Shown here piece by piece: positions 1 through 64,000 of a DNA stretch of 64,000 nt; positions within the stretch are counted from its first letter, which is position 1; every line of letters begins with the position of its first letter. The position numbers and the translations under genes were made by a program. A model generated the notes under the pieces. That model worked only from the letters and a program-made list of their open reading frames with translations, did no database searches and was not told the origin of the DNA. This DNA is from Siphonodentalium dalli (Eukaryota > Mollusca > Scaphopoda > Gadilida > Siphonodentaliidae): contig CP136065.1 in NCBI GenBank assembly GCA_032622095.1, forward strand, positions 56,603,949-56,667,948, given 5' to 3'.

Positions 1-231
1 AGGCACCAAAACGAATAATGCTCCAGATTATTTCGCAAGCATGTCCAGACAGAACAAATCACGTCGTTGCGGTTGTTAAGGGACAGTGATTTGTTGATGA
101 AGTCGTGGTATATACATTTAGTCTGAGAATCGCAGATAAGAGTGAAGCGTTATATTCATTAGGGACTTGAAGATTCGTGGCTGACAGATGCCCACGGTTT
201 ATCTTCCTTGAAATACGAACTGAATTAAATC

Positions 232-307
232 ATGGTTTCTTGGGACCTTTTATCGCAGAGTCGCCTCCTTATTTTGGTAATTCTTTGTTTGGATTACTGT
301 ATCACGG
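232..307 (+). CDS. Ly6/uPAR-like GPI-anchored protein, exon 1 (signal peptide)
   Basis: First coding exon of a three-exon gene (with 31898-32026 and 35136-35329). The ATG at 232 has A at -3 and G at +4, and an in-frame TAA lies directly upstream at 226-228, so this ATG is the natural start. It encodes 25 residues plus one base: a short polar head (MVSWDLLSQSR) and a hydrophobic core (LLILVILCL), which reads as a secretory signal peptide. The exon ends at a strong donor, G|GTGAGT at 308. The phase-1 junction matches exon 2, completing a Gly codon just before the first domain cysteine, as in classical Ly6 genes where exon 1 encodes only the signal peptide. The distance to exon 2 is 31.6 kb. The same phase would also fit the hexosaminidase exon at 55589, so the assignment rests on fit to Ly6 gene structure and order, not on transcript evidence. 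Confidence 0.72.
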
Positions 308-1339
308 GTGAGTATATAATGAATACAATTACCACATGTCGCTGCTTGTGGAGATAGTGGCTTAGTCGGCAATGTGCATAGTTTAAACATAGTTTATTTT
401 CCAACACAATTCATGTGATTTTACTAACGTTTATACGTCTATGCAAGTATACAAATGTATAACACCCTGTCCATTTGCATATACATGTCATTATGCGTGT
501 ATATACATATATATATATATCGGGTTTATGGAAGCACGTACTCAGTATGAGTGTTCACTGCTTCTTTGCTTCGGTGAGCGTGGACAAATTCTCATTTTTT
601 AAAGACAGATGCGTTTGGATGGAAAGGGAATGAAAGTAATCTTTTTACAGTCGTCCGTGTACAAAGCAGGTACGCCTGATAATTCGTTGAAAAATAAGTC
701 ACACCGCGCATTATGTCGTCATATGCCGTCCAGCAATAGCGAATCTGGTTCCATTCTCGATAGGCGCGGAGTTGTGATCCACGCACTGGAAAGGTAATCT
801 GATTTGTATAATTATGTTTGGAAAATCTGTAAGTTTCTTATACCAGAGAATATGATTAATACATAGGAGCGGGATGATTTCCCAAAGGAATTATCCCGAC
901 ATGTGACATTAATTTTCCTGCACCAATAACGAATAATAACGAAGAATGACATATAGCGACTGAAACGACAATGAATCTCTTCACACGAAACAAAACACAC
1001 GTTCCTTCTCGCAACTTTCCAACAACAGTGAAACACCAATAAGATATGACACACTCCATTGAAAATCGGACTGTTTAAATTAACCCAAACGGCATAGTTG
1101 GAATTGTTACGTTGTGTGGGGAAATGGCGACGTAAGTTGGAAATACCCGACATACAATAGGCCAAGATTTTTGCAATATTTAGTCAAAATATGTTGTTCT
1201 CGAATGTTAGATGATATACGGCTGCATATACACATGAAACAGTCATGTTTGTCTGTCTGTCAGCTATAGAAATTAACTGGTGACCATCTGGAGGGTTCCA
1301 AAGGGGTCCAACAGGGTTATCTTTATATGAGAAAGATAA

Positions 1340-1960
1340 TCGTGTGGGTGACTCTGTCGTGGTCAGGGACAGGAGGTGGAGCAACAACATCGATGACATC
1401 TTTTTGTCGCGAAATTCCTCCAAACTTATATATAATCATCTCCAGGGTATGAGGAGTCTAATAGTGTGGTCTAAAGATGCCAAATTGTGCAATTTTGGAT
1501 CAGCGTTGGGGGGGGGGGAGGCATTAAATTGATAAGAAAGCGTTCAGTCGCCGATTTACACCCAAAACTTATATATATAGTAATCTCCATGATATGAGGA
1601 TTCTAATGTTGTGGTTAAAATATGACGAAAGTGTCGTCGTTCAAGTCAGGGACGGGAGATAGGAAGTGCACCAAATTAGCACAATTTTTTTTTTAGCGCC
1701 TATTGTCAACAAATTAAAATCGTTTTTTCTCCATGATACGAGGAATCCAATCGTGTTTTTTAAAGAAGCCAAATTTGAGCAGTTTTTGGGTCAGGGATGG
1801 CTGAAGGCAGTTGATAAGAATGTCTTGGCCGCTAATTTTAACCTAACTTTATATATAGTCCTTCCATGACACCGATAACCTAATCGTGTGATTTAAAGAA
1901 ACCAAAGTAGCCCAATTAGAATTAAAGATGGGGAAGGAATTGTCGCCGATGCTCTCCAAT
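1340..1960 (-). repeat. Degenerate tandem repeats of the ~140-bp satellite family, reverse orientation
   Basis: Recurring blocks (CCAAACTTATATATAATCAT, then TGAGGANTCTAAT and GTGGTTTAAA) match the reverse complement of monomers in 4110-5340. At least four degenerate units can be followed. A run of eleven G lies at about 1508-1518. Confidence 0.7.
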
Positions 1961-1970
1961 CATATATATA

Positions 1971-2520
1971 GAGGATCCTCAACGAGTCCCCAGTTTACAG
2001 CGGAATTTACAAAACGAGTCCAGTAAATTAGGTCTGGGCCGAGCGAGGTCCAGAGTCTCCAGACCTTATTTACTGAACTAGTTTTGTAAATTCCGCTATA
2101 AACTGGGGACGAGTCATAGATTCTATATATTACACGATCCAAAACCTCGACAAAACATACTTAAATCAACAAATGGGACGCGAAACTAACATCGGCTTCT
2201 ATAAGGCATGAGATGAAGTTCCACGTAACAATGCGTCGTTTGCCGCGTAAAGAAATAGTCCCAGATAAATAAAGACACTGTGGCATATTTAATGGCGTAT
2301 ATTTAATGACATAACTTTCAAACTCTTCATTCATCATAGTTTGTTGGAATCATATTGGAAGACATAGTATTTTTGAGATGTAGCGTACGGAATGTAAACA
2401 GACGATAAACCGGAAGTCGAAGGTCACCTGGCACTATTTCCTGTTATTACACGAACGTTTAATATCACAATTTATAGAATGGGATTATTGAATGGAACAA
2501 GGGTAGGATCATGTAATAAA
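1971..2520 (+). mobile_element. Composite hairpin element, copy 1
   Basis: About 550 bp: a ~160-bp near-perfect palindrome (CCCCAGTTTA...CAGTAAATTAGGTCTGG and its complement) followed by a ~385-bp core ending GGATCATGTAATAAA. The same palindrome-plus-core is present at 18755-19307 and, inverted, at 36606-37092. No ORF, so it is a non-autonomous DNA element or MITE. An inverted copy of ATTTATTACATGATCC bounds the core. Confidence 0.8.
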
Positions 2521-2639
2521 TCCTAATCACTTACAATGGTGTTAATGGTGTGGGATTAAAGGTGGTGATATAGTGGCCAGGGTTCGACTAGAGGATGGCA
2601 CCATAATTTACAAAATATTTACGGTCAATTATTACCAAA

Positions 2640-2690
2640 TATATATTATACTAGCAGGGTTACCCGGCCTTGCCCAGGTTAATGTATGCT
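2640..2690. repeat. Short 'ACTAGC...ACCCGG...TGCCC' motif
   Basis: The sequence around ACTAGCAGGGTTACCCGG can form a small hairpin. It resembles the GACTAGCC / GCCCGACGTTGTCCGGGC motif that starts the array unit at 22.58 kb, so it may be a solitary terminus of a Helitron-like non-autonomous element. Weak. Confidence 0.25.
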
Positions 2691-4076
2691 GTGGATATTT
2701 GTTGGGAATAGAGAATGCTCTTGCTTAAAGTGTTATACGTTTTCTCATAAATTGTATATTCAAATAGCATCACAAAACATGATTATTACAGTCATGGAAT
2801 ATAAGTAGTGGCTCACCTTGTCATTTGTCATTCTGTTTATCGCGATAAATCCGTTCCACCAATAATGAAGTATTTATTTATTTACAACTGCGTATACATT
2901 AGACGTTATAATATGATACATGAACATCATAAACACATTTGTTCGATAAAAGATGATAATTGGGTTTTACATATTGAGATGTATCAATCAATCTAGTGGG
3001 TTGGACTAAGATCTAGAGGACACCTGGCTATCATATCTCCATGAAGATACAGATGTTTCAAAGAAATTTCCAGGTGCTCCTCTGTTCATGGTGCTATATA
3101 TTGGCTAAATATTCTTAGTTTAAACGAAATGTTGCTGCGCACATATCAGCTACATGTGCCAGGCACAGAGCGAGATTTTGAGTTGTTTATGTCAGTCGAT
3201 GAGTCTGTACTAAAACCCTTGTCAGATGTCAGTATTGGTAGGATCCTGAAAAGTCTTGTGCTACTAACTGCATTTTCTTGTATATCAGAAGAAACTATAT
3301 TTGACTGCACACTGTGACCACTATTTTTGAACAGGCCTTCCATATCTCTTGACAAATTGTAACTTTTTGTGGAAACTGTATTGAATGGAACAGACTAAAT
3401 TTGTTATTATATATATGCAATCCTCTGACGGTTCGAGGTCTCTCAGTTTGCACGAATATATGTATCTCTTCAGTAGAATGATAAATATACGTTTAATGCT
3501 TCTTCTAGTTATCTCTTTTTGCTAGCTCATTGTGTGAATGCCTTGATTGCCATTCCCATATAAATATGACTGTTAAGAAGATACAATTGTTCAAGTGACT
3601 TATGTGGGTCACCATATGTCGGGATTGTGAAATGTGAACGCCCAACTACTTAAAATGATATGGAGATGGCCTGGCGACTGTATATAACTTATATGTGGAT
3701 ATCGGCGAATAGCAATCTTATCAATGATAGTGCATATCCGCTCGCCATCCGTGACGCAAACGACACCAAATGTGATTTAATTCATGGTATATCATTAGAG
3801 AAAAACGTGTATGAATTTGGTGGAATTTGGTTTATTAAATCAATTGTTGATGCAACGCTGACTCGAACAACGCCATATTGCGAAGGTGATTATGTATTCG
3901 TTTGGTGGAAATCAGCGACAAAACTATTTCACCATATTTTTTTAATTTCCCCTCCCACCAACAGCGTCATTTCAGAAAATTTTAACCCGCACCATTATCT
4001 TCCTTGTAAAAAGTTACCCCTCTTAGAACGCCTTGGTGCCATCTCGATTGTACCGCGTGAAGTTATTATAGAACGC

Positions 4077-4107
4077 ACACAGACAGACAAAAAGACAGAC
4101 AGACAGC
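4077..4107 (+). repeat. (ACAG)n microsatellite, interrupted
   Basis: Tetranucleotide run closing the first composite of the array. Confidence 0.9.
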
Positions 4108-5434
4108 ACGATTTTATTTCTTGTATCATTTGAGAAGAACGTGTCTGAATTTGATGGTAATTGGTACTAAAAATATTTTGTATCAATTTTGGTGACCCTC
4201 CCGCCCCTATTTCGGACTCAAGCTGCACACACTAAGACTCATTAGAGATTAGAGATGCATATATATGAAATTGGTGAAAATTGGCGAGTATACAAATTCG
4301 TATCAAATTTAAGGTCCCCATATCTCTCACCCATAGGGCACCAATTTGGTGTATCTAAACCACACGATAAGATTCATCGTATCACGGAGGAGAATATGTA
4401 TCAATCTGGTTGAAATCGGCACTAAACATATAGATATAATTGTTTGTGTCCCTCTCATCTCTATACACCACTGACTCGAATGGCCCCACTTGTGACATCC
4501 TTAAACCACACGATTACACTCCTGATATCATGGAGATGATTGTTTATAAGTTTGGTGATAATCGGCGACTAAACAATTTTTTTTATCAAATTTGGTGCCA
4601 ATCCCTCCCCTCTCCATCTCCCACCCAAACAGCACCACTATGGCGTCTTTAACTCACGATTAGATTCCTCGTATCATGGATAAGAACGTGTATCAATTTG
4701 GTGGAAATTGGCGCTAAAAATATTGTGCATCAATTTTGGTGCCCCTGTCCCTTTCAATGCAACCCTGGCTCGAATGAGGCCGCATTTGACAGATAAAAGC
4801 CACACCATTAGACTCCTCATACCATGGGGATGATTTTGTATAAGTGTGGTGGCAATCGGCGACTTATTATCAAATTTAGTGACCACCCCCTCCCAATCTC
4901 TCATTCAAAAACAACAATTTAACGTTGTTAAATCGCACAATTAGATTCCTTGTATCATGAAGAAGAATATATATCAATTTGGTGGAAATCGGCGCTAAAA
5001 TAAGTTTTTATCAATTTTGGTGCCCCTCTCCCCTTCCGTTCATCCCTGTCTCAAACGACGCCACTTTTGACATATTTAAAGCACACCGTTGGATTCTTCA
5101 TATCATGGGGATGATTATATGTAAGTTTCGTGGCAATCGGCGACAGAAAAAACATCTGCCCCCCCCCCCTTCCGGGCACACCGGACGCGAACGGCGCGAC
5201 TTTTGCCATATTTAAACCACACCATTAGATTCCTCATTTTATGGGGATGATTATATATAAGTTTGGTGGCAATCGGCGACAAATTTTTTTCTGCCCCTCC
5301 CCCTTTTCTGCCCCTGACAACAACGGCGTCACTTTAGAAAATTCTAGCCCCGACCATTATCTTTCTCGTAAAAAGCTACTCCTAGTAGACCCCTTTGGCA
5401 TCATCTAGATGGTCCCCTGTGAATTTCTATAGAA

Positions 5435-5435
5435 C

Positions 5436-5478
<43 letters not shown>
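5435..5478 (+). repeat. (ACAG)n microsatellite
   Basis: About eleven perfect ACAG units closing the second composite. Confidence 0.97.
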
Positions 5479-7411
5479 TTCGCAAATATAGATATAGATA
5501 TACATGTAGGCATCCCCATGAGTCTAATTGAGTGGATCAAAGTTGGCAGAGCCAGCAACCTACGGCATAATTTGCTAAAAATTCAGCATTCGTTTTTTAT
5601 TCTATATCAGCATGTTGTTAGACTGATGGACTATCCCAATAAGTAATCTCAGATACCGGTACTTCAAAGGCCTTTCGTCGAACAGATTAGTTTTAAGGAG
5701 ATTTTTGCGACAATCTCGAATATTGGTGACCGAAGTCACTTGAACACTTATATTTTCTTAACAGTCATATTCATAATTATATGGGTACGGGATTCATGTA
5801 GTGAGCTAGCAAAATTTGACACAGAGCTCATTCGTTATCTTTTTTATATGGAGTTATTTATATAGTTGAGAAAACGATGACTACTCGTTTCGATGTGAGA
5901 AATCTTGGCCGCCATTTTCGAGCAATATTTGACTCAGGTACCAGGCATTATGTGACGTTGCAAACTCCATGCAGGGTATATCTCCCCTGATGCCTCGATA
6001 ATACAGCTGTCGAAGGGGACAGTTTATCCACATTTTGTGGACTTTCACGATATTATTATATATACTAAGCGAACAGAGCTGCATGTTGCCCTGCTCAAGC
6101 ACACAACATATCGAACACAGTTTGCATTATTTCGTAACTTATGTTTAAAAGGTCCCACTATGACCAAATAACTATTTCGCTCAATGGTGTGCTTTAGTTC
6201 TCTTGTTATTTTATCAACACATATGTCTAAATGCACACGAACAACACCACGCATGGCAAACAATCAGTTAAGTCAAACAAATGCCTTCTAATTGGCTGCC
6301 GCTCTAAATGTCCATTCTCTCAATAAGTGTGTAGTGGGGGAATTATCACACAGGGAATCTTAAAGCACACAGGGAATTTGACTTTGGAGGATCACGTTCG
6401 CCATTGTTGGAGATAGTCTAGATAATGCGCAAGGTCAAACAAAAGAACACATGGCGTCTGGGATTTAAAAGCTCATCGAAGTCAACTGTTCTTTGCGAAT
6501 AGAACTCAGACAAACGCTCTCTTTGTACGATTTCAGGAATATATATCCAAGTTTTTTATCCAGATTATATGACCTGAATGTCTTTGTATAGCTTAAAAAC
6601 CTCTATAAAAGTATTTCGCATATTTATCCCGGGAATCGGTCCGGGATGAAACATAAGCGAGCATTACAAAGAATTACCTAATATTCCCAAACCACCAGGC
6701 GCCATTAAGACTAATGCGCTCGTACATAAAGGATATAATACCAGGTCCGGATGGCACCGCTTATCAACTAATTATAGCAAGTTCCTAACTATGTCAAGAA
6801 CGCGGGGTCTCTCATCTAGTGTTTATAGGGTGTCCCAAAAATCGTTGGTCCCGTAAAAGATTCGCTCCAGTATATCTAATTGAAGCTGAACTGATGGGAA
6901 TTTGGGCATCAAAGTCCATCATTTGGGCAATATTCCATTATGGTGAACGACACCGTGTAATTTAGCTGCTGCTAGCGATAGATAACGAACCATGGCCACG
7001 CGTGCGCCGTGATATCACACAGCACCAAGAATTATATACTTACTCTGAAGCCCAACTCATTTGCATCCTGTCTGTGGTGTCGGTTCCCGGCGAAGAAATA
7101 TTGAAGTTGCAGAGACAGAACTGTATAATGAGAACTATGATTTATCGCATGTTTTCCAATTAAACGGATATTGCTCGTTTGAACCAAATTATATCTTCAT
7201 AATTTGAAAGGAGGGATAATATAGGTCTATGAATAATGAATTGTCTATTACTTTAAAAGACTTGCCAATGTAGTAATTGTCGAGCTTTTCATATAAATTT
7301 TCCAAGTACATATAAGAACATTTCCCGAGGGAACTGCTCATGATAATGAGTATATAGTAAAGAAAGTGTTAAATGTTGATTTAGCATCACCATATATTTC
7401 ATAGACATTAG

Positions 7412-7590
7412 TAAGCAATTATTTCATGTGTCTTTTGGGAACAGTCAAAATTGTTGTCCCGAGCTATCAGGAATGACTATCGAACTGTTGCCCAAGGCCG
7501 AAGGCCTTGGGCAACAGTTTGATAGTCATTCCTGATACCGAGGGACAACAATTTTGCCTGTTCCCAAAAGACACATGAAATAATTGCTTT
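7412..7590. mobile_element. Long palindrome (fold-back MITE)
   Basis: Arms of ~85-90 bp begin AAGCAATTATTTCATGTG and meet at CCAAGGCCGAAGGCCTTGG near 7500. They carry only scattered mismatches, suggesting recent origin or conversion. No ORF. Confidence 0.9.
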
Positions 7591-7707
7591 GTTATACCCA
7601 ATACATTTACTTGTATATAATCAGGTGACAGTGACAATGCGGAAATCCGGTATAATTAAAAAACGAAACCGGAAATAGCCGAAACGTCACGGAAATTGCA
7701 AACCATG

Positions 7708-7852
7708 TAACAGTTCGTTCGGGCCAGTCAACAGTTCGCTCGAAGCCAGTCAACAGTTCGCTCGGGTCGGGCAACAGTTCACTCGTGACGTCACGAAAGC
7801 TGACCGTGATGGCAACAGTTCATTCAGGGTGGGCAACAGTTCGTTGTGGCGC
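7708..7852 (+). repeat. Short tandem repeats with core CAACAGTTCGCTCG
   Basis: Six copies of CAACAGTTC(G/A)(T/C)TCG with spacers of 7-27 bp. Most units are ~21-22 bp apart. The GGCAACAGTT core also occurs in the neighbouring palindrome arms. Confidence 0.85.
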
Positions 7853-8324
7853 TACGAACGCGAATTTGGGGTTAACCAGTTAATTCTAAATCCCAATGAT
7901 TTACGAAGTAAAACTCTACTATTGGGTAACAATAAGAAGTGTTCAACGGTGAGTTCCATTGACTCTATACAGCGGGATTCCATTGGGGTCTAGATCTCGC
8001 CAAGTGTGGTCGATGCAGGCGTGAGCGTTAATTCTGATTGGGTTGACAGTGCTATTCCAACGGAGTACTGTGGATAGGATGTCGTGCATGTTCCGCCCCG
8101 GTTCGATATTTTATTTTGCCAAATTCGTTCAGTAATAATTGCCAATGCTCTCGGTTTCTGCAATATTATGAGTATTATGTTTCAAGAATCATTGTTTGGC
8201 GACTCCACTTTCTGGATTGTTCTTTCACTCTGGTGTTGAAGAATGTAGTGTTAGCTATCTGGAAGCAATACATTAATAAGTGTTGCATTTCGTTTATATC
8301 ATAGAACAATAAAACAATCACCGA

Positions 8325-8719
8325 ACAATAATGTAATAATAATGTATATCATTTATATAGTGCTCAATCTCTGGTGTAGCAGTAAGCGCTTACATTATTA
8401 CCCCAGCTGTTTTTATGAGTAATGCCGAGTCCTGTGCCTGCTGCCATTTTACAGGTGCTTCACTAGAGCGGCTTACGGATACCCAACAACCAGGTACCTA
8501 TTTCTCGTACGACGAAGCTAGCACAGTTAAAGCGACCATGCCCAAGGGTCACAACCTGGCGCGAGATTTGAAACAGTGTGTGGCTATATATAGCACACAC
8601 CACTTAATCCGGCCAAGCCACTGTTGCGGAGACGATAGTCCACCGGCAGGGCGCGAACTCATGCCGGTGAGTTGACACCCTTACAAGTCCGACACTCTAA
8701 CCACTGGGCTACCACTTCC
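8325..8719 (-). mobile_element. tRNA-derived SINE
   Basis: On the minus strand the head at 8719 reads GGTAGCCCAGTGGTTAGAG (box A-like) and later GAGTTCGCGCC (box B-like). A conserved body contains GCCCAAGGGTCACAAC in plus orientation. The distal end has TTTATATAG...AAGCGCTTACATTATTA and an AATAAT-rich tail at 8325-8345. Not a functional tRNA: box B diverges and no cloverleaf acceptor stem is evident. Confidence 0.7.
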
Positions 8720-11299
8720 ACAATAGAAGGGCTACTTCGTCGAGAGGGGCTGGGCACGCCTACATAAAGAGGACTAAAATGTAAACACCACCGCCATGCA
8801 TAAATCCTCCACCGCTCAATACTATAATGCAATCAGAATAACTATATCTTCATAACTACATAATTTATAATTTATTCAAAGGACGAGTCTGAATGACACT
8901 TAGTCCCGGTTAACAGCATATCAACATTGCAAATTCGTCACAATAATCAACATAATAATGGTAATGCTATAGCATTCGATTTAGTTTGATTCGAAATTCC
9001 TTCGTTGTGTGTTAACTTGCACTGACCTGATACACGTAAGTCAACTGTAGTTGTGAAATTTCCCTGAAATGAATGGTATTGAGCAACCAATAATTTCAAC
9101 AATTTTCTTGAGGAATAGATAGGTCTCTTGAAAACAAATTAAGTTATAGTGAATACCTTACTAAAATACAGTACAGATCTTTCACAAAATGGACACATAC
9201 CTGTAGCTGATCTAGACGACGCAACTATATTGGCTTATGTTCGAAACATACTTTCGTTCCCGAAATCACCCCACATATACACTTTGAAGGCTTCCCTGTT
9301 TTCAACATATACAAATCTCACAGGATTCTATGAAGCTATTCGAATCATCAATGGTGCCCGAGATCCCGTGAATAATACTTCAGTGGTATGAGTTGAATAC
9401 CAGATTGTGACACCAAAGTATCGAAGAATGCACGAGAGTGTTACGGTACTATCTGCCACCTCAAATCTAACTATGTAATTCCGGACTTGTTGAATTTGTT
9501 TTTCGGACATTCACAAATGGACATAATTAAGATTTTATACCATCAACCTCTTTATTGTTTCTTCATCTCCTGTTGTCTCCCTGGTAAAGTATAACAGTGT
9601 TGATTATATGGAAGTTGTGAAGAATGGGTGGTATCGTCTACAGGGATGGAGCGATTACACACCTAATGTATTTGATTAAAAGGCAAATACTTTTAAATTT
9701 TTCGATTACAAATACAATACAAATGCTTTTTCCAATAGATGTATTTGATTAGAAATACAACAATTTTCTCAAAGTAATCATATATCTGTCGAAGTAATCA
9801 CATGCTTATTGATTACATCTGATTACTTTCCGATGAAAAAATGAAGAATTGCACATTTTATTTTATCGTAGTGTCAAAATACATAGTCAACCTTAAAATT
9901 AAACTAACATGTGGACCAGATGTAACAAAACCTCTTGATTACAAATACAATAAAGTTACTTCAAAATTTGTAATAATTACCAATACAATTCAAATACTGA
10001 ATCCCTGCATACAGAGATTGCGGTAACTAAATATATGCTAGCAGACTTCGCCGTTTGTTTCTATTGTATCATCTAATTATATATTCGGACCCACGAGATA
10101 GCTTCTATTAACGAGCTTACTTGAAGTCGTCGTTAAAAGTGAGCTAATTCCCAAACCAGTCGTTACAATAATCGGTCCGACGTGGGTGTGGCACTGATTG
10201 TGGGGATTCCAGCTGAACAGAGAACTGCATGTGCAAGAGCTGCGTGTGGACTTCAGCTATGTCTTTTTGCATGTGCGCGATGTGCGGTTGCTGGGGCCGA
10301 GCGGAAAAGCCCGTTACGACATCAGTATAGTTATCTTCTCCGACTCGACTATCCACTTTGCGGTGTGTGTATCAGGTTCTTCTAATTACAACTTACCTTT
10401 CCACAGCTGTCAGTAAAATAATATCAGTAGATATTTGCTACAAATCAGCAACTGACTCGGTTGATTGCTGCACTGAAATGTCTTTGTTCACAACACTTTT
10501 GATATCATCGCATAGTGTCAGTGTTAAAATGGTTATTTTCAAACAATTGTGTTGTCAAATCATACTTTACTGACATTTTGATTCGTGCAATGCTGTTGTA
10601 AATTCTTCCATGATTATAACACTGTTTTTAATTGTGTGTGTCACTCGTCATATGTTTTACAATTATAAACAAAACGAAGGCACGTTATCCAGTGCATTAT
10701 ATAGCATATCGGCGGTGGTTGTAAATCTAATTTACAACTATTTATATACAGACGCCTTGTCTCAAAGTAACTGTAAACTGCCCAACTAAAGAATATGTGC
10801 GAAACCGCCATTATTATTATACTTCCATATTTTTAATATGGAAGTATAGTGTTATTCTTCAAATTCATTTTTTTTATTATAATTTTTATTCCAACGACCT
10901 CCAATTCTCAGAAACTGTGAGGGCGACGGGACTGAAACTTTGCATACTAATTAATACCTTAGTGAGCCTAGGTCACCGTCGGGACATTGATAATTTTGTC
11001 CGCCGTTGGCTTGCAGAGTTATCTACTTTTATGTGCAAAAATGGGGTTGTTATATCTCGGAAATTATGAGGAGCAGAGACTCGAAATTTTGACCATATAT
11101 ACATCTCAGTATGCTCTATTGCGTCCATGCATAACATTTTATGTCCGCACTTATTCTGCAGAGTTATCTCCTTATTGATCGATATGGACATACGTGTGTG
11201 TCCATATCTCCTCCTGAACGACTCAACCTATTGGCAAACGGCATGTATCAAATTGTTAGGCGTTGGGTCCTTAACAACTAGAGAACTTCTGGTCAGTTC

Positions 11300-11620
11300 C
11301 GGATTAAGGGATCTGGTCAGAGGAGGGGCACCAAAATTTGTAAAAAATATTTTGTCGCCGATTGGCACCTCCTGAATTTCTAAGTATCCTAGCGTTCGAA
11401 TTTTTTCGATCCAACTTATGGGCCTTCAAACATTGCTATTTGGACCAAAGTGGGTCGTGGCCCTGTCTCATCCGGAACTAATGAATCTAGGTCAATAATT
11501 GATATGTATTTTGATTGGAAATTATGGTGTGAAGACATGGGACCCATTTGGTACTTGTCGAATAATGGGCGGGGTCAGGTAAGGGGGGTTCAAATGGTTC
11601 CAAATTTATGCCATTTTGTT
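11300..11620 (-). repeat. Degenerate copies of the ~140-bp satellite family
   Basis: GAGGGGCACCAAAATTTGTAAAAAATATTTTGTCGCCGATTGG-like sequence (pieces such as GTCGCCGATTGGCACC) is the reverse complement of the B-type monomer in 4.1-5.3 kb. Degenerate. Confidence 0.5.
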
Positions 11621-12882
11621 GAGAATGCCGAGACGAACGTGTGCAACAAGTTTGACCGTCAGTGGCGGCGCCAGAGGAGGGGATGCGATTTCCCGTTCGT
11701 GCGGTAACTGTAGCGTCAGTGACACGTTTTTGACCATATGAGTCACTCGCTGGCGATTTCCTCCGATTCTGCACACCGAAAAACACCTAAATACTAAACG
11801 GTCGAAAAGATAATGAATTTTTTTTCCCTAAAGTAAACTTGCATGCGATTTTGGACAACTGCTTAGAGTACACGGTTTGATTGACATTTGTTGCCAGTTC
11901 TCGACACCGGCGTTCCTCAGTCGTTTGACGTCAAAATGAATGTACTAATGATCAGGGCACGTCCGACTTGATGGCAATCGCCCTTTGTCCGAGCAAAACC
12001 GTCTCCAATTAACAGATCTGCACGCTGTATCCAATGACCCCGAGTTTTCAACTCTGGAAGCCACGCCCATATTTTTACCACTTATTTTCAGACATTTGTA
12101 TCTATGGGACGCCTCAACGTACGGAGCTGCGCGATACGTCGCTGGCAAGGAGACATTATTGGCTACGTGATTTCGTGCGGATTGAACGCGTACTCGAAAC
12201 GACAGTTCGACTATTAAAGGGGCAGTGTAAAAATGGGGGTATATTTTGGTTATGTCCCTTTAACGCTTGGTCGGGAACGACCGAAAGTCGATTTGAAATC
12301 TGCAAATTGGACGGTGGACTGAAAAGCTGAAATATGGAAGTATCCAAATTTCCCGCCGGGAATTTGAAATCCAGTTATTATTATATTGTGACTTGAGCTA
12401 CACAAGAAGCGGTGGTGGAATATCAGTATCATGTACTTGACTACGATTAGAGGCGGCGGCCTGTCGCTGCTCAGGGTCCGGGAAATTTGAAAGAGGCCGC
12501 CGGTGTGACATCAGTATAGTTCTCTGTCTACTCGGCAATCGTGTATCACGGTCAGCTTATACAGTTCATTAGTAGAACTCATATGTTGCGGATACAAAGT
12601 TCTACCAGGCAATCATCTCCCTAATAGTGCGCAACGATCACTTACTGAATACAAATGAGGCTTATGCAACATCTAATATGAGGTATACGGAGAGTAGTAC
12701 ACAGCCTATCATCCAAATTATGACAGCACATTAACCTTCACTAATAGCATGAATAAGACTCTCATCAGGTGCTTCCAAGAGGAATCAGTCGATAGCAAAT
12801 CAACTAATGCGAAACTCGATACAGAGTAAGCCTATATTACCAGATATAACCGCCTACATAAATGGATACTTCGTGATGTTAT

Positions 12883-13128
12883 GCTTTTCTATACTAAAGC
12901 ATCATTGACGAGTAGTTATCCCATAGGAAATGTTCAGATAATAAGTTCAACAAACGACCATACTTATTATATAAACTTTTCCCTCAAATAAATTCAAATA
13001 GAACTCCTCCTCTACTTGTATTATATGTCGTCTGCTTATTTTCCGAAGCACCCGTCCAGATGAATAATAGACCAGTCCAATGTTTACTTTTATAACTGAA
13101 TGGGAGAATCCATTTAGTATAGAAATGG
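12883..13128. mobile_element. TTAA-type MITE, copy a
   Basis: The TIR CTTTTCTATACTAAA at the left matches TTTAGTATAGAAA at the right. It is followed by TTAA on the right and TTAT on the left. An internal arm has AAATGTTCAGATAATAAGTT. Homologous to 34352-34595 and 57049-57240. Confidence 0.75.
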
Positions 13129-13927
13129 TTAATGCAACTTGGTATGTATGTGTCTCAACCAAGAACACAGGTGCTCTGCAATTCTGGGTTTGATCTGATG
13201 TTCTTTTATGGAGTTATTTCCCTTTTTTTCAACTTTATTTTTACTTAGAAAATTTCTCACTTTTTCGGTTTCCGGATGACATCTCAAGTTTGGATCATTT
13301 AATTGCAAATACCGTTTTATGTGGATCAGTCATATCAAGATACAGGTTGAGTTAAAATTTGAGTTTGATCCGATGATTTTTCCTAGAGTTATGGACTTTT
13401 TTCGACTTAGAAAATTCAATTTTCTTCTTTTTTCTTTGGTTTCCGGATGATAACTAAAGTTTGGATTGTTTAATTGGAAATTCTGTTTTTTTTGTGGGTC
13501 GTTCATATCAAAATACAGGTCAAGTTCGAATTTGAGTTTGATCCAATGATTTTTCCATGAGTTATGGGCCTTCGACTTTGAAAAACATTTTTTATAATTT
13601 TCTGTATGAGGGTACCTTCATGGTGTAATCAACTCCTACAGTTTTGATCTGAAACTTCAGAGTATTGTTACCCACATATTGGAGATGTGCAACATGTATA
13701 TAGATGACGGAAAAATTATTTTTTTACGGAATTATTAACCCTTTCGACTTAGAACATTTCAAATTTTTTTTAAATTTCTTTAACAAAGCGGCATCGACTT
13801 GCCACGCTGTCGGGGTACACAGCAGGAACAGGATTTGCGTGCCCGCCCGAAGGGCGGCACGAGGACGGTGTGAGCTCACCCGGAGGTCGCCCTTACGCCC
13901 TGTCTTGAATCTTCTTGGTCTTTTCTC

Positions 13928-14890
13928 TTAACAGTCAGGTCGCGGATCGGGTGGAGAAGTCTTGAGATCGGGATCGGTCAGCGTCGCAGGTGTCTTGAAT
14001 CTTGTCTTGTCTTGAATCTTCCATCTTTGCTTGGGCTTTGCCTTGTACTTTTGCCTTGATCTTTTTCTTTTTCTTTGCCTTGTCTCGGCATCTTGCAAAA
14101 TGCGGGACGATCCAGCGATGATGCTGGATTGCGCATTTTCAGTTGGTTGTCCATGCCCGGGACCTTCCAATGGAGGCATTGGATTGCGGGCTGCTAAGAG
14201 AGTACGGGACGGTCCAGTGATTCCACTGGACTGCGTGCTCTCTTCTGTTACCGCCCGGGACGGTCCAATACACCTTATTGGACTGCGGGTCTTTTCTGAA
14301 GTGGGATACGGGACGGTCTAGCATGGCCTGCTTGACTGCGTATCCTAAAACCCGGGACGGTCCAATAAGCCTATTGAACTGCGGGTCTTTTCAGCCACAG
14401 AGAAGTTGTTTGCGTTGTAAACATTCCCTCATGATGTCACTGCCGTCCATTCTCGCCAGTGTACTTTCCGCCAGATCGCACAGGCGCTCTCTGATGGGTT
14501 CCACGTCAGCGATGGTATGCAGATCTACAATACGGGTGTGATACGGTGCTTGCAGTGCCATTCTCAGGGCTTTGTTTTGGACCACCTGGAGCATTTGGAT
14601 CGCTCGATATGATGCCAGGTTGGTGACCACCGATGCGTATTCCATGATAGGTCTTACAAACGTTTTGAAGACTCTAAGCAGAGTGGCCATGCTAGCTCCC
14701 CAGGAAGTTCCCCTCAGCCGTCTGAGAAGATTAACTCGTTGCATGGTCCTCGTGGCTGTCTGCTTAACATGGGTTAGCATGGTGAGTCTGGAGTCCAAGG
14801 TGACGCCTAGGAAGGTCACCTCTTTTGCGGCAACTAAGTCAATGCCACTGACATTCAGTTTGACCACCGAATTCGGGGTACACTGTGGTA
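13928..14890 (-). pseudogene. Non-LTR retrotransposon relic: reverse-transcriptase C-terminus and 3' region
   Basis: On the minus strand, 14867-14391 encodes ~158 residues of the region after the RT catalytic core. It includes VTFLGVTLDSRLTM (the 'FLGV.LD..L' motif), RPIMEYAS and LQVVQNKALRMALQAPYHTR, typical of jockey/CR1-like elements. No YADD palm motif is present, so the 5' part is missing. Downstream (14395-13928 on the minus strand) is a 3' region containing six tandem hairpins and a Lys/Arg-rich reading frame. No intact ORF2 or endonuclease. Confidence 0.85.
14095..14395. repeat. Six tandem ~50-bp hairpin units
   Basis: Each unit reads CGGGACGGTCCA-N5-12-TGGACTGCG (plus strand), with the stem sequence varying between units (CCAGT/ACTGG, CCAAT/ATTGG, CCAGC/GCTGG). 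Both arms change together, keeping the pairing. The units lie in the 3' region of the LINE relic. Confidence 0.85.
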
Positions 14891-14929
14891 GGCCGACCTT
14901 TTATTACTCTTGAGACAGCGGTGGTTATC

Positions 14930-15715
14930 TGCGTCTCAAGATTAACTCTTGGGACAGAGCAGGACGAGTGTTACCGAAGATTATATAATAGTTATTTTTA
15001 GTTTCTAGTGGTTATCTGAGTTCCAGGACAAACCCTTGGGACATAGCGGGACAAACGTTACAGAAGCTTATAGAAGTTATTGTATTTCACATTTGTTTAA
15101 GTGTCCCAATAGAAACCCTTGGGACAGCGATGCACACGCTACAGAAGCTTATAGAAGTGATTTTACTTTACACCTATGTCTGTGTCCCAATAGAAACTCT
15201 TGGAACAGAGCGGAAAACAAGTTACGGCAGCTTATAAAAGTGATTGTATTATCTGTTTCCCAGTATAGTAACTCTTGGGACAGAGCGGGACAAGTGTTAC
15301 AACATATTATTGAATAGTTTTTTTTATTTCTAGTGGTTAACTTAGTCCCAGTGGTAACCCTTGGGACAGCGGGTCAAGCATTACAGAAGCTCATAGAAGT
15401 GATTTTATTTAACATATGTATCTGTTTCCCAGTAGAAACTCTTGGGACAGAACGAGACAAGCGTTACAGAGAAGAATTGTTTTATTTCTAATATATGTGT
15501 CCCAGTAGTAACCATTGGGACAGAGCGGGACAAGTGTTACATAAGATTATAGAAGATTTGTTTTTTATTTCTAGTAATTAACTGTCTCCCGGCAATAACA
15601 TCTGGGACATAGTGGGGCAGGCGTTACAGCATCTTATAGACCTAAATTTATTTCACAACTTTTTCTATGTCTCAGAAGTAACTCTTGGGACAGAGCGGGA
15701 CAAGCGTTTTACAGT
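14930..15715 (+). repeat. ~82-bp minisatellite
   Basis: About ten units, anchored on CTTGGGACAGAGCGGGACAAG at roughly 14948, 15035, 15118, 15199, 15274, 15360, 15441, 15512, 15600 and 15684. Spacing is 71-88 bp. Each also carries GTTACAGAAGCTTATAGAAG and TGTCCCAGTAG. It abuts the 5' break of the LINE relic. Confidence 0.9.
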
Positions 15716-16454
15716 AGCAGTAAAGCTGAATACCAGTTAAGAAAATATGCGACGAAGGACATAGATTTCACACTTAAATATACCAGCTATTGTTATAACT
15801 CTTCTCAATAGAAATCTGACAAACTGTACGGCAAAAAGATACTGATAGCTATAAATAACTCAATTTTATGGCAGAGCGATGACCGGGTGCAAGCAGTTTA
15901 TCTATGCGACTAGGACTGGCATGAACCCCGCGTACCGTAAACAAAAAGGGTGTGTAACACCCTCATAAATAATACAATGGATATGCCCTCTGGTCTAACA
16001 ATCTAATATATGGTTGCTAAAGTTTTCATCCCCTGGGTTTCCTGAAAAATTTATTAAGTAAATCGTGAACAAATCACCACATTTTTCGAATGAGATCTTC
16101 ATCAGCATTTGTCACAGCATGTCGCGACGGAAGTATGTAACTCGATAAACACCAAAATCGATTTAAGATGGCTTCCTTATTCAACCGATAGCTTCTGATA
16201 TCTCCTAGATAATTGTCCCCTCTATCGTTATTAGTACTGCAATGCCACACAAGACATGCAGACATGATCGAGCACATGTATACAAATTAAAATAACAATT
16301 GCTGGTGTTTCTGTACCATTGTGCTTAACGCCGAACATTATATACGTTTATATAAAATTACACTGAATGCTAATCCATTGGGATGGCCCCAACAAACCCC
16401 ATTCTTGTTTACTGTTTCGAAAACTCGAATTACCAATCTGTCTATCTATATATC

Positions 16455-16777
16455 TACTTGATACTCCATCGCCCTCAATGTGCTGAGGATTATGTGGAGG
16501 TCCAGGTGCTACCACGGCCGAGTAACTTTAACGTGCACACACCGAGGCGTCAGCCATTAATGTGTCCGCGCCCGATCGGACAGCGTGTTGTATTGGGGGG
16601 AAGTCGGCATTTTTGCATTCGGATCTTTATTCAGTGATCTCGAATGAGACTTTTCAGCCTGACAAACTTGGTATCTGACCGAGTTTTGATTTTTGTCAGA
16701 ATACCCTGACCAGGTTGCGATCCCCGGTCCGATAGCACGAGAGACCAGTACGCTACCTCTCGGACACCGACTTCCCA
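16455..16777 (-). mobile_element. tRNA-derived SINE, family shared with 44581-44985
   Basis: The minus-strand head at 16777 reads GAAGTCGGTGTCCGAGAGG, then TACTGGTCTCTCGTGCTA, then CCGGGGATCGCAACC (A- and B-box-like). The body shares AAACTCGGTCAGATACCAAG, CCCGATCGG and ACCGGCCGTGG-like segments with the plus-strand copy at 44.6 kb. Confidence 0.78.
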
Positions 16778-16954
16778 TATATTCCCCTGCCTTGTATATA
16801 GCCTCCAGAGCAAACTTGGGAAGATTCGCAACGATGCAAATTAAATTTGCTCCCACATAGCTAGAACGCTGGACACCGAGACTGAGATTCTTTGTAATCG
16901 TAAATCACTCGCTTGAGTAGCCGGAGCAAATATTAGTTCGGGCGTTGATAGGAT

Positions 16955-17250
16955 GAAATTGGGACGAATGTAATCAGACTAAAAACTCATATGTATCCGG
17001 GACACGTGGGCGCTATAGTATCTTGTTGCCACCTCTGGCGATGGCTCCCTTATGTTATTGAACATATAATATGCAAATTATCTATCATCCGGGAGCGTGA
17101 TCATCTCGCTTTTCATCAATTCTCTGGCGACTGCAGTGATCGTAATTGAGTTTAGACCCTGATACCATGTTGTGTAAATTGTACTCTGATCGCAGATTGG
17201 GGAATTTGTGCCACATGGTCAATAAAATGTGTCACAAATTCTCTGTTCAC
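16955..17250 (+). repeat. ~300-bp dispersed repeat, copy 1
   Basis: Shares long blocks with 18450-18740, including GTGATCATCTCGCTTTTCAT, CTGGCGACTGCAGT and ATGGCTCCC/ATGGATCCC. The copies are direct and ~1.5 kb apart. Confidence 0.8.
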
Positions 17251-17545
17251 ACTATAGTGATGTATTTATATTCAGAGATGACCTGTTTCACCATTGATAG
17301 CCACGCTATTTTTGAAGAAAAAACTAGATTTATTTGATTGTTTATTTGTACATTATTTACAAACATAATGCTAACAGAGAAATAGTTAGAAATGAACATG
17401 ATTATATTGTACAGGAGCGGCATGGCCAAATTTGCCGTCTTTCTGCCGCCCCTGCATTTATTGAAAGGAAATTTAAATAGTAAAATAACAACGTGAAATA
17501 GAGTAACATTTAAATGTTAATGTTAAATGAAAACAATATTATACA

Positions 17546-17710
17546 GTTATTATACAATGTTGTGTACAGTATGTGTTTTTCTTGTACTCGTCCAGGTTGT
17601 GGTGAAAAGTCATATTGGACTCGATCTGCGTGTCTCGTCCAATATGACTTTTCACCACAACCTGGACGAGTAAAAGAAAATACATACTGTACACAACATT
17701 GTATAATGAC
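17546..17710. mobile_element. Long palindrome (fold-back MITE)
   Basis: Arms of ~75-80 bp, starting TTATACAATGTTGTGTACAG and containing CTCGTCCAGGTTGTGGTG, close on a short loop near 17625. Arms are nearly identical. Confidence 0.9.
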
Positions 17711-18449
17711 ATTTGTATTATCCATCTCAAAATTTTTGAAATAAAACATTTGTGGTAATTTTTCGTATTTATCGGCACTTGATTCTCTATAAAAGCCTGT
17801 ATTTGATCATCAAAAACCATGATTCGGAACAGTAAACACGGGAGTGAAAAAAAACTCAACGCGGAAGTGAAACGTCTGCTAAATCCACCAGAGTATTTCG
17901 CGCATCACAATTTCACCGATTTATTTGGCAAATAGAGTTACTTCGTGACTTTCGGGAGTCCAATATGACTTTTTCCCGGATTATCATGTGACGGCTTTTT
18001 GCCCAATCAGAAATAATGTTAGTTAAGGGATGGATAATAAGCAGGTATTCCACATAATCACATCTACATTCGTGAATTTATTGAAAAGGTAAAGTACCTA
18101 TAATGTTAGTGCAAGCGTTAGTTTATTTTCTCGAAAAGGAGATCACTTGTGCAAATTACGCACATTTTTATCTTCTAAAATGACACTTCTGGTTTACACC
18201 AAGACAAAAACAATGTGTCCTACCGAACTCAATTTGTTTGAAATAATAAAACGATGAATGGACTCGAGAACAATACCAGTTGTCAATGTTTTTGTTGTGA
18301 TTCTCGGAAAAATATAAACAACATCTCAATATAATTTAGTTTTCAGAAATATATTTATGTTTAAAAACATGCCATCCAATTCTGACTCAGGAATTATCGC
18401 CCTTTGGAAATAAAAAGTATACATTGTTCGGAAGAGATATCTATAACTA

Positions 18450-18740
18450 TGAAATTGGGACGAGTGGATTCAGAATATAAATCCATGTATCCGAGCGACG
18501 TGGACTCTATAGAATCTTATTGTCACCTATGGCGATGGATCCCGCACGTTATTGAACACATATGCAAATTGTCTGTCATCCGCGGGAACGTGATCATCTC
18601 GCTTTTCATCAATTTTCTGGCGACTGCAGTAATCGTAATTGTGTTTGGACCCTAAGAGCCAGTTTTGTAAATTGTACTGTATATCGCAGATTGTGGAATT
18701 TGTGCCGTATCTAAAATATGTCACAAATACGCTGCGTACT
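18450..18740 (+). repeat. ~300-bp dispersed repeat, copy 2
   Basis: Homologous to 16955-17250. Immediately followed by the composite hairpin element at 18755. Confidence 0.8.
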
Positions 18741-18754
18741 GCCATTGAATATAT

Positions 18755-19307
18755 AGAGGATCTACAACGAATCCCCAGTTTATAGTGGAATTTACAAAAC
18801 GAGTCCAGTAAATTAGGTCTGGACCGAGCCTTTGGCGAGGTTCAGACCTAATTTACTGGACGAGTTTTGTAAATTCCGCTATAAACTGGGGACGAGTTGT
18901 AGATTCTATTTATTACATGTTCCAAAACTTCGACAAAACATACTTAAATCAACAAATTGGACGCGAAACTAAGATCGGCTTCTATATAAGGCATGCGATG
19001 ACGTTTCACTGAACTCTGCGTTGTTTGTCCGCGTAAAGAAATAGTCCCAGATAAATAAAGACTCTTTGGCGTATTTAATAGCGTATATTTAATGACATAA
19101 CTTTTCAAACTCTTCATTCAATATAGTTTGTTGGAAAAATATTGGAAGCCATAGTATTTTTAAATGTAGCGTACGGAATGTAAACATACGAGAAACCGGA
19201 AGTCAAAGGTCACCTGGTACTATTTCCTGTTATTAAACGAACGTTTAATATCACAATTTATAGAATGGGCATATTGAATGGAATAAGAGTAGGATCATGT
19301 AATAAAT
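18755..19307 (+). mobile_element. Composite hairpin element, copy 2
   Basis: Starts GAGGATCTACAACGAATCCC. The ~155-bp palindrome has a loop at GAGCCTTTGGCGAG, and the core ends GGATCATGTAATAAAT. This is the best-preserved palindrome of the three copies. Confidence 0.85.
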
Positions 19308-19395
19308 GTGTGTGTTCAATGCGAGATATAGGGTTCAAAATGCTTTAATGACACCATTAAACACATATATAAGCAAAACTGAAACACGTATATAT

Positions 19396-19890
19396 TAGAT
19401 CATGCCATGAATCTCTACTCTGCCTAACGACCGTAGAGATCATATTCAACCAGAACAAATCATGGGAATTTTTGAAGTTTTGACAGGGAACCTTATGAAA
19501 TTGAAAAAATAAAGCGGGGAATATATTTCTTAGGTATTATCTGTTCCTTAATAATTTACTCCACGGCTCCTAACTCGAAATTTCACGATTTAAGTGACTT
19601 TGTGAGAGATTTTGCTTTGCGTCGCTTACAATTATGGAATTTCTCATGGGCAATTAATTCAATGTTTATTTCAATATCGGCTCAGAAATGCATGCATTTT
19701 CGAGTTGGAAACTTCCTTCAGTGAAGTACATTATTAAGGAACAGATAATAACTAAGAAATATATAACCCGGGTTATGTTTTCGAATTTATAAAGTTCCCT
19801 GTCAAAACTTCAAAAAGTTCCAAGGTTTTGTACAGGTGCAATATGATCTCTACGGGCGTTAGTCAGAGTAGAGTTGCATGGTATGATCTA
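19396..19890. mobile_element. Fold-back element, copy 1
   Basis: Inverted arms of ~180-190 bp (TAGATCATGCCATGAATCTC... / ...GTATGATCTA) flank a ~120-bp middle. Homologous over its length to 48535-49043. No ORF. Confidence 0.85.
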
Positions 19891-22022
19891 AGACAGATAA
19901 TGTGCTTCATTGTTCATCATAACGTTGATTGAACCATACCAATGGTTCTATGTACATCGCCTTGTGCTCTTATAGTCATATATAACTAATATAGTCAACT
20001 GAATTTACAATTGTATTTCTTATAATATCTGTCCCATGTTTGGAGATTAACCCACGCTGTACCATACCAGTTAGCTCAATGTGAACTTGGTATACCTATT
20101 TAACCTCTGTTGGATAATACTAGTATGTTACCATATGGAGGGTATCAACAGTAACTTAATTGTTTGGTAAAATTTCACCAACACTGTACATTAATAATAT
20201 ATATTTATTTTCATGTGGTAAAACTATTTGAACCCAATATTGGGTAAGAATTGTTACTCTCAATTTATAAGATCTTACTAATATGGTGTAAAACGAGATT
20301 ATTCCAATGCATTTTGGTTAATTTTACTTCAGTTTTAGTACAGTTTAAACAAATCCTGAAATCTTACTAATATTGGACAACATCTTACCCTATATATGAA
20401 TGCTAGAGTGTAGATATGTTATTTGGGGAGAGAGTATAATAACGGATAGCTTCGTTATCAAATGTCTAACACGTACTCTGTGTGTTGTTATATGTCGTAA
20501 TTTGGTTTGATCACACGTAACGTGCTCTTGGAAACCACGACGACGAGCCATGTATTATTATATGTCTAGTCAATATCGGCTGCTAGTGTATATTTGGCAT
20601 CCACTTTCAGTCCATTTTCTTTGCACTTCATTACGCCATTAGGCTCCGATGACCATTTCCGTTCTATTACCGGTTTATGAACCCTCCCATTATTTCTGTT
20701 TACGCGCTAAACGGTTAAAATAATAATGATAAACTGCGCGCCGCGTCCATGTTCCTGAGATATTCGCGAATTTCAATGGATATAATGTTCCTCTGCGCCA
20801 TAAACACAACATAAGTCTCCGTAAATAGATTTTTTTCAGCCCAAGTGCCATACAGACAAACTGTTCATGCTGATTGATATTCCCTTCCTTAAAATCATGA
20901 GTGCCGCATGTGAATCACCATTTGATGCTTAAATATATATGCTGATATATCTTAAAGAGAGAACCGAAAAAGTGTCCGAAAATCGTCCTCGACCTGATGC
21001 CAACACATGCAGGTAGTGACCACTTCAAATATTCTGGTTCCGAAGGTTGGATGTCATGAAAGAAACGATCGCCACAAAGTTATGATTGATAAAATGAAGG
21101 AGACTGACAACCCATATTGACTCATTTACACCGTCAAATGTTAGAGACGATATTATCTTGACTGTTTTTCTAAAAATATTAAGAAAAATTTGTTTATTTC
21201 TCAAGATCATTTCATAACAACATTTATTAGGACATTTCACGCTCTGTGGAAAATGTCCAGACGCTGACACAGATAGCATTGTTATGACTACATCATTAGA
21301 CTTGACATTTAGATTCCACACGGTCAAACATAAGAGACTATTCCCGCAAGTATGTGGGCTCTTTCTTGGTGCTAATTCAATCTATATATACTTTAGAGAT
21401 AGTTATCAGAGATTCACTGGTGACTTTTCAGAGGCTCTTGATCAATCTATTATTAATTCACTTTAGAGGATCCAGACAGTGTTTGTAATCTTCGGGAACA
21501 CAATCCTGGAATTTTAGACCAGCAAAGTGTGCAGTATTTTTTACAAGTGTATACTGCTATAGGAGAGGTCATGATCGCATTATTCACTTGGCAAAATCAG
21601 TTGCCATGAATGAATTGCGTGATCAGGGTGCAAAACATATGACACCATAAACTATATATAAACTATCCCAATTAGTTTATATAATAAATATTCACAACAA
21701 TACATGTACCAAGCACGGTGTCATATTTGCCGAAAAAGAAAGTGCTATAATGTCTGGACGGTGTACCAGTGTGGTTTACAACTACCATACATTTCATATT
21801 GTGACGCCAAGTTCAAAGTGGATTTCCCCAAAACGTATCATCACAAATGAAACAAATATCTATTACCACGTGTAACCAGTATGGTGTTATAACATGTCTA
21901 TTTGCATAAATAAAAGATTATTACCGATTCTTAAATATGTATCTGCACGCAAAATATCACAAGATACCTTAATTATTGTTGCTGGGTTTACTTTTCATCG
22001 TTTTATTTTCCGAAATTAATTT

Positions 22023-22565
22023 GCACTGATCGCCAGCGAACCCGTTTCCGAGATCGACGTTGTCCGGGCTATTCAAAAACCAAATTTCAAGTCGATAGCT
22101 CTACCCAGCCCGACGTTGTCCGGGCTATTCAAAAACCCGTTTCCGAGATCTCGTCTGCGCATGCGCGAAGCTGGCGTCGCACGGGCTCGGCGACCCGATA
22201 AAATTCGTATCCGGGGCAAGATACATTCACACACCAAATTTCAAGTCGATAGCTCCACCCGTTTCCGATATATCGTCTGCGCATGCGCGAAGCTGGCGTC
22301 GCACGGGCTCGGCGACCCGATAAAATTCGTATCAGGGGCAAGATACATTCACACACCAAATTTCAAGTCGATAGCTCCACCCGTTTCCGAGATCTCGTCT
22401 GCGCATGCGCGAAGCGGGCGCCGCACGGACTCGCCAATACGACAACGTCCACCGCCTGGTCAAACTACACACACGTACCAAGTTTCGTCCCGATCGGTCG
22501 AGAATCGTAGATTTGTATCAATGACAGACAAACATACATACAAACAGACAGACAGAGGATTTCAA
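22023..22565 (+). repeat. 122-bp tandem array ending in ACAG microsatellite, unit 1
   Basis: The GCGCATGCGCGAAGC anchor recurs at ~22161, 22283 and 22405, exactly 122 bp apart. The last monomer runs into a distinct tail (CGACAACGTCCACCGCC... GTTTCGTCCCGATCGG) and an ATGACAGACAAAC/ACAG tract at 22522-22557. The block opens with AGCCCGACGTTGTCCGGGCT, a 6-bp-stem hairpin. The apparent 75-157 residue ORFs only reflect GC-rich monomers. Confidence 0.85.
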
Positions 22566-22586
22566 AATATATATGAGACTAGCCGA

Positions 22587-23227
22587 TGAGCCCGACGTTG
22601 TCCGGGCTATTCAAAAACCAAATTTCAAGTCGATAGCTCTACCCAGCCCGACGATTTCAAGTCGATAGCTCTATCCGTTTCCGAGATCTGGTCTGCGCAT
22701 GCGCGAAGCTGGCGTCGCACGGGCTCGGTGACCCGATAAAATTCGTATCCGGGGCAAGATACATTCACATAGCAAATTTCAAGTCGATAGCTCCACCCGT
22801 TTCCGAGATCTCGTCTGCGCATGCGCGAAGCTGGCGTCGCACGGGCTCGGCGACCCTATAAAATTTGTATCCGGGGCAAGATACATTCACATACCAAATT
22901 TCAAGTCGATAGCTCCACCCGTTTCCGAGATCTCGTCTGCGCATGCGCAAAGCTGGCGTCGCACGGGCTCGGCGACCCGATAAAATTCGTATCCGGGGCA
23001 AGATACATTCACATAGCAAATTTCAAGTCGATAGCTCCACCCGTTTCCGAGATCTCGTCTGCGCATGCGCGAAGCGGGCGCCGCACGGGCTCGCCAATAC
23101 GACAACGTCCACCGCCTGGTCAAACTACACACACGTACCAAGTTTCGTCCCGATCGGTCGAGAATCGTAGATTTGTATTAATGACAGACATACAGACAGA
23201 CGGAAAGACAGACAAACAAACAGAGGT
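22587..23227 (+). repeat. 122-bp tandem array ending in ACAG microsatellite, unit 2
   Basis: Second head-to-tail copy of the same composite. Anchors fall at ~22699, 22821, 22943 and 23065 (122-bp steps), with the same tail and an imperfect ACAG tract at 23182-23225. It opens with the same GCCCGACGTTGTCCGGGC hairpin. Adjacent monomers are nearly identical, unlike the 4-kb array, so it is younger or homogenised. Confidence 0.85.
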
Positions 23228-23245
23228 CTTCAAAATATATATGAG

Positions 23246-23385
23246 ATATACGCATAGTGTTTCTGAATAACAAATTTAATCCACGAGTGGGATTGGCGAT
23301 TTACACCACGAGCTTCAGCGAATGGTGTAACTCGCCAATCGCACGAGTGGATTAAATTTGTTATTCAAAAACACTATGAGTATAT
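23246..23385. mobile_element. Palindrome
   Basis: Arms of ~60-65 bp (ATAGTGTTTCTGAATAACAA..., ATTTAATCCACGAGTGG) meet around GAGCTTCAGC at 23312-23321. Confidence 0.85.
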
Positions 23386-23387
23386 TT

Positions 23388-23553
23388 TGTTTATGCCACG
23401 ATCTTTACAATGCGATGGATAAACACTTTTCCGTTCAAATTGTATGGAGAAAGATTAATCCACTCTGTGAAGTTTATGCCACGATCTTTACAATGCGATG
23501 GATAAACACTTTTCCGTTCAAATTGTATGGAGAAAGTTTAATCCACTCTGCGA
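23388..23553 (+). repeat. 83-bp tandem duplication
   Basis: TTTATGCCACGATCTTTACA recurs at ~23390 and ~23473. The two copies differ at only a few positions. Confidence 0.9.
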
Positions 23554-26203
23554 AGTTTAATCAACAGTAGGCACGTTTAATCAACAGGTGTTGATTAAAT
23601 GTAAAATTTAAACAGATGGCTTTATTTATATAGTAAGATAGGCGATCGTGGTATAAATATAGGTAAAGAGCGTACGTAAGTTAAACTGCGTTTAAAGTTT
23701 CCGTTTGAATTGTTGGTTTTAGTTCAAATTATTAATTAAGAACTGAACTATTGTAACCTATGGTCCAACCTGAAATTTACAACTGTTGCTGTGTTGAGGC
23801 ATGAACATTCGAATAGCTGAAACTCCAGTTCGGGAGTGGAGATGGGTGGTGAAGCAGCCTCCATCCCATGCACTATCCCTCACGCAACTTACATGATTAG
23901 TTATCACCAATATAATTCACACAGACGTGTGTAAGCACTAAACATATATACGAATCTTCGTTCGGCTGCACTGGAACTTCATAATTGGTTGTTTGAGCAA
24001 TAAGACACCGCGCGATATATAGAAATTCTAGAAGCCCGCTGGACTAGTATAAAAAGTAGTTGACGCCTATACTCAATTTGTTTTCCTAGCAATTATGTCA
24101 CTTTGAGGCGCCACATGTTTCCATTTACTTATATAGAATCCCCAGTCAGTGGGTGCTTCCGCACTTCCGCCCCCTGCAGTGCACTCTATACGTACATTCT
24201 AATGATATATACCACTATATTGTATTGAATTTAATGCAATAGATATCTCTGGCTGTGCTTACATATTGTTTTTACCAATCGAAATCTGATATCTCTGAGC
24301 TTTGAGAGGTGTGTTCCTCGACTAAAATACAATATCGTTTACCCCCCGAAGTTATTATACAATCCAAGATGTTAGCACCAGGTTAACTGCGAAACTATTT
24401 TCGTTGACTATATTACAATAAAGAGTGATTGTTTCACAATTTGGAAATAGATTTTTCTGTCGAGACAAATCGATTATGTTTTCGTTATGTGCAATCGGAA
24501 CGTCTGTCTATTGTTTTTTAGTAATCAACGTTGAAATGAATTCCTATCTATCGTGCTCCAAATAACTTCTCGTCGCCATCCGTCCATATGTACCTAGCAT
24601 GATGACGAATATTACCATCGGTTGTGCTGCGAAGAACATCCAATGTAGCCATGCTTATAAATCTTTGTACTATTTCTTGGGCAATTCTAACTGAGGCTTG
24701 AACCCACGTGGTGTGCGGAGCTCCTAAGTTTACGTATTTTTGCTCGCTTTGTCACATTCCACATTTGTTTCTGGGATCAAAATAGGTAAACATTTTATTT
24801 TCCGAGAATTTGGAGATAGCACATCTTGACAAAAGCGAGCATATAGTGATTACTAGGTTTAAAGATGCACGGTCCGATTTTATACCAAATTAGTGAAATT
24901 TTCCCAAGCAAACCCTCAGCTTACCTAGCTAGTGAAATCGGTGGGAGTAATACTGGTTCACGCCGAAGTACGGTTGCTTTACTATTCTTTTTGTGGACTT
25001 TATGCCCAGTTTCAATGGCGGGATTTTTCGTCAATTTTAATCGACTTTATCATACAAATCAATACAAATTGCTACATTTACCACAAGGAGTTATATCTTA
25101 TGGTCATAATGATGTATTATAATCTCTATCCGTTGTGTTAATTTATGCACATACTATGCCGTGTAATTAGGAGTAATCTCACATTTGATCTGCTTGTTTA
25201 CGTCTGGAGAAGACCCGAAATGTTACAAAGTTCGCGAGGTCAAAATGAGTTCGTATTCTTTTGAAATTATGTAAACATTGTGATTAAATATATTTTTGAC
25301 TTTGAATTTTGTTTTTACTACTTTCAGTTGCCAACTCTTGTGGAGTTCAGAAAAAACTATGTTTTATGTTGAATAGGGCGCGTTACGTTCACAATAGTGA
25401 CATGTTATTAACGTCTTTTGTAATTTAGATGAGCGGGTGATTTATGCTAGAGTCCTCTATAGAAGAGTAAGGCAACAGTACTTCGACATAAACCAGTATT
25501 ATTTCTACCAATTTCACCAGGAAACTCGGACCACTTACCTGGCAAACATCAACTGAAAAATGCTCGCAATCACCATCATTCATATGGTACAAGAATCGTG
25601 AAAATATACAAAAGCATCCACCAGTGTTACGTTTTAAACGAGTACGAAAGATAATAATTTAGAACGCTATTTACTCTCTATAGATTCTGGGGAAATGAAG
25701 GCATTAACGCTCTTTATCGAAGACGATGAGTGGAATTTTTGCTCACCTGACAAAACGTTTAAAGTCGGTATCTGAACACAAACGCATCCCATTGCTGTGT
25801 TCTTTGATAGGATCTAATTAGTTTATGATATTTAAAAGTACCAATTGTAGTTTTTATAGTGTCATTTCAGTTGGTGGGTGTTCAACATGAGACTTGAAAA
25901 GTATATGCCTTTTTTATTTTTGAGCTCCCCAAGCATTAGGATGTTTAACCACTAATTTGCTTCATGGTTGTTCCATGCAGATAATTTGTGTCAGTTATTC
26001 GTGAGCAGAATAATAAGAAATGCCGAGTTATTCTTTAATTTGATGGAAGAATTGTAAGCAGTGATGAATATCGCAAAAAAAATGGACAGGCGAAGTAATA
26101 GCATGCACATGTTGACATAATGATGCAGTAGTCAATTAGATGGGCCCCATGTGTTTGTTGATCAGGTGGGTGCGACCGAACTTGATTTGAATAAGCATTG
26201 CCA

Positions 26204-26394
26204 CTGAGTCGCGGCCATATTGGATCCATCCAGCCCCGTTCCGTTGTTTTAGTGCTACAGATCAAAGTTCTGGAGTAGCATTCCATATATTTAGCTTTTG
26301 AATATTCATATATGGAACTCTATTCCAGAACTTTGACCTGTAGCACTAAAACAACGAAACGGGGCTGGATGGATCCAATATGGCCGCGACTCAG
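26204..26394. mobile_element. Long palindrome
   Basis: Arms of ~85 bp (CTGAGTCGCGGCCATATTGG...; the other end reads CCAATATGGCCGCGACTCAG). The loop is AT-rich near 26300. Mismatches are few. Confidence 0.9.
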
Positions 26395-26999
26395 GGACCA
26401 GTCTAAGGGTTTCAAATGGAGAGAAGCCGTATATATTTGTACGAATGCCTACATTGGATGTTCCTCGAAGCACAACCAATGGCAACATTCGTCATTATTT
26501 TGTCCATAATGGCGGATTGTGGTGAAAAGTTAATTGAAGCACGATAGATAGGAATTCATTACAGCGTTAATTACAGAAAAAAACAACAGGCAGACGTTCT
26601 GATTGCTGCCAAGGAAAAAAATAATCGATTTGCTTCGAGTGAAATATCTGTCTCGAGAATGCGAAGAAACCATTCTCTGATGTAATGAAGTCGACGAATA
26701 TCGTTCTGTCTCACCGAGAGCTTTCCGATGAATGGCAACAAGCAATATTTCCGACTAAATCCTGAAAAGTTACCCATAATTCTGCTGTGGTTAAGAGGTC
26801 GATTAATTAGAGCATTGCTGTATATATAAACTCAGTTCAGCCCACACGCACAACTAGTTAATAATCAAACTTATTCAGTAATTTTTTTGAATGCCCACAT
26901 CAAAATCAATACTGATATAAGTCCAGGATAAATTGCAGATAGAAATGTAATGTTCTGCTGGAGATTACTCCAGTGTATATGTTACAGCCATATCGTGAA

Positions 27000-27110
27000 A
27001 TCGTTAATTTCGTGAAATCATTCAGTCATTTCATGAAACTACTGTATGGGGCAGTCATTTCATGAAACGACTAAAAATGTCAGTCATTGCGTGAAATGAC
27101 TGCAATCTAC
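27000..27110. repeat. Cluster of CATTTCATGAAAC / CGTGAAAT short inverted repeats
   Basis: At least six copies of the half-palindromic core TTTC(A/G)TGAAA occur within ~110 bp, in alternating orientation around CAGTCATT. Confidence 0.6.
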
Positions 27111-27713
27111 TGAAGTTAGAAATGTTTTCAGAATAATGTAATTATGGACCGAAATCAGAAAACTATGTAATTTGTTGATATCAATATTTTATTCACGAAA
27201 GTGACAACGAACACGAGATATAAATGTACACCCAACACAACAAAATTGAGTCTTATTTATGTTAATGTTCAGTTCAAACTACTATGGCAGCGGCTAATTG
27301 TAGAGTAGATCTGCACTGAAACACTTACATCTCTACGTCTTACATTTCTTTGGACCACTGCACGAACATTTGATGAAGTCTTGTCCGCCACAAATTGATG
27401 ACTTAACAACGGCTTCTGGTGTGGGGGGGGGGGTAATCTCGATCAAGGTCTAACCCAGTCAGAAGTGTTCAGGGCAAACGTCGAACTGGATTCTTGAGTA
27501 GAAGCCTATGATGGTACCATACTTTACCGCTATACTATTAGGGTTACATGCAGCAAATAAAGTTCAAAATGTGCTTAGCTTAGGTGGTCTTTTATACAAG
27601 AGGGGCATTAACTCTTGTAAAACAAGGAATTATAATCATACTCTTCAAGTGCTGATTGAGTTCATCAAAAGTTATAAACACATGGAAATATTATTAGATG
27701 ACTATTATTAGAC

Positions 27714-27964
27714 AAGCCTTGAAATAGTGTGTCTGTCATTTGCAGAATGAGGTCCCCAGATGGTGAATTTAGTTATGCTACCCCCATAGCGGGCTAGCAT
27801 CACCAAATTCACCCTCTGTGAACCTCATTCTGCTGAGGTGTAAGCAGAATGAGGTTCCCAGAGGGTGAATTTGGTGATGCTAGCCCGCTATGCGGGGTAG
27901 CATCACTAAATTCACCCTCTGGGGACCTCATTCTGCAAATGACAGACACACTATTTCAAGGCTT
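27714..27964. mobile_element. Nested palindrome (palindrome of palindromes)
   Basis: Outer arms AAGCCTTGAAATAGTGTGTC... pair end to end over ~120 bp. Each arm itself contains an inverted pair of a ~45-bp module (GCAGAATGAGGT..., AGGGTGAATTTGGTGATGCT, AGCCCGCTA), so the module appears four times in alternating orientation. Confidence 0.9.
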
Positions 27965-28249
27965 CGTTTTATATGACTATTGTTGACCGTCACGCGTACT
28001 CCAATGTTATGGTGGGCATCACACGACAGTTTCGAATAGTTCAATGTAAAAGCAAAACACTTTTTTCGGTTATAACTCATAACCTTAATCGAAACAAGAA
28101 TTATTTCTTGCCATTTAATCAGTCATTCGAAAGAGAACCACAATAAGTAGAAGGTAGAAGTAAAACGAGCGAAAAACAGTCCTGAAGATGATTTCCGAAG
28201 AAAACCACGTATAAAATAGAAACCTGACACCCTGTCACTCCACCCTCTA

Positions 28250-28330
28250 GACTATTCGCTGCCAATACTCGTCGGGATTCAAACCACATTCGGCAACTTA
28301 TATATTATACCGGCTGAGATATCCGTTGAT
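28250..28330 (-). mobile_element. SINE head fragment
   Basis: The minus strand carries CTCAGCCGGTAT...GTTGCCGA...GTTTGAATCCCGACGAG, the same tRNA-like head as at 29100. The body was not delimited. Confidence 0.5.
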
Positions 28331-29096
28331 CAAATGGCGTCATCAATTCATCATTTGTATTGGCTAGTGGCAAGTGATCACGCAATTGCGTTGCGCGTGT
28401 TTCTGATATATTTCGGCTGATAGTTTCATTTATTTGACATTGTTAGCATGGGGGTTGTTGATTAGTCTATGTATTTTTGTACTGAGGGCTAGGAGAATAC
28501 GGTTATTGGGCATCGAAGTTCCCTTTTAAATCGTAGGAATTATCGAATAATTTCCATATACATTTAGGCATGTGGTATAGGTGTGGCATATCCCTCGATG
28601 CTGATGTTGGTTTCCGTGTTAATTGGTTGAGAGGCAACATGTAGCGGAAAGACAATTTCGAGAAATAACTGTATGACAACCAATTGTTTTATCATATTCC
28701 GTGGATTGACATCTTATGATTAAATTATTATTTACTTTGTTTAAGTTGAGACTATTAAGATTGTGTTCCAAATAAAATTCGGGGTTCCTCAATCAGTATA
28801 GTGAATTGGTTGGTTTTTGGGTTCCTCAATCATTAGGGTGAATTGGCTGGAATTGAGTTCAAGTGAATTGTCTGGTATTGCTTTCTCACACTAGTTTGAT
28901 TCATGATTGATTGCTGTATGGCGATCAAGTTCTTTCAATTATTCATGAGAAGAAAATTAACAATGCGGAAATATTGAAGTTGATGGAAGATCTGTTGACT
29001 AGTGATGAATCTCGCACAAGTATATTACCAATTGTCTCTAACTGAGGCAATGTGACGCCCATGTTGACAGAAGGGTGCACTATTCAAGTCGATGGT

Positions 29097-29690
29097 GCCC
29101 ACCTCCCGTGGCTCAGTCGGTATGAGTTGCCGAAGCTAGTTTGAATCCCGACGAGCATTGTCAAGGATAAGTCTAGAGCTGTTAAAGGCACGGGCAGCGT
29201 TCGTTGCAGAAATATTCATATTTGTTCAAATCACCACCAACAGAAGGAATATTAAAATATATATAGTTTTGTTCATATGCCAAACATAAACAGCGCGTAA
29301 ATAGTATAGTACGATGGTGTACGTAAACAAGAACCTGCTCGTGTTACAGACAGAAGTTTTGTTTCTGTTTACATAACACAGCGCAATTCTATTGGTTAAT
29401 CACACACAAATGATACAAACGCTCTTTATTATATCCATATCAGGAAAACAGTAACAAATAACGCTCTTTATGTTTACCATATCCGGATCTAAACAAAAGC
29501 CAGGTTCTGTAACATTTTTTGCTTTTGTTTACATAACAAAGGAAAAACATTTGACAATAACATACTGTTTATGCCATATTTCTGATTGGTATAAGAACAA
29601 AGTCTGTTTATATTTTACTATTATTTCTGTTTATGTCGGTTTTTGACGGAGGTGAATATTTTAACAGCATACCCACCGCCAACACCGCCC
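29097..29690 (+). mobile_element. tRNA-derived SINE-like element with 'AACGCTCTTTAT' body
   Basis: The head CCCGTGGCTCAGTCGGTATG and GTTTGAATCCCGACGAG look like A and B boxes. The body has repeated ACGCTCTTTAT and GTTTACATAACA motifs, and the end reads GCATACCCACCGCC. The body is homologous, inverted, to 51480-52005. Related AAAGAGCGTTTGT pieces occur near 43375 and 47655. Confidence 0.65.
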
Positions 29691-30329
29691 GTATCTTTAA
29701 ATTGATAGATATCACATATTCATTAATTTGGGAGCAGTGGACTGACTAAAGACTGAACACCTCAAAATCTCACATTTATAATCCTATCACCACCAGATGT
29801 ATTGAGTAATGGACACCCTCATACATACTACAATAACAGAGAGGTCACTTATCCGTGGATAGAACGGAAAGGCAGTGTTATTTCAAGTAACTTCTGATCA
29901 CGATGGCACTAACTATATTCTTTTCAAAAATATATGTATACCATATAAACCAAATTTCATTTTAATAATAACCCGAAACCATGAATAAATTTTAGCTTTT
30001 AGTTGTTTCTATACTCTAGAAACATGCAAAGTCAGAGCAAAAGAACCAGTCTAAAGATTATTCGCACTTCTGGCGTCTTTCCTATATGTGTACACTGCAT
30101 ATCAGACACACGACAATTTGGATATCCCTTTCACTCTATTCTGTTTCTGACACAAACTTTACCACTACTAGCTCGGTGACAAGCATTACATCATGTCCAA
30201 ATAGTGACCCTGTCATCTATATCTGGTTGACTTAAATATATAAGCTTTATCGCGATGTGGCTTTATTTGAAGACGAGCCATATAGAAGTTAAGCTTGTTG
30301 TGGGATTCCTAACACCGTATATTTAACAT

Positions 30330-30475
30330 ATGCGCAATTGCTCCCATAAGGAGCCTCGCATATGTAAGAGAATACATTGGCCTAACAATATTTACCTTGC
30401 TCTTGTAAGTCAGTGCATTCTCATATATTTGTGAGACTCCCTATGGGAGACTCGCATAGATAAGATAATGCACTG
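30330..30475. mobile_element. Hairpins of the CATTCTCTTATATATGCGAG family
   Basis: One partial hairpin (30330-30382) and one full hairpin (30411-30475). The adjoining sequence is homologous to that after 42053-42125. Confidence 0.7.
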
Positions 30476-30589
30476 GAACATGATCCTTAATGCTGCACAC
30501 AGCTCCCGCCACGAAAGGGTTAAAACTTTTTTAAAAGCAACAGACAAGAATATAATATTGACATCGCCCCAACAGTTTTTCGTCGCGTT

Positions 30590-31855
30590 ATCATAAGTTA
30601 TCTCCGGCAACATTGGTGTACATGTAGATTTAATACCTGGATGTTTTTGCCCCCCCCCCCGACCTATGGATCTGGCGTCAGGTGGCATCAGATATGGCGT
30701 AATAGAGCAACGTCACGATTCGTGGAATCTGCCAGTTCAAGGGTCATTCAAATACCCCCGACGTTTCGCGTATTCATATATATACCCCCCAGGATTCGCG
30801 CACTTTCTCTATATAATAAAAAAAAAAACCCTCTGTCAAGGGTGACCGGAGACATTGCGATATGTACGTGGCGTTGTATCCAATCAGATTGCTAGTTACA
30901 ACCAGATGTGGGGACAATATTAGTTATCTTCGGCAACATCGGGGGTAAATGGAGATTTAATACCTGGATGTCGATTTTGAACCCCGAGACGGAGCCGAGG
31001 GGTTCAAAAAGAGACATCCAGGTATTAAATCTCCATGTACCCCACGATGTTGCCGGAGATAACGATTTTGTCCCCACAACAATAACCATGTCTCCTTAAT
31101 TTAAGTGTGTTTTCATAGGTTATCCGATTAATTCACACCAATAAGAATAATTCAGTAGCTGACCTAAGGACCCGGCGTCAGGTGACGTCAAATTCGGCGT
31201 GCGAGAGCAACGTCACGATTGGTGGAAACTGCCAGTTCAAGGGTCATTCATATACCCCCGATGTTTCACGTGCTCATATATACCCCCGATGTTTGGCGCA
31301 CGTTCTCTTATACCCCGCCGTCAAGGGTGACGGGGACATGGTGATTTAAACGTGGCGTTGTAGCCAATCAGATTGCTAGTTACAACCGGATGTGGGGACA
31401 ATCTAAGTTATCTCCGGCCACATCGTGGGTACATGGAGATTTAATACCCGGATGTCGATTTTGAACCCCCGCCCGAGAGGTTCAAATAGTGACATCCGGT
31501 TATTAAATATCCATGTACCCCATAATGTTGCCCCCACAACAATATACTGTAGCTTTTCGGCCTCAATTTGTGGTTTTCATAGGTTGTCACATTAATTCAC
31601 ACCAATCAGAATAATTCAGTAGCCGACCTATGGACCCGGGGTCATGTGACGTCAAACTCGGTGTGCTATAGCAACGTCTGAACGTCACGATTGGTGAAAA
31701 CTGTCAGCTCAAGGGTAACTCATATATCCCCGCTATTTCGCGCACACGTTTTCGTAAACCGATGTGAAGGGTGACAGGGAGCATGATAATTTGAACGTGG
31801 CATTGTAGCCAATGAGATTACTAATTACAACCGGATGCGGGGGACACTGTTAATA
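30590..31855 (+). repeat. ~460-500 bp tandem array with an internal palindrome per unit
   Basis: GACCTATGGA(C)CCGG starts units at ~30661, 31161 and 31625. Shared blocks include AACGTCACGATTGGTGGAA, TGCCAGTTCAAGGGTCATTC, TACCCCCGATGTTTCGCG and TAGTTACAACCGGATGTGGG. Two units contain palindromes (30898-31080, 31380-31545) with TACCTGGATGTCGATTTTGA arms. The third unit is cut short just before Ly6 exon 2. Confidence 0.85.
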
Positions 31856-31897
31856 TTTTATGCTATATTTTCTAAATAAAATATGTTTTAGTTTCAG

Positions 31898-32026
31898 GGA
31901 GGATTTCCTGTACAAAATGCGATAGCAAAGAACAAAGGGATTGCAGCACTAACCCACCGGAGTCTTCACTGTGTCCATCGAGCGCCGTCGGCTGCTCCAT
32001 TATTAGAGAGAAAGATGCTAACACTG
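31898..32026 (+). CDS. Ly6/uPAR-like GPI-anchored protein, exon 2 (LU domain, first half)
   Basis: This 129-bp exon lies between a good acceptor (TTTTAGTTTCAG, AG at 31896-31897) and the donor G|GTAAAT at 32027, with phase 1 at both ends. In the frame set by exon 1 it encodes residues 27-68, starting ISCTKCDSKEQRDC. Cysteines fall at 30, 33, 41, 51 and 58 of the spliced protein: the CxxC start and cysteine spacing of a Ly6/uPAR (LU, three-finger) domain. A second frame of the exon is also open but has no such pattern; the third is stopped by a TAG. It lies only about 45 bp downstream of a 1.2-kb tandem repeat array. The family (quiver/sleepless, bouncer and other invertebrate Ly6 proteins) is extracellular and membrane-tethered, often modulating receptors or channels or acting in adhesion. 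The specific role here is unknown. Confidence 0.85.
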
Positions 32027-32344
32027 GTAAATTACTATACTATTCTAATCAGCTCCCGACCAATCAGAAGTCTTGAATGTCATGCGACGTTTTCATGAAA
32101 AATCTCCATATAAGCATGACCTCTATAACGTTGAAATTCCCCGTGCGGGCCCGATGTACAATAGGCCTAACGCCCCACTGCGAGCGGTAAGAATCCCCTA
32201 ATGTGGCACCCTGTTTGTCGTGGGTGCATCCCGTGAGGTGTGGTGTAGGAGTCCTGGAGGTACTAGAGCGGCCGTATCACGTGAGGCCTCGACTTTCGAA
32301 TGCGACTTAGCTCGTGGTCCTTTGTTCCTACAACTTTTCAAGAA

Positions 32345-34250
32345 GGGTGGTTGAGTTGACACTGCTCAATCAATCGGCTAGTCAGTGTTCTCCACAGTGT
32401 TTCAGATTACATTTCTGCCATCTGTTCTATTATATTTCTGGTGTCTAGTTGTGTCTTCTGTTTTTTTTTCATGTATGTTTCTTGCGTGTCATGTCTGTTT
32501 GCATTTCGTCTTCATCGCTGTTAAATGTTCAATTGTGCACTGTTCACACCTGTCTCAGTGTGGCGAGGTACCGGGAGGCTGCTATATGTAGTGGCTAAAC
32601 GGATCGCCTCTTCAGCTATGTACCAGTCTTTGGCCCGATCATAATTCGAAGGGTAGTTCGAGGCGGCTGCTGTGCTAGTTGTCGATTTCTTGCTTTTCAT
32701 ATGGCAATTCATTACAACAACAAAACGTAAGAATGACCACCCGCCAAGTTCCAATGATGCTGAGGTCTATCCTCGGTACTTGTTAATGTTTTATCCAAAT
32801 GTCAAGAAACCTTCTGTGTTTGTGATTGATAAAACGCCACAAAGCATAGCAGGACAATTAAAATCTGTCAAACCGATCAGGACTGGGCCACTCAGTGGCT
32901 CTCTTCTGATCGAATGTTCAAGAAAAATTCAAGGTGACGCTCTTGTGCAACTAACACCTATTGCATAAGCACCATTGTTGGTTACTCCCCACAAGACATT
33001 GAACAGTAGCAGAGCTGTTTTAAGAACTCGCGATATAACTGATTCTTCTGAGTCAGAGGTATTGGCCGAGTTGGCACCACAGGGAGTTACAGAAGTCCGT
33101 AGATTTACGAAGACAGTTGGTGGTAAAAACAGTTAAGTTGAACAGTTATCTTTTGACATTCAATTGGTGCGAACATCCACCGACATTGAAGGTTGGGTAT
33201 GTGAAGATGGCTTTCAATACATTTCAATGTTCCAAACCCATTGCGATGTTTTAAATGCCAGGGGTATGACCATGGCCAGGAACATTGTAAAAGTAAAGAA
33301 ACCTTATGTGCCCGATGTTCTATTGTTGGTCATGACCATAAGGATTGTACTAATCTTTAACAAATGTTCAAACTGTTAAGGTTCACATGCTGCAATGAAT
33401 CGTTCATGTCCCATTTGGGACAATGAATTCATTATTCAACGATGTAAGGCTAAGAAGCATCTGTCATATATAGATGCTAAGAAAATAGTTGGTCCTTGGC
33501 CATCTATTCCACAGGTCACATACTCAGCAATCGTGGCAACCAAAACGTGTTTTGAAGCCAGCATTCGGACACAGAATCAAACCAAACTCGTCAGTATACT
33601 GTCGATGAGACATTTCCCCCGAAACAATCTATGCAACTTGATCCTAATGTTCCAAAAGAAAAACCGCCTTTTGCTTCGAAAAAACGTTTGGACTCTCAGA
33701 AAGAGAGGTACATCTTTGAGCTTTCAAAATTTGACCACATGACTGATTAGAAATGGTTAACTCTCAAAGACAAGAAACAGTATTTGTGGGTCGAGGCTGT
33801 CGGTTGGGTGAATGGTGACATTCTGTCTCACCAACACGACCGTCAGCTTGACGCATTGATAAAGGTTCATGCGCGATTCATCAAATACTATAAATACCTT
33901 ATCACCGCAAAAGCTTATTTTAAAAGCTACTTTACATATTTCGATGTGGCTCCTTGATAGATTCGTGTTATTTATTTGCTATTTATTATCTATTCCTGTA
34001 CTACCGTTATGCCGTTTATAGTATGATGGCGCACTAGCCAGTTCTTGAATTTATATCCCTGACTCCAAGTAGAAACATTCCTCTTGGGTGCTTTTATTTG
34101 TAAATAGCTCATCTTTGAAGTGTTTTAATCTAATCCACTATCTGATTTATCTACACAGTTGTTTCGCTCCGATTTTATGTATACCCGATTCAATTCTTCG
34201 TCGTGATATGACATAGCGGCTAAAACGACGTTAATCCCTCAATCAATCAT
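32345..34250 (+). pseudogene. LINE ORF1 (gag-like, zinc-knuckle) relic with 3' end, no reverse transcriptase
   Basis: Three-frame reading gives a mollusc-type non-LTR ORF1: PRYLLMFYP...KPSVFVIDKTPQSIAGQLKSV and SGSLLIECSRK (32790-32930), SESEVLAELAPQGVTEVRRF (~33047-33110), a broken zinc-knuckle region (33230-33390; FQTHCDV and CSNC remain), RSCPIWDNEFIIQRCKAKK (33400-33455), then a Lys-rich C-terminus ending ~33957. Frameshifts and stops interrupt it. The 3' end TTAATCCCTCAATCAATC is the usual (AATC)n terminus of such elements. No ORF2 lies between ORF1 and the 3' end. Confidence 0.82.
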
Positions 34251-34351
34251 TACATTGAAATTATATACATAAAACTCGATTCATGTAAAGGCTGTTACTG
34301 ATTGGTCCCTGTTCAAAATGTCACACGTCGAGAAAGCGGCCATCCAATGTC

Positions 34352-34595
34352 AGTTTCTATAATAAATAGGAAATGTTCATATAATAAGTTCAACAATGAC
34401 ACAGGCCGTTTTGGTGAACTTATTATCTAAACATTTCCCACCAATAAATATGAATAATTCTGCTCTTGTGTTATATTTTGTTCTGTCTGTCGTCTGCTTG
34501 TATTACTTACCTGATCACCCCTCCATATTAATAATAGACTGCTCTAATGTACACTTTTCTTACTAAATGGGATAATCCATTTAGTCTTGAAATGG
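34352..34595. mobile_element. TTAA-type MITE, copy b
   Basis: Left end TTTCTATAATAAATAGG. Right end CATTTAGTCTTGAAATGG is followed by TTAA at 34596. The internal palindrome GAAATGTTCATATAATAAGT is shared with copies a and c. Confidence 0.72.
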
Positions 34596-35135
34596 TTAAT
34601 CTCGCTGACAACCGACGAGTATAGATTTGTGTTGCAGACAAAGCAATGTTATTCGTGCAGGTTCTTGTGTGAGTAGATATGTAGGCTGTTTATATGTCGG
34701 GATCGGTGGGTTCTATGTGCAATTGCGTGGTTTCTCAATCAAATTATCTCCCCGTGCGGTCTTTACCACGCAACCGAAGCATACGACTTTATCACGACCG
34801 TAGCTAAGGGAAACTAAACTAAACTGAGGGTGTATTCGAACCACCATTCTGGTGTTCTCGCGAAAGTGATCCGTGTATGACGATTCGAACACAGAGAACA
34901 TACACAGAATGTGTTCGCGGGCTATGATTCACTCTCCGTCCAGTTTTCGGGGATAGAGATGATAATCCAAACTCATGAACATGAAGTAACGATGTTCCCG
35001 GGCCGGTACTCAGTATACGATTATGGATGTTCTCGGTGTCCATTCTACTAACTGTAGAAATTCATTGGAATGTAAAATGGATATACCATAGCTTAGCATT
35101 GCGTGTTTTTTAAATCTGTTTCTGCACTGTTTCAG

Positions 35136-35329
35136 GAGAGATCAAAAAGTTTCATCGGGGATGTACAACGACTTTGGCGGCCAACGGAAAATGTGAGAAA
35201 CTCGACGGACTTATTAAATGTTATACAGTTTGCTCTACAGACGGTTGTAATATAGCCCACGTAACAGCCTACAGTAAATATACTATTGTCGCTACGTTGG
35301 TGTGCACAGGAGTTTTCGTTTTGTCGTGA
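35136..35329 (+). CDS. Ly6/uPAR-like GPI-anchored protein, exon 3 (LU domain second half, GPI tail, stop)
   Basis: Last coding exon, after the acceptor CTGCACTGTTTCAG (AG at 35134-35135). Phase 1 joins exon 2 by completing a Gly codon. It encodes residues 70-132 and ends in TGA at 35327-35329. Cysteines at 78, 88, 97, 101 and 106 bring the domain to ten. The segment CYTVCSTDGCN (residues 97-107) is the family signature, with the final Cys followed by Asn. After it come about eight linker residues and a hydrophobic C-terminus (YTIVATLVCTGVFVLS) with no cytoplasmic tail, as expected for GPI addition. The spliced total is 399 nt, 132 residues plus stop, a normal length for a single-domain Ly6 protein. 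No N-glycosylation sequon is seen. I saw no clear polyadenylation signal close to the stop. Confidence 0.9.
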
Positions 35330-35821
35330 TATCCATATTCATAGGAGTAAATTCTGGCCGGAGGCCTAACACGATAATCTCAGACACTCTTCTATTGTAA
35401 GGACAGGATTGCTATGATATTCTGAGTGCTCTTGGGTGGGCCTCAGTAGACACACGAGTGCAGCCGGATATGACAGTAATGTCGATATCAGACTCATCAG
35501 TCACCCCTCCGGGTTGAACAATCTGTTCGGCAGCTGACCTGTGTTTAGACCAAGTTGCGGGACACACGTTTTCTTCCACGATAGGGTATATGTGTGGTAT
35601 TATCGATGGTGAGATACCGCACACAATAGTGGACACACCGTTCTGAGATTCTCCAAATGTGGGATGAACCAATCACCGATTAGCATATATGTTTAACTCC
35701 AGGTCGGATTATTGTCATCAAAATGGCGTCTTTTCGCATCGAGATGTGAAAACTGCATGAAATCATGTACGGATCATAATTTCATTTAAATTCAAAGAGG
35801 TACTGTACACCATCTACTTTA

Positions 35822-36070
35822 ATACTCAACAGAATATATGCAACAAATTAATGAATTTGAGCAATGGATGAGAGAACAATACACTCATTTACCGCTTGAA
35901 CGATACAAACAACATGGTTATTATAATGGAAATTAATTTATGATTCCAGTCATAAATAAATTTTCATTATAATTACCATGTTGTTGCATCGTTCATAGAG
36001 TAAATGAGTGTATTTTGTACTCATCCATCGGGCAAATTCATTCATTTGTTGCATATATTCAGTTGAGTAT
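35822..36070. repeat. Inverted duplication with matching coding potential in both arms
   Basis: ATACTCAAC ... GTTGAGTAT with ~115-bp arms. Left arm (+) and right arm (-) both read STEYMQQ(I/M)NEF..W...YTHL...ER, then diverge by a one-base indel. No homologue is recognised. The minus-strand ORF extends to 36204. Confidence 0.7.
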
Positions 36071-36605
36071 AACAGGAGATGATCCCATAAATGACCGGAT
36101 TTAGTGAACAGTACTCCTTTAAGAGCATAATTTATGTAGCATTTCACAATGCACATGCACACATGGAGCCCCTGGCTGACAACGCCATTTTCTTTTTTGT
36201 CCATAGATACTCAATAGTGAAGTAATGTAATATTGGGGTACGTTCACACTCTAATAATTTTTTCTGGTAATTCGTCGCAGATGACTATGATATGCTAGAA
36301 CACAAACGGGGTGTATCACCTGGTCAAGTGGTCCTGCTTTATTGCTATGATGCTAGTGGATCCTGCTGAATTGATATGATTCTGGTGGTGAAAATGATGC
36401 TGTGTTAAGAAAAAGTATATATACCGTTATTTTTTTCTGTGATTGTAATTTCCGCGGTGTTTGTCTAATTCGAGCGAATTGAGAAAAAATACAGTGTCTG
36501 TACGAAACATTAAAGATCCATATGTTTCAAAATAATTTAGTAATGTTTGGAATAGGCATCTTGATTATGGTCGGCTTTCAACATAGCCATTATTAAATAG
36601 TTTTA

Positions 36606-37092
36606 TAATTTATTACATGATCCTGCCCTTATTCCATTCAATAAACCCATTATATACATTGTGATATTAAAAGTTCGTTTAATAACAGGAAATAGTGCCG
36701 GTGACCTTTGACTTCCGGTTTGTCGCCTGTTTACATTCTGTACTCTATGTCTCAAAATACTATGGCTTCCATTATTTTTTCAACAAACTTACACGAATGA
36801 AGAGTTTAAAAGTTATTTCAATAAATATACGCCATTAAAGCGTGAAAGAGTCTTTTATATATCTGGTACTATTTCTTTCGCTGGCCTTATAGAAGCCGAC
36901 GTTAGTTTTAACGTCCGATTTGTTGATTTAAGTATGTTTTATCGAGATTTTGGATCATGTAATAAATAGAATCTACAACTCGTCCCCAGTTTATAGCTGA
37001 ATTTACAAAACGCATCCAGTAAATTAGGTCTTATTTACTAGACTCGTTTTATAAATTCCGCAATAAAGTGGGGACGTGTTGTAGATCCTCTA
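36606..37092 (-). mobile_element. Composite hairpin element, copy 3 (inverted)
   Basis: Begins ATTTATTACATGATCC and ends GTAGATCCTCTAT. The core is homologous to copies 1 and 2 in reverse. The hairpin is shortened, lacking the GGNCCGAGC loop region. Confidence 0.82.
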
Positions 37093-38883
37093 TGTACATA
37101 TAATGCCTTCTCGTCGATTCGTTGATATTGGGTAAAGCTGTGAAAATGACAATTTCAAATTGGAAAAAAATAACTATATCTATGCCATATGAGTGGTATA
37201 ACTCATCTGTCCTTTGCACGTTGTCGGTCGTAAAATATCACAGTTACATGCCTCAATAGTGCTAAGATCTGGCACATTGGCACATGTTCATTGTCCTAGT
37301 CCAAAATAAGAAGAGACTGGCCTCGTAATAAACCATTTTACGGACCATTTTGACTTTTGCTCAATACTCTACATTCTATCTAAAACAAATAAACACGTGG
37401 CTGGAGCCGCAGCCATTTATTTTGGGAGAGTTAGAGTGGGTCTATAAAACGTATTATAAAGGGGACATATACTCCTCCCAGAATAATGTACAGCATGGTA
37501 CTTACTCCTCGTATTTGTATTGTTTTATGCGCCAAAATAGTCCAAACAATTCGGAAAAATAAATAGTTCTATTGGGAATTGTTATATCAATTTTTCAGAG
37601 AATATCAGGATATCTATAAAGAGTGTTGTGTGTTGATATTAACTAACCCTCAGACAGCCGAAACGACCGATAATTAATTCGCATTAAATGTGTCGCTCAG
37701 GGATGCGCAATAGTGATATGCGAATCATTGTTTTGAGGCCCACTTAACTTTCGAATCACAAGATCATATTATATGCAACATATTTCATTTTTATATATTA
37801 TATACCATCTGAAAGAGGAAACTTCAAGTGTTGTATTATCAATTTAACCTGTTGAATAAACTCTGAATATGTTGTTTTTGTCAAGGTACTGACGTGTTCT
37901 GTGCTTAATTTCGATATGGACTCTACCGCCAGTATGTTATTCTCAATGGATGGGGAATAACTTTATTTTTAAGTTGTGAATTATATTGCTTTCTGGGGTA
38001 AATAACGGGGGAAGTCTTTGTGTGAGTCTGGTGTGAAACTTGGTGGACAATCCTATGCCACAGCTGTTCCGTATTCTGATGGAATATATTGTTTGGTTCC
38101 TCTGCCAAATGGTATATACTATGGAATATGTTGTGTATAGTGTGATCTGGGCCTTTAAATATTTCCATGAAAATTTGACAGTGAGTGGCTGAGATCTTAA
38201 TCGAGCATTTTATGATCCAGACGAAGAATGAAAGGTTCGATTAGCAGACAGAATCGTAGGTTTGGGAATGTCAATGTGAAGAAAACACGCAATATTGATG
38301 ACGTGCATGAAGGTCCGGATCATGTATATATATATTTAATAGAGTAGGATCTGTCTTTATCATATGACTCAATCATTATTTACGTTGGAAAGTATGTCAT
38401 AAATCAATTTCATATGAATTACTAGTTCATATCACCTTCCGATAATTTGATTGGTTTGTTGACAAAAAGTGTGTTCTGATTGGCTGAATGGCAGCCGGGG
38501 CCGAGCCGCATTTCTAACTAAATGCAGGTCAAATTCGTGCGCGTCAATCAACGCGATGCCGAAATTCTCGCAATTATAATCTTTAAATATATAGTTTTGG
38601 ACATTGTTATACGATAAATAGAATATGTAATTCGTATTTATCTAATAAACATATGATATAATGTCACAACTGACAACAGAATAGCGCACTATATCGTCGC
38701 GTGCATATTATTTCTGCTAGTTCACCAGGTGTAATTGGGCTTCCGGTGCAATGAAGTGACGTCACATTAACCTTTTGCTGCCGATGTCATATAGCTATTT
38801 AGTGATTTGTGTGCGTTTTGGACATCATAATCAATTTATAGGTGTCATATGATAAATAGAATATGTAATTCGTGTTTCTCTCA

Positions 38884-38983
38884 TATTATATTTATGAAAC
38901 TCGTCACGAATTTTCAGTTTTCTCTCTGCCGGAGGCTCGAGAAAACTGAAAATTCTTAGACTCGTTTCATAAATATCATATCC
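38884..38983. mobile_element. Palindrome
   Basis: ~42-bp arms (ATTTATGAAAC..., GAATTTTCAGTTTTCTC) flank the GC-rich loop TCTGCCGGAGGCTC. Confidence 0.85.
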
Positions 38984-39276
38984 TCTATTTATGTCTTTCT
39001 GCTATGATTTTTCTCCCACACCCTGTACCGAATTCAACCAAATTTGGTGTGGTGACTCGGGGTACCATGGCGGATGTCATAACGGCGTTAATTTTTTCAA
39101 AATTTTGATTAAAAAAAATTAATTTAAAAAACAATGTGTGTCTTAAATTGAGCAAGGGGCTCAAGCTAAAACAAAAAGCGCACAAAGGAGCGGCCGCTGA
39201 ATAAAGGGTCTGTCTCTGAAGCGCCCCCGCGACGTCGAATAAAGGCTCCCAAAGGGAGCCTGTTTCAGCTTGTGCT

Positions 39277-39746
39277 ATATATGTGACCCGCCATATCAAA
39301 TCCAGTCGTAAGTCGGATTTTTTTTACCCTGTGCCAATACATTCTCTTATATATGCGAGTCGACCATAGGTCGACTCGCATATATAAGAGAATGCATTGG
39401 CATAACAATTTTTTATCATTTTTTTTTAATAAATGTTTCTTACAATTTTTAGGACATAAAATAAAAAACATCCATTACCCTGCAGGGAGCCCCACACATA
39501 TATAGAAGCATATAGAAGAGTATCGTCTGCTCATGTCTGTTTGGCGCTCTGTATGGGTGAAATTATAAAATTGTTAAAGAATACAAGAAAAATTATTAAA
39601 ATTGTAAAAAATTGTTAGGCCAATGCATTCTCTTATATATATGCGAGGCGACCTATGGTCAACTCACATATATAAGAGAATGCATTGGCACAGGGTAAAA
39701 AAAATCCCGACTTACGACTGGATTTGATATGGCGGGTCACATATAT
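39277..39746. mobile_element. 470-bp element with long terminal inverted repeats made of hairpins
   Basis: Outer arms ATATATGTGACCCGCCATAT (39277-39331 / 39690-39746) enclose two hairpins (39332-39401, 39619-39689) of GCCAATGCATTCTCTTATAT...GCGAGTCGACCTATGGTCGACTCGC type, with an AT-rich spacer. Part of it (39575-39700) recurs at 43975-44110. Confidence 0.88.
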
Positions 39747-40639
39747 GCAATGTGTTCAAGCTTTCGGTCGCTGATGGCGCATAGTATGGAAGTAGCTGTA
39801 GATAGAGTTTATCGAAATATATACTCATTCTATTCATACAACGATGGTTCACTTATTATTGTGCTTGTATATATAAACTATTATAATGTCAATTTTGTTT
39901 TCATTTATAAATAGTGCTTGCATGTTTGTTTTACATATTCGATATGTTCGCCAATGAACATTATATATATAGACATGTTACCTATGGTGTATAGACATGT
40001 TACCTATGTTGTATTTACTCATACTATGTAATTCGAGTATATGTGTGAAATATTCAGGAAAAAACTCGTTTGTGGTAGTCTTATTACAGATCCTTCCCTT
40101 CCCATGATAACGGCTGAATCGGCTTTGGGAGAAACAGGGGCGTGGCGACAGGGGATTACCGTAATAAATTAGGGTGTGTCACCCACTTTGTTCAATCTTT
40201 CCGACAGTTGGGAATATCATACCTGAGACAAAGTCAGCTGGACACTCCATATCAACAGTAGCTTGAAATTGTTCTGATATTCTGATTTTCCAATGAGTAT
40301 TTGGTGTAATATTTGTTCTTATTGGATTAAAATTGGAATATTTTCCGACTTTCCGTAAAAAAAGTTTTGGACTGCAATGGCTATATATATATAGATACCA
40401 GTTGGAAATTTCAAGCCAATGGGGTGCAGCTGGATTATCCCGGACTTTGTTTTTTGTCTAGTTCAAGGGTGCGCAGTTGGAAGTTGGACACCCCCAATGG
40501 AGATGGTCCAGTTACTTTTTCGGATGGAAACGCTCTATGGCAAATATTCAACCTGACACCCTTTATGTTTTGAAATTATCATGTCAAACATTTGATCGAT
40601 TGTAGAAAAATATTCCGCTTAAATCGTAATAATGGTTGG

Positions 40640-41420
40640 AAATCAAACTATTAGAACAATTTCAACCTATTGTTGGTCTGAAATTTCCAAATAATACTGT
40701 GCCAGGCATGGAATTACCAACTGCTGACTATTGGGATGGATTACACCCCTCCCAATCCCCACTGCACCCATATCGTCACGTCCTAGGAAATTATGTATAG
40801 CTACCATTGATGGGAAGTACCTTTGTTTTATAGCAGCCTTTTCTCACTAAAATAAGATCATGGTGAACCTATTTAATGGTACTGAAATATGCTCATATTG
40901 TCATTATTTAGATGTGAAATAAGCCCTATATATGAACCTAAATGTTCAAGGAAATATAAGTTCCATATGGATTTATTTCAATTCAAATAAGTTCATATCG
41001 GCCTTATTCGATCCACTAAATAACATGATTAAACCAACTCACGACTTACCAGATGTACGCTCTGTATATGTATTCAATGTGGCCCACGCCATCATACCGG
41101 ATAACTGGAAAATTCCACAATGGGCTTATTTCATAATCAAGTCCATTTCAGAATATATGTCACACCGGCCGTCCCTATCGTCGACTTCGTGGTGATCATG
41201 GAGACACCACCATCTCTACCACCGTTTCCTGGTCCGGGCGTAGCGGATGATTACAACCCGCGGACATCACGACCTCCGGTGTCCCCCGACTGCACAACAG
41301 AAGAGGGGCCGGGTCGACCACCCCCTCTTCCCACCGAAGATGAGGAAACAACATTAGCAGCAATATCCCTGCTGTCAAAAAACATAACCGAAATACCGGA
41401 AGAACGGGCACAGTAGAATC
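40640..41420 (+). pseudogene. Possible coding remnant (unrecognised, weak)
   Basis: 40653-40800 is open for ~48 codons ending TAG, with PTADYWDGLHPSQSPLHPYR. The D-G-x-H-P-S string recalls the catalytic Asp-x-x-His block of SGNH hydrolases, a domain also reported in ORF1 of some CR1-type LINEs. A Pro-rich reading frame (41120-41416) follows, then poly-pyrimidine and C-runs. Function cannot be assigned. Confidence 0.25.
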
Positions 41421-41954
41421 TACGTCTCCCACATCTTCAGGAGAGAGAAACAACTGCAGGAAAAAAAGGAAAAAAGAAACAATAATCTGTGCTTTTTTTT
41501 TCTTTTTTTTTTAGTTTTTTACTTTTCTTAATAAAGGCGTAACATGAGGGGTTAAGGAATCCCGGGGTTACCCCCCCCCCCCTCAAATCACTCTGTCATC
41601 CAATATGAACCTATGTGAATATTTAGGTGCAATATGAACCTATTTACACGAGGATTTGTTAATTATAGAACTGTGATTGCCTGGAGCGACTCAGCCTTAT
41701 AGAGATGCACATGGCATGACGTTTAAACCCATTCTTTCATATTTGTTTTAATGAGATTGCAAAATAGTACACGATTTGCGAAGGTTTTAACAAAATAGAA
41801 TTAGCATCACTACCTGCTATGGAATTGATGGCATAAATTGTTACGACAGGCCGTAACAAGATAATGGGTAACGAAACTACTATAGCTGGTGGCGCCACGC
41901 CAGTATTTAACACTTCCATTACAGGAGCTTCCTGAAATCTTGCGAAAACCCTGA

Positions 41955-42125
41955 GCCAATGCATTCTCTTATACAAGAGGTTCTCCCACAGCTAGGGAGC
42001 CACGCATATATAAGAGATTGCATTGTCCTAAATATATTTACCTTGAACACGTAAGCCAGTACAGTCTCTTGTATATACGAGGCTCCTTATGCATTGGAGA
42101 CTCGCATATATAATAGACTGCACTG
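41955..42125. mobile_element. Two hairpins of the CATTCTCTTATATATGCGAG family
   Basis: Hairpins at 41955-42025 and 42053-42125 with degenerate arms. The downstream ~150 bp (CTGCGCCAGCACAGCTCCCG) is homologous to 30485-30570. Confidence 0.75.
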
Positions 42126-43222
42126 GCAATAGATATTTAACGCTGCGCCAGCACAGCTCCCGCTCTGAATGTCATTGCATGGGTTAAAGAAGCAACATCA
42201 GATCTGTCTTGAGACCATCAACTATTCTTTGTCAGTAAGAATATAATAAGGTCGACACTGTGAGCCTATACATGGGATGTTATGATGTGGTCGGCCGCCA
42301 AAAAAATCTTGGTGAATATTTGAGAGCGTTATTTAAAACCGGTCCCACTTAAAGTCGACCGTACACGACCGCACCTCCCCCAGCATCGTTCTGTATGGTG
42401 CTACAAAAAACACCGTTTCCAGCAGTTACACAACATGATGATTGCGCGGTAAAAACATGTGGCCGACATTTCTGCGCCGGCCGCTGTGAACTCGATTAGT
42501 CTTGTTTTCGAGAGAGGGTTATATGTATATAGGCTGCGTATATTTTGCCGGTAATCACAACCCTACCTACAAAAGACCGATTGATTGATAAATAATTATA
42601 AATACAACAAGATGCGAAAGAACAATCAGTCACGAATATCGTTGACTGATAAAAACTCGAAGATGATGTCTCCTATACTGCGATGAGTAAAATTAGTTAT
42701 GGATATATCGCTTGCATGTAGTCAGTTTTCCAACAATAGTTGAGTTTGACAATGCGTGGGAAACTTGTCAATATACGTCATTGAGATGATCTGTGAAGTG
42801 ATTTGTTATGCCATAAACCAATGAAATCACGCGCGTGCTTCGCCACTCTCCAATGAAATGGAAGGATGGCATCAATTCAGTAACTGATTATGAATGAGAT
42901 ATCCAGAGACGTAAATACTGTAACATTTTCGTCGGCTTTTTAAAAAGACTGCACATTGAGCACCAACTATCTTTGTCGCCTTGATACCCGGGTCGGTCTT
43001 CTATATATATACAGGCATAATTCATCGTTTATTTATTTATTCTATTTACAGCCTACATATTCATTAACTAAATATCTTCAAACATTATATATTTGTTATT
43101 TTTTACACCACAATAGAAGCATTTCATGTCTTTAGTATTTACGGTACGTGAAAAAAGCGATAAATTATTCGATGTAATCTGAACATTGAAGACGAGTCAC
43201 AAAAAGCCCGGTCTCGGAATGA

Positions 43223-43260
43223 AGCCTGGAATGTGGCTCGCCTTCGTTACATTCCAGGTT
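43223..43260. repeat. Small hairpin GCCTGGAATGT...ACATTCCAGG
   Basis: 10-bp stem with loop GGCTCGCCTTCGTT. Weaker complementarity extends outward (AAAAAG/CTTTTT). Confidence 0.7.
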
Positions 43261-43974
43261 CAAAATAGGTCGAAAAATACTTTTTGTCGGACTTCATGAG
43301 AAAGAATCTATTAAGTCATAAATACAGTCAAATAAGAGCATTCTTTGTTATACTTTCCTGATATGGCCAAAATAAAGAGCGTTTGTTTCACTTATGAAAC
43401 GCATATCAATTAGTCATACAACAATAGCACGGAATGTCTCTTATATCAGGAACCAATTACCATCATTTAACAAATCGTGACATAAGTGTGCCTCCGATGA
43501 TCAGTTTAACACGTATAGAGAATGGGCAATACTAAATATTTGTATGGATGGAACATTTTGTTATTTTCTAAATCCAAGGAGGTCCGTCACTCTGAGGAAA
43601 TCAATGGATAAAAATCATTGTATCATTTTCCTTGTATTGAGCTCTCACTATTTAACCAAAGATATTCAAATACAACTGTTTGTACTTAAGTAACCCTTCC
43701 AGTGCCAGGGGCCGAACTCATCGGCCCTAATTTACGGTCTGTAAAATCGGCCCTAAAAAAATTAGTTTTTTGTTTTGTTTTGGGTTGAATTTTGTTTTGG
43801 GTATGCTTAAGCATGCTATAGCGAATTTAAAAACAAACTGGATAAAACCTTAGGGGCATGTTATAACTCAAAACCATCACCAAGTATTCATAGTAATAAT
43901 TTTGATGCCCATGAAAAACGTAGGATTCCCTGGCACTAAACCTACAAAATAAGTCTGTTAAAGAATATAAGAAA

Positions 43975-44110
43975 AAATTATTAAAATTGTAAACAATTGT
44001 AAAAAATAATAACGAATGATGAAAAATTGTTAGGCCAATGCATTCTCTTATATATGCGAGGCGACCTATGGTCGACTCGCATATATAATAGAACGCATTG
44101 GCACAGGGTA
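43975..44110. mobile_element. Hairpin of the CATTCTCTTATATATGCGAG family with shared left flank
   Basis: The 44034-44102 hairpin plus the preceding AAAATTGTAAAAAATT-rich flank match 39575-39700. Confidence 0.85.
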
Positions 44111-44580
44111 TATGGGTTGATACAAAAATCGGACCTGGCACTGAAATGGTAAGTAACAATGCTAAATGTGAAGCAAAGATGGGGAATCTTGAAATTTCAA
44201 ACAATTTAACGGCAAAACTCTGACAAAAAGATATGGACAAAAACTACACTATCATTCCATCAATCCGGTCTATTAACATTCCAAATAACATTAAATTCTG
44301 ACCATTGCTACTGGGGTTACTATGGAAAATGTCTGTACATAGTGAAAATTCAACATAATTCTAAGTCCAACAAGGTCCGTAACATTAGCAAACAACGAAT
44401 GGACGAACCCCATCGTAAGTGCATGGATATCCTTGGCACAGATATTTAGTACAATAGGAACCTGTGTACCTGCGATTATGAGGTTCGTCCGATTTTTATT
44501 GGGTGGAGTTATCCCTCTTTTTCGCAACACTCAAATCAGTATGTCAATCTACGTGTGCGTGTTACTTAACTCCAAGAGAA

Positions 44581-44985
44581 GTCGGTAGCCAAGAGGTAGC
44601 GTACTGGTCTCTCATGCTAGCGGACCCGGTATCGCATGCCATGGCATCGGTATCGCATGTCAGGGCATTATAACAAAAATCAGAACTCAGTCCCGATACC
44701 AAGTTTGTCAGGCTGAAAAATCTCATTCGAGATCACTGAAAAAGATCCGAATGCTAAATACCGACTTCCCCATTACAACATTTGCCGTGGGTGCAGTACG
44801 CTGTCCGATCGGGCGCGGGCTTTAATGGCAGACCCGTGTACACACCTCGGTGTGTGTATGTTAAAGAACGATACTGGAGTCACCACAGTGTTATAAAGTT
44901 ACCCGGCCGTGGTACAATCTGGACCAGTGCGTCTATAACCAGAAGGTTCAAATACAAAAAAGGGAAATAAAAACACTACACCGCG
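44581..44985 (+). mobile_element. tRNA-derived SINE, family shared with 16455-16777
   Basis: Head GTCGGTAGCCAAGAGGTAGC, then TACTGGTCTCTCATGCTAGC. The body has ATACCAAGTTTGTCAGGCTG, GTCCGATCGGGCGCGGGC and TACCCGGCCGTGGTAC. It carries a small internal duplication (GGTATCGCATG twice). Confidence 0.8.
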
Positions 44986-45007
44986 CATTTAATGCTCCAT
45001 TTCTAAT

Positions 45008-45027
45008 TAGAGAGAGAGAGAGAGAGA
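45008..45027 (+). repeat. (AG)n microsatellite at the LINE 3' end
   Basis: The AGAGAG run lies exactly where the minus-strand LINE relic ends, so it reads as its (CT)n tail. Confidence 0.85.
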
Positions 45028-46470
45028 TGTGTTTATTCCTCCAAATATGGAGACCATTATGGTACAATATATATACAAAAGTTACATGAAGACATATATA
45101 CACATGCAATATAATTTAACTTGAGAAATTCATTGTGGGAATGATATACTGCAAGACAAGATGTTTAAGACATATATATATAGTGAAGAACACAGGATGA
45201 AAATAAACCTCACACATCGCTTGAAAAGACGATATTCATCACAAATCAGTTCAATTTGCATTGGGATACACCCGCCCAGGCAAAACGCAAGGAATATATC
45301 GCTATTTATGCTGTCAAGAAAGGTAAAAGTTTCAATTCCAAATATGTCAATCATTGAATACCAAAATGTGTTCCGTGCCATCTGTGCAAACTCAGATGTA
45401 CACTCGAGATATCTATGAAACAAGATATTTGAATATGTTTTGTTGCAGCGATTGCATTGAGCGTCATTGTCATACGTGGTTTTGGTCAAAATATTGGCCA
45501 TCTTGATACAAATTGGAAATACTCAGGTTCTTCGAGAGAGAGCTGCCAAAGTTTCCACAGTGACTGGTTGTCGGGTTTTACCTTGAAGAGAAAAGATAGA
45601 GAATCGTCTCTCTGACCACGCTGACTCACATCGCGTGAGTAGTGAGCAGAGAGACAATCTCTGACAATTTTCTTCCAAGTGGACTGGGTAGGTGAGAAAC
45701 TCGTTTCCGTAAAAGATGGAAGATAATGGTATAAGTTGAATTTATGGAGAGTATCAGATATATCTTTTAGAAATCCTGTCATCGGGCGACCGTATATTCG
45801 ATTACCGTGATAATTAGGAATACATCGAGAGCTGCTCTGTGATTCCGTGGTAAGTTAATCAGTGTTCCAAGAAACAATAATTTTCTCCGCTGAATTTCGT
45901 ACTCAATAGGGAGAAGTCCGAGTAGTGATAGGGATAATATTGTATTACTGCGTTTCGGAATGCGCTGTAAATTCTTAACACACATGCGATAAGCGCGTTC
46001 TATCGTGGTATATTGCGTTTGTGACAAATCCCACCATGATTCACAGCCATAAAGAGCTTTGGGAATAACGATATGTTTAAGAATCTTTAGGTTGGTTAAA
46101 GGAGAGAACTCGGTTGTAACAGGTGAGCGACAAGCTGAGAAGAATACTTTGCGTAGCATATCAGTAGCCTTCTCAACTTTCGGATTCTGTTTACCAGTCC
46201 AGTCGAGCTCTGAATAATACCCAGATGAGAGACTTCTTCTATGTTGGCAATCACAGGGGCGTTAAACGAGTTAAAACGAGTAAATATAAAAATTAAAAAG
46301 ATATATAAATTTAAACCGTTTTGAACGTTGCTCGTTGTTAACAACACGCCCCTGTGGGTTTCCTCGATGGATTTGTCAACTATAACGCTTGGTTTTTTAC
46401 TTTTCTTCTTGACATCAGCTATCCACTTTTTGTTTTGAAGAATGTCGCTGTTGCTGCTTATATGGTGACG
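45028..46470 (-). pseudogene. Non-LTR retrotransposon relic B: RT C-terminal third
   Basis: Minus-strand frames in order: EEVSHLGI (46240) and DWTGKQNPKVEKA (46200-46160), then RKVFFSA, LKHIVIPKALYGCESW, YTTIERAYRMCVKNLQRIPK and LSLLGLLPIEYEI (46159-45870), then TWKKIVRDCL (45690) and a C-terminal zinc-binding-like CNRCNKTYSNILFHRYLEC (45460-45400). Several frame changes. The catalytic palm is absent, so this is a 5'-truncated dead copy. Confidence 0.85.
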
Positions 46471-46919
46471 ATGGCGATTCTGTTGATGATTGCGATGCTG
46501 ATCGCGATATAAACCTGTGTATGAATGCATTTAGCGAAATACCTGTATACAGACATGCGTCATCACTCCTCGGTTAAAATCACAACTTTGCACGACGAGC
46601 AATCTTGAAAAAGTAAATGGTACTAAATGATGCGGCAATATTGAGCTGATAAACATTGGTTGTTTGCGATCGGCTCTGTCGTATAAACAACGGAGCATGA
46701 CGCTGGAGTAAACAACCACTATTTTCGATAACACAATCGGGGATCATAGATCCATTGTTTTAAAATCCCCATCACCGTTTGCATTTGATATCAGATCTCT
46801 TGTCGGGAGCCCTGTAGTTTTCACCCGTGGCGGCAAACACCCATGCAGCAAAATGAACTATAGGATTTTAATGCCGATACTTTTACATTCATTACGTAAG
46901 TATTAAACATGTAAATTAT

Positions 46920-47010
46920 GCCAGGTAGCTCAGTTGACGAGGTGCACGGCGCATTAGGTCGACATAAGCCGTCCAGAGAAACTGGTTCTAATCCCAAATG
47001 AGAGCGATGT
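46920..47010 (+). mobile_element. tRNA-like SINE head
   Basis: GGTAGCTCAGTTGACGAGG resembles box A and ACTGGTTCTAATCCC resembles box B (consensus GGTTCGANTCC). No acceptor-stem pairing was found, so it is not called a tRNA gene. Confidence 0.45.
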
Positions 47011-48534
47011 GTAATCCACTCGTATATATATAGGGGAGGTAACACGATTCGTTTATCTGGTCAATTTTCTCATTTGCTTTCTTTAGGTCGGTGGTTTCTT
47101 CATGTAGTGGAGTGTTTTCCTGTCAAGTTAATATCTGCGCGTCATATGGCATGTCGATAAACACCAATAGGGCATACGTGTGTCTTTGTTTCTCTGGAAA
47201 CCCTCTTACGGATCATCGATACGTTTAAAAATAATATATGTTGATGAAAATTTAAAATTTGTGGATGTGAAATTTCGTCATATGCGAGTAATAAGAAAAT
47301 TTTCCTCTTCAACGTGTTTTTTAAATTACATTGTATTTGGTCTCAGTGTCTGCATGGAGACATCCATGTCTTATGTTAAAGTAGTTCGTCGCCTGTTATG
47401 AGACAAGATAACAGCATCAAAAGGTGATGGCTGTAGAGTTTCAAAGTGATTTACGAACAAAGTGTTCACTGTTGTCAAGTTCCGTTAATCCAGATGGATC
47501 GATAATACATGAACTACCGTACTTACAAACTAATTATGGACGATTTCGAAGTTATAGAAAGTATCCCATCAGAGTGATTAACATGGTCTCTTCTTTTACC
47601 CCAACGTGTATAACAACAAAGAACATTATATGTTAGTTCTTCTTGGTATGTTTGCAATAAAGAGCGTTTGTCAGCTTAGAATTGTGCGCATGCAACGTTT
47701 AAAACAAATTACAATGACTATAATTCAAGTTTATTCAACCGTACGTAAAATTCCTTTGTATGCATTTCATATATGTTCACAAGGACTCCAAGGCAAGTTG
47801 TATCCCCTCACTACATGCTGTTCTGACCACTGCCACCACCTACTAGTATCCAACCCCAGTAATACTTAATCCTATAGAATGTTGACCAACTTGGTCTGGC
47901 CTAATTTATACATTTTAATGCCCACAAACTGACTCAAAAGAGACAAAAATAATATTGGTTACATATATAGGTAGAAAGTTATCTCCAATTTGGTGTATTC
48001 CTTGTATAAGTTGATTCAGACGAACGCCGGGTATGAGCACCGGTCTGACGCTGGCAGGGTGTTTTTTCTACTCGTTCGACTTGGTGTCCGCCAAACAGAC
48101 TCAAAGAGTCGAGTATGAGTCTTTTGTCTGTAGTTTCAATAAAAAGTTTCGACCAGTCAGAAGCAGTTATTACTGTTTTGACACCCTGACTGCTCAGAAA
48201 CCCGCAAGATTTCCGCACCAATAGTCTTGAACTGTTTTTGAATAATTTATTTCTCGTGCTCAGGAATAACGTCCTTGTACAAGTGTAGACTATAATAATC
48301 AGTGACTGAATTGTCCGACACATGCTAGCGCAATTATCACATAGATCTATTTAAAAAAAGAAATTACTCAACTACCTTATTAGTGTAAACAATATTGTAT
48401 TTCTCAAGGCACACGGATACATTTATATCATACACAATACAACACAAGAGATAAAGGTGTCGGACATTAAGCATTGGCTTATTTGTGACCATTTCCGCGA
48501 TATAACGATACATCATGATTTGTATAGATCATGC

Positions 48535-49043
48535 CATGAATCTCTACTCCGGCTAATGCCCGTATAGAGATCATATTCAACCAGTACAAAACCTGGGAAC
48601 TTTTGAAGTTTTGACAGAGGACCTTATAAAGTCGAAAAAATAACATAGGCAATGTATTTCTTAGTTATTATCTGTTTCTTAATAATGTACTTCGCTGTAG
48701 GTGAAGGTCCCAACTAAAAATTTCACGATTTAAGAGACTTTGTGAGTGATTTTGCTTTGCGTTTCTTACAATTATGGAATTTCTCCTGGGTAATTAATTG
48801 AGTGTTTATTGCGATATCGGCTCACATAAGTCGCAGAAAAGCATGCAATTTCCAGTTGGTACCTTCACCTACAGTGAAGTACACTATTAAGGAACACATA
48901 ATAATTAACAAATATATTCCCTGTGTTATTTTTTCGACTTTACAAGGTTCCCTGTCAAAACTTCAAAAAGTTCCAAGGATTTGTACTGGTGGAATATGAT
49001 CTCTACGAGCGTTAGGCATAGTATAGATTCATGGCATGATCTA
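48535..49043. mobile_element. Fold-back element, copy 2, with 11-bp target duplication
   Basis: TAGATCATGCCATGAATC ... ATTCATGGCATGATCTA with ~190-bp arms. Flanked by direct CATGATTTGTA at 48524-48534 and 49044-49054. Homologous to 19396-19890. Long terminal inverted repeats plus a 9-11 bp duplication fit Mutator-like (MULE) non-autonomous elements (inference). Confidence 0.88.
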
Positions 49044-49659
49044 CATGATTTGTATTGTTCTCCAATAATATAACGAATAGACGGTTCCACAAACACCGGC
49101 GAGCATATCCGTGGCTTATCGTTGCAGGTCCAACACGTCGCAGTACATAACTTTGATGTGTCAATGGCAGAGCACTCTTATTTGTATTCACAACTATTTA
49201 TATGAGATATCAATCTACATGCTTTATATATACTCTGAAATAACTTGTCAAAGTCAAGGCAATTTTCCAAATGTTTTCATCCAGCGGGAACTGTTCAATT
49301 GAAGCAAAAAGCTTGTCAAAACCATATTTATAAATGTGCAACCGGCGAAAAAAAGTCTCAAACATTTCTGATAACATAAATTTTTTGACCGCCAAGCTTG
49401 GCTCTCTAGGTTAACGGTCAGTGAAATTGCGTAAATTCTTGGCGTGTATTGCCTTTTTAGTGTTTTATCGGCAATGTAATTATGAAGATGAGGAATGATA
49501 TCCATTTACCATGTTTTGACACAAAAACTAGATGGAATCTGTCTTTTAAAATAAGCGATAATCGGAAAACAAAATTTTCAGCTTCATAATTATGTTGATC
49601 TGAGATTCCAGTTTGGGGGTTCAGTTATCAGGTTGTACACATTCTCAGTGTAATATGTT

Positions 49660-50975
49660 ATTTTTATCAGCCTCTGTTACCATTGCGGGAATATTGGTAA
49701 TCATCTGTCATATATTGACAATACATACGAATAACTGGTGTTATATTTGAGACAATGGAGTATAAAACATGTTCGCAGAATAGATTATTATTTAGGCGAT
49801 TGCAAAACAGGTCATATTTCAGATTACTGCAATAGGTTCTCAGACGATCGAGAGTGGTAAACTTGACTTGGTCCTGTAAACGTTGTTTGACAAGAGAACG
49901 GTATAGTTTTACGACCTTTGGAGATATATCCCTTGATATCTGGAACTGAGTCACAAAATTTCGCTTCTGGTGAAAGGCTATTCCATTCCATAGTTTTAAA
50001 GTGGCTGGTAGGAATGGGTTTTCGTATCTTAATTATCGCAAGAAATAGAGGGCGTCTGTGTCCTTTTTGTCTGAAGTCGTAAGTGTTTTGGCTTCCAGAT
50101 ACCGGGGACAAGTCTATATAAGTAAGGAGGCGTGTCTCGCTTAACAAAATTTAAGATTGTTTTCCTTTTCTCTTCTGATCAAAGGTGTACCTCGGTCGGT
50201 TTCTCGTAACAAAGAGTCCTTACTACAGCTTCTAATTGTCACTGTGAACAATCGCGCGGCTTCGTATTGGTGTCGTTGAGATAGATTGAATCCTCATATG
50301 TACATACTGCGGAAGCATATTCCATTACTGGACGGATATAGTATAAGTATATGCGTTCCAGGGTTCTCCTGTCCAGGATGAATGTATACTTCCTCGGTAT
50401 ATACAGTCGACTACTTCCTCAATATATACAGTCGACTTGCAGCTCAATATTCAATATGTTATATGATCATGCCCAGTACTATCCCCATTAAAGGGTAGAC
50501 CAAGATGTTTATGTGTTTCAATTTCGTCAATATTCTGTCCAAACAAACGCAGATGTGGGTGGTCGATTGCGTTGGTTTTCCAGGATATGAGAAGTGACCC
50601 TGTTTTGGCGGGATTGAATTTAACTTGCAATTTCTGCAACCATTTTGCGAAAACCAACCTCATGTCGTTGTTAATAACTTCGGCTGCCAATATGGGATCT
50701 TCAATCGAAAGATATAGAGACGTATCGTCATCAAAAATCCTAATATTGCTCGTAACATTTTCTACGATGTCGTTAATGTATACTAAAAAGAGAAGAGGGC
50801 CGAGTATGGAGATTTGGGGCACATCACCTGAGACACACTTCCAGCTTGAATTGGATTTCGAAACAATTACTCGCTGTTGTCTATTATCTAAATACTCTTC
50901 CAGTAGATATTGTGTCGCGCCAATAATTCCCATACTTCTAAGTTTACAATTATTACAAGCACAAAAGGCCACTTA
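49660..50975 (-). pseudogene. Non-LTR retrotransposon relic C: RT palm to C-terminus
   Basis: Minus strand. 50972-50451 encodes RT motifs LLEEYLDNRQQRV, GDVPQISILGPLLFLVYIND, IRIFDDDTSLYL (catalytic box, FADD degraded to FDDD), VKFNPAKTGSLLIS and THKHLGLPF. It continues through IRPVMEYAS (~50330) and, with frame breaks, KTMEWNSLSPE (~50000) and RLRTYCSNLKYDLFCNRL (~49840). This order is standard for CR1/Nimbus-like mollusc LINEs. Frameshifts, the altered GVPQGS (DVPQIS) and the missing endonuclease show it is inactive. Confidence 0.9.
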
Positions 50976-51479
50976 TGGCTCGAAAATGTCAATAAACGAC
51001 ATAAATAAAAGACATGTTAATAACAAGCCGCCTCTCTTAACTTTAAACACGCGGTCAATCCAGATTAACTATAGCTCCGCGCATGTAAAAGAAGAAAAGA
51101 AAAAAAACTGGGTTTAGCTGGACCGTTGAATGACATGGTTTAGTTGCCAGTTTAAGGTTATCAAATGCAAAACAATTATTGCAATTGAGAAAAAGTTATC
51201 CCCACACACTAAGTTACAGATGTGAGTGCTCCTCGCTTATAAATTTGCAACCAAAATATGCTCATCATAATTATCGATTCTCGATGACGTCATAACGCAG
51301 CGGTCCGCATTAGGCAAGTACGTGTATTTAGCTCGACGGTATAGAGACACTTCTGCTAAACCATGGGTCTATCTGGACTGGGTTTAAAGCAGAGATGACG
51401 AATGCGTCAATTAGACATGCGGTCTCGGGTTTAAACCAGAGTTAGATGTCAAGCGGCCACTTAAAGACACGGTTGGCCT

Positions 51480-52005
51480 TGGCGGTGGGTATCCTGTGAA
51501 CATATCTCCACCCGTCAAAAACCGCCACAAACAGAAAGAACATCAAAATGTAGATAGACTTTGTCCGTATACAAATCAGAAATATCGCATAAACAGTATG
51601 TTATGGTCATATGTTTGGCCATTGTTATGTAAACAAAAGCATAAAAAGTTACTTTTCTGGTGTTTGTTTATATTATGATGGTAAACATAAAGAGCGTTCT
51701 TTGTTGGTGAATACCTGATATGGAACTAATAAAGAGCGTTTATGCCATTTGTGTGTGATTAGCCAGTAACATTGTGCTGTCTTCTGTAACACGATCAGGC
51801 TCTTGCTTAGGTAAAATATAGTAGGTCTTTATGATAACATGTTGTTTACGCGATGGTCATGGTATATATGAACGGAACTGTATGCGTTTTAATGTTTTTC
51901 TGTTTACGGTGTTTGGAACAAATATGAATATTTTCGACAATTAAGGCTGCACGTGCCTTTAAACCTAGAGGTTTACGCAGACCAGTGTTAAACCGGAGAT
52001 GACAA
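51480..52005 (-). mobile_element. SINE-like element, inverted copy of the 29097-29690 body
   Basis: Shares GCGGTGGGTATCCTGT, CGTCAAAAACCG, AAACAGTATGTTAT, GTAAACATAAAGAGCGTT and CATTTGTGTGTGATTA with the reverse complement of 29.4-29.68 kb. The two tRNA-like heads differ. Confidence 0.65.
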
Positions 52006-53780
52006 ATCCAGCGCATTTTTTATGGGAGAAATGTCAAATTCGAAAACAACATTCGAGATTTCAAACCTCAAAATCCGATTATTATCTCTGCTGTTGCAAT
52101 TGGCAATTTTATTTTGAGTGCACATATCACTCCCAAACTTGTAGACATAGAATTTGCACTGGTCTGGAAGGGTGTACACACTTATGCAAATTTAGTTTGC
52201 CAACATGGGTGGTGTAAATACGATTTGGTCACCAGGTGTCGACCATGTTTACAATTGGTCACAATGTCATGTTTGGTAATGCTGCAATGCACCTACCACT
52301 CTGATTGGTATGTGATTAACCCGTGTACGTTATGTGGTATTGTGGTCTAAATTTCCTACTGTAAGTTGAGAACTGCAATTTGTCGTGGGCCCGATAATAA
52401 AAAAAGTCGGACACGAGCATAGAGTCGTGGCCACGAGAATATAAAGTCGTGGCCATGAGAATACAAGAAAACCATAGTCAGAAATGGTAACGCGCTCAAG
52501 ATAATATATTATATACCCATGCTTATAATTATAGAATATAAAATATATTGGTTTCGCGAATGACCAACTCAGAATTCCGTTAAAATAACAATAACAACCA
52601 GCACCTAATTAACGAAACGGCGGCCGACTCGGCCGTCTCCGACGGTCCGACCACAACCCCAGTGGGCTGCAGAACGAAACATATCTATAAAAGTTGAAAT
52701 ATAAGACTTACAAATTATTTTTTAAATTTCTTGTATTGTAATTGACATAGCTTGTCACAAACCAAAAATCAACATTATTGACTTAATAATGTAAAGGACG
52801 ATAAACGAAATTGAAATTCCCAACTACACCTTTTACCGGACTCGGCCTCCTGGTCGCGCAGTTCGACTTTTAAACCGGAAAAAACAATTATCTATAAATA
52901 AAATGCCCATAGGACCACAGCTATCAAAAATTTGCAGAACAGTATACACGCGGCGCGCGCTAATAAAGTCGTGGTCACAAGTTGCTAAGCTAGCCCATCA
53001 TGAGCGAACAGGAAATGACAAGACGTGTATTCTAAACCCGTGTCGGCTGGTTCGTGTACACGTTCTTCATGTGCAATTTCAATGCAAAGACTAGACCAAT
53101 TAGAATAAGTTATCAATGCGATTATATCATGAATGCTCAGCAACTGGACCCCTTAAAATATGCCGAACAATTAATGTCAACGATCGGACATAATCAGTCT
53201 CGTGGTTTCGTCACGCGTAAATAAGACGTGCGGTGTAGAGAAAGGACAAGCTGTCTATCACGTGCGAATACTCCAAACATCGAGTCCTAGGCTCAACACC
53301 ACGACCCCATATTGTGTGAGTCCATCTCGCAGTGTCATGGGTCACATGTATGGTCGTCAATATAATTTCCAAACAACGAGCCTGTTGACCGGATATTTTC
53401 TTTTGCGTTTCTGGCCAATTCCTTAAGTTACCTCCAACATCGAGACAAATATTTGATGTCGATAGACACACAAGTTAGACGATTGTTTAAACTCCAGGTC
53501 CAGATTGGGATTATTTGTTGATCGTCTATTGTGAAAAATAAACAACGGAAGAATGGATGTCCTGTTGAAGTGGAATGTGATGCTACTCTCGGCAAGCTAT
53601 AAGCTATCGATTCCAACTTTTTTTGCAGCAAGTTCAACTTTCAACAGACAACGTGGTGTGAAAACATGGAATTTTCGTCGCCGATTGTCGGATTATCTTC
53701 CCGCGATTAAACACACTCCCGTCGAACATTTTAACGCCCCGTTTTGTAGATTTAAAGACTCACACAATGTTCGGGCCCCG

Positions 53781-53878
53781 AGTATTTCTGATCCGAACCT
53801 TCAATATACACATTTATGCATAACGACCCAGTATTTCTGATCCGAACCTTCAATATTCACATTTATGCATAACAACCC
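53781..53878 (+). repeat. 49-bp tandem duplication
   Basis: AGTATTTCTGATCCGAACCT recurs at 53781 and 53830, nearly identical. Confidence 0.92.
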
Positions 53879-53922
53879 TGTAGTTAAAGTGAAGAAAATA
53901 TGAAGACATTGTTTTATTGTGA

Positions 53923-54170
53923 ATAGGCTCCCATCAGCTGTGTTTTTGAGATGGGACATTTATATAGAAAATCAAAAAATATTTATATACATAACGAATC
54001 CTGAAATAGAATATTTACATAACCTAAAAATAATGTTGCGAGCGAAATAGGCTCATATCAGCTGTGTTTTTTGAGATGGGACATTTATATAGAAAATCAT
54101 AAAATATTTATATACATAACGAATTCTGAAATAGAATATTTTCATAACCTAAAAATAATGTTGCGGATAC
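53923..54170 (+). repeat. 124-bp tandem duplication
   Basis: ATAGGCTC(C/A)(C/T)ATCAGCTGTG recurs at 53923 and 54047 with only a few differences over the unit. Confidence 0.92.
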
Positions 54171-54528
54171 ACATTTATTCACGAACTGCAAGTAAAGTGT
54201 CACGTAATAGGGCAGCTATAAAGACAACACACCTGAGGCCTACAAATCTCCACTAAGCGACACACATAACTCATTTCGGGTATGAAAATAATCCCCTTAA
54301 CCCGGAATCCTGTTTGCGTGGAACAGTATTTATTGTTAGACTTTTCTCTATATATGTTAACAATAAATAAAAAAAACAATTGTCAAAAATTTTGGAAAGT
54401 TGAGTTCGGCCTATATTGATAGTGTGAATGTGACGTGGATGATATATTATTTGGAGTCTCTTGAAGTTTTGTGGGTCTTTAAAACAATGCTCTGGCGATT
54501 ATGACGATAATAAGTACTTCACGCTCTG

Positions 54529-54745
54529 TTATGTATAATGAAGGTATGTCCTTCATGTAAGAATACACTAACCTTAACTCTAACTCTAACCCTAGCCCCA
54601 ACTCTAGCCCTAACCCTAATCCTAAACAAAACCCTAGCCATAACCCTAACCACAACCCTAGGTCCCTAACCCTAACACATATGGATAATGGGGGATGGTG
54701 CGTGGTTTCGTGTATTCTTTCATGAAGGATATACTATATTGAATG
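54529..54745. repeat. Interstitial telomeric repeat inside an inverted repeat
   Basis: 54570-54682 is a degenerate run of CCCTAA/CTCTAA/CCCTAG units (complement of TTAGGG). It is flanked by inverted arms ATGAAGG...CTTCATGTAAGAATACAC and GTGTATTCTTTCATGAAGGA. Confidence 0.88.
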
Positions 54746-55240
54746 ACAAGTGTGTTGGTTAGCATGTCTTCCATACAAAGAAACTATAACTATAGTCGCA
54801 AATGGATTTATTCATATCCATATGTGATCATTGTCTCAACCAAAGTGCAAACCCTTATGAACTCACATTTATGCTTTCCAATGCAGGATTGCAAGCAAGA
54901 TATCAAGATGCACAATAAAAAATCATGATACTGTTTACACGAATGTTTCCAATGTTTATCAGCAATAACTGAAGCCTTCACTTCATAAAAAGCAATGAAC
55001 CCACCTTCGTCACTTCAAGGTGGTTCGCCCACTCGCCGCGCTTTGTTATATTGTGCGCATTGTTAACTGTAGTTGTTGGGTTTTCCAATTAGCTGACTTG
55101 ACGCCGGTTTGTTTATATGTGCTTTAATTTTGGGCTTATTTACGTTGCGATATCAATTATATCTTTTAATATTGGAACAAAATCATAGAGATATTTCAGT
55201 TTGATTTTCTGTAGATCTACTGATGCATGTTTCCACTTCC

Positions 55241-55419
55241 CCCACTATTTTTAACCGCATATATATGGAAAGAGTGGAAGATCAATGATCAATCGGGGGT
55301 CATTGTGTTTTGATCGGAAAAGTACTTAAACAAAGTGTTTGAATCCCGCAGCCGGTCAAAACCCAATGACCACATCGATCTTCCAGTCATTTCTTATATA
55401 TGCCGTTAGAAATAGTGGG
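55241..55419. repeat. Imperfect palindrome upstream of the hexosaminidase exon
   Basis: CCCACTATTT...GCATATATA...GGAAGATC pairs with GATCTTCC...TATATATGC...AAATAGTGGG. Arms ~75 bp with several indels. Confidence 0.75.
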
Positions 55420-55588
55420 AACATTGTAAATTTGCATGTGTATTCATAACAACGGCCGGGTTCTAATAATATCCAATAATTCAATGAGATTTTAATCAGG
55501 TTGTCAATAGACCATAAAACAATGATATATAACTCAACCACATATATCAGTTCTGGAACATTTATACACTTCTTGAAATCAATTTTAG

Positions 55589-56269
55589 GAAGCTCTTCAG
55601 CCAGTGAATCATCTCAGTCTACCGTGGATTATATAGCCGAAAACCTACAGTTGAAATTCAACGTGATCAATAATTTGGATGGTCATCGCGTCAGTATATC
55701 GTTCAAAAACACTGGTGAATTTCCTATACAATATGGCGACTGGGAGATTAACTTCTATCAACTTTTTCCGATAGCTAATTTGAATGAGAGAGGGGTGTTG
55801 ATCTTCTTCGATCTCGGTCTCGAGATAGCGCTCATAGAAGGTAGTCTCTACAGACTGTACGCGCTTGACACATTTGTGCCATTGATACACGGAAGTGTTC
55901 GGGTGGTGGATTTTTATCTGGAGGAGGGTAGTGTAGCGGTATCGGATGTGCTCCCTAACTGGTATATCAGTGCGCCCGGTATTCGACCGAAAGTTATCAC
56001 CAGCACCAGTGGAGAACACCTCAACTTCGTCGGGAATTTCACCAGCGCTAAGCAATGGAAACAGCATCCAAGGGACCCAAATAACCCATATACTCCACAA
56101 CATAGATACGAAAAATACAAGATGGACGACATGGGTGGTGCAGGAAAGTGGGTTATTCCTACTCCTCTCGAATACAGAGTGAATGATTCCCAATCCATCA
56201 TTATACAGACTGACAGGTGGATTGTGGTGGCGCCACCTAGGTTACAAAATGAGGGAGACATACTTGGAG
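55589..56269 (+). CDS. Chitobiase-type beta-N-acetylhexosaminidase (GH20), CHB_HEX domain exon, partial gene
   Basis: Exon of 227 codons from the acceptor AATTTTAG (AG at 55587-55588) to the donor GGAG|GTAGGT at 56270, phase 1 at both ends. It encodes the N-terminal carbohydrate-binding domain of bacterial/invertebrate chitobiase-type hexosaminidases (CHB_HEX), then the start of the GH20b domain. Recognisable stretches are YIAENLQLKFNVINNLDG, GDWEINFYQLFPI, LPNWYISAPGIRPKVI, NPYTPQHRYEKYK and VIPTPLEY. The enzyme removes terminal N-acetylglucosamine/galactosamine from chitin oligomers and glycoconjugates, in the secretory/lysosomal route. The upstream signal-peptide exon was not found. An ATG at 55522 lies in the same frame but gives no convincing signal peptide, so splicing into 55589 is preferred over a start inside this ORF. 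An imperfect palindrome (55241-55419) lies just upstream. Confidence 0.92.
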
Positions 56270-57048
56270 GTAGGTTAATACATGTCAACTAGATTGTCAT
56301 ATTATGATACTCATCCCACCGCAGGTGTCTGACCGGTATTGACCAATACTAGAACCTTTAGCTTCAATATCCAGTCGCCGTTAGCAACCCTTGGTCAGCT
56401 GAATCGTGTGCTCAACGAACAGGTTAAAGTAACTAAACTTTTCAAGGCGACCATTCAAAATCCAATCTTTAGCAAGAGCGATAATTCATTGCACATATAT
56501 ATGTAATGAGAAATGCGGCTGAATGGTTACTTATATATTGTTCGACATTTGATAAAATGGGTCTCAAATTCGTCGGAATTCTATACATTGTCGTCATACC
56601 ACCATACCTGATGTTGCATTACTATTATTCAACAGAAGATTTTTAGCTAGCACCGAGTTGGCCGCTATAAATTTTTTTTTATCAGACCTCAGTGCATATT
56701 GCCATTGAATTTAACGTTTCCTGGAAATTGCGTTTTGATATGAATTTCATCGAATAATTGGATTTGGCGTAATGATTTATAACATTCGGGAAATATATTA
56801 GCAGTCATTGATCTTGCATTGACGCCTGTCTAGTATTTTAGAGACTAATTTGTTTTTTCAAGCTGAATTAAACGATTTTCTGTCATAAAACATAGTCAAC
56901 GCAATACTTTATAGATAAATGTGTACTTATTGTGCAAAGATGTACTCACGATGCTGTAATTCCAGAATTCCAATTACAACACCAATATACACAATTTCTA
57001 TTAACATTGTTTTTGCTTTGTTCCAATGAATACAATACTAACTATTAA

Positions 57049-57240
57049 CTCTTTCTATACTAAATGGATTATCCCATACAGTTATAAATGTATACATTGG
57101 AATGGTCTATTACTCATTTGGAGTGATGCTAAGAAAATATGAGCAGAAATGTTTAGATAATAAGTTCAACAGACCACGTTTGTTGAACTTATTATCTGAA
57201 CATATCTGAAGGGAACTATGAGCATTTAGTATAGACAGTG
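57049..57240. mobile_element. TTAA-type MITE, copy c
   Basis: TTAA at 57045-57048 and 57241-57244 flank TIRs CTCTTTCTATACTAAATG / CATTTAGTATAGACAGTG. The internal palindrome AGATAATAAGTTCAACA is shared with copies a and b. A TTAA duplication is typical of piggyBac-type transposition (inference). Confidence 0.85.
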
Positions 57241-57838
57241 TTAAAGTAGACACATAACTACCAAGGAATGCAATTTTGTTGTTGAAAATTAAAAATAATA
57301 ATCATTGTTGCCCCTCTAAAACATTAAAACGATTTGAATTAAATGGTAGTAAATTAATTTATCAAAGAATATAGCGTCTAACATGTTGTTTTAAACAACA
57401 TAGTCTCAATAAAATGTTAATCAATTTTATATAAACTGACCTGTAACCCTGAATACATGTCTAAAAAGCTATGCCCGGTTTGACTGCAGTTTGATGTACG
57501 TAACATGGCAAACTTAGTACTGTGTTTCGTCCGAAAATTGATAAGCCGCATAATGACAGTGGCGACAGGGGCGATGTATCTACATATACAGGCTTTCGTT
57601 CCTAACTTTTTGATAGTAATCCTGTCTGGAATGAACACTGATAACCGGTCAATTGAATGTGAAATAGGATAAGGTGTTATTGTGTGGCGTGGGAGTTCTG
57701 GAAAGGGTTCAATATTTAAAGAGAGTTAACATGAGCTCATTAACAACAGGTCGCAAACCCAGCCTGAATATGTCACTGGAATATATTACAATGTAACTGT
57801 AAATTTTATTATGTAATAATGGTATAGGTGTATATGAT
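57222..57838 (+). repeat. 616-bp tandem duplication, left copy
   Basis: Begins at the MITE's right end (TTTAGTATAGACAGTGTTAAAGTAGACAC). Shares TGGTAGTAAATTAATTTATC, CTTAGTACT...TTTCGTCCGAAAA, CTGATAACCGGTCAATTG and TATTATGTAAT with the right copy. Confidence 0.85.
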
Positions 57839-59605
57839 TATTTAGTAAAGACAGGGTTAAAGTAGACACCTAAACCCCTAAATACCAAAGAATGTAATTA
57901 AAAATAATAATTATTGAAACGATGTGAATTAAGTTGGTAGTAAATTAATTTATCAAAGAAGACAGTGTCCTTCAGTTGGTTTCTCTCAACAAAAACATGT
58001 TATTTTAGACAATAGAGTCTAAATAAAAAGTAGATACATTTTGTATAAACTGACATGTAACGATGAATACATATCTAAATAGCTAAGACCTGTTTGACTA
58101 CAGTATAAGTAACATGGCGCAAACTTAGTACTATATTTCGTCCGAAAACTTATTAAAGCCAGATACAGACAGTGACGTGGCGTCTCTCGATAAAATGCGA
58201 CAGATACACAAACTGCAAATAGTCTATAAAATAGTAAAGGAACTAGCAAAATCCTATTTACGATCTACACTAGCCATAGAGCAAACGATGTGTCTGGTTA
58301 CAACTTTAGACGACCCGGATTTTTTTTTATTCATATCTCTGTAATAAAGAACATTACAAAAAAAACCTTCCGGCTGCAACCAGTGAGTGAAATAAACTTC
58401 CCAAATTAATCACTGACGTTGACCAATATTCGATATTTAAAACTAATTTCCAACTATTTGACCCCTCACCCGCCCCTCCTTTGCACTTCTACATACGCAG
58501 GACAACGAAAAAGCAGCATCCTACACTGTCACAATCGGAATAGATGTAGCGAACTCCGCTCTGGCATTTTTAACAATTATATATCCGTGCTTATACCTGC
58601 GTGCTTCTGTGAAAGTCCAACCGAAGAAGCCTTTCATTTATAATTTAGCTGCCTTTTGTATCAGTCTGAGCGAGCCGCCTTCGCTGATCAATTTACTCGC
58701 GAAAGCCTTCAAATTCGAAGTTCTTTTCGGAATAACATATATCTCGTCCCAACGTATTAAGAAACTGTTCGCTATAATTCAGTATATTGTAGCAACTAAG
58801 CGTTTCGATAACTGAATTAAAAACAAAAATCTATTCACAAGGAAGGACTCAAATTGCTTTAGTATACATGTATGTGAACTACGCAGTAATCTGTACTGAC
58901 TCCCCTTAAGGACCTGCTCCCCCACTCAGCCATCAGTTCTCTATTATTGATCTACCGTATACAGGTACTGCCTTCCAGGGTATCTGACCAACATATATAT
59001 GATGAAAATACCCCTTTGCACAAAACCCTGCTCCGACATTAGTTAAAACGAACAACCACACAAACTCCACCAAATAGCTACCAAATCATCATAACCCATA
59101 TATCAATAAGCTTTGGAAGACACTACACCACATTAAAAATCACAAAATCACGCATGTAAATATGTTCAGCTGTCATCTTCGAAACAGTTTGTATCCTTAA
59201 TTGTTTGTAATGGGAGAGGGGCTTCATAAGTTGAAAAAAATATCCCTTTTGTATTATTATATGCAAATAAAATACGTTTCAATTTAAGTCAAGTGACGTG
59301 GCGACATGGGCGAGGTATCTACATGTACATGCTTTTATTTCTTGATAGGCACATTGAAGGCTCCACACAGTGACCCTGTCTGGAATTAATACTGATAATC
59401 GGTCAATTGCATGTGAAATGGAAGAAGCCATTATTATGTGGCGTGCGTGTGGGGTTATGGAAAGGGATCAATATTTAGAGAAAGTTCACATGAACCCAGC
59501 AATAACAATCATGTCGCAAGCCCAGTCTGGCTATGTCACTCGAATATACAATATATTACACTGTAAATGTTATTATGTAATATTGTTATCTGTGTATAAT
59601 GGAAT
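57839..59605 (+). repeat. 616-bp tandem duplication, right copy, split by an insertion
   Basis: 57839-58182 and 59304-59605 together match the left copy. The break falls at AGTGACGTGGCG. Confidence 0.83.
58183..59291. mobile_element. 1.1-kb insertion with 12-bp target duplication
   Basis: Flanked by direct AGTGACGTGGCG at 58171-58182 and 59292-59303. The uninterrupted counterpart in the left copy (around 57555) lacks the insert, so the pre-insertion state is visible. An AATAAA lies near its right end (AAATAAAATACG, ~59266). No recognisable ORF. A duplication of this length suits target-primed retrotransposition (inference). Confidence 0.8.
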
Positions 59606-60008
59606 AAAATATCCTGTCCCTGTCAGTTCAAGCCTTCCAGTCGATTTGATATTCTTTATCAAGCTGCAAAACATAGTTCAGTCCCCTCGCTACGCTATTT
59701 CTGACCATTACCGCATGTATTTTAGTTCAATTTCTCAGAATAATGCAGATTGAACTATAACCTATACAAAAGTCTCAAAAAATTTCTTCACATTATGTGT
59801 AAGTGCTGGCAGCGGTAAGTCCTGCGTAGGGGACTGAACTCTGCATGGAGCTTGAGACTTTACAGCTACTTCAATAAGAATAGATATGATGGTGGACGTG
59901 TGGTAATGTTTCCGTTTATAAGAGCCCTTACTCGTCAATGCAAACCATTCCAGTCCAAGATCTGACTCATTTAAAATGCTACCGTAATTAATATTTCCCT
60001 TTCTACAG

Positions 60009-60433
60009 CGGCGCTCAGTCTACGTGTGACGCCAACCAACCGCGATGAACGTAAAATAGAACTCGAAATGGGTGGAATCGAGCTTGACGCGGGATACAGC
60101 GGGGACCGAGACGCATACCGCATGCAGACCTTTCCGGATCGTGACGTCATCGTCATCCGGGGAAATTCTCCTGCCGGAGTGTTCTATGGTGTCCAGACAC
60201 TACTTAGTCTGCTCGCTGAATCTGGAGTGGTTCCTTTAGCCGACATCACGGACGCCCCTCGTTACAAATATAGAGGAATCATGCTGGACATCGCTAGAAA
60301 CTTCCACACGGCTGAGGAGATCATTCGAGTGCTGGATGTCATGGCGATGTACAAGTTAAATAAGCTACACCTGCACCTCTCCGACAACGAAGCGTGGCGG
60401 ATTCAAATTCCAGGGCTAGAGGAACTAATTCAG
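60009..60433 (+). CDS. Chitobiase-type beta-N-acetylhexosaminidase (GH20), GH20b and start of catalytic barrel, partial gene
   Basis: This exon runs from the acceptor CCCTTTCTACAG (AG at 60007-60008) to the donor CAG|GTATAT at 60434. Its first two bases complete a codon with the last base of 55589-56269, so the 3,739-bp intron between them is cleanly phase 1; the exon ends at a codon boundary (phase 0). About 142 residues cover the rest of the GH20b domain (PAGVFYGVQTLLSLL) and the first strands of the GH20 barrel: DAPRYKYRGIMLDIARNF, a helix ending MYKLNKLHLHLSDNEAWR, and IPGLEEL. These are the canonical PR-YRG--LD-AR and LNK-H-HLSD-E-WR motifs. The catalytic Asp-Glu pair should be in later exons, which do not appear before 64000, so the gene runs off the window. 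The frame is intact, with no stops or frameshifts. Confidence 0.95.
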
Positions 60434-60743
60434 GTATATTCCATGACGCATAACGTACTTACATTTATTCCACACCCATCGACGCGAAGCACATGTATTC
60501 AACGGAATACGAGCCATTGAATACATATTAGTGTATACCACTAGTGGAATACAAGGCGGAACTATTCTTGTTGACGTTGTCGCCAAGAAAGATGAAGTAC
60601 ATTACGTCAACGTTCCGATTCGGGTGACGCCCCGAAACTTACTGGTTATTCATCAGAGTTAAATCCCAATAAAGGTAGTCATGGTATCAATGAAGGTGAC
60701 AGTAATGGATTTAATTTGTCTGACACAACGGCGTAGAATAAAT

Positions 60744-60906
60744 ACAGAACACAACTTGCATCATAATCTCGAATCTTTTATCGAACTCGTTGCGGACGGC
60801 GCATAGTTACATTTCGCTCGAGCTATGCTCTCGCGAAATATATCCTTGCGCCATCCCCAACTCATTCGATAAAAGATTCTCGATTAAGATGCGCGTTGTG
60901 TTCTGT
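60744..60906. mobile_element. Palindrome in hexosaminidase intron
   Basis: ~62-bp arms (ACAGAACACAAC..., CGAATCTTTTATCGAA) around a GC-rich centre CGCTCGAGCTATGCTC. Confidence 0.85.
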
Positions 60907-61199
60907 CTATGTATCTAAGTTGGCACTATAGCATTGCCATTTGTAAGTTTTGTTTCTATATATCTAAATTGAACATCATAATCTGTGTCTGGGAGTTGAT
61001 TGTATATGCCGGAATTCTCGAACTGTAGATAATGGACATATGAGTTCTCATGCTCCAGGCATAATGGCTGAGAATAAAGCATTATTTATACTAGTTCTAC
61101 TCTACCGGTACTATACGTATAACAAATAAAAATCACGCATACATATACGTGTAGCTCAGTCTGGCTTTATATATAAAGATATATGTGAAAATGTGGTGT

Positions 61200-62440
61200 C
61201 TATATTGTCATGGATGTGTGTATCAGTATACAGCTAGTCGCTGGGTTGTCATGGGTAATGTGTATGTGCAAGTCTGGAGTGTGGATAATGGCCGTGTGTG
61301 CGGGATATTGGTATATCTATTGATGAGGTGTACTGTATATGTATACATGCAGTGACTTTATGGTAATGTGCGGGGTGAATATGTATATGTTGAGTGGCTA
61401 TATGGACATTGGTGTCGCGAGAGGTATACAATGAGTGAGTAAATAGGAATAGAAGTAGTCATAAATGCAGTGTGTGAGTATACAGTGAGTATACATATGT
61501 CCTTGGTGAGGTGTATATGCAAGTCTGGGTATAGGGTATTGTGTTCAGGGTATTGGTATATCTTGAAGGGCTCTATGACCATTGGTGAGGTGTAGATGTA
61601 TACCCGGAGAGACTATATGGCCATGAGTGGGGTGTATATGTATATATTGAGTGGCTATATGGTAATGGGTGTGGCCAATAGGTATAACGGGAGTGACCGT
61701 ATGGCCAATGTTGAGGTGATATGCGGGGTATTGGTATATCTAGGTATGTATGGCCATTGGTGATGTGTTTATGTATAACTGGGGTGACTATATATGCATG
61801 GGTGGGGTTTATATGTACGTCTTGAGTGGCTATATGTCAATATGTGTGCCCAATGGGTGTACAGGGAGCAACAATATGGCCAAATGGTGGGGCGAATATG
61901 TATACAAGGAGTTACTGTATTACAGTATATACAGCGAGTGGCCGAATTGCCATGAGTGAGATGTACATTCAAGCCTGACGTGTATGAATGTCTCTGTGTG
62001 CAGAGTATGGGGATATATAGAAGCTCTGTATGGCCATTGGTGAGGTGTATATGTATAACTGGAATGACTATGGTTATGGTTGCAGTGTATATGTATATAG
62101 TGAGTGGCTATATGGCCACGTGTTTGGAAATATATACACAGGGAGTGATTATATGGCCACTGATGAGGCGAATATCTGTACAAGAAGTGACTGTATGATC
62201 ATCGATGTGGTGAACAAATACACACAGAGTGACCATATAGTCATGGTGAGGTGTAGGGTTATACTTGTTGTGACTGCATTATTGTATAGTCATGTGTGGG
62301 TGTACGGGTATACCACGTGTGGCTGTATGGTCATGCGTGAGGCGTATGTGTATAAAGCGAGTGGCTATACATGGTCATTAGTGTGGTGTTCATGTGTATA
62401 TTGAGTGATTGCATGTTCATGGGTGGGTTGTGCAGGTGTA
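61200..62440 (+). repeat. ~40-45 bp degenerate minisatellite
   Basis: Recurring TATGGCCATTGGTGAGGTGT, then ATATGTATA, then GAGTG(A/G)C over ~1.2 kb, giving many spurious ORFs on both strands. Units vary in length and in the middle section. Confidence 0.85.
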
Positions 62441-64000
62441 CATTTTGGTGACTATCGATTTCCACAATAACTCATGGATATGTTAATTGATAGAGAGGTA
62501 ATTCCAGGGTGTTCCCCGGCATGCTGGCGTGTTATCTGCATAGCGGAGGAAGCAGTTTTCCTGGCATAAGTCAATCAACTTTGATGCCAATGGGTGAGAA
62601 TTTTTGTGTTATTGGGCAGAGTAGCCACATAATATGGCCCATCTCAGTTCAGTTTCAAAGTTCTGCCCATTTCCGTTAAAAACATGGCCAGAATCCCAAA
62701 AGAAGTTTTCGGTAACATTCCATACTGCATCCTTTAGCATGAATGTGTCATGCCGCATAAGGTACTGAGACAACCAGAATAGAACATTTATTTGTTAGTG
62801 AATTATGTTACATATTTTGCCACTTTTCGGAACAGCAGAGAATAATGTTCGGGATATATGTGAAAATTAAACTCTTTTTTGAACCAAATTCGGTAAATTG
62901 AGTAATTTTGCCTAAAATCACCTCAGTGTCACGCATTTAAGACATATCAAAACAATAACAAGAGTTGATACCAAAGATTGTTCCATTTTACTTGAAACAA
63001 ATCGTCTAAACCAGAAAAGTTATTTTTTTGTGCCGATTTTGATGTCAAGTTTGTGATAGAAAATTCCAATAATTCTGGAATGTCAGTGGCTATATACAAT
63101 ACTAACAATCAAGCGAGGTGCATCAGAAATGCTACTATTCAATGTATAAAATACACAGTAGCCAACTGTATTAATTATACCCAAACTTTTAACCGATTGC
63201 ATGACACGCTGGGGCAATATCAACCATTTTTCATATTTTGGCCGTCATTTTGGCAGCCATTGAGTCAGATTGAGTTGGTATATTCATAAGTAATGGTATG
63301 CCTTACTTACAGTGCTCTGTTCTGCCCATTTCGTGTTGAAATATGACCACTATCCCAATGGTGATTTTTGGTGAATTTTTAACCGCGTTCTGTAAAATCG
63401 AACTTTTGAGGGATCACAAGAGAATGGGACCATATGAATGGCACATTTCATTGCTCCAATAATAACGTACATGAAAAGTACAAACAAAGCCACAATTATC
63501 AGTCAGTACCATACAGCAGAAACTGATCTAGAAGTTATTAGTGAAAAAACATCACATTTCCATTCCGGCTTCCATTTTGGCGACCATCTTGGACGCGGAG
63601 TTCTCATTTTACTATGAAAAGTGGAATTGTATCTTAGCTTCCCAAAAATATATACATTTGTATATATATGACAAGATTTTCTCTCTATAATTTGCATCAA
63701 ACTGCATTAGTGACCCCTCCTGAAAAAACTGCGGCCATGTTGGACGCCATCTTGTCTGGTGTCTACATGGCAATTTTTTCGTGTTAACATTGATTCAAAG
63801 TTGAGGCACATCATAAGGAAGAAAACGAGTCGGGTGAAGTTAAATCTTGGCGGGGGGGGGGGCTGGGTAATCTATCCGCTCCTGGACTAGTGTACTTATT
63901 GACAGAGTTAATTGGGGAACGCATGTTCCCATGGCAACTAGGGCCTAAGTGTGGGTATGGTGCAATCTATTTGGGATATATATATAACATTTCAGAGCTG

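Follow-up and report, generated by a model that had tools for sequence, protein, structure and literature searches.

A probable single-domain Ly6/uPAR gene of three short exons over 35 kb in the scaphopod Siphonodentalium dalli

Introduction

In the review PMC6600238, the genes of single-domain Ly6/uPAR (LU) proteins are described as having three exons with phase-1 introns, in which the intron of the domain is located at the tip of loop 2, the signal peptide is encoded by the first exon and the GPI signal by exon 3. The LU domain itself is given there as 60-90 residues with ten cysteines, an Asn following the tenth, and disulfides in the order 1-5, 2-3, 4-6, 7-8 and 9-10.

A stretch of 64,000 nucleotides of S. 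dalli contig CP136065.1 (positions 56,603,949 to 56,667,948, termed the window; coordinates below are those of the window unless a chromosome-type label is given) was analyzed, in which a sequence-only reading had proposed a three-exon Ly6/uPAR gene hidden in repeat DNA. With the single-domain LU genes of PMC6600238, the window gene as modelled shared the three coding exons, the phase-1 introns, the domain distributed over two exons, the ten cysteines in order and the Asn that follows them; a putative signal peptide in the first exon and a putative GPI signal at the end of the third agreed with the same plan. It differed in its first intron, which extends over 31.6 kb in the proposed model, and in the number of residues, three, that separate cysteine eight from cysteine nine. 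As judged from its sequence, the LU features that can be read from DNA are all present in the window gene, the signal peptide and GPI signal as candidates.

Results

Gene model

The joining of 232-307, 31898-32026 and 35136-35329 on the forward strand (76, 129 and 194 nt) gave 399 nt, comprising 132 codons and a TGA stop, with GT-AG ends and phase 1 at both junctions, and thereby bore out the 132-residue frame that had been proposed. Coding exon 1 (232-307), which probably belongs to this gene, contained the ATG, the signal-peptide-like MVSWDLLSQSRLLILVILCLDYCIT and the first base of a Gly codon, and ended at a phase-1 donor. The start codon was preceded by A at position -3 and followed by G at +4; two codons 5' of it stood a TAA in the same frame. 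The proposed intron 1 (308-31897, 31.6 kb, GT-AG) was bordered by CGG/GTGAGT and TTTTAGTTTCAG/GGAGGA. Coding exon 2 (31898-32026), phase 1 at both ends, encoded the first half of the LU domain with Cys 30, 33, 41, 51 and 58, and was found to be a single copy by DNA-level search. The proposed intron 2 (32027-35135, 3.1 kb, GT-AG, phase 1) was bordered by CTG/GTAAAT and GCACTGTTTCAG/GAGAGA and separated the fifth from the sixth cysteine of the domain. Coding exon 3 (35136-35329) encoded the second half with Cys 78, 88, 97, 101 and 106 and Asn107, and ended in a hydrophobic GPI-type tail and the TGA. The first AATAAA 3' of the stop (35955-35960), a candidate polyadenylation signal by hexamer match, fell inside a repeat-like block at 35832-36060.

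In the predicted spliced protein, all ten cysteines were found at the residues given by the sequence-only reading, as were the Asn directly after the last of them, the hydrophobic end and the stop. The ten cysteines occupied 77 residues from Cys30 to Cys106, the junction of exons 2 and 3 fell at residue 69 between Cys58 and Cys78, and the cysteine order permitted the LU disulfide pattern 1-5, 2-3, 4-6, 7-8, 9-10. Three further cysteines, absent from the earlier list, were located outside the mature domain: residues 19 and 23 belong to the signal part, and residue 125 to the tail. Two hydrophobic cores were revealed by Kyte-Doolittle average, at about residues 9-25 and 117-132.

Repeat content and other features of the window

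The repeat content was judged against 148,842 bases from other loci of the same genome, and the figures are lower bounds. Intron 1 matched repeats over at least 17% of its length and intron 2 over at least 59%; none of the 399 exon bases did. The description of the surroundings as repeat DNA was thus borne out in part. The gene had also been called hidden and invisible in an open reading frame list, which is true of its short split exons; the same holds for any short-exon animal gene and does not make this one novel.

Two arrays of a 122-base unit (22135-22433 and 22654-23093), with copies matching at 95%, gave rise to long open frames without apparent meaning. A 103-base unit was present in about two copies at 27742-27936; its consensus reads like an inverted repeat and may represent a small foldback element. 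A reverse-transcriptase-like frame on the minus strand (50451-50972; RVT_1, E 2.3e-4, under the cut-off) is probably a LINE relic, and two other minus-strand frames (14391-14867 and 45779-46159) resembled it by eye and matched no Pfam family. Hexosaminidase-type exons were detected on the plus strand, with CHB_HEX at E 6.6e-21 and GH20 domain 2 together with the start of the catalytic domain at E 2.8e-23. No Rfam family was found within the 64-kb window.

Family assignment

A Pfam search with the joined protein returned two families over residues 28-107, the whole domain and nearly the whole of each profile, both beneath their curated cut-offs: PF05444 DUF753 (22.8 bits, E 1.5e-4; cut-off 24.7) and PF17064 QVR, the quiver-type uPAR/Ly6-like family (21.1 bits, E 6.7e-4; cut-off 27.3). 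Exon 2 alone matched positions 2-42 of the 79 of DUF753 (16.7 bits, E 0.013), so the score was raised by joining the exons, and exon 3 alone matched positions 35-71 of the 74 of DUF7622 (E 0.0075). Ten shuffled versions of the protein were made, and the seven searched (five with the cysteines fixed, two fully shuffled) gave no Pfam match. Since even the shuffles with fixed cysteines matched nothing, the match reflects more than cysteine count. Because both cut-offs were missed, the protein was filed under the LU kind by its architecture and relatives, and not as a certified QVR or DUF753 member.

The window exons were absent among the matches listed in whole-genome searches with PF17064, PF00021, PF05444 and PF24602. 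Two further families searched for in this genome, the arthropod cuticle family PF00379 and molluscan haemocyanin PF14830, gave 0 matches each, which need not mean that they are absent. Search of solved structures by phmmer gave unrelated matches only (best E 1.8). By hhalign, only 15 columns were aligned with three relatives from the same genome, at probability 61.8 and E 7.7e-5, compared with 0.3 and 0.23 for a shuffle. The tail weakly resembled a coronavirus NSP1 model (E 0.11, and 0.028 in a second search), below the cut-off, and this resemblance was put down to chance.

Relatives in the same genome

Several LU relatives were revealed in the same 2.2-Gb genome by exon-level Pfam QVR and UPAR_LY6 matches; 17 of the 18 PF17064 matches were read, that at C4:234.436 Mb being left out. 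The QVR scores of three relatives were 24.7, 41.3 and 53.0 bits, two of which exceed the cut-off of 27.3. Among the places read in the right orientation, all 8 for middle exons and 8 of the 10 for last exons had a phase-1 acceptor candidate, and 7 of the 8 for middle exons had a phase-1 donor. The relatives displayed the same mid-domain split as the window gene. When nine last exons were aligned, an Arg, the cysteines corresponding to 78, 88, 101 and 106, and Asn107 proved invariant. Cys 97 was not aligned with a cysteine of the relatives: it stands three residues before Cys 101, a shift of two, compared with the single residue of the CxC in most relatives.

Apart from its own locus, exon 3 was matched best in the genome by the last exon at C5:191,906,804-191,907,013 (minus strand; L005/L035). 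The match was reciprocal and weak, with about 31-32% identity and E of about 0.13-0.14. Like exon 3, this exon contained C-STD-x-CNI followed by a hydrophobic tail and a stop; unlike exon 3, it had two extra cysteines (RQCTRDC, CVTCC). Within 20 kb no exon 2 belonging to it was detected, and the search for exon 2 upstream of the two closest relatives, over 10-20 kb, was negative. No first exon of a relative was located within 1.5-20 kb upstream, so the form of exon 1 is without comparison.

Signs of duplication were observed among the relatives. At C7:94.23 Mb (L011/L022), the last exon began twice within a single frame, each time with an acceptor (SEGLVVRRLC and SEGLVVSRLC). This partial tandem duplication could permit alternative acceptors. 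At C5:102.147-102.175 Mb (L019, L020, L041), two relatives were 97% identical both in their exons and over about 2 kb upstream, which indicated a recent duplication.

Profiles from the relatives and the first exon

Two profiles were built from these relatives with the window gene left out, one from nine last exons and one from seven middle exons. The near-identical places at C9:142.888 and C5:102.157 Mb were excluded; the last exon at C9:144.18 Mb and the middle exon at C4:24.5 Mb were included, although the acceptor and donor filters, respectively, had found none there, and the exons of L009, L019, L020 and L022, recognised later, were absent from the training sets. Among the 2928 frames of the window, the exon-3 frame ranked first with the last-exon profile (11.9 bits) and the exon-2 frame ranked first with the middle-exon profile (14.4 bits).

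For the first exon, 342 phase-1 ATG..GT candidates of 12-44 codons upstream of exon 2 were screened. Exon 1 was the sole one with both a donor of at least 5.86 bits and a hydrophobic core of at least 3.12, and no candidate of this quality appeared in 200 simulated stretches; the thresholds were taken from exon 1's own values, so the screen is post hoc. Donors were scored with a general animal donor matrix of our own making, by which the exon 1 donor was among 9 of the 3921 plus-strand GT sites reaching 5.86 bits, and the exon 2 donor among the 36 top-scoring sites. Of the candidates screened, exon 1 is thus the one best suited to precede exons 2 and 3. Its link to them is only probable and forms the least secure part of the model.

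Alternative origins of the exons

The exon boundaries had been freely chosen in the sequence-only reading, which raises the question of whether unrelated open stretches were joined on paper. In a small control of 63,202 frames, taken from 20 simulated windows and a reversed one, neither profile score was attained, the best being 10.7 bits for exon 3 and 12.5 for exon 2. In a larger control of 150 simulated windows, the exon-3 score was attained in 8 and the exon-2 score in 3, and both together in none. The single scores are therefore moderately unusual and the pair is unexpected by chance. This control imposed no demand on order, strand, distance or phase, and the two exons of the window gene lie in the correct order on the same strand, 3.1 kb apart, with matching phases. 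As the simulated stretches also gave no first exon of this quality and the Pfam match was lost on shuffling, we regard chance as a nearly negligible explanation. A silent or decayed copy, its exons derived from an LU gene but yielding no working transcript, deserves a little more weight and is still quite improbable. LU genes duplicate often, near-identical partial copies lie at C5:102.16 and 102.17 Mb, and transcription of the window exons is a prediction; against this, signs of decay are absent, with three open exons and intact junctions, start, stop, cysteines and tail.

A further alternative accepts exons 2 and 3 as a real LU gene and gives exon 1 to another gene, or supplies exons 2 and 3 with a different, unrecognised first exon. 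The most plausible other owner is the downstream CHB_HEX/GH20 hexosaminidase, whose frames at 55501-56292 and 60026-60520 are on the same strand as the LU exons. A TTTTAG/GA acceptor at 55589, chosen by eye, a stricter acceptor filter having given none, would be phase 1, and the hexosaminidase may therefore likewise require a first exon of phase 1. Between 35.3 and 55.6 kb, no convincing signal exon for it was found in any phase with a donor of at least 4 bits and a core of at least 2.0; looser settings gave only 48652-48700 and 46853-46895, with weak donors of 1.5 and 2.5 bits. However, the hexosaminidase might use the short candidate MYFLVIICFLIMYFAV at 48652 instead, and exon 1 lies closer to exon 2 of the LU gene. 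If exon 1 were given away, the LU frame would have no equally good first exon in 31.9 kb and the LU gene would be left nested without a signal exon. We consider this alternative unlikely, though it is the strongest of the three. In our view, all three exons very probably form an ordinary single-domain LU gene, similar to the QVR and DUF753 types listed in Pfam for invertebrates.

Discussion

The three-exon, phase-1 Ly6 architecture suggested by the sequence-only reading agreed with the LU standard in PMC6600238, and its exons 2 and 3 were supported by both Pfam and the profiles of paralogues. The product is most likely a GPI-anchored three-finger protein; that it is transcribed, and has the disulfides, fold, GPI anchoring and partner of an LU protein, we infer. 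The signal peptide would come from exon 1 and the GPI-attachment signal from the end of exon 3, with a single ten-cysteine domain encoded half by exon 2 and half by exon 3. The precursor would enter the ER and its signal would be cut near residues 25-27. Five disulfides in the LU order (30-58, 33-41, 51-78, 88-97 and 101-106) would be formed, and the hydrophobic tail (about residues 118-132) would give way to a GPI anchor, attached at Asn107 or shortly beyond it. Displayed on the outside of the cell, the three-finger domain may then bind and tune a receptor, a channel or another surface partner. The partners of insect quiver-type proteins include potassium channels and nicotinic receptors.

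Since several relatives exist in the same genome, an added member of this known family is of low surprise. It is conceivable, and on balance doubtful, that the window gene and the relative at C5:191.907 Mb, perhaps with that at C3:186.92 Mb, found an undescribed LU branch with its own surface-receptor role in this lineage. If such a branch exists, its distinguishing features might be C-x3-C (or C-x2-C-C) ahead of the last STD/x-C-N loop and first introns of great length, a proposal that is just as tentative.

These results indicated that a gene of three short exons over 35 kb can be recovered by careful reading of raw sequence, and that the S. dalli genome contains a QVR/LU family. The window gene would add one fast-evolving surface protein to a family that has been expanding separately in many lineages.
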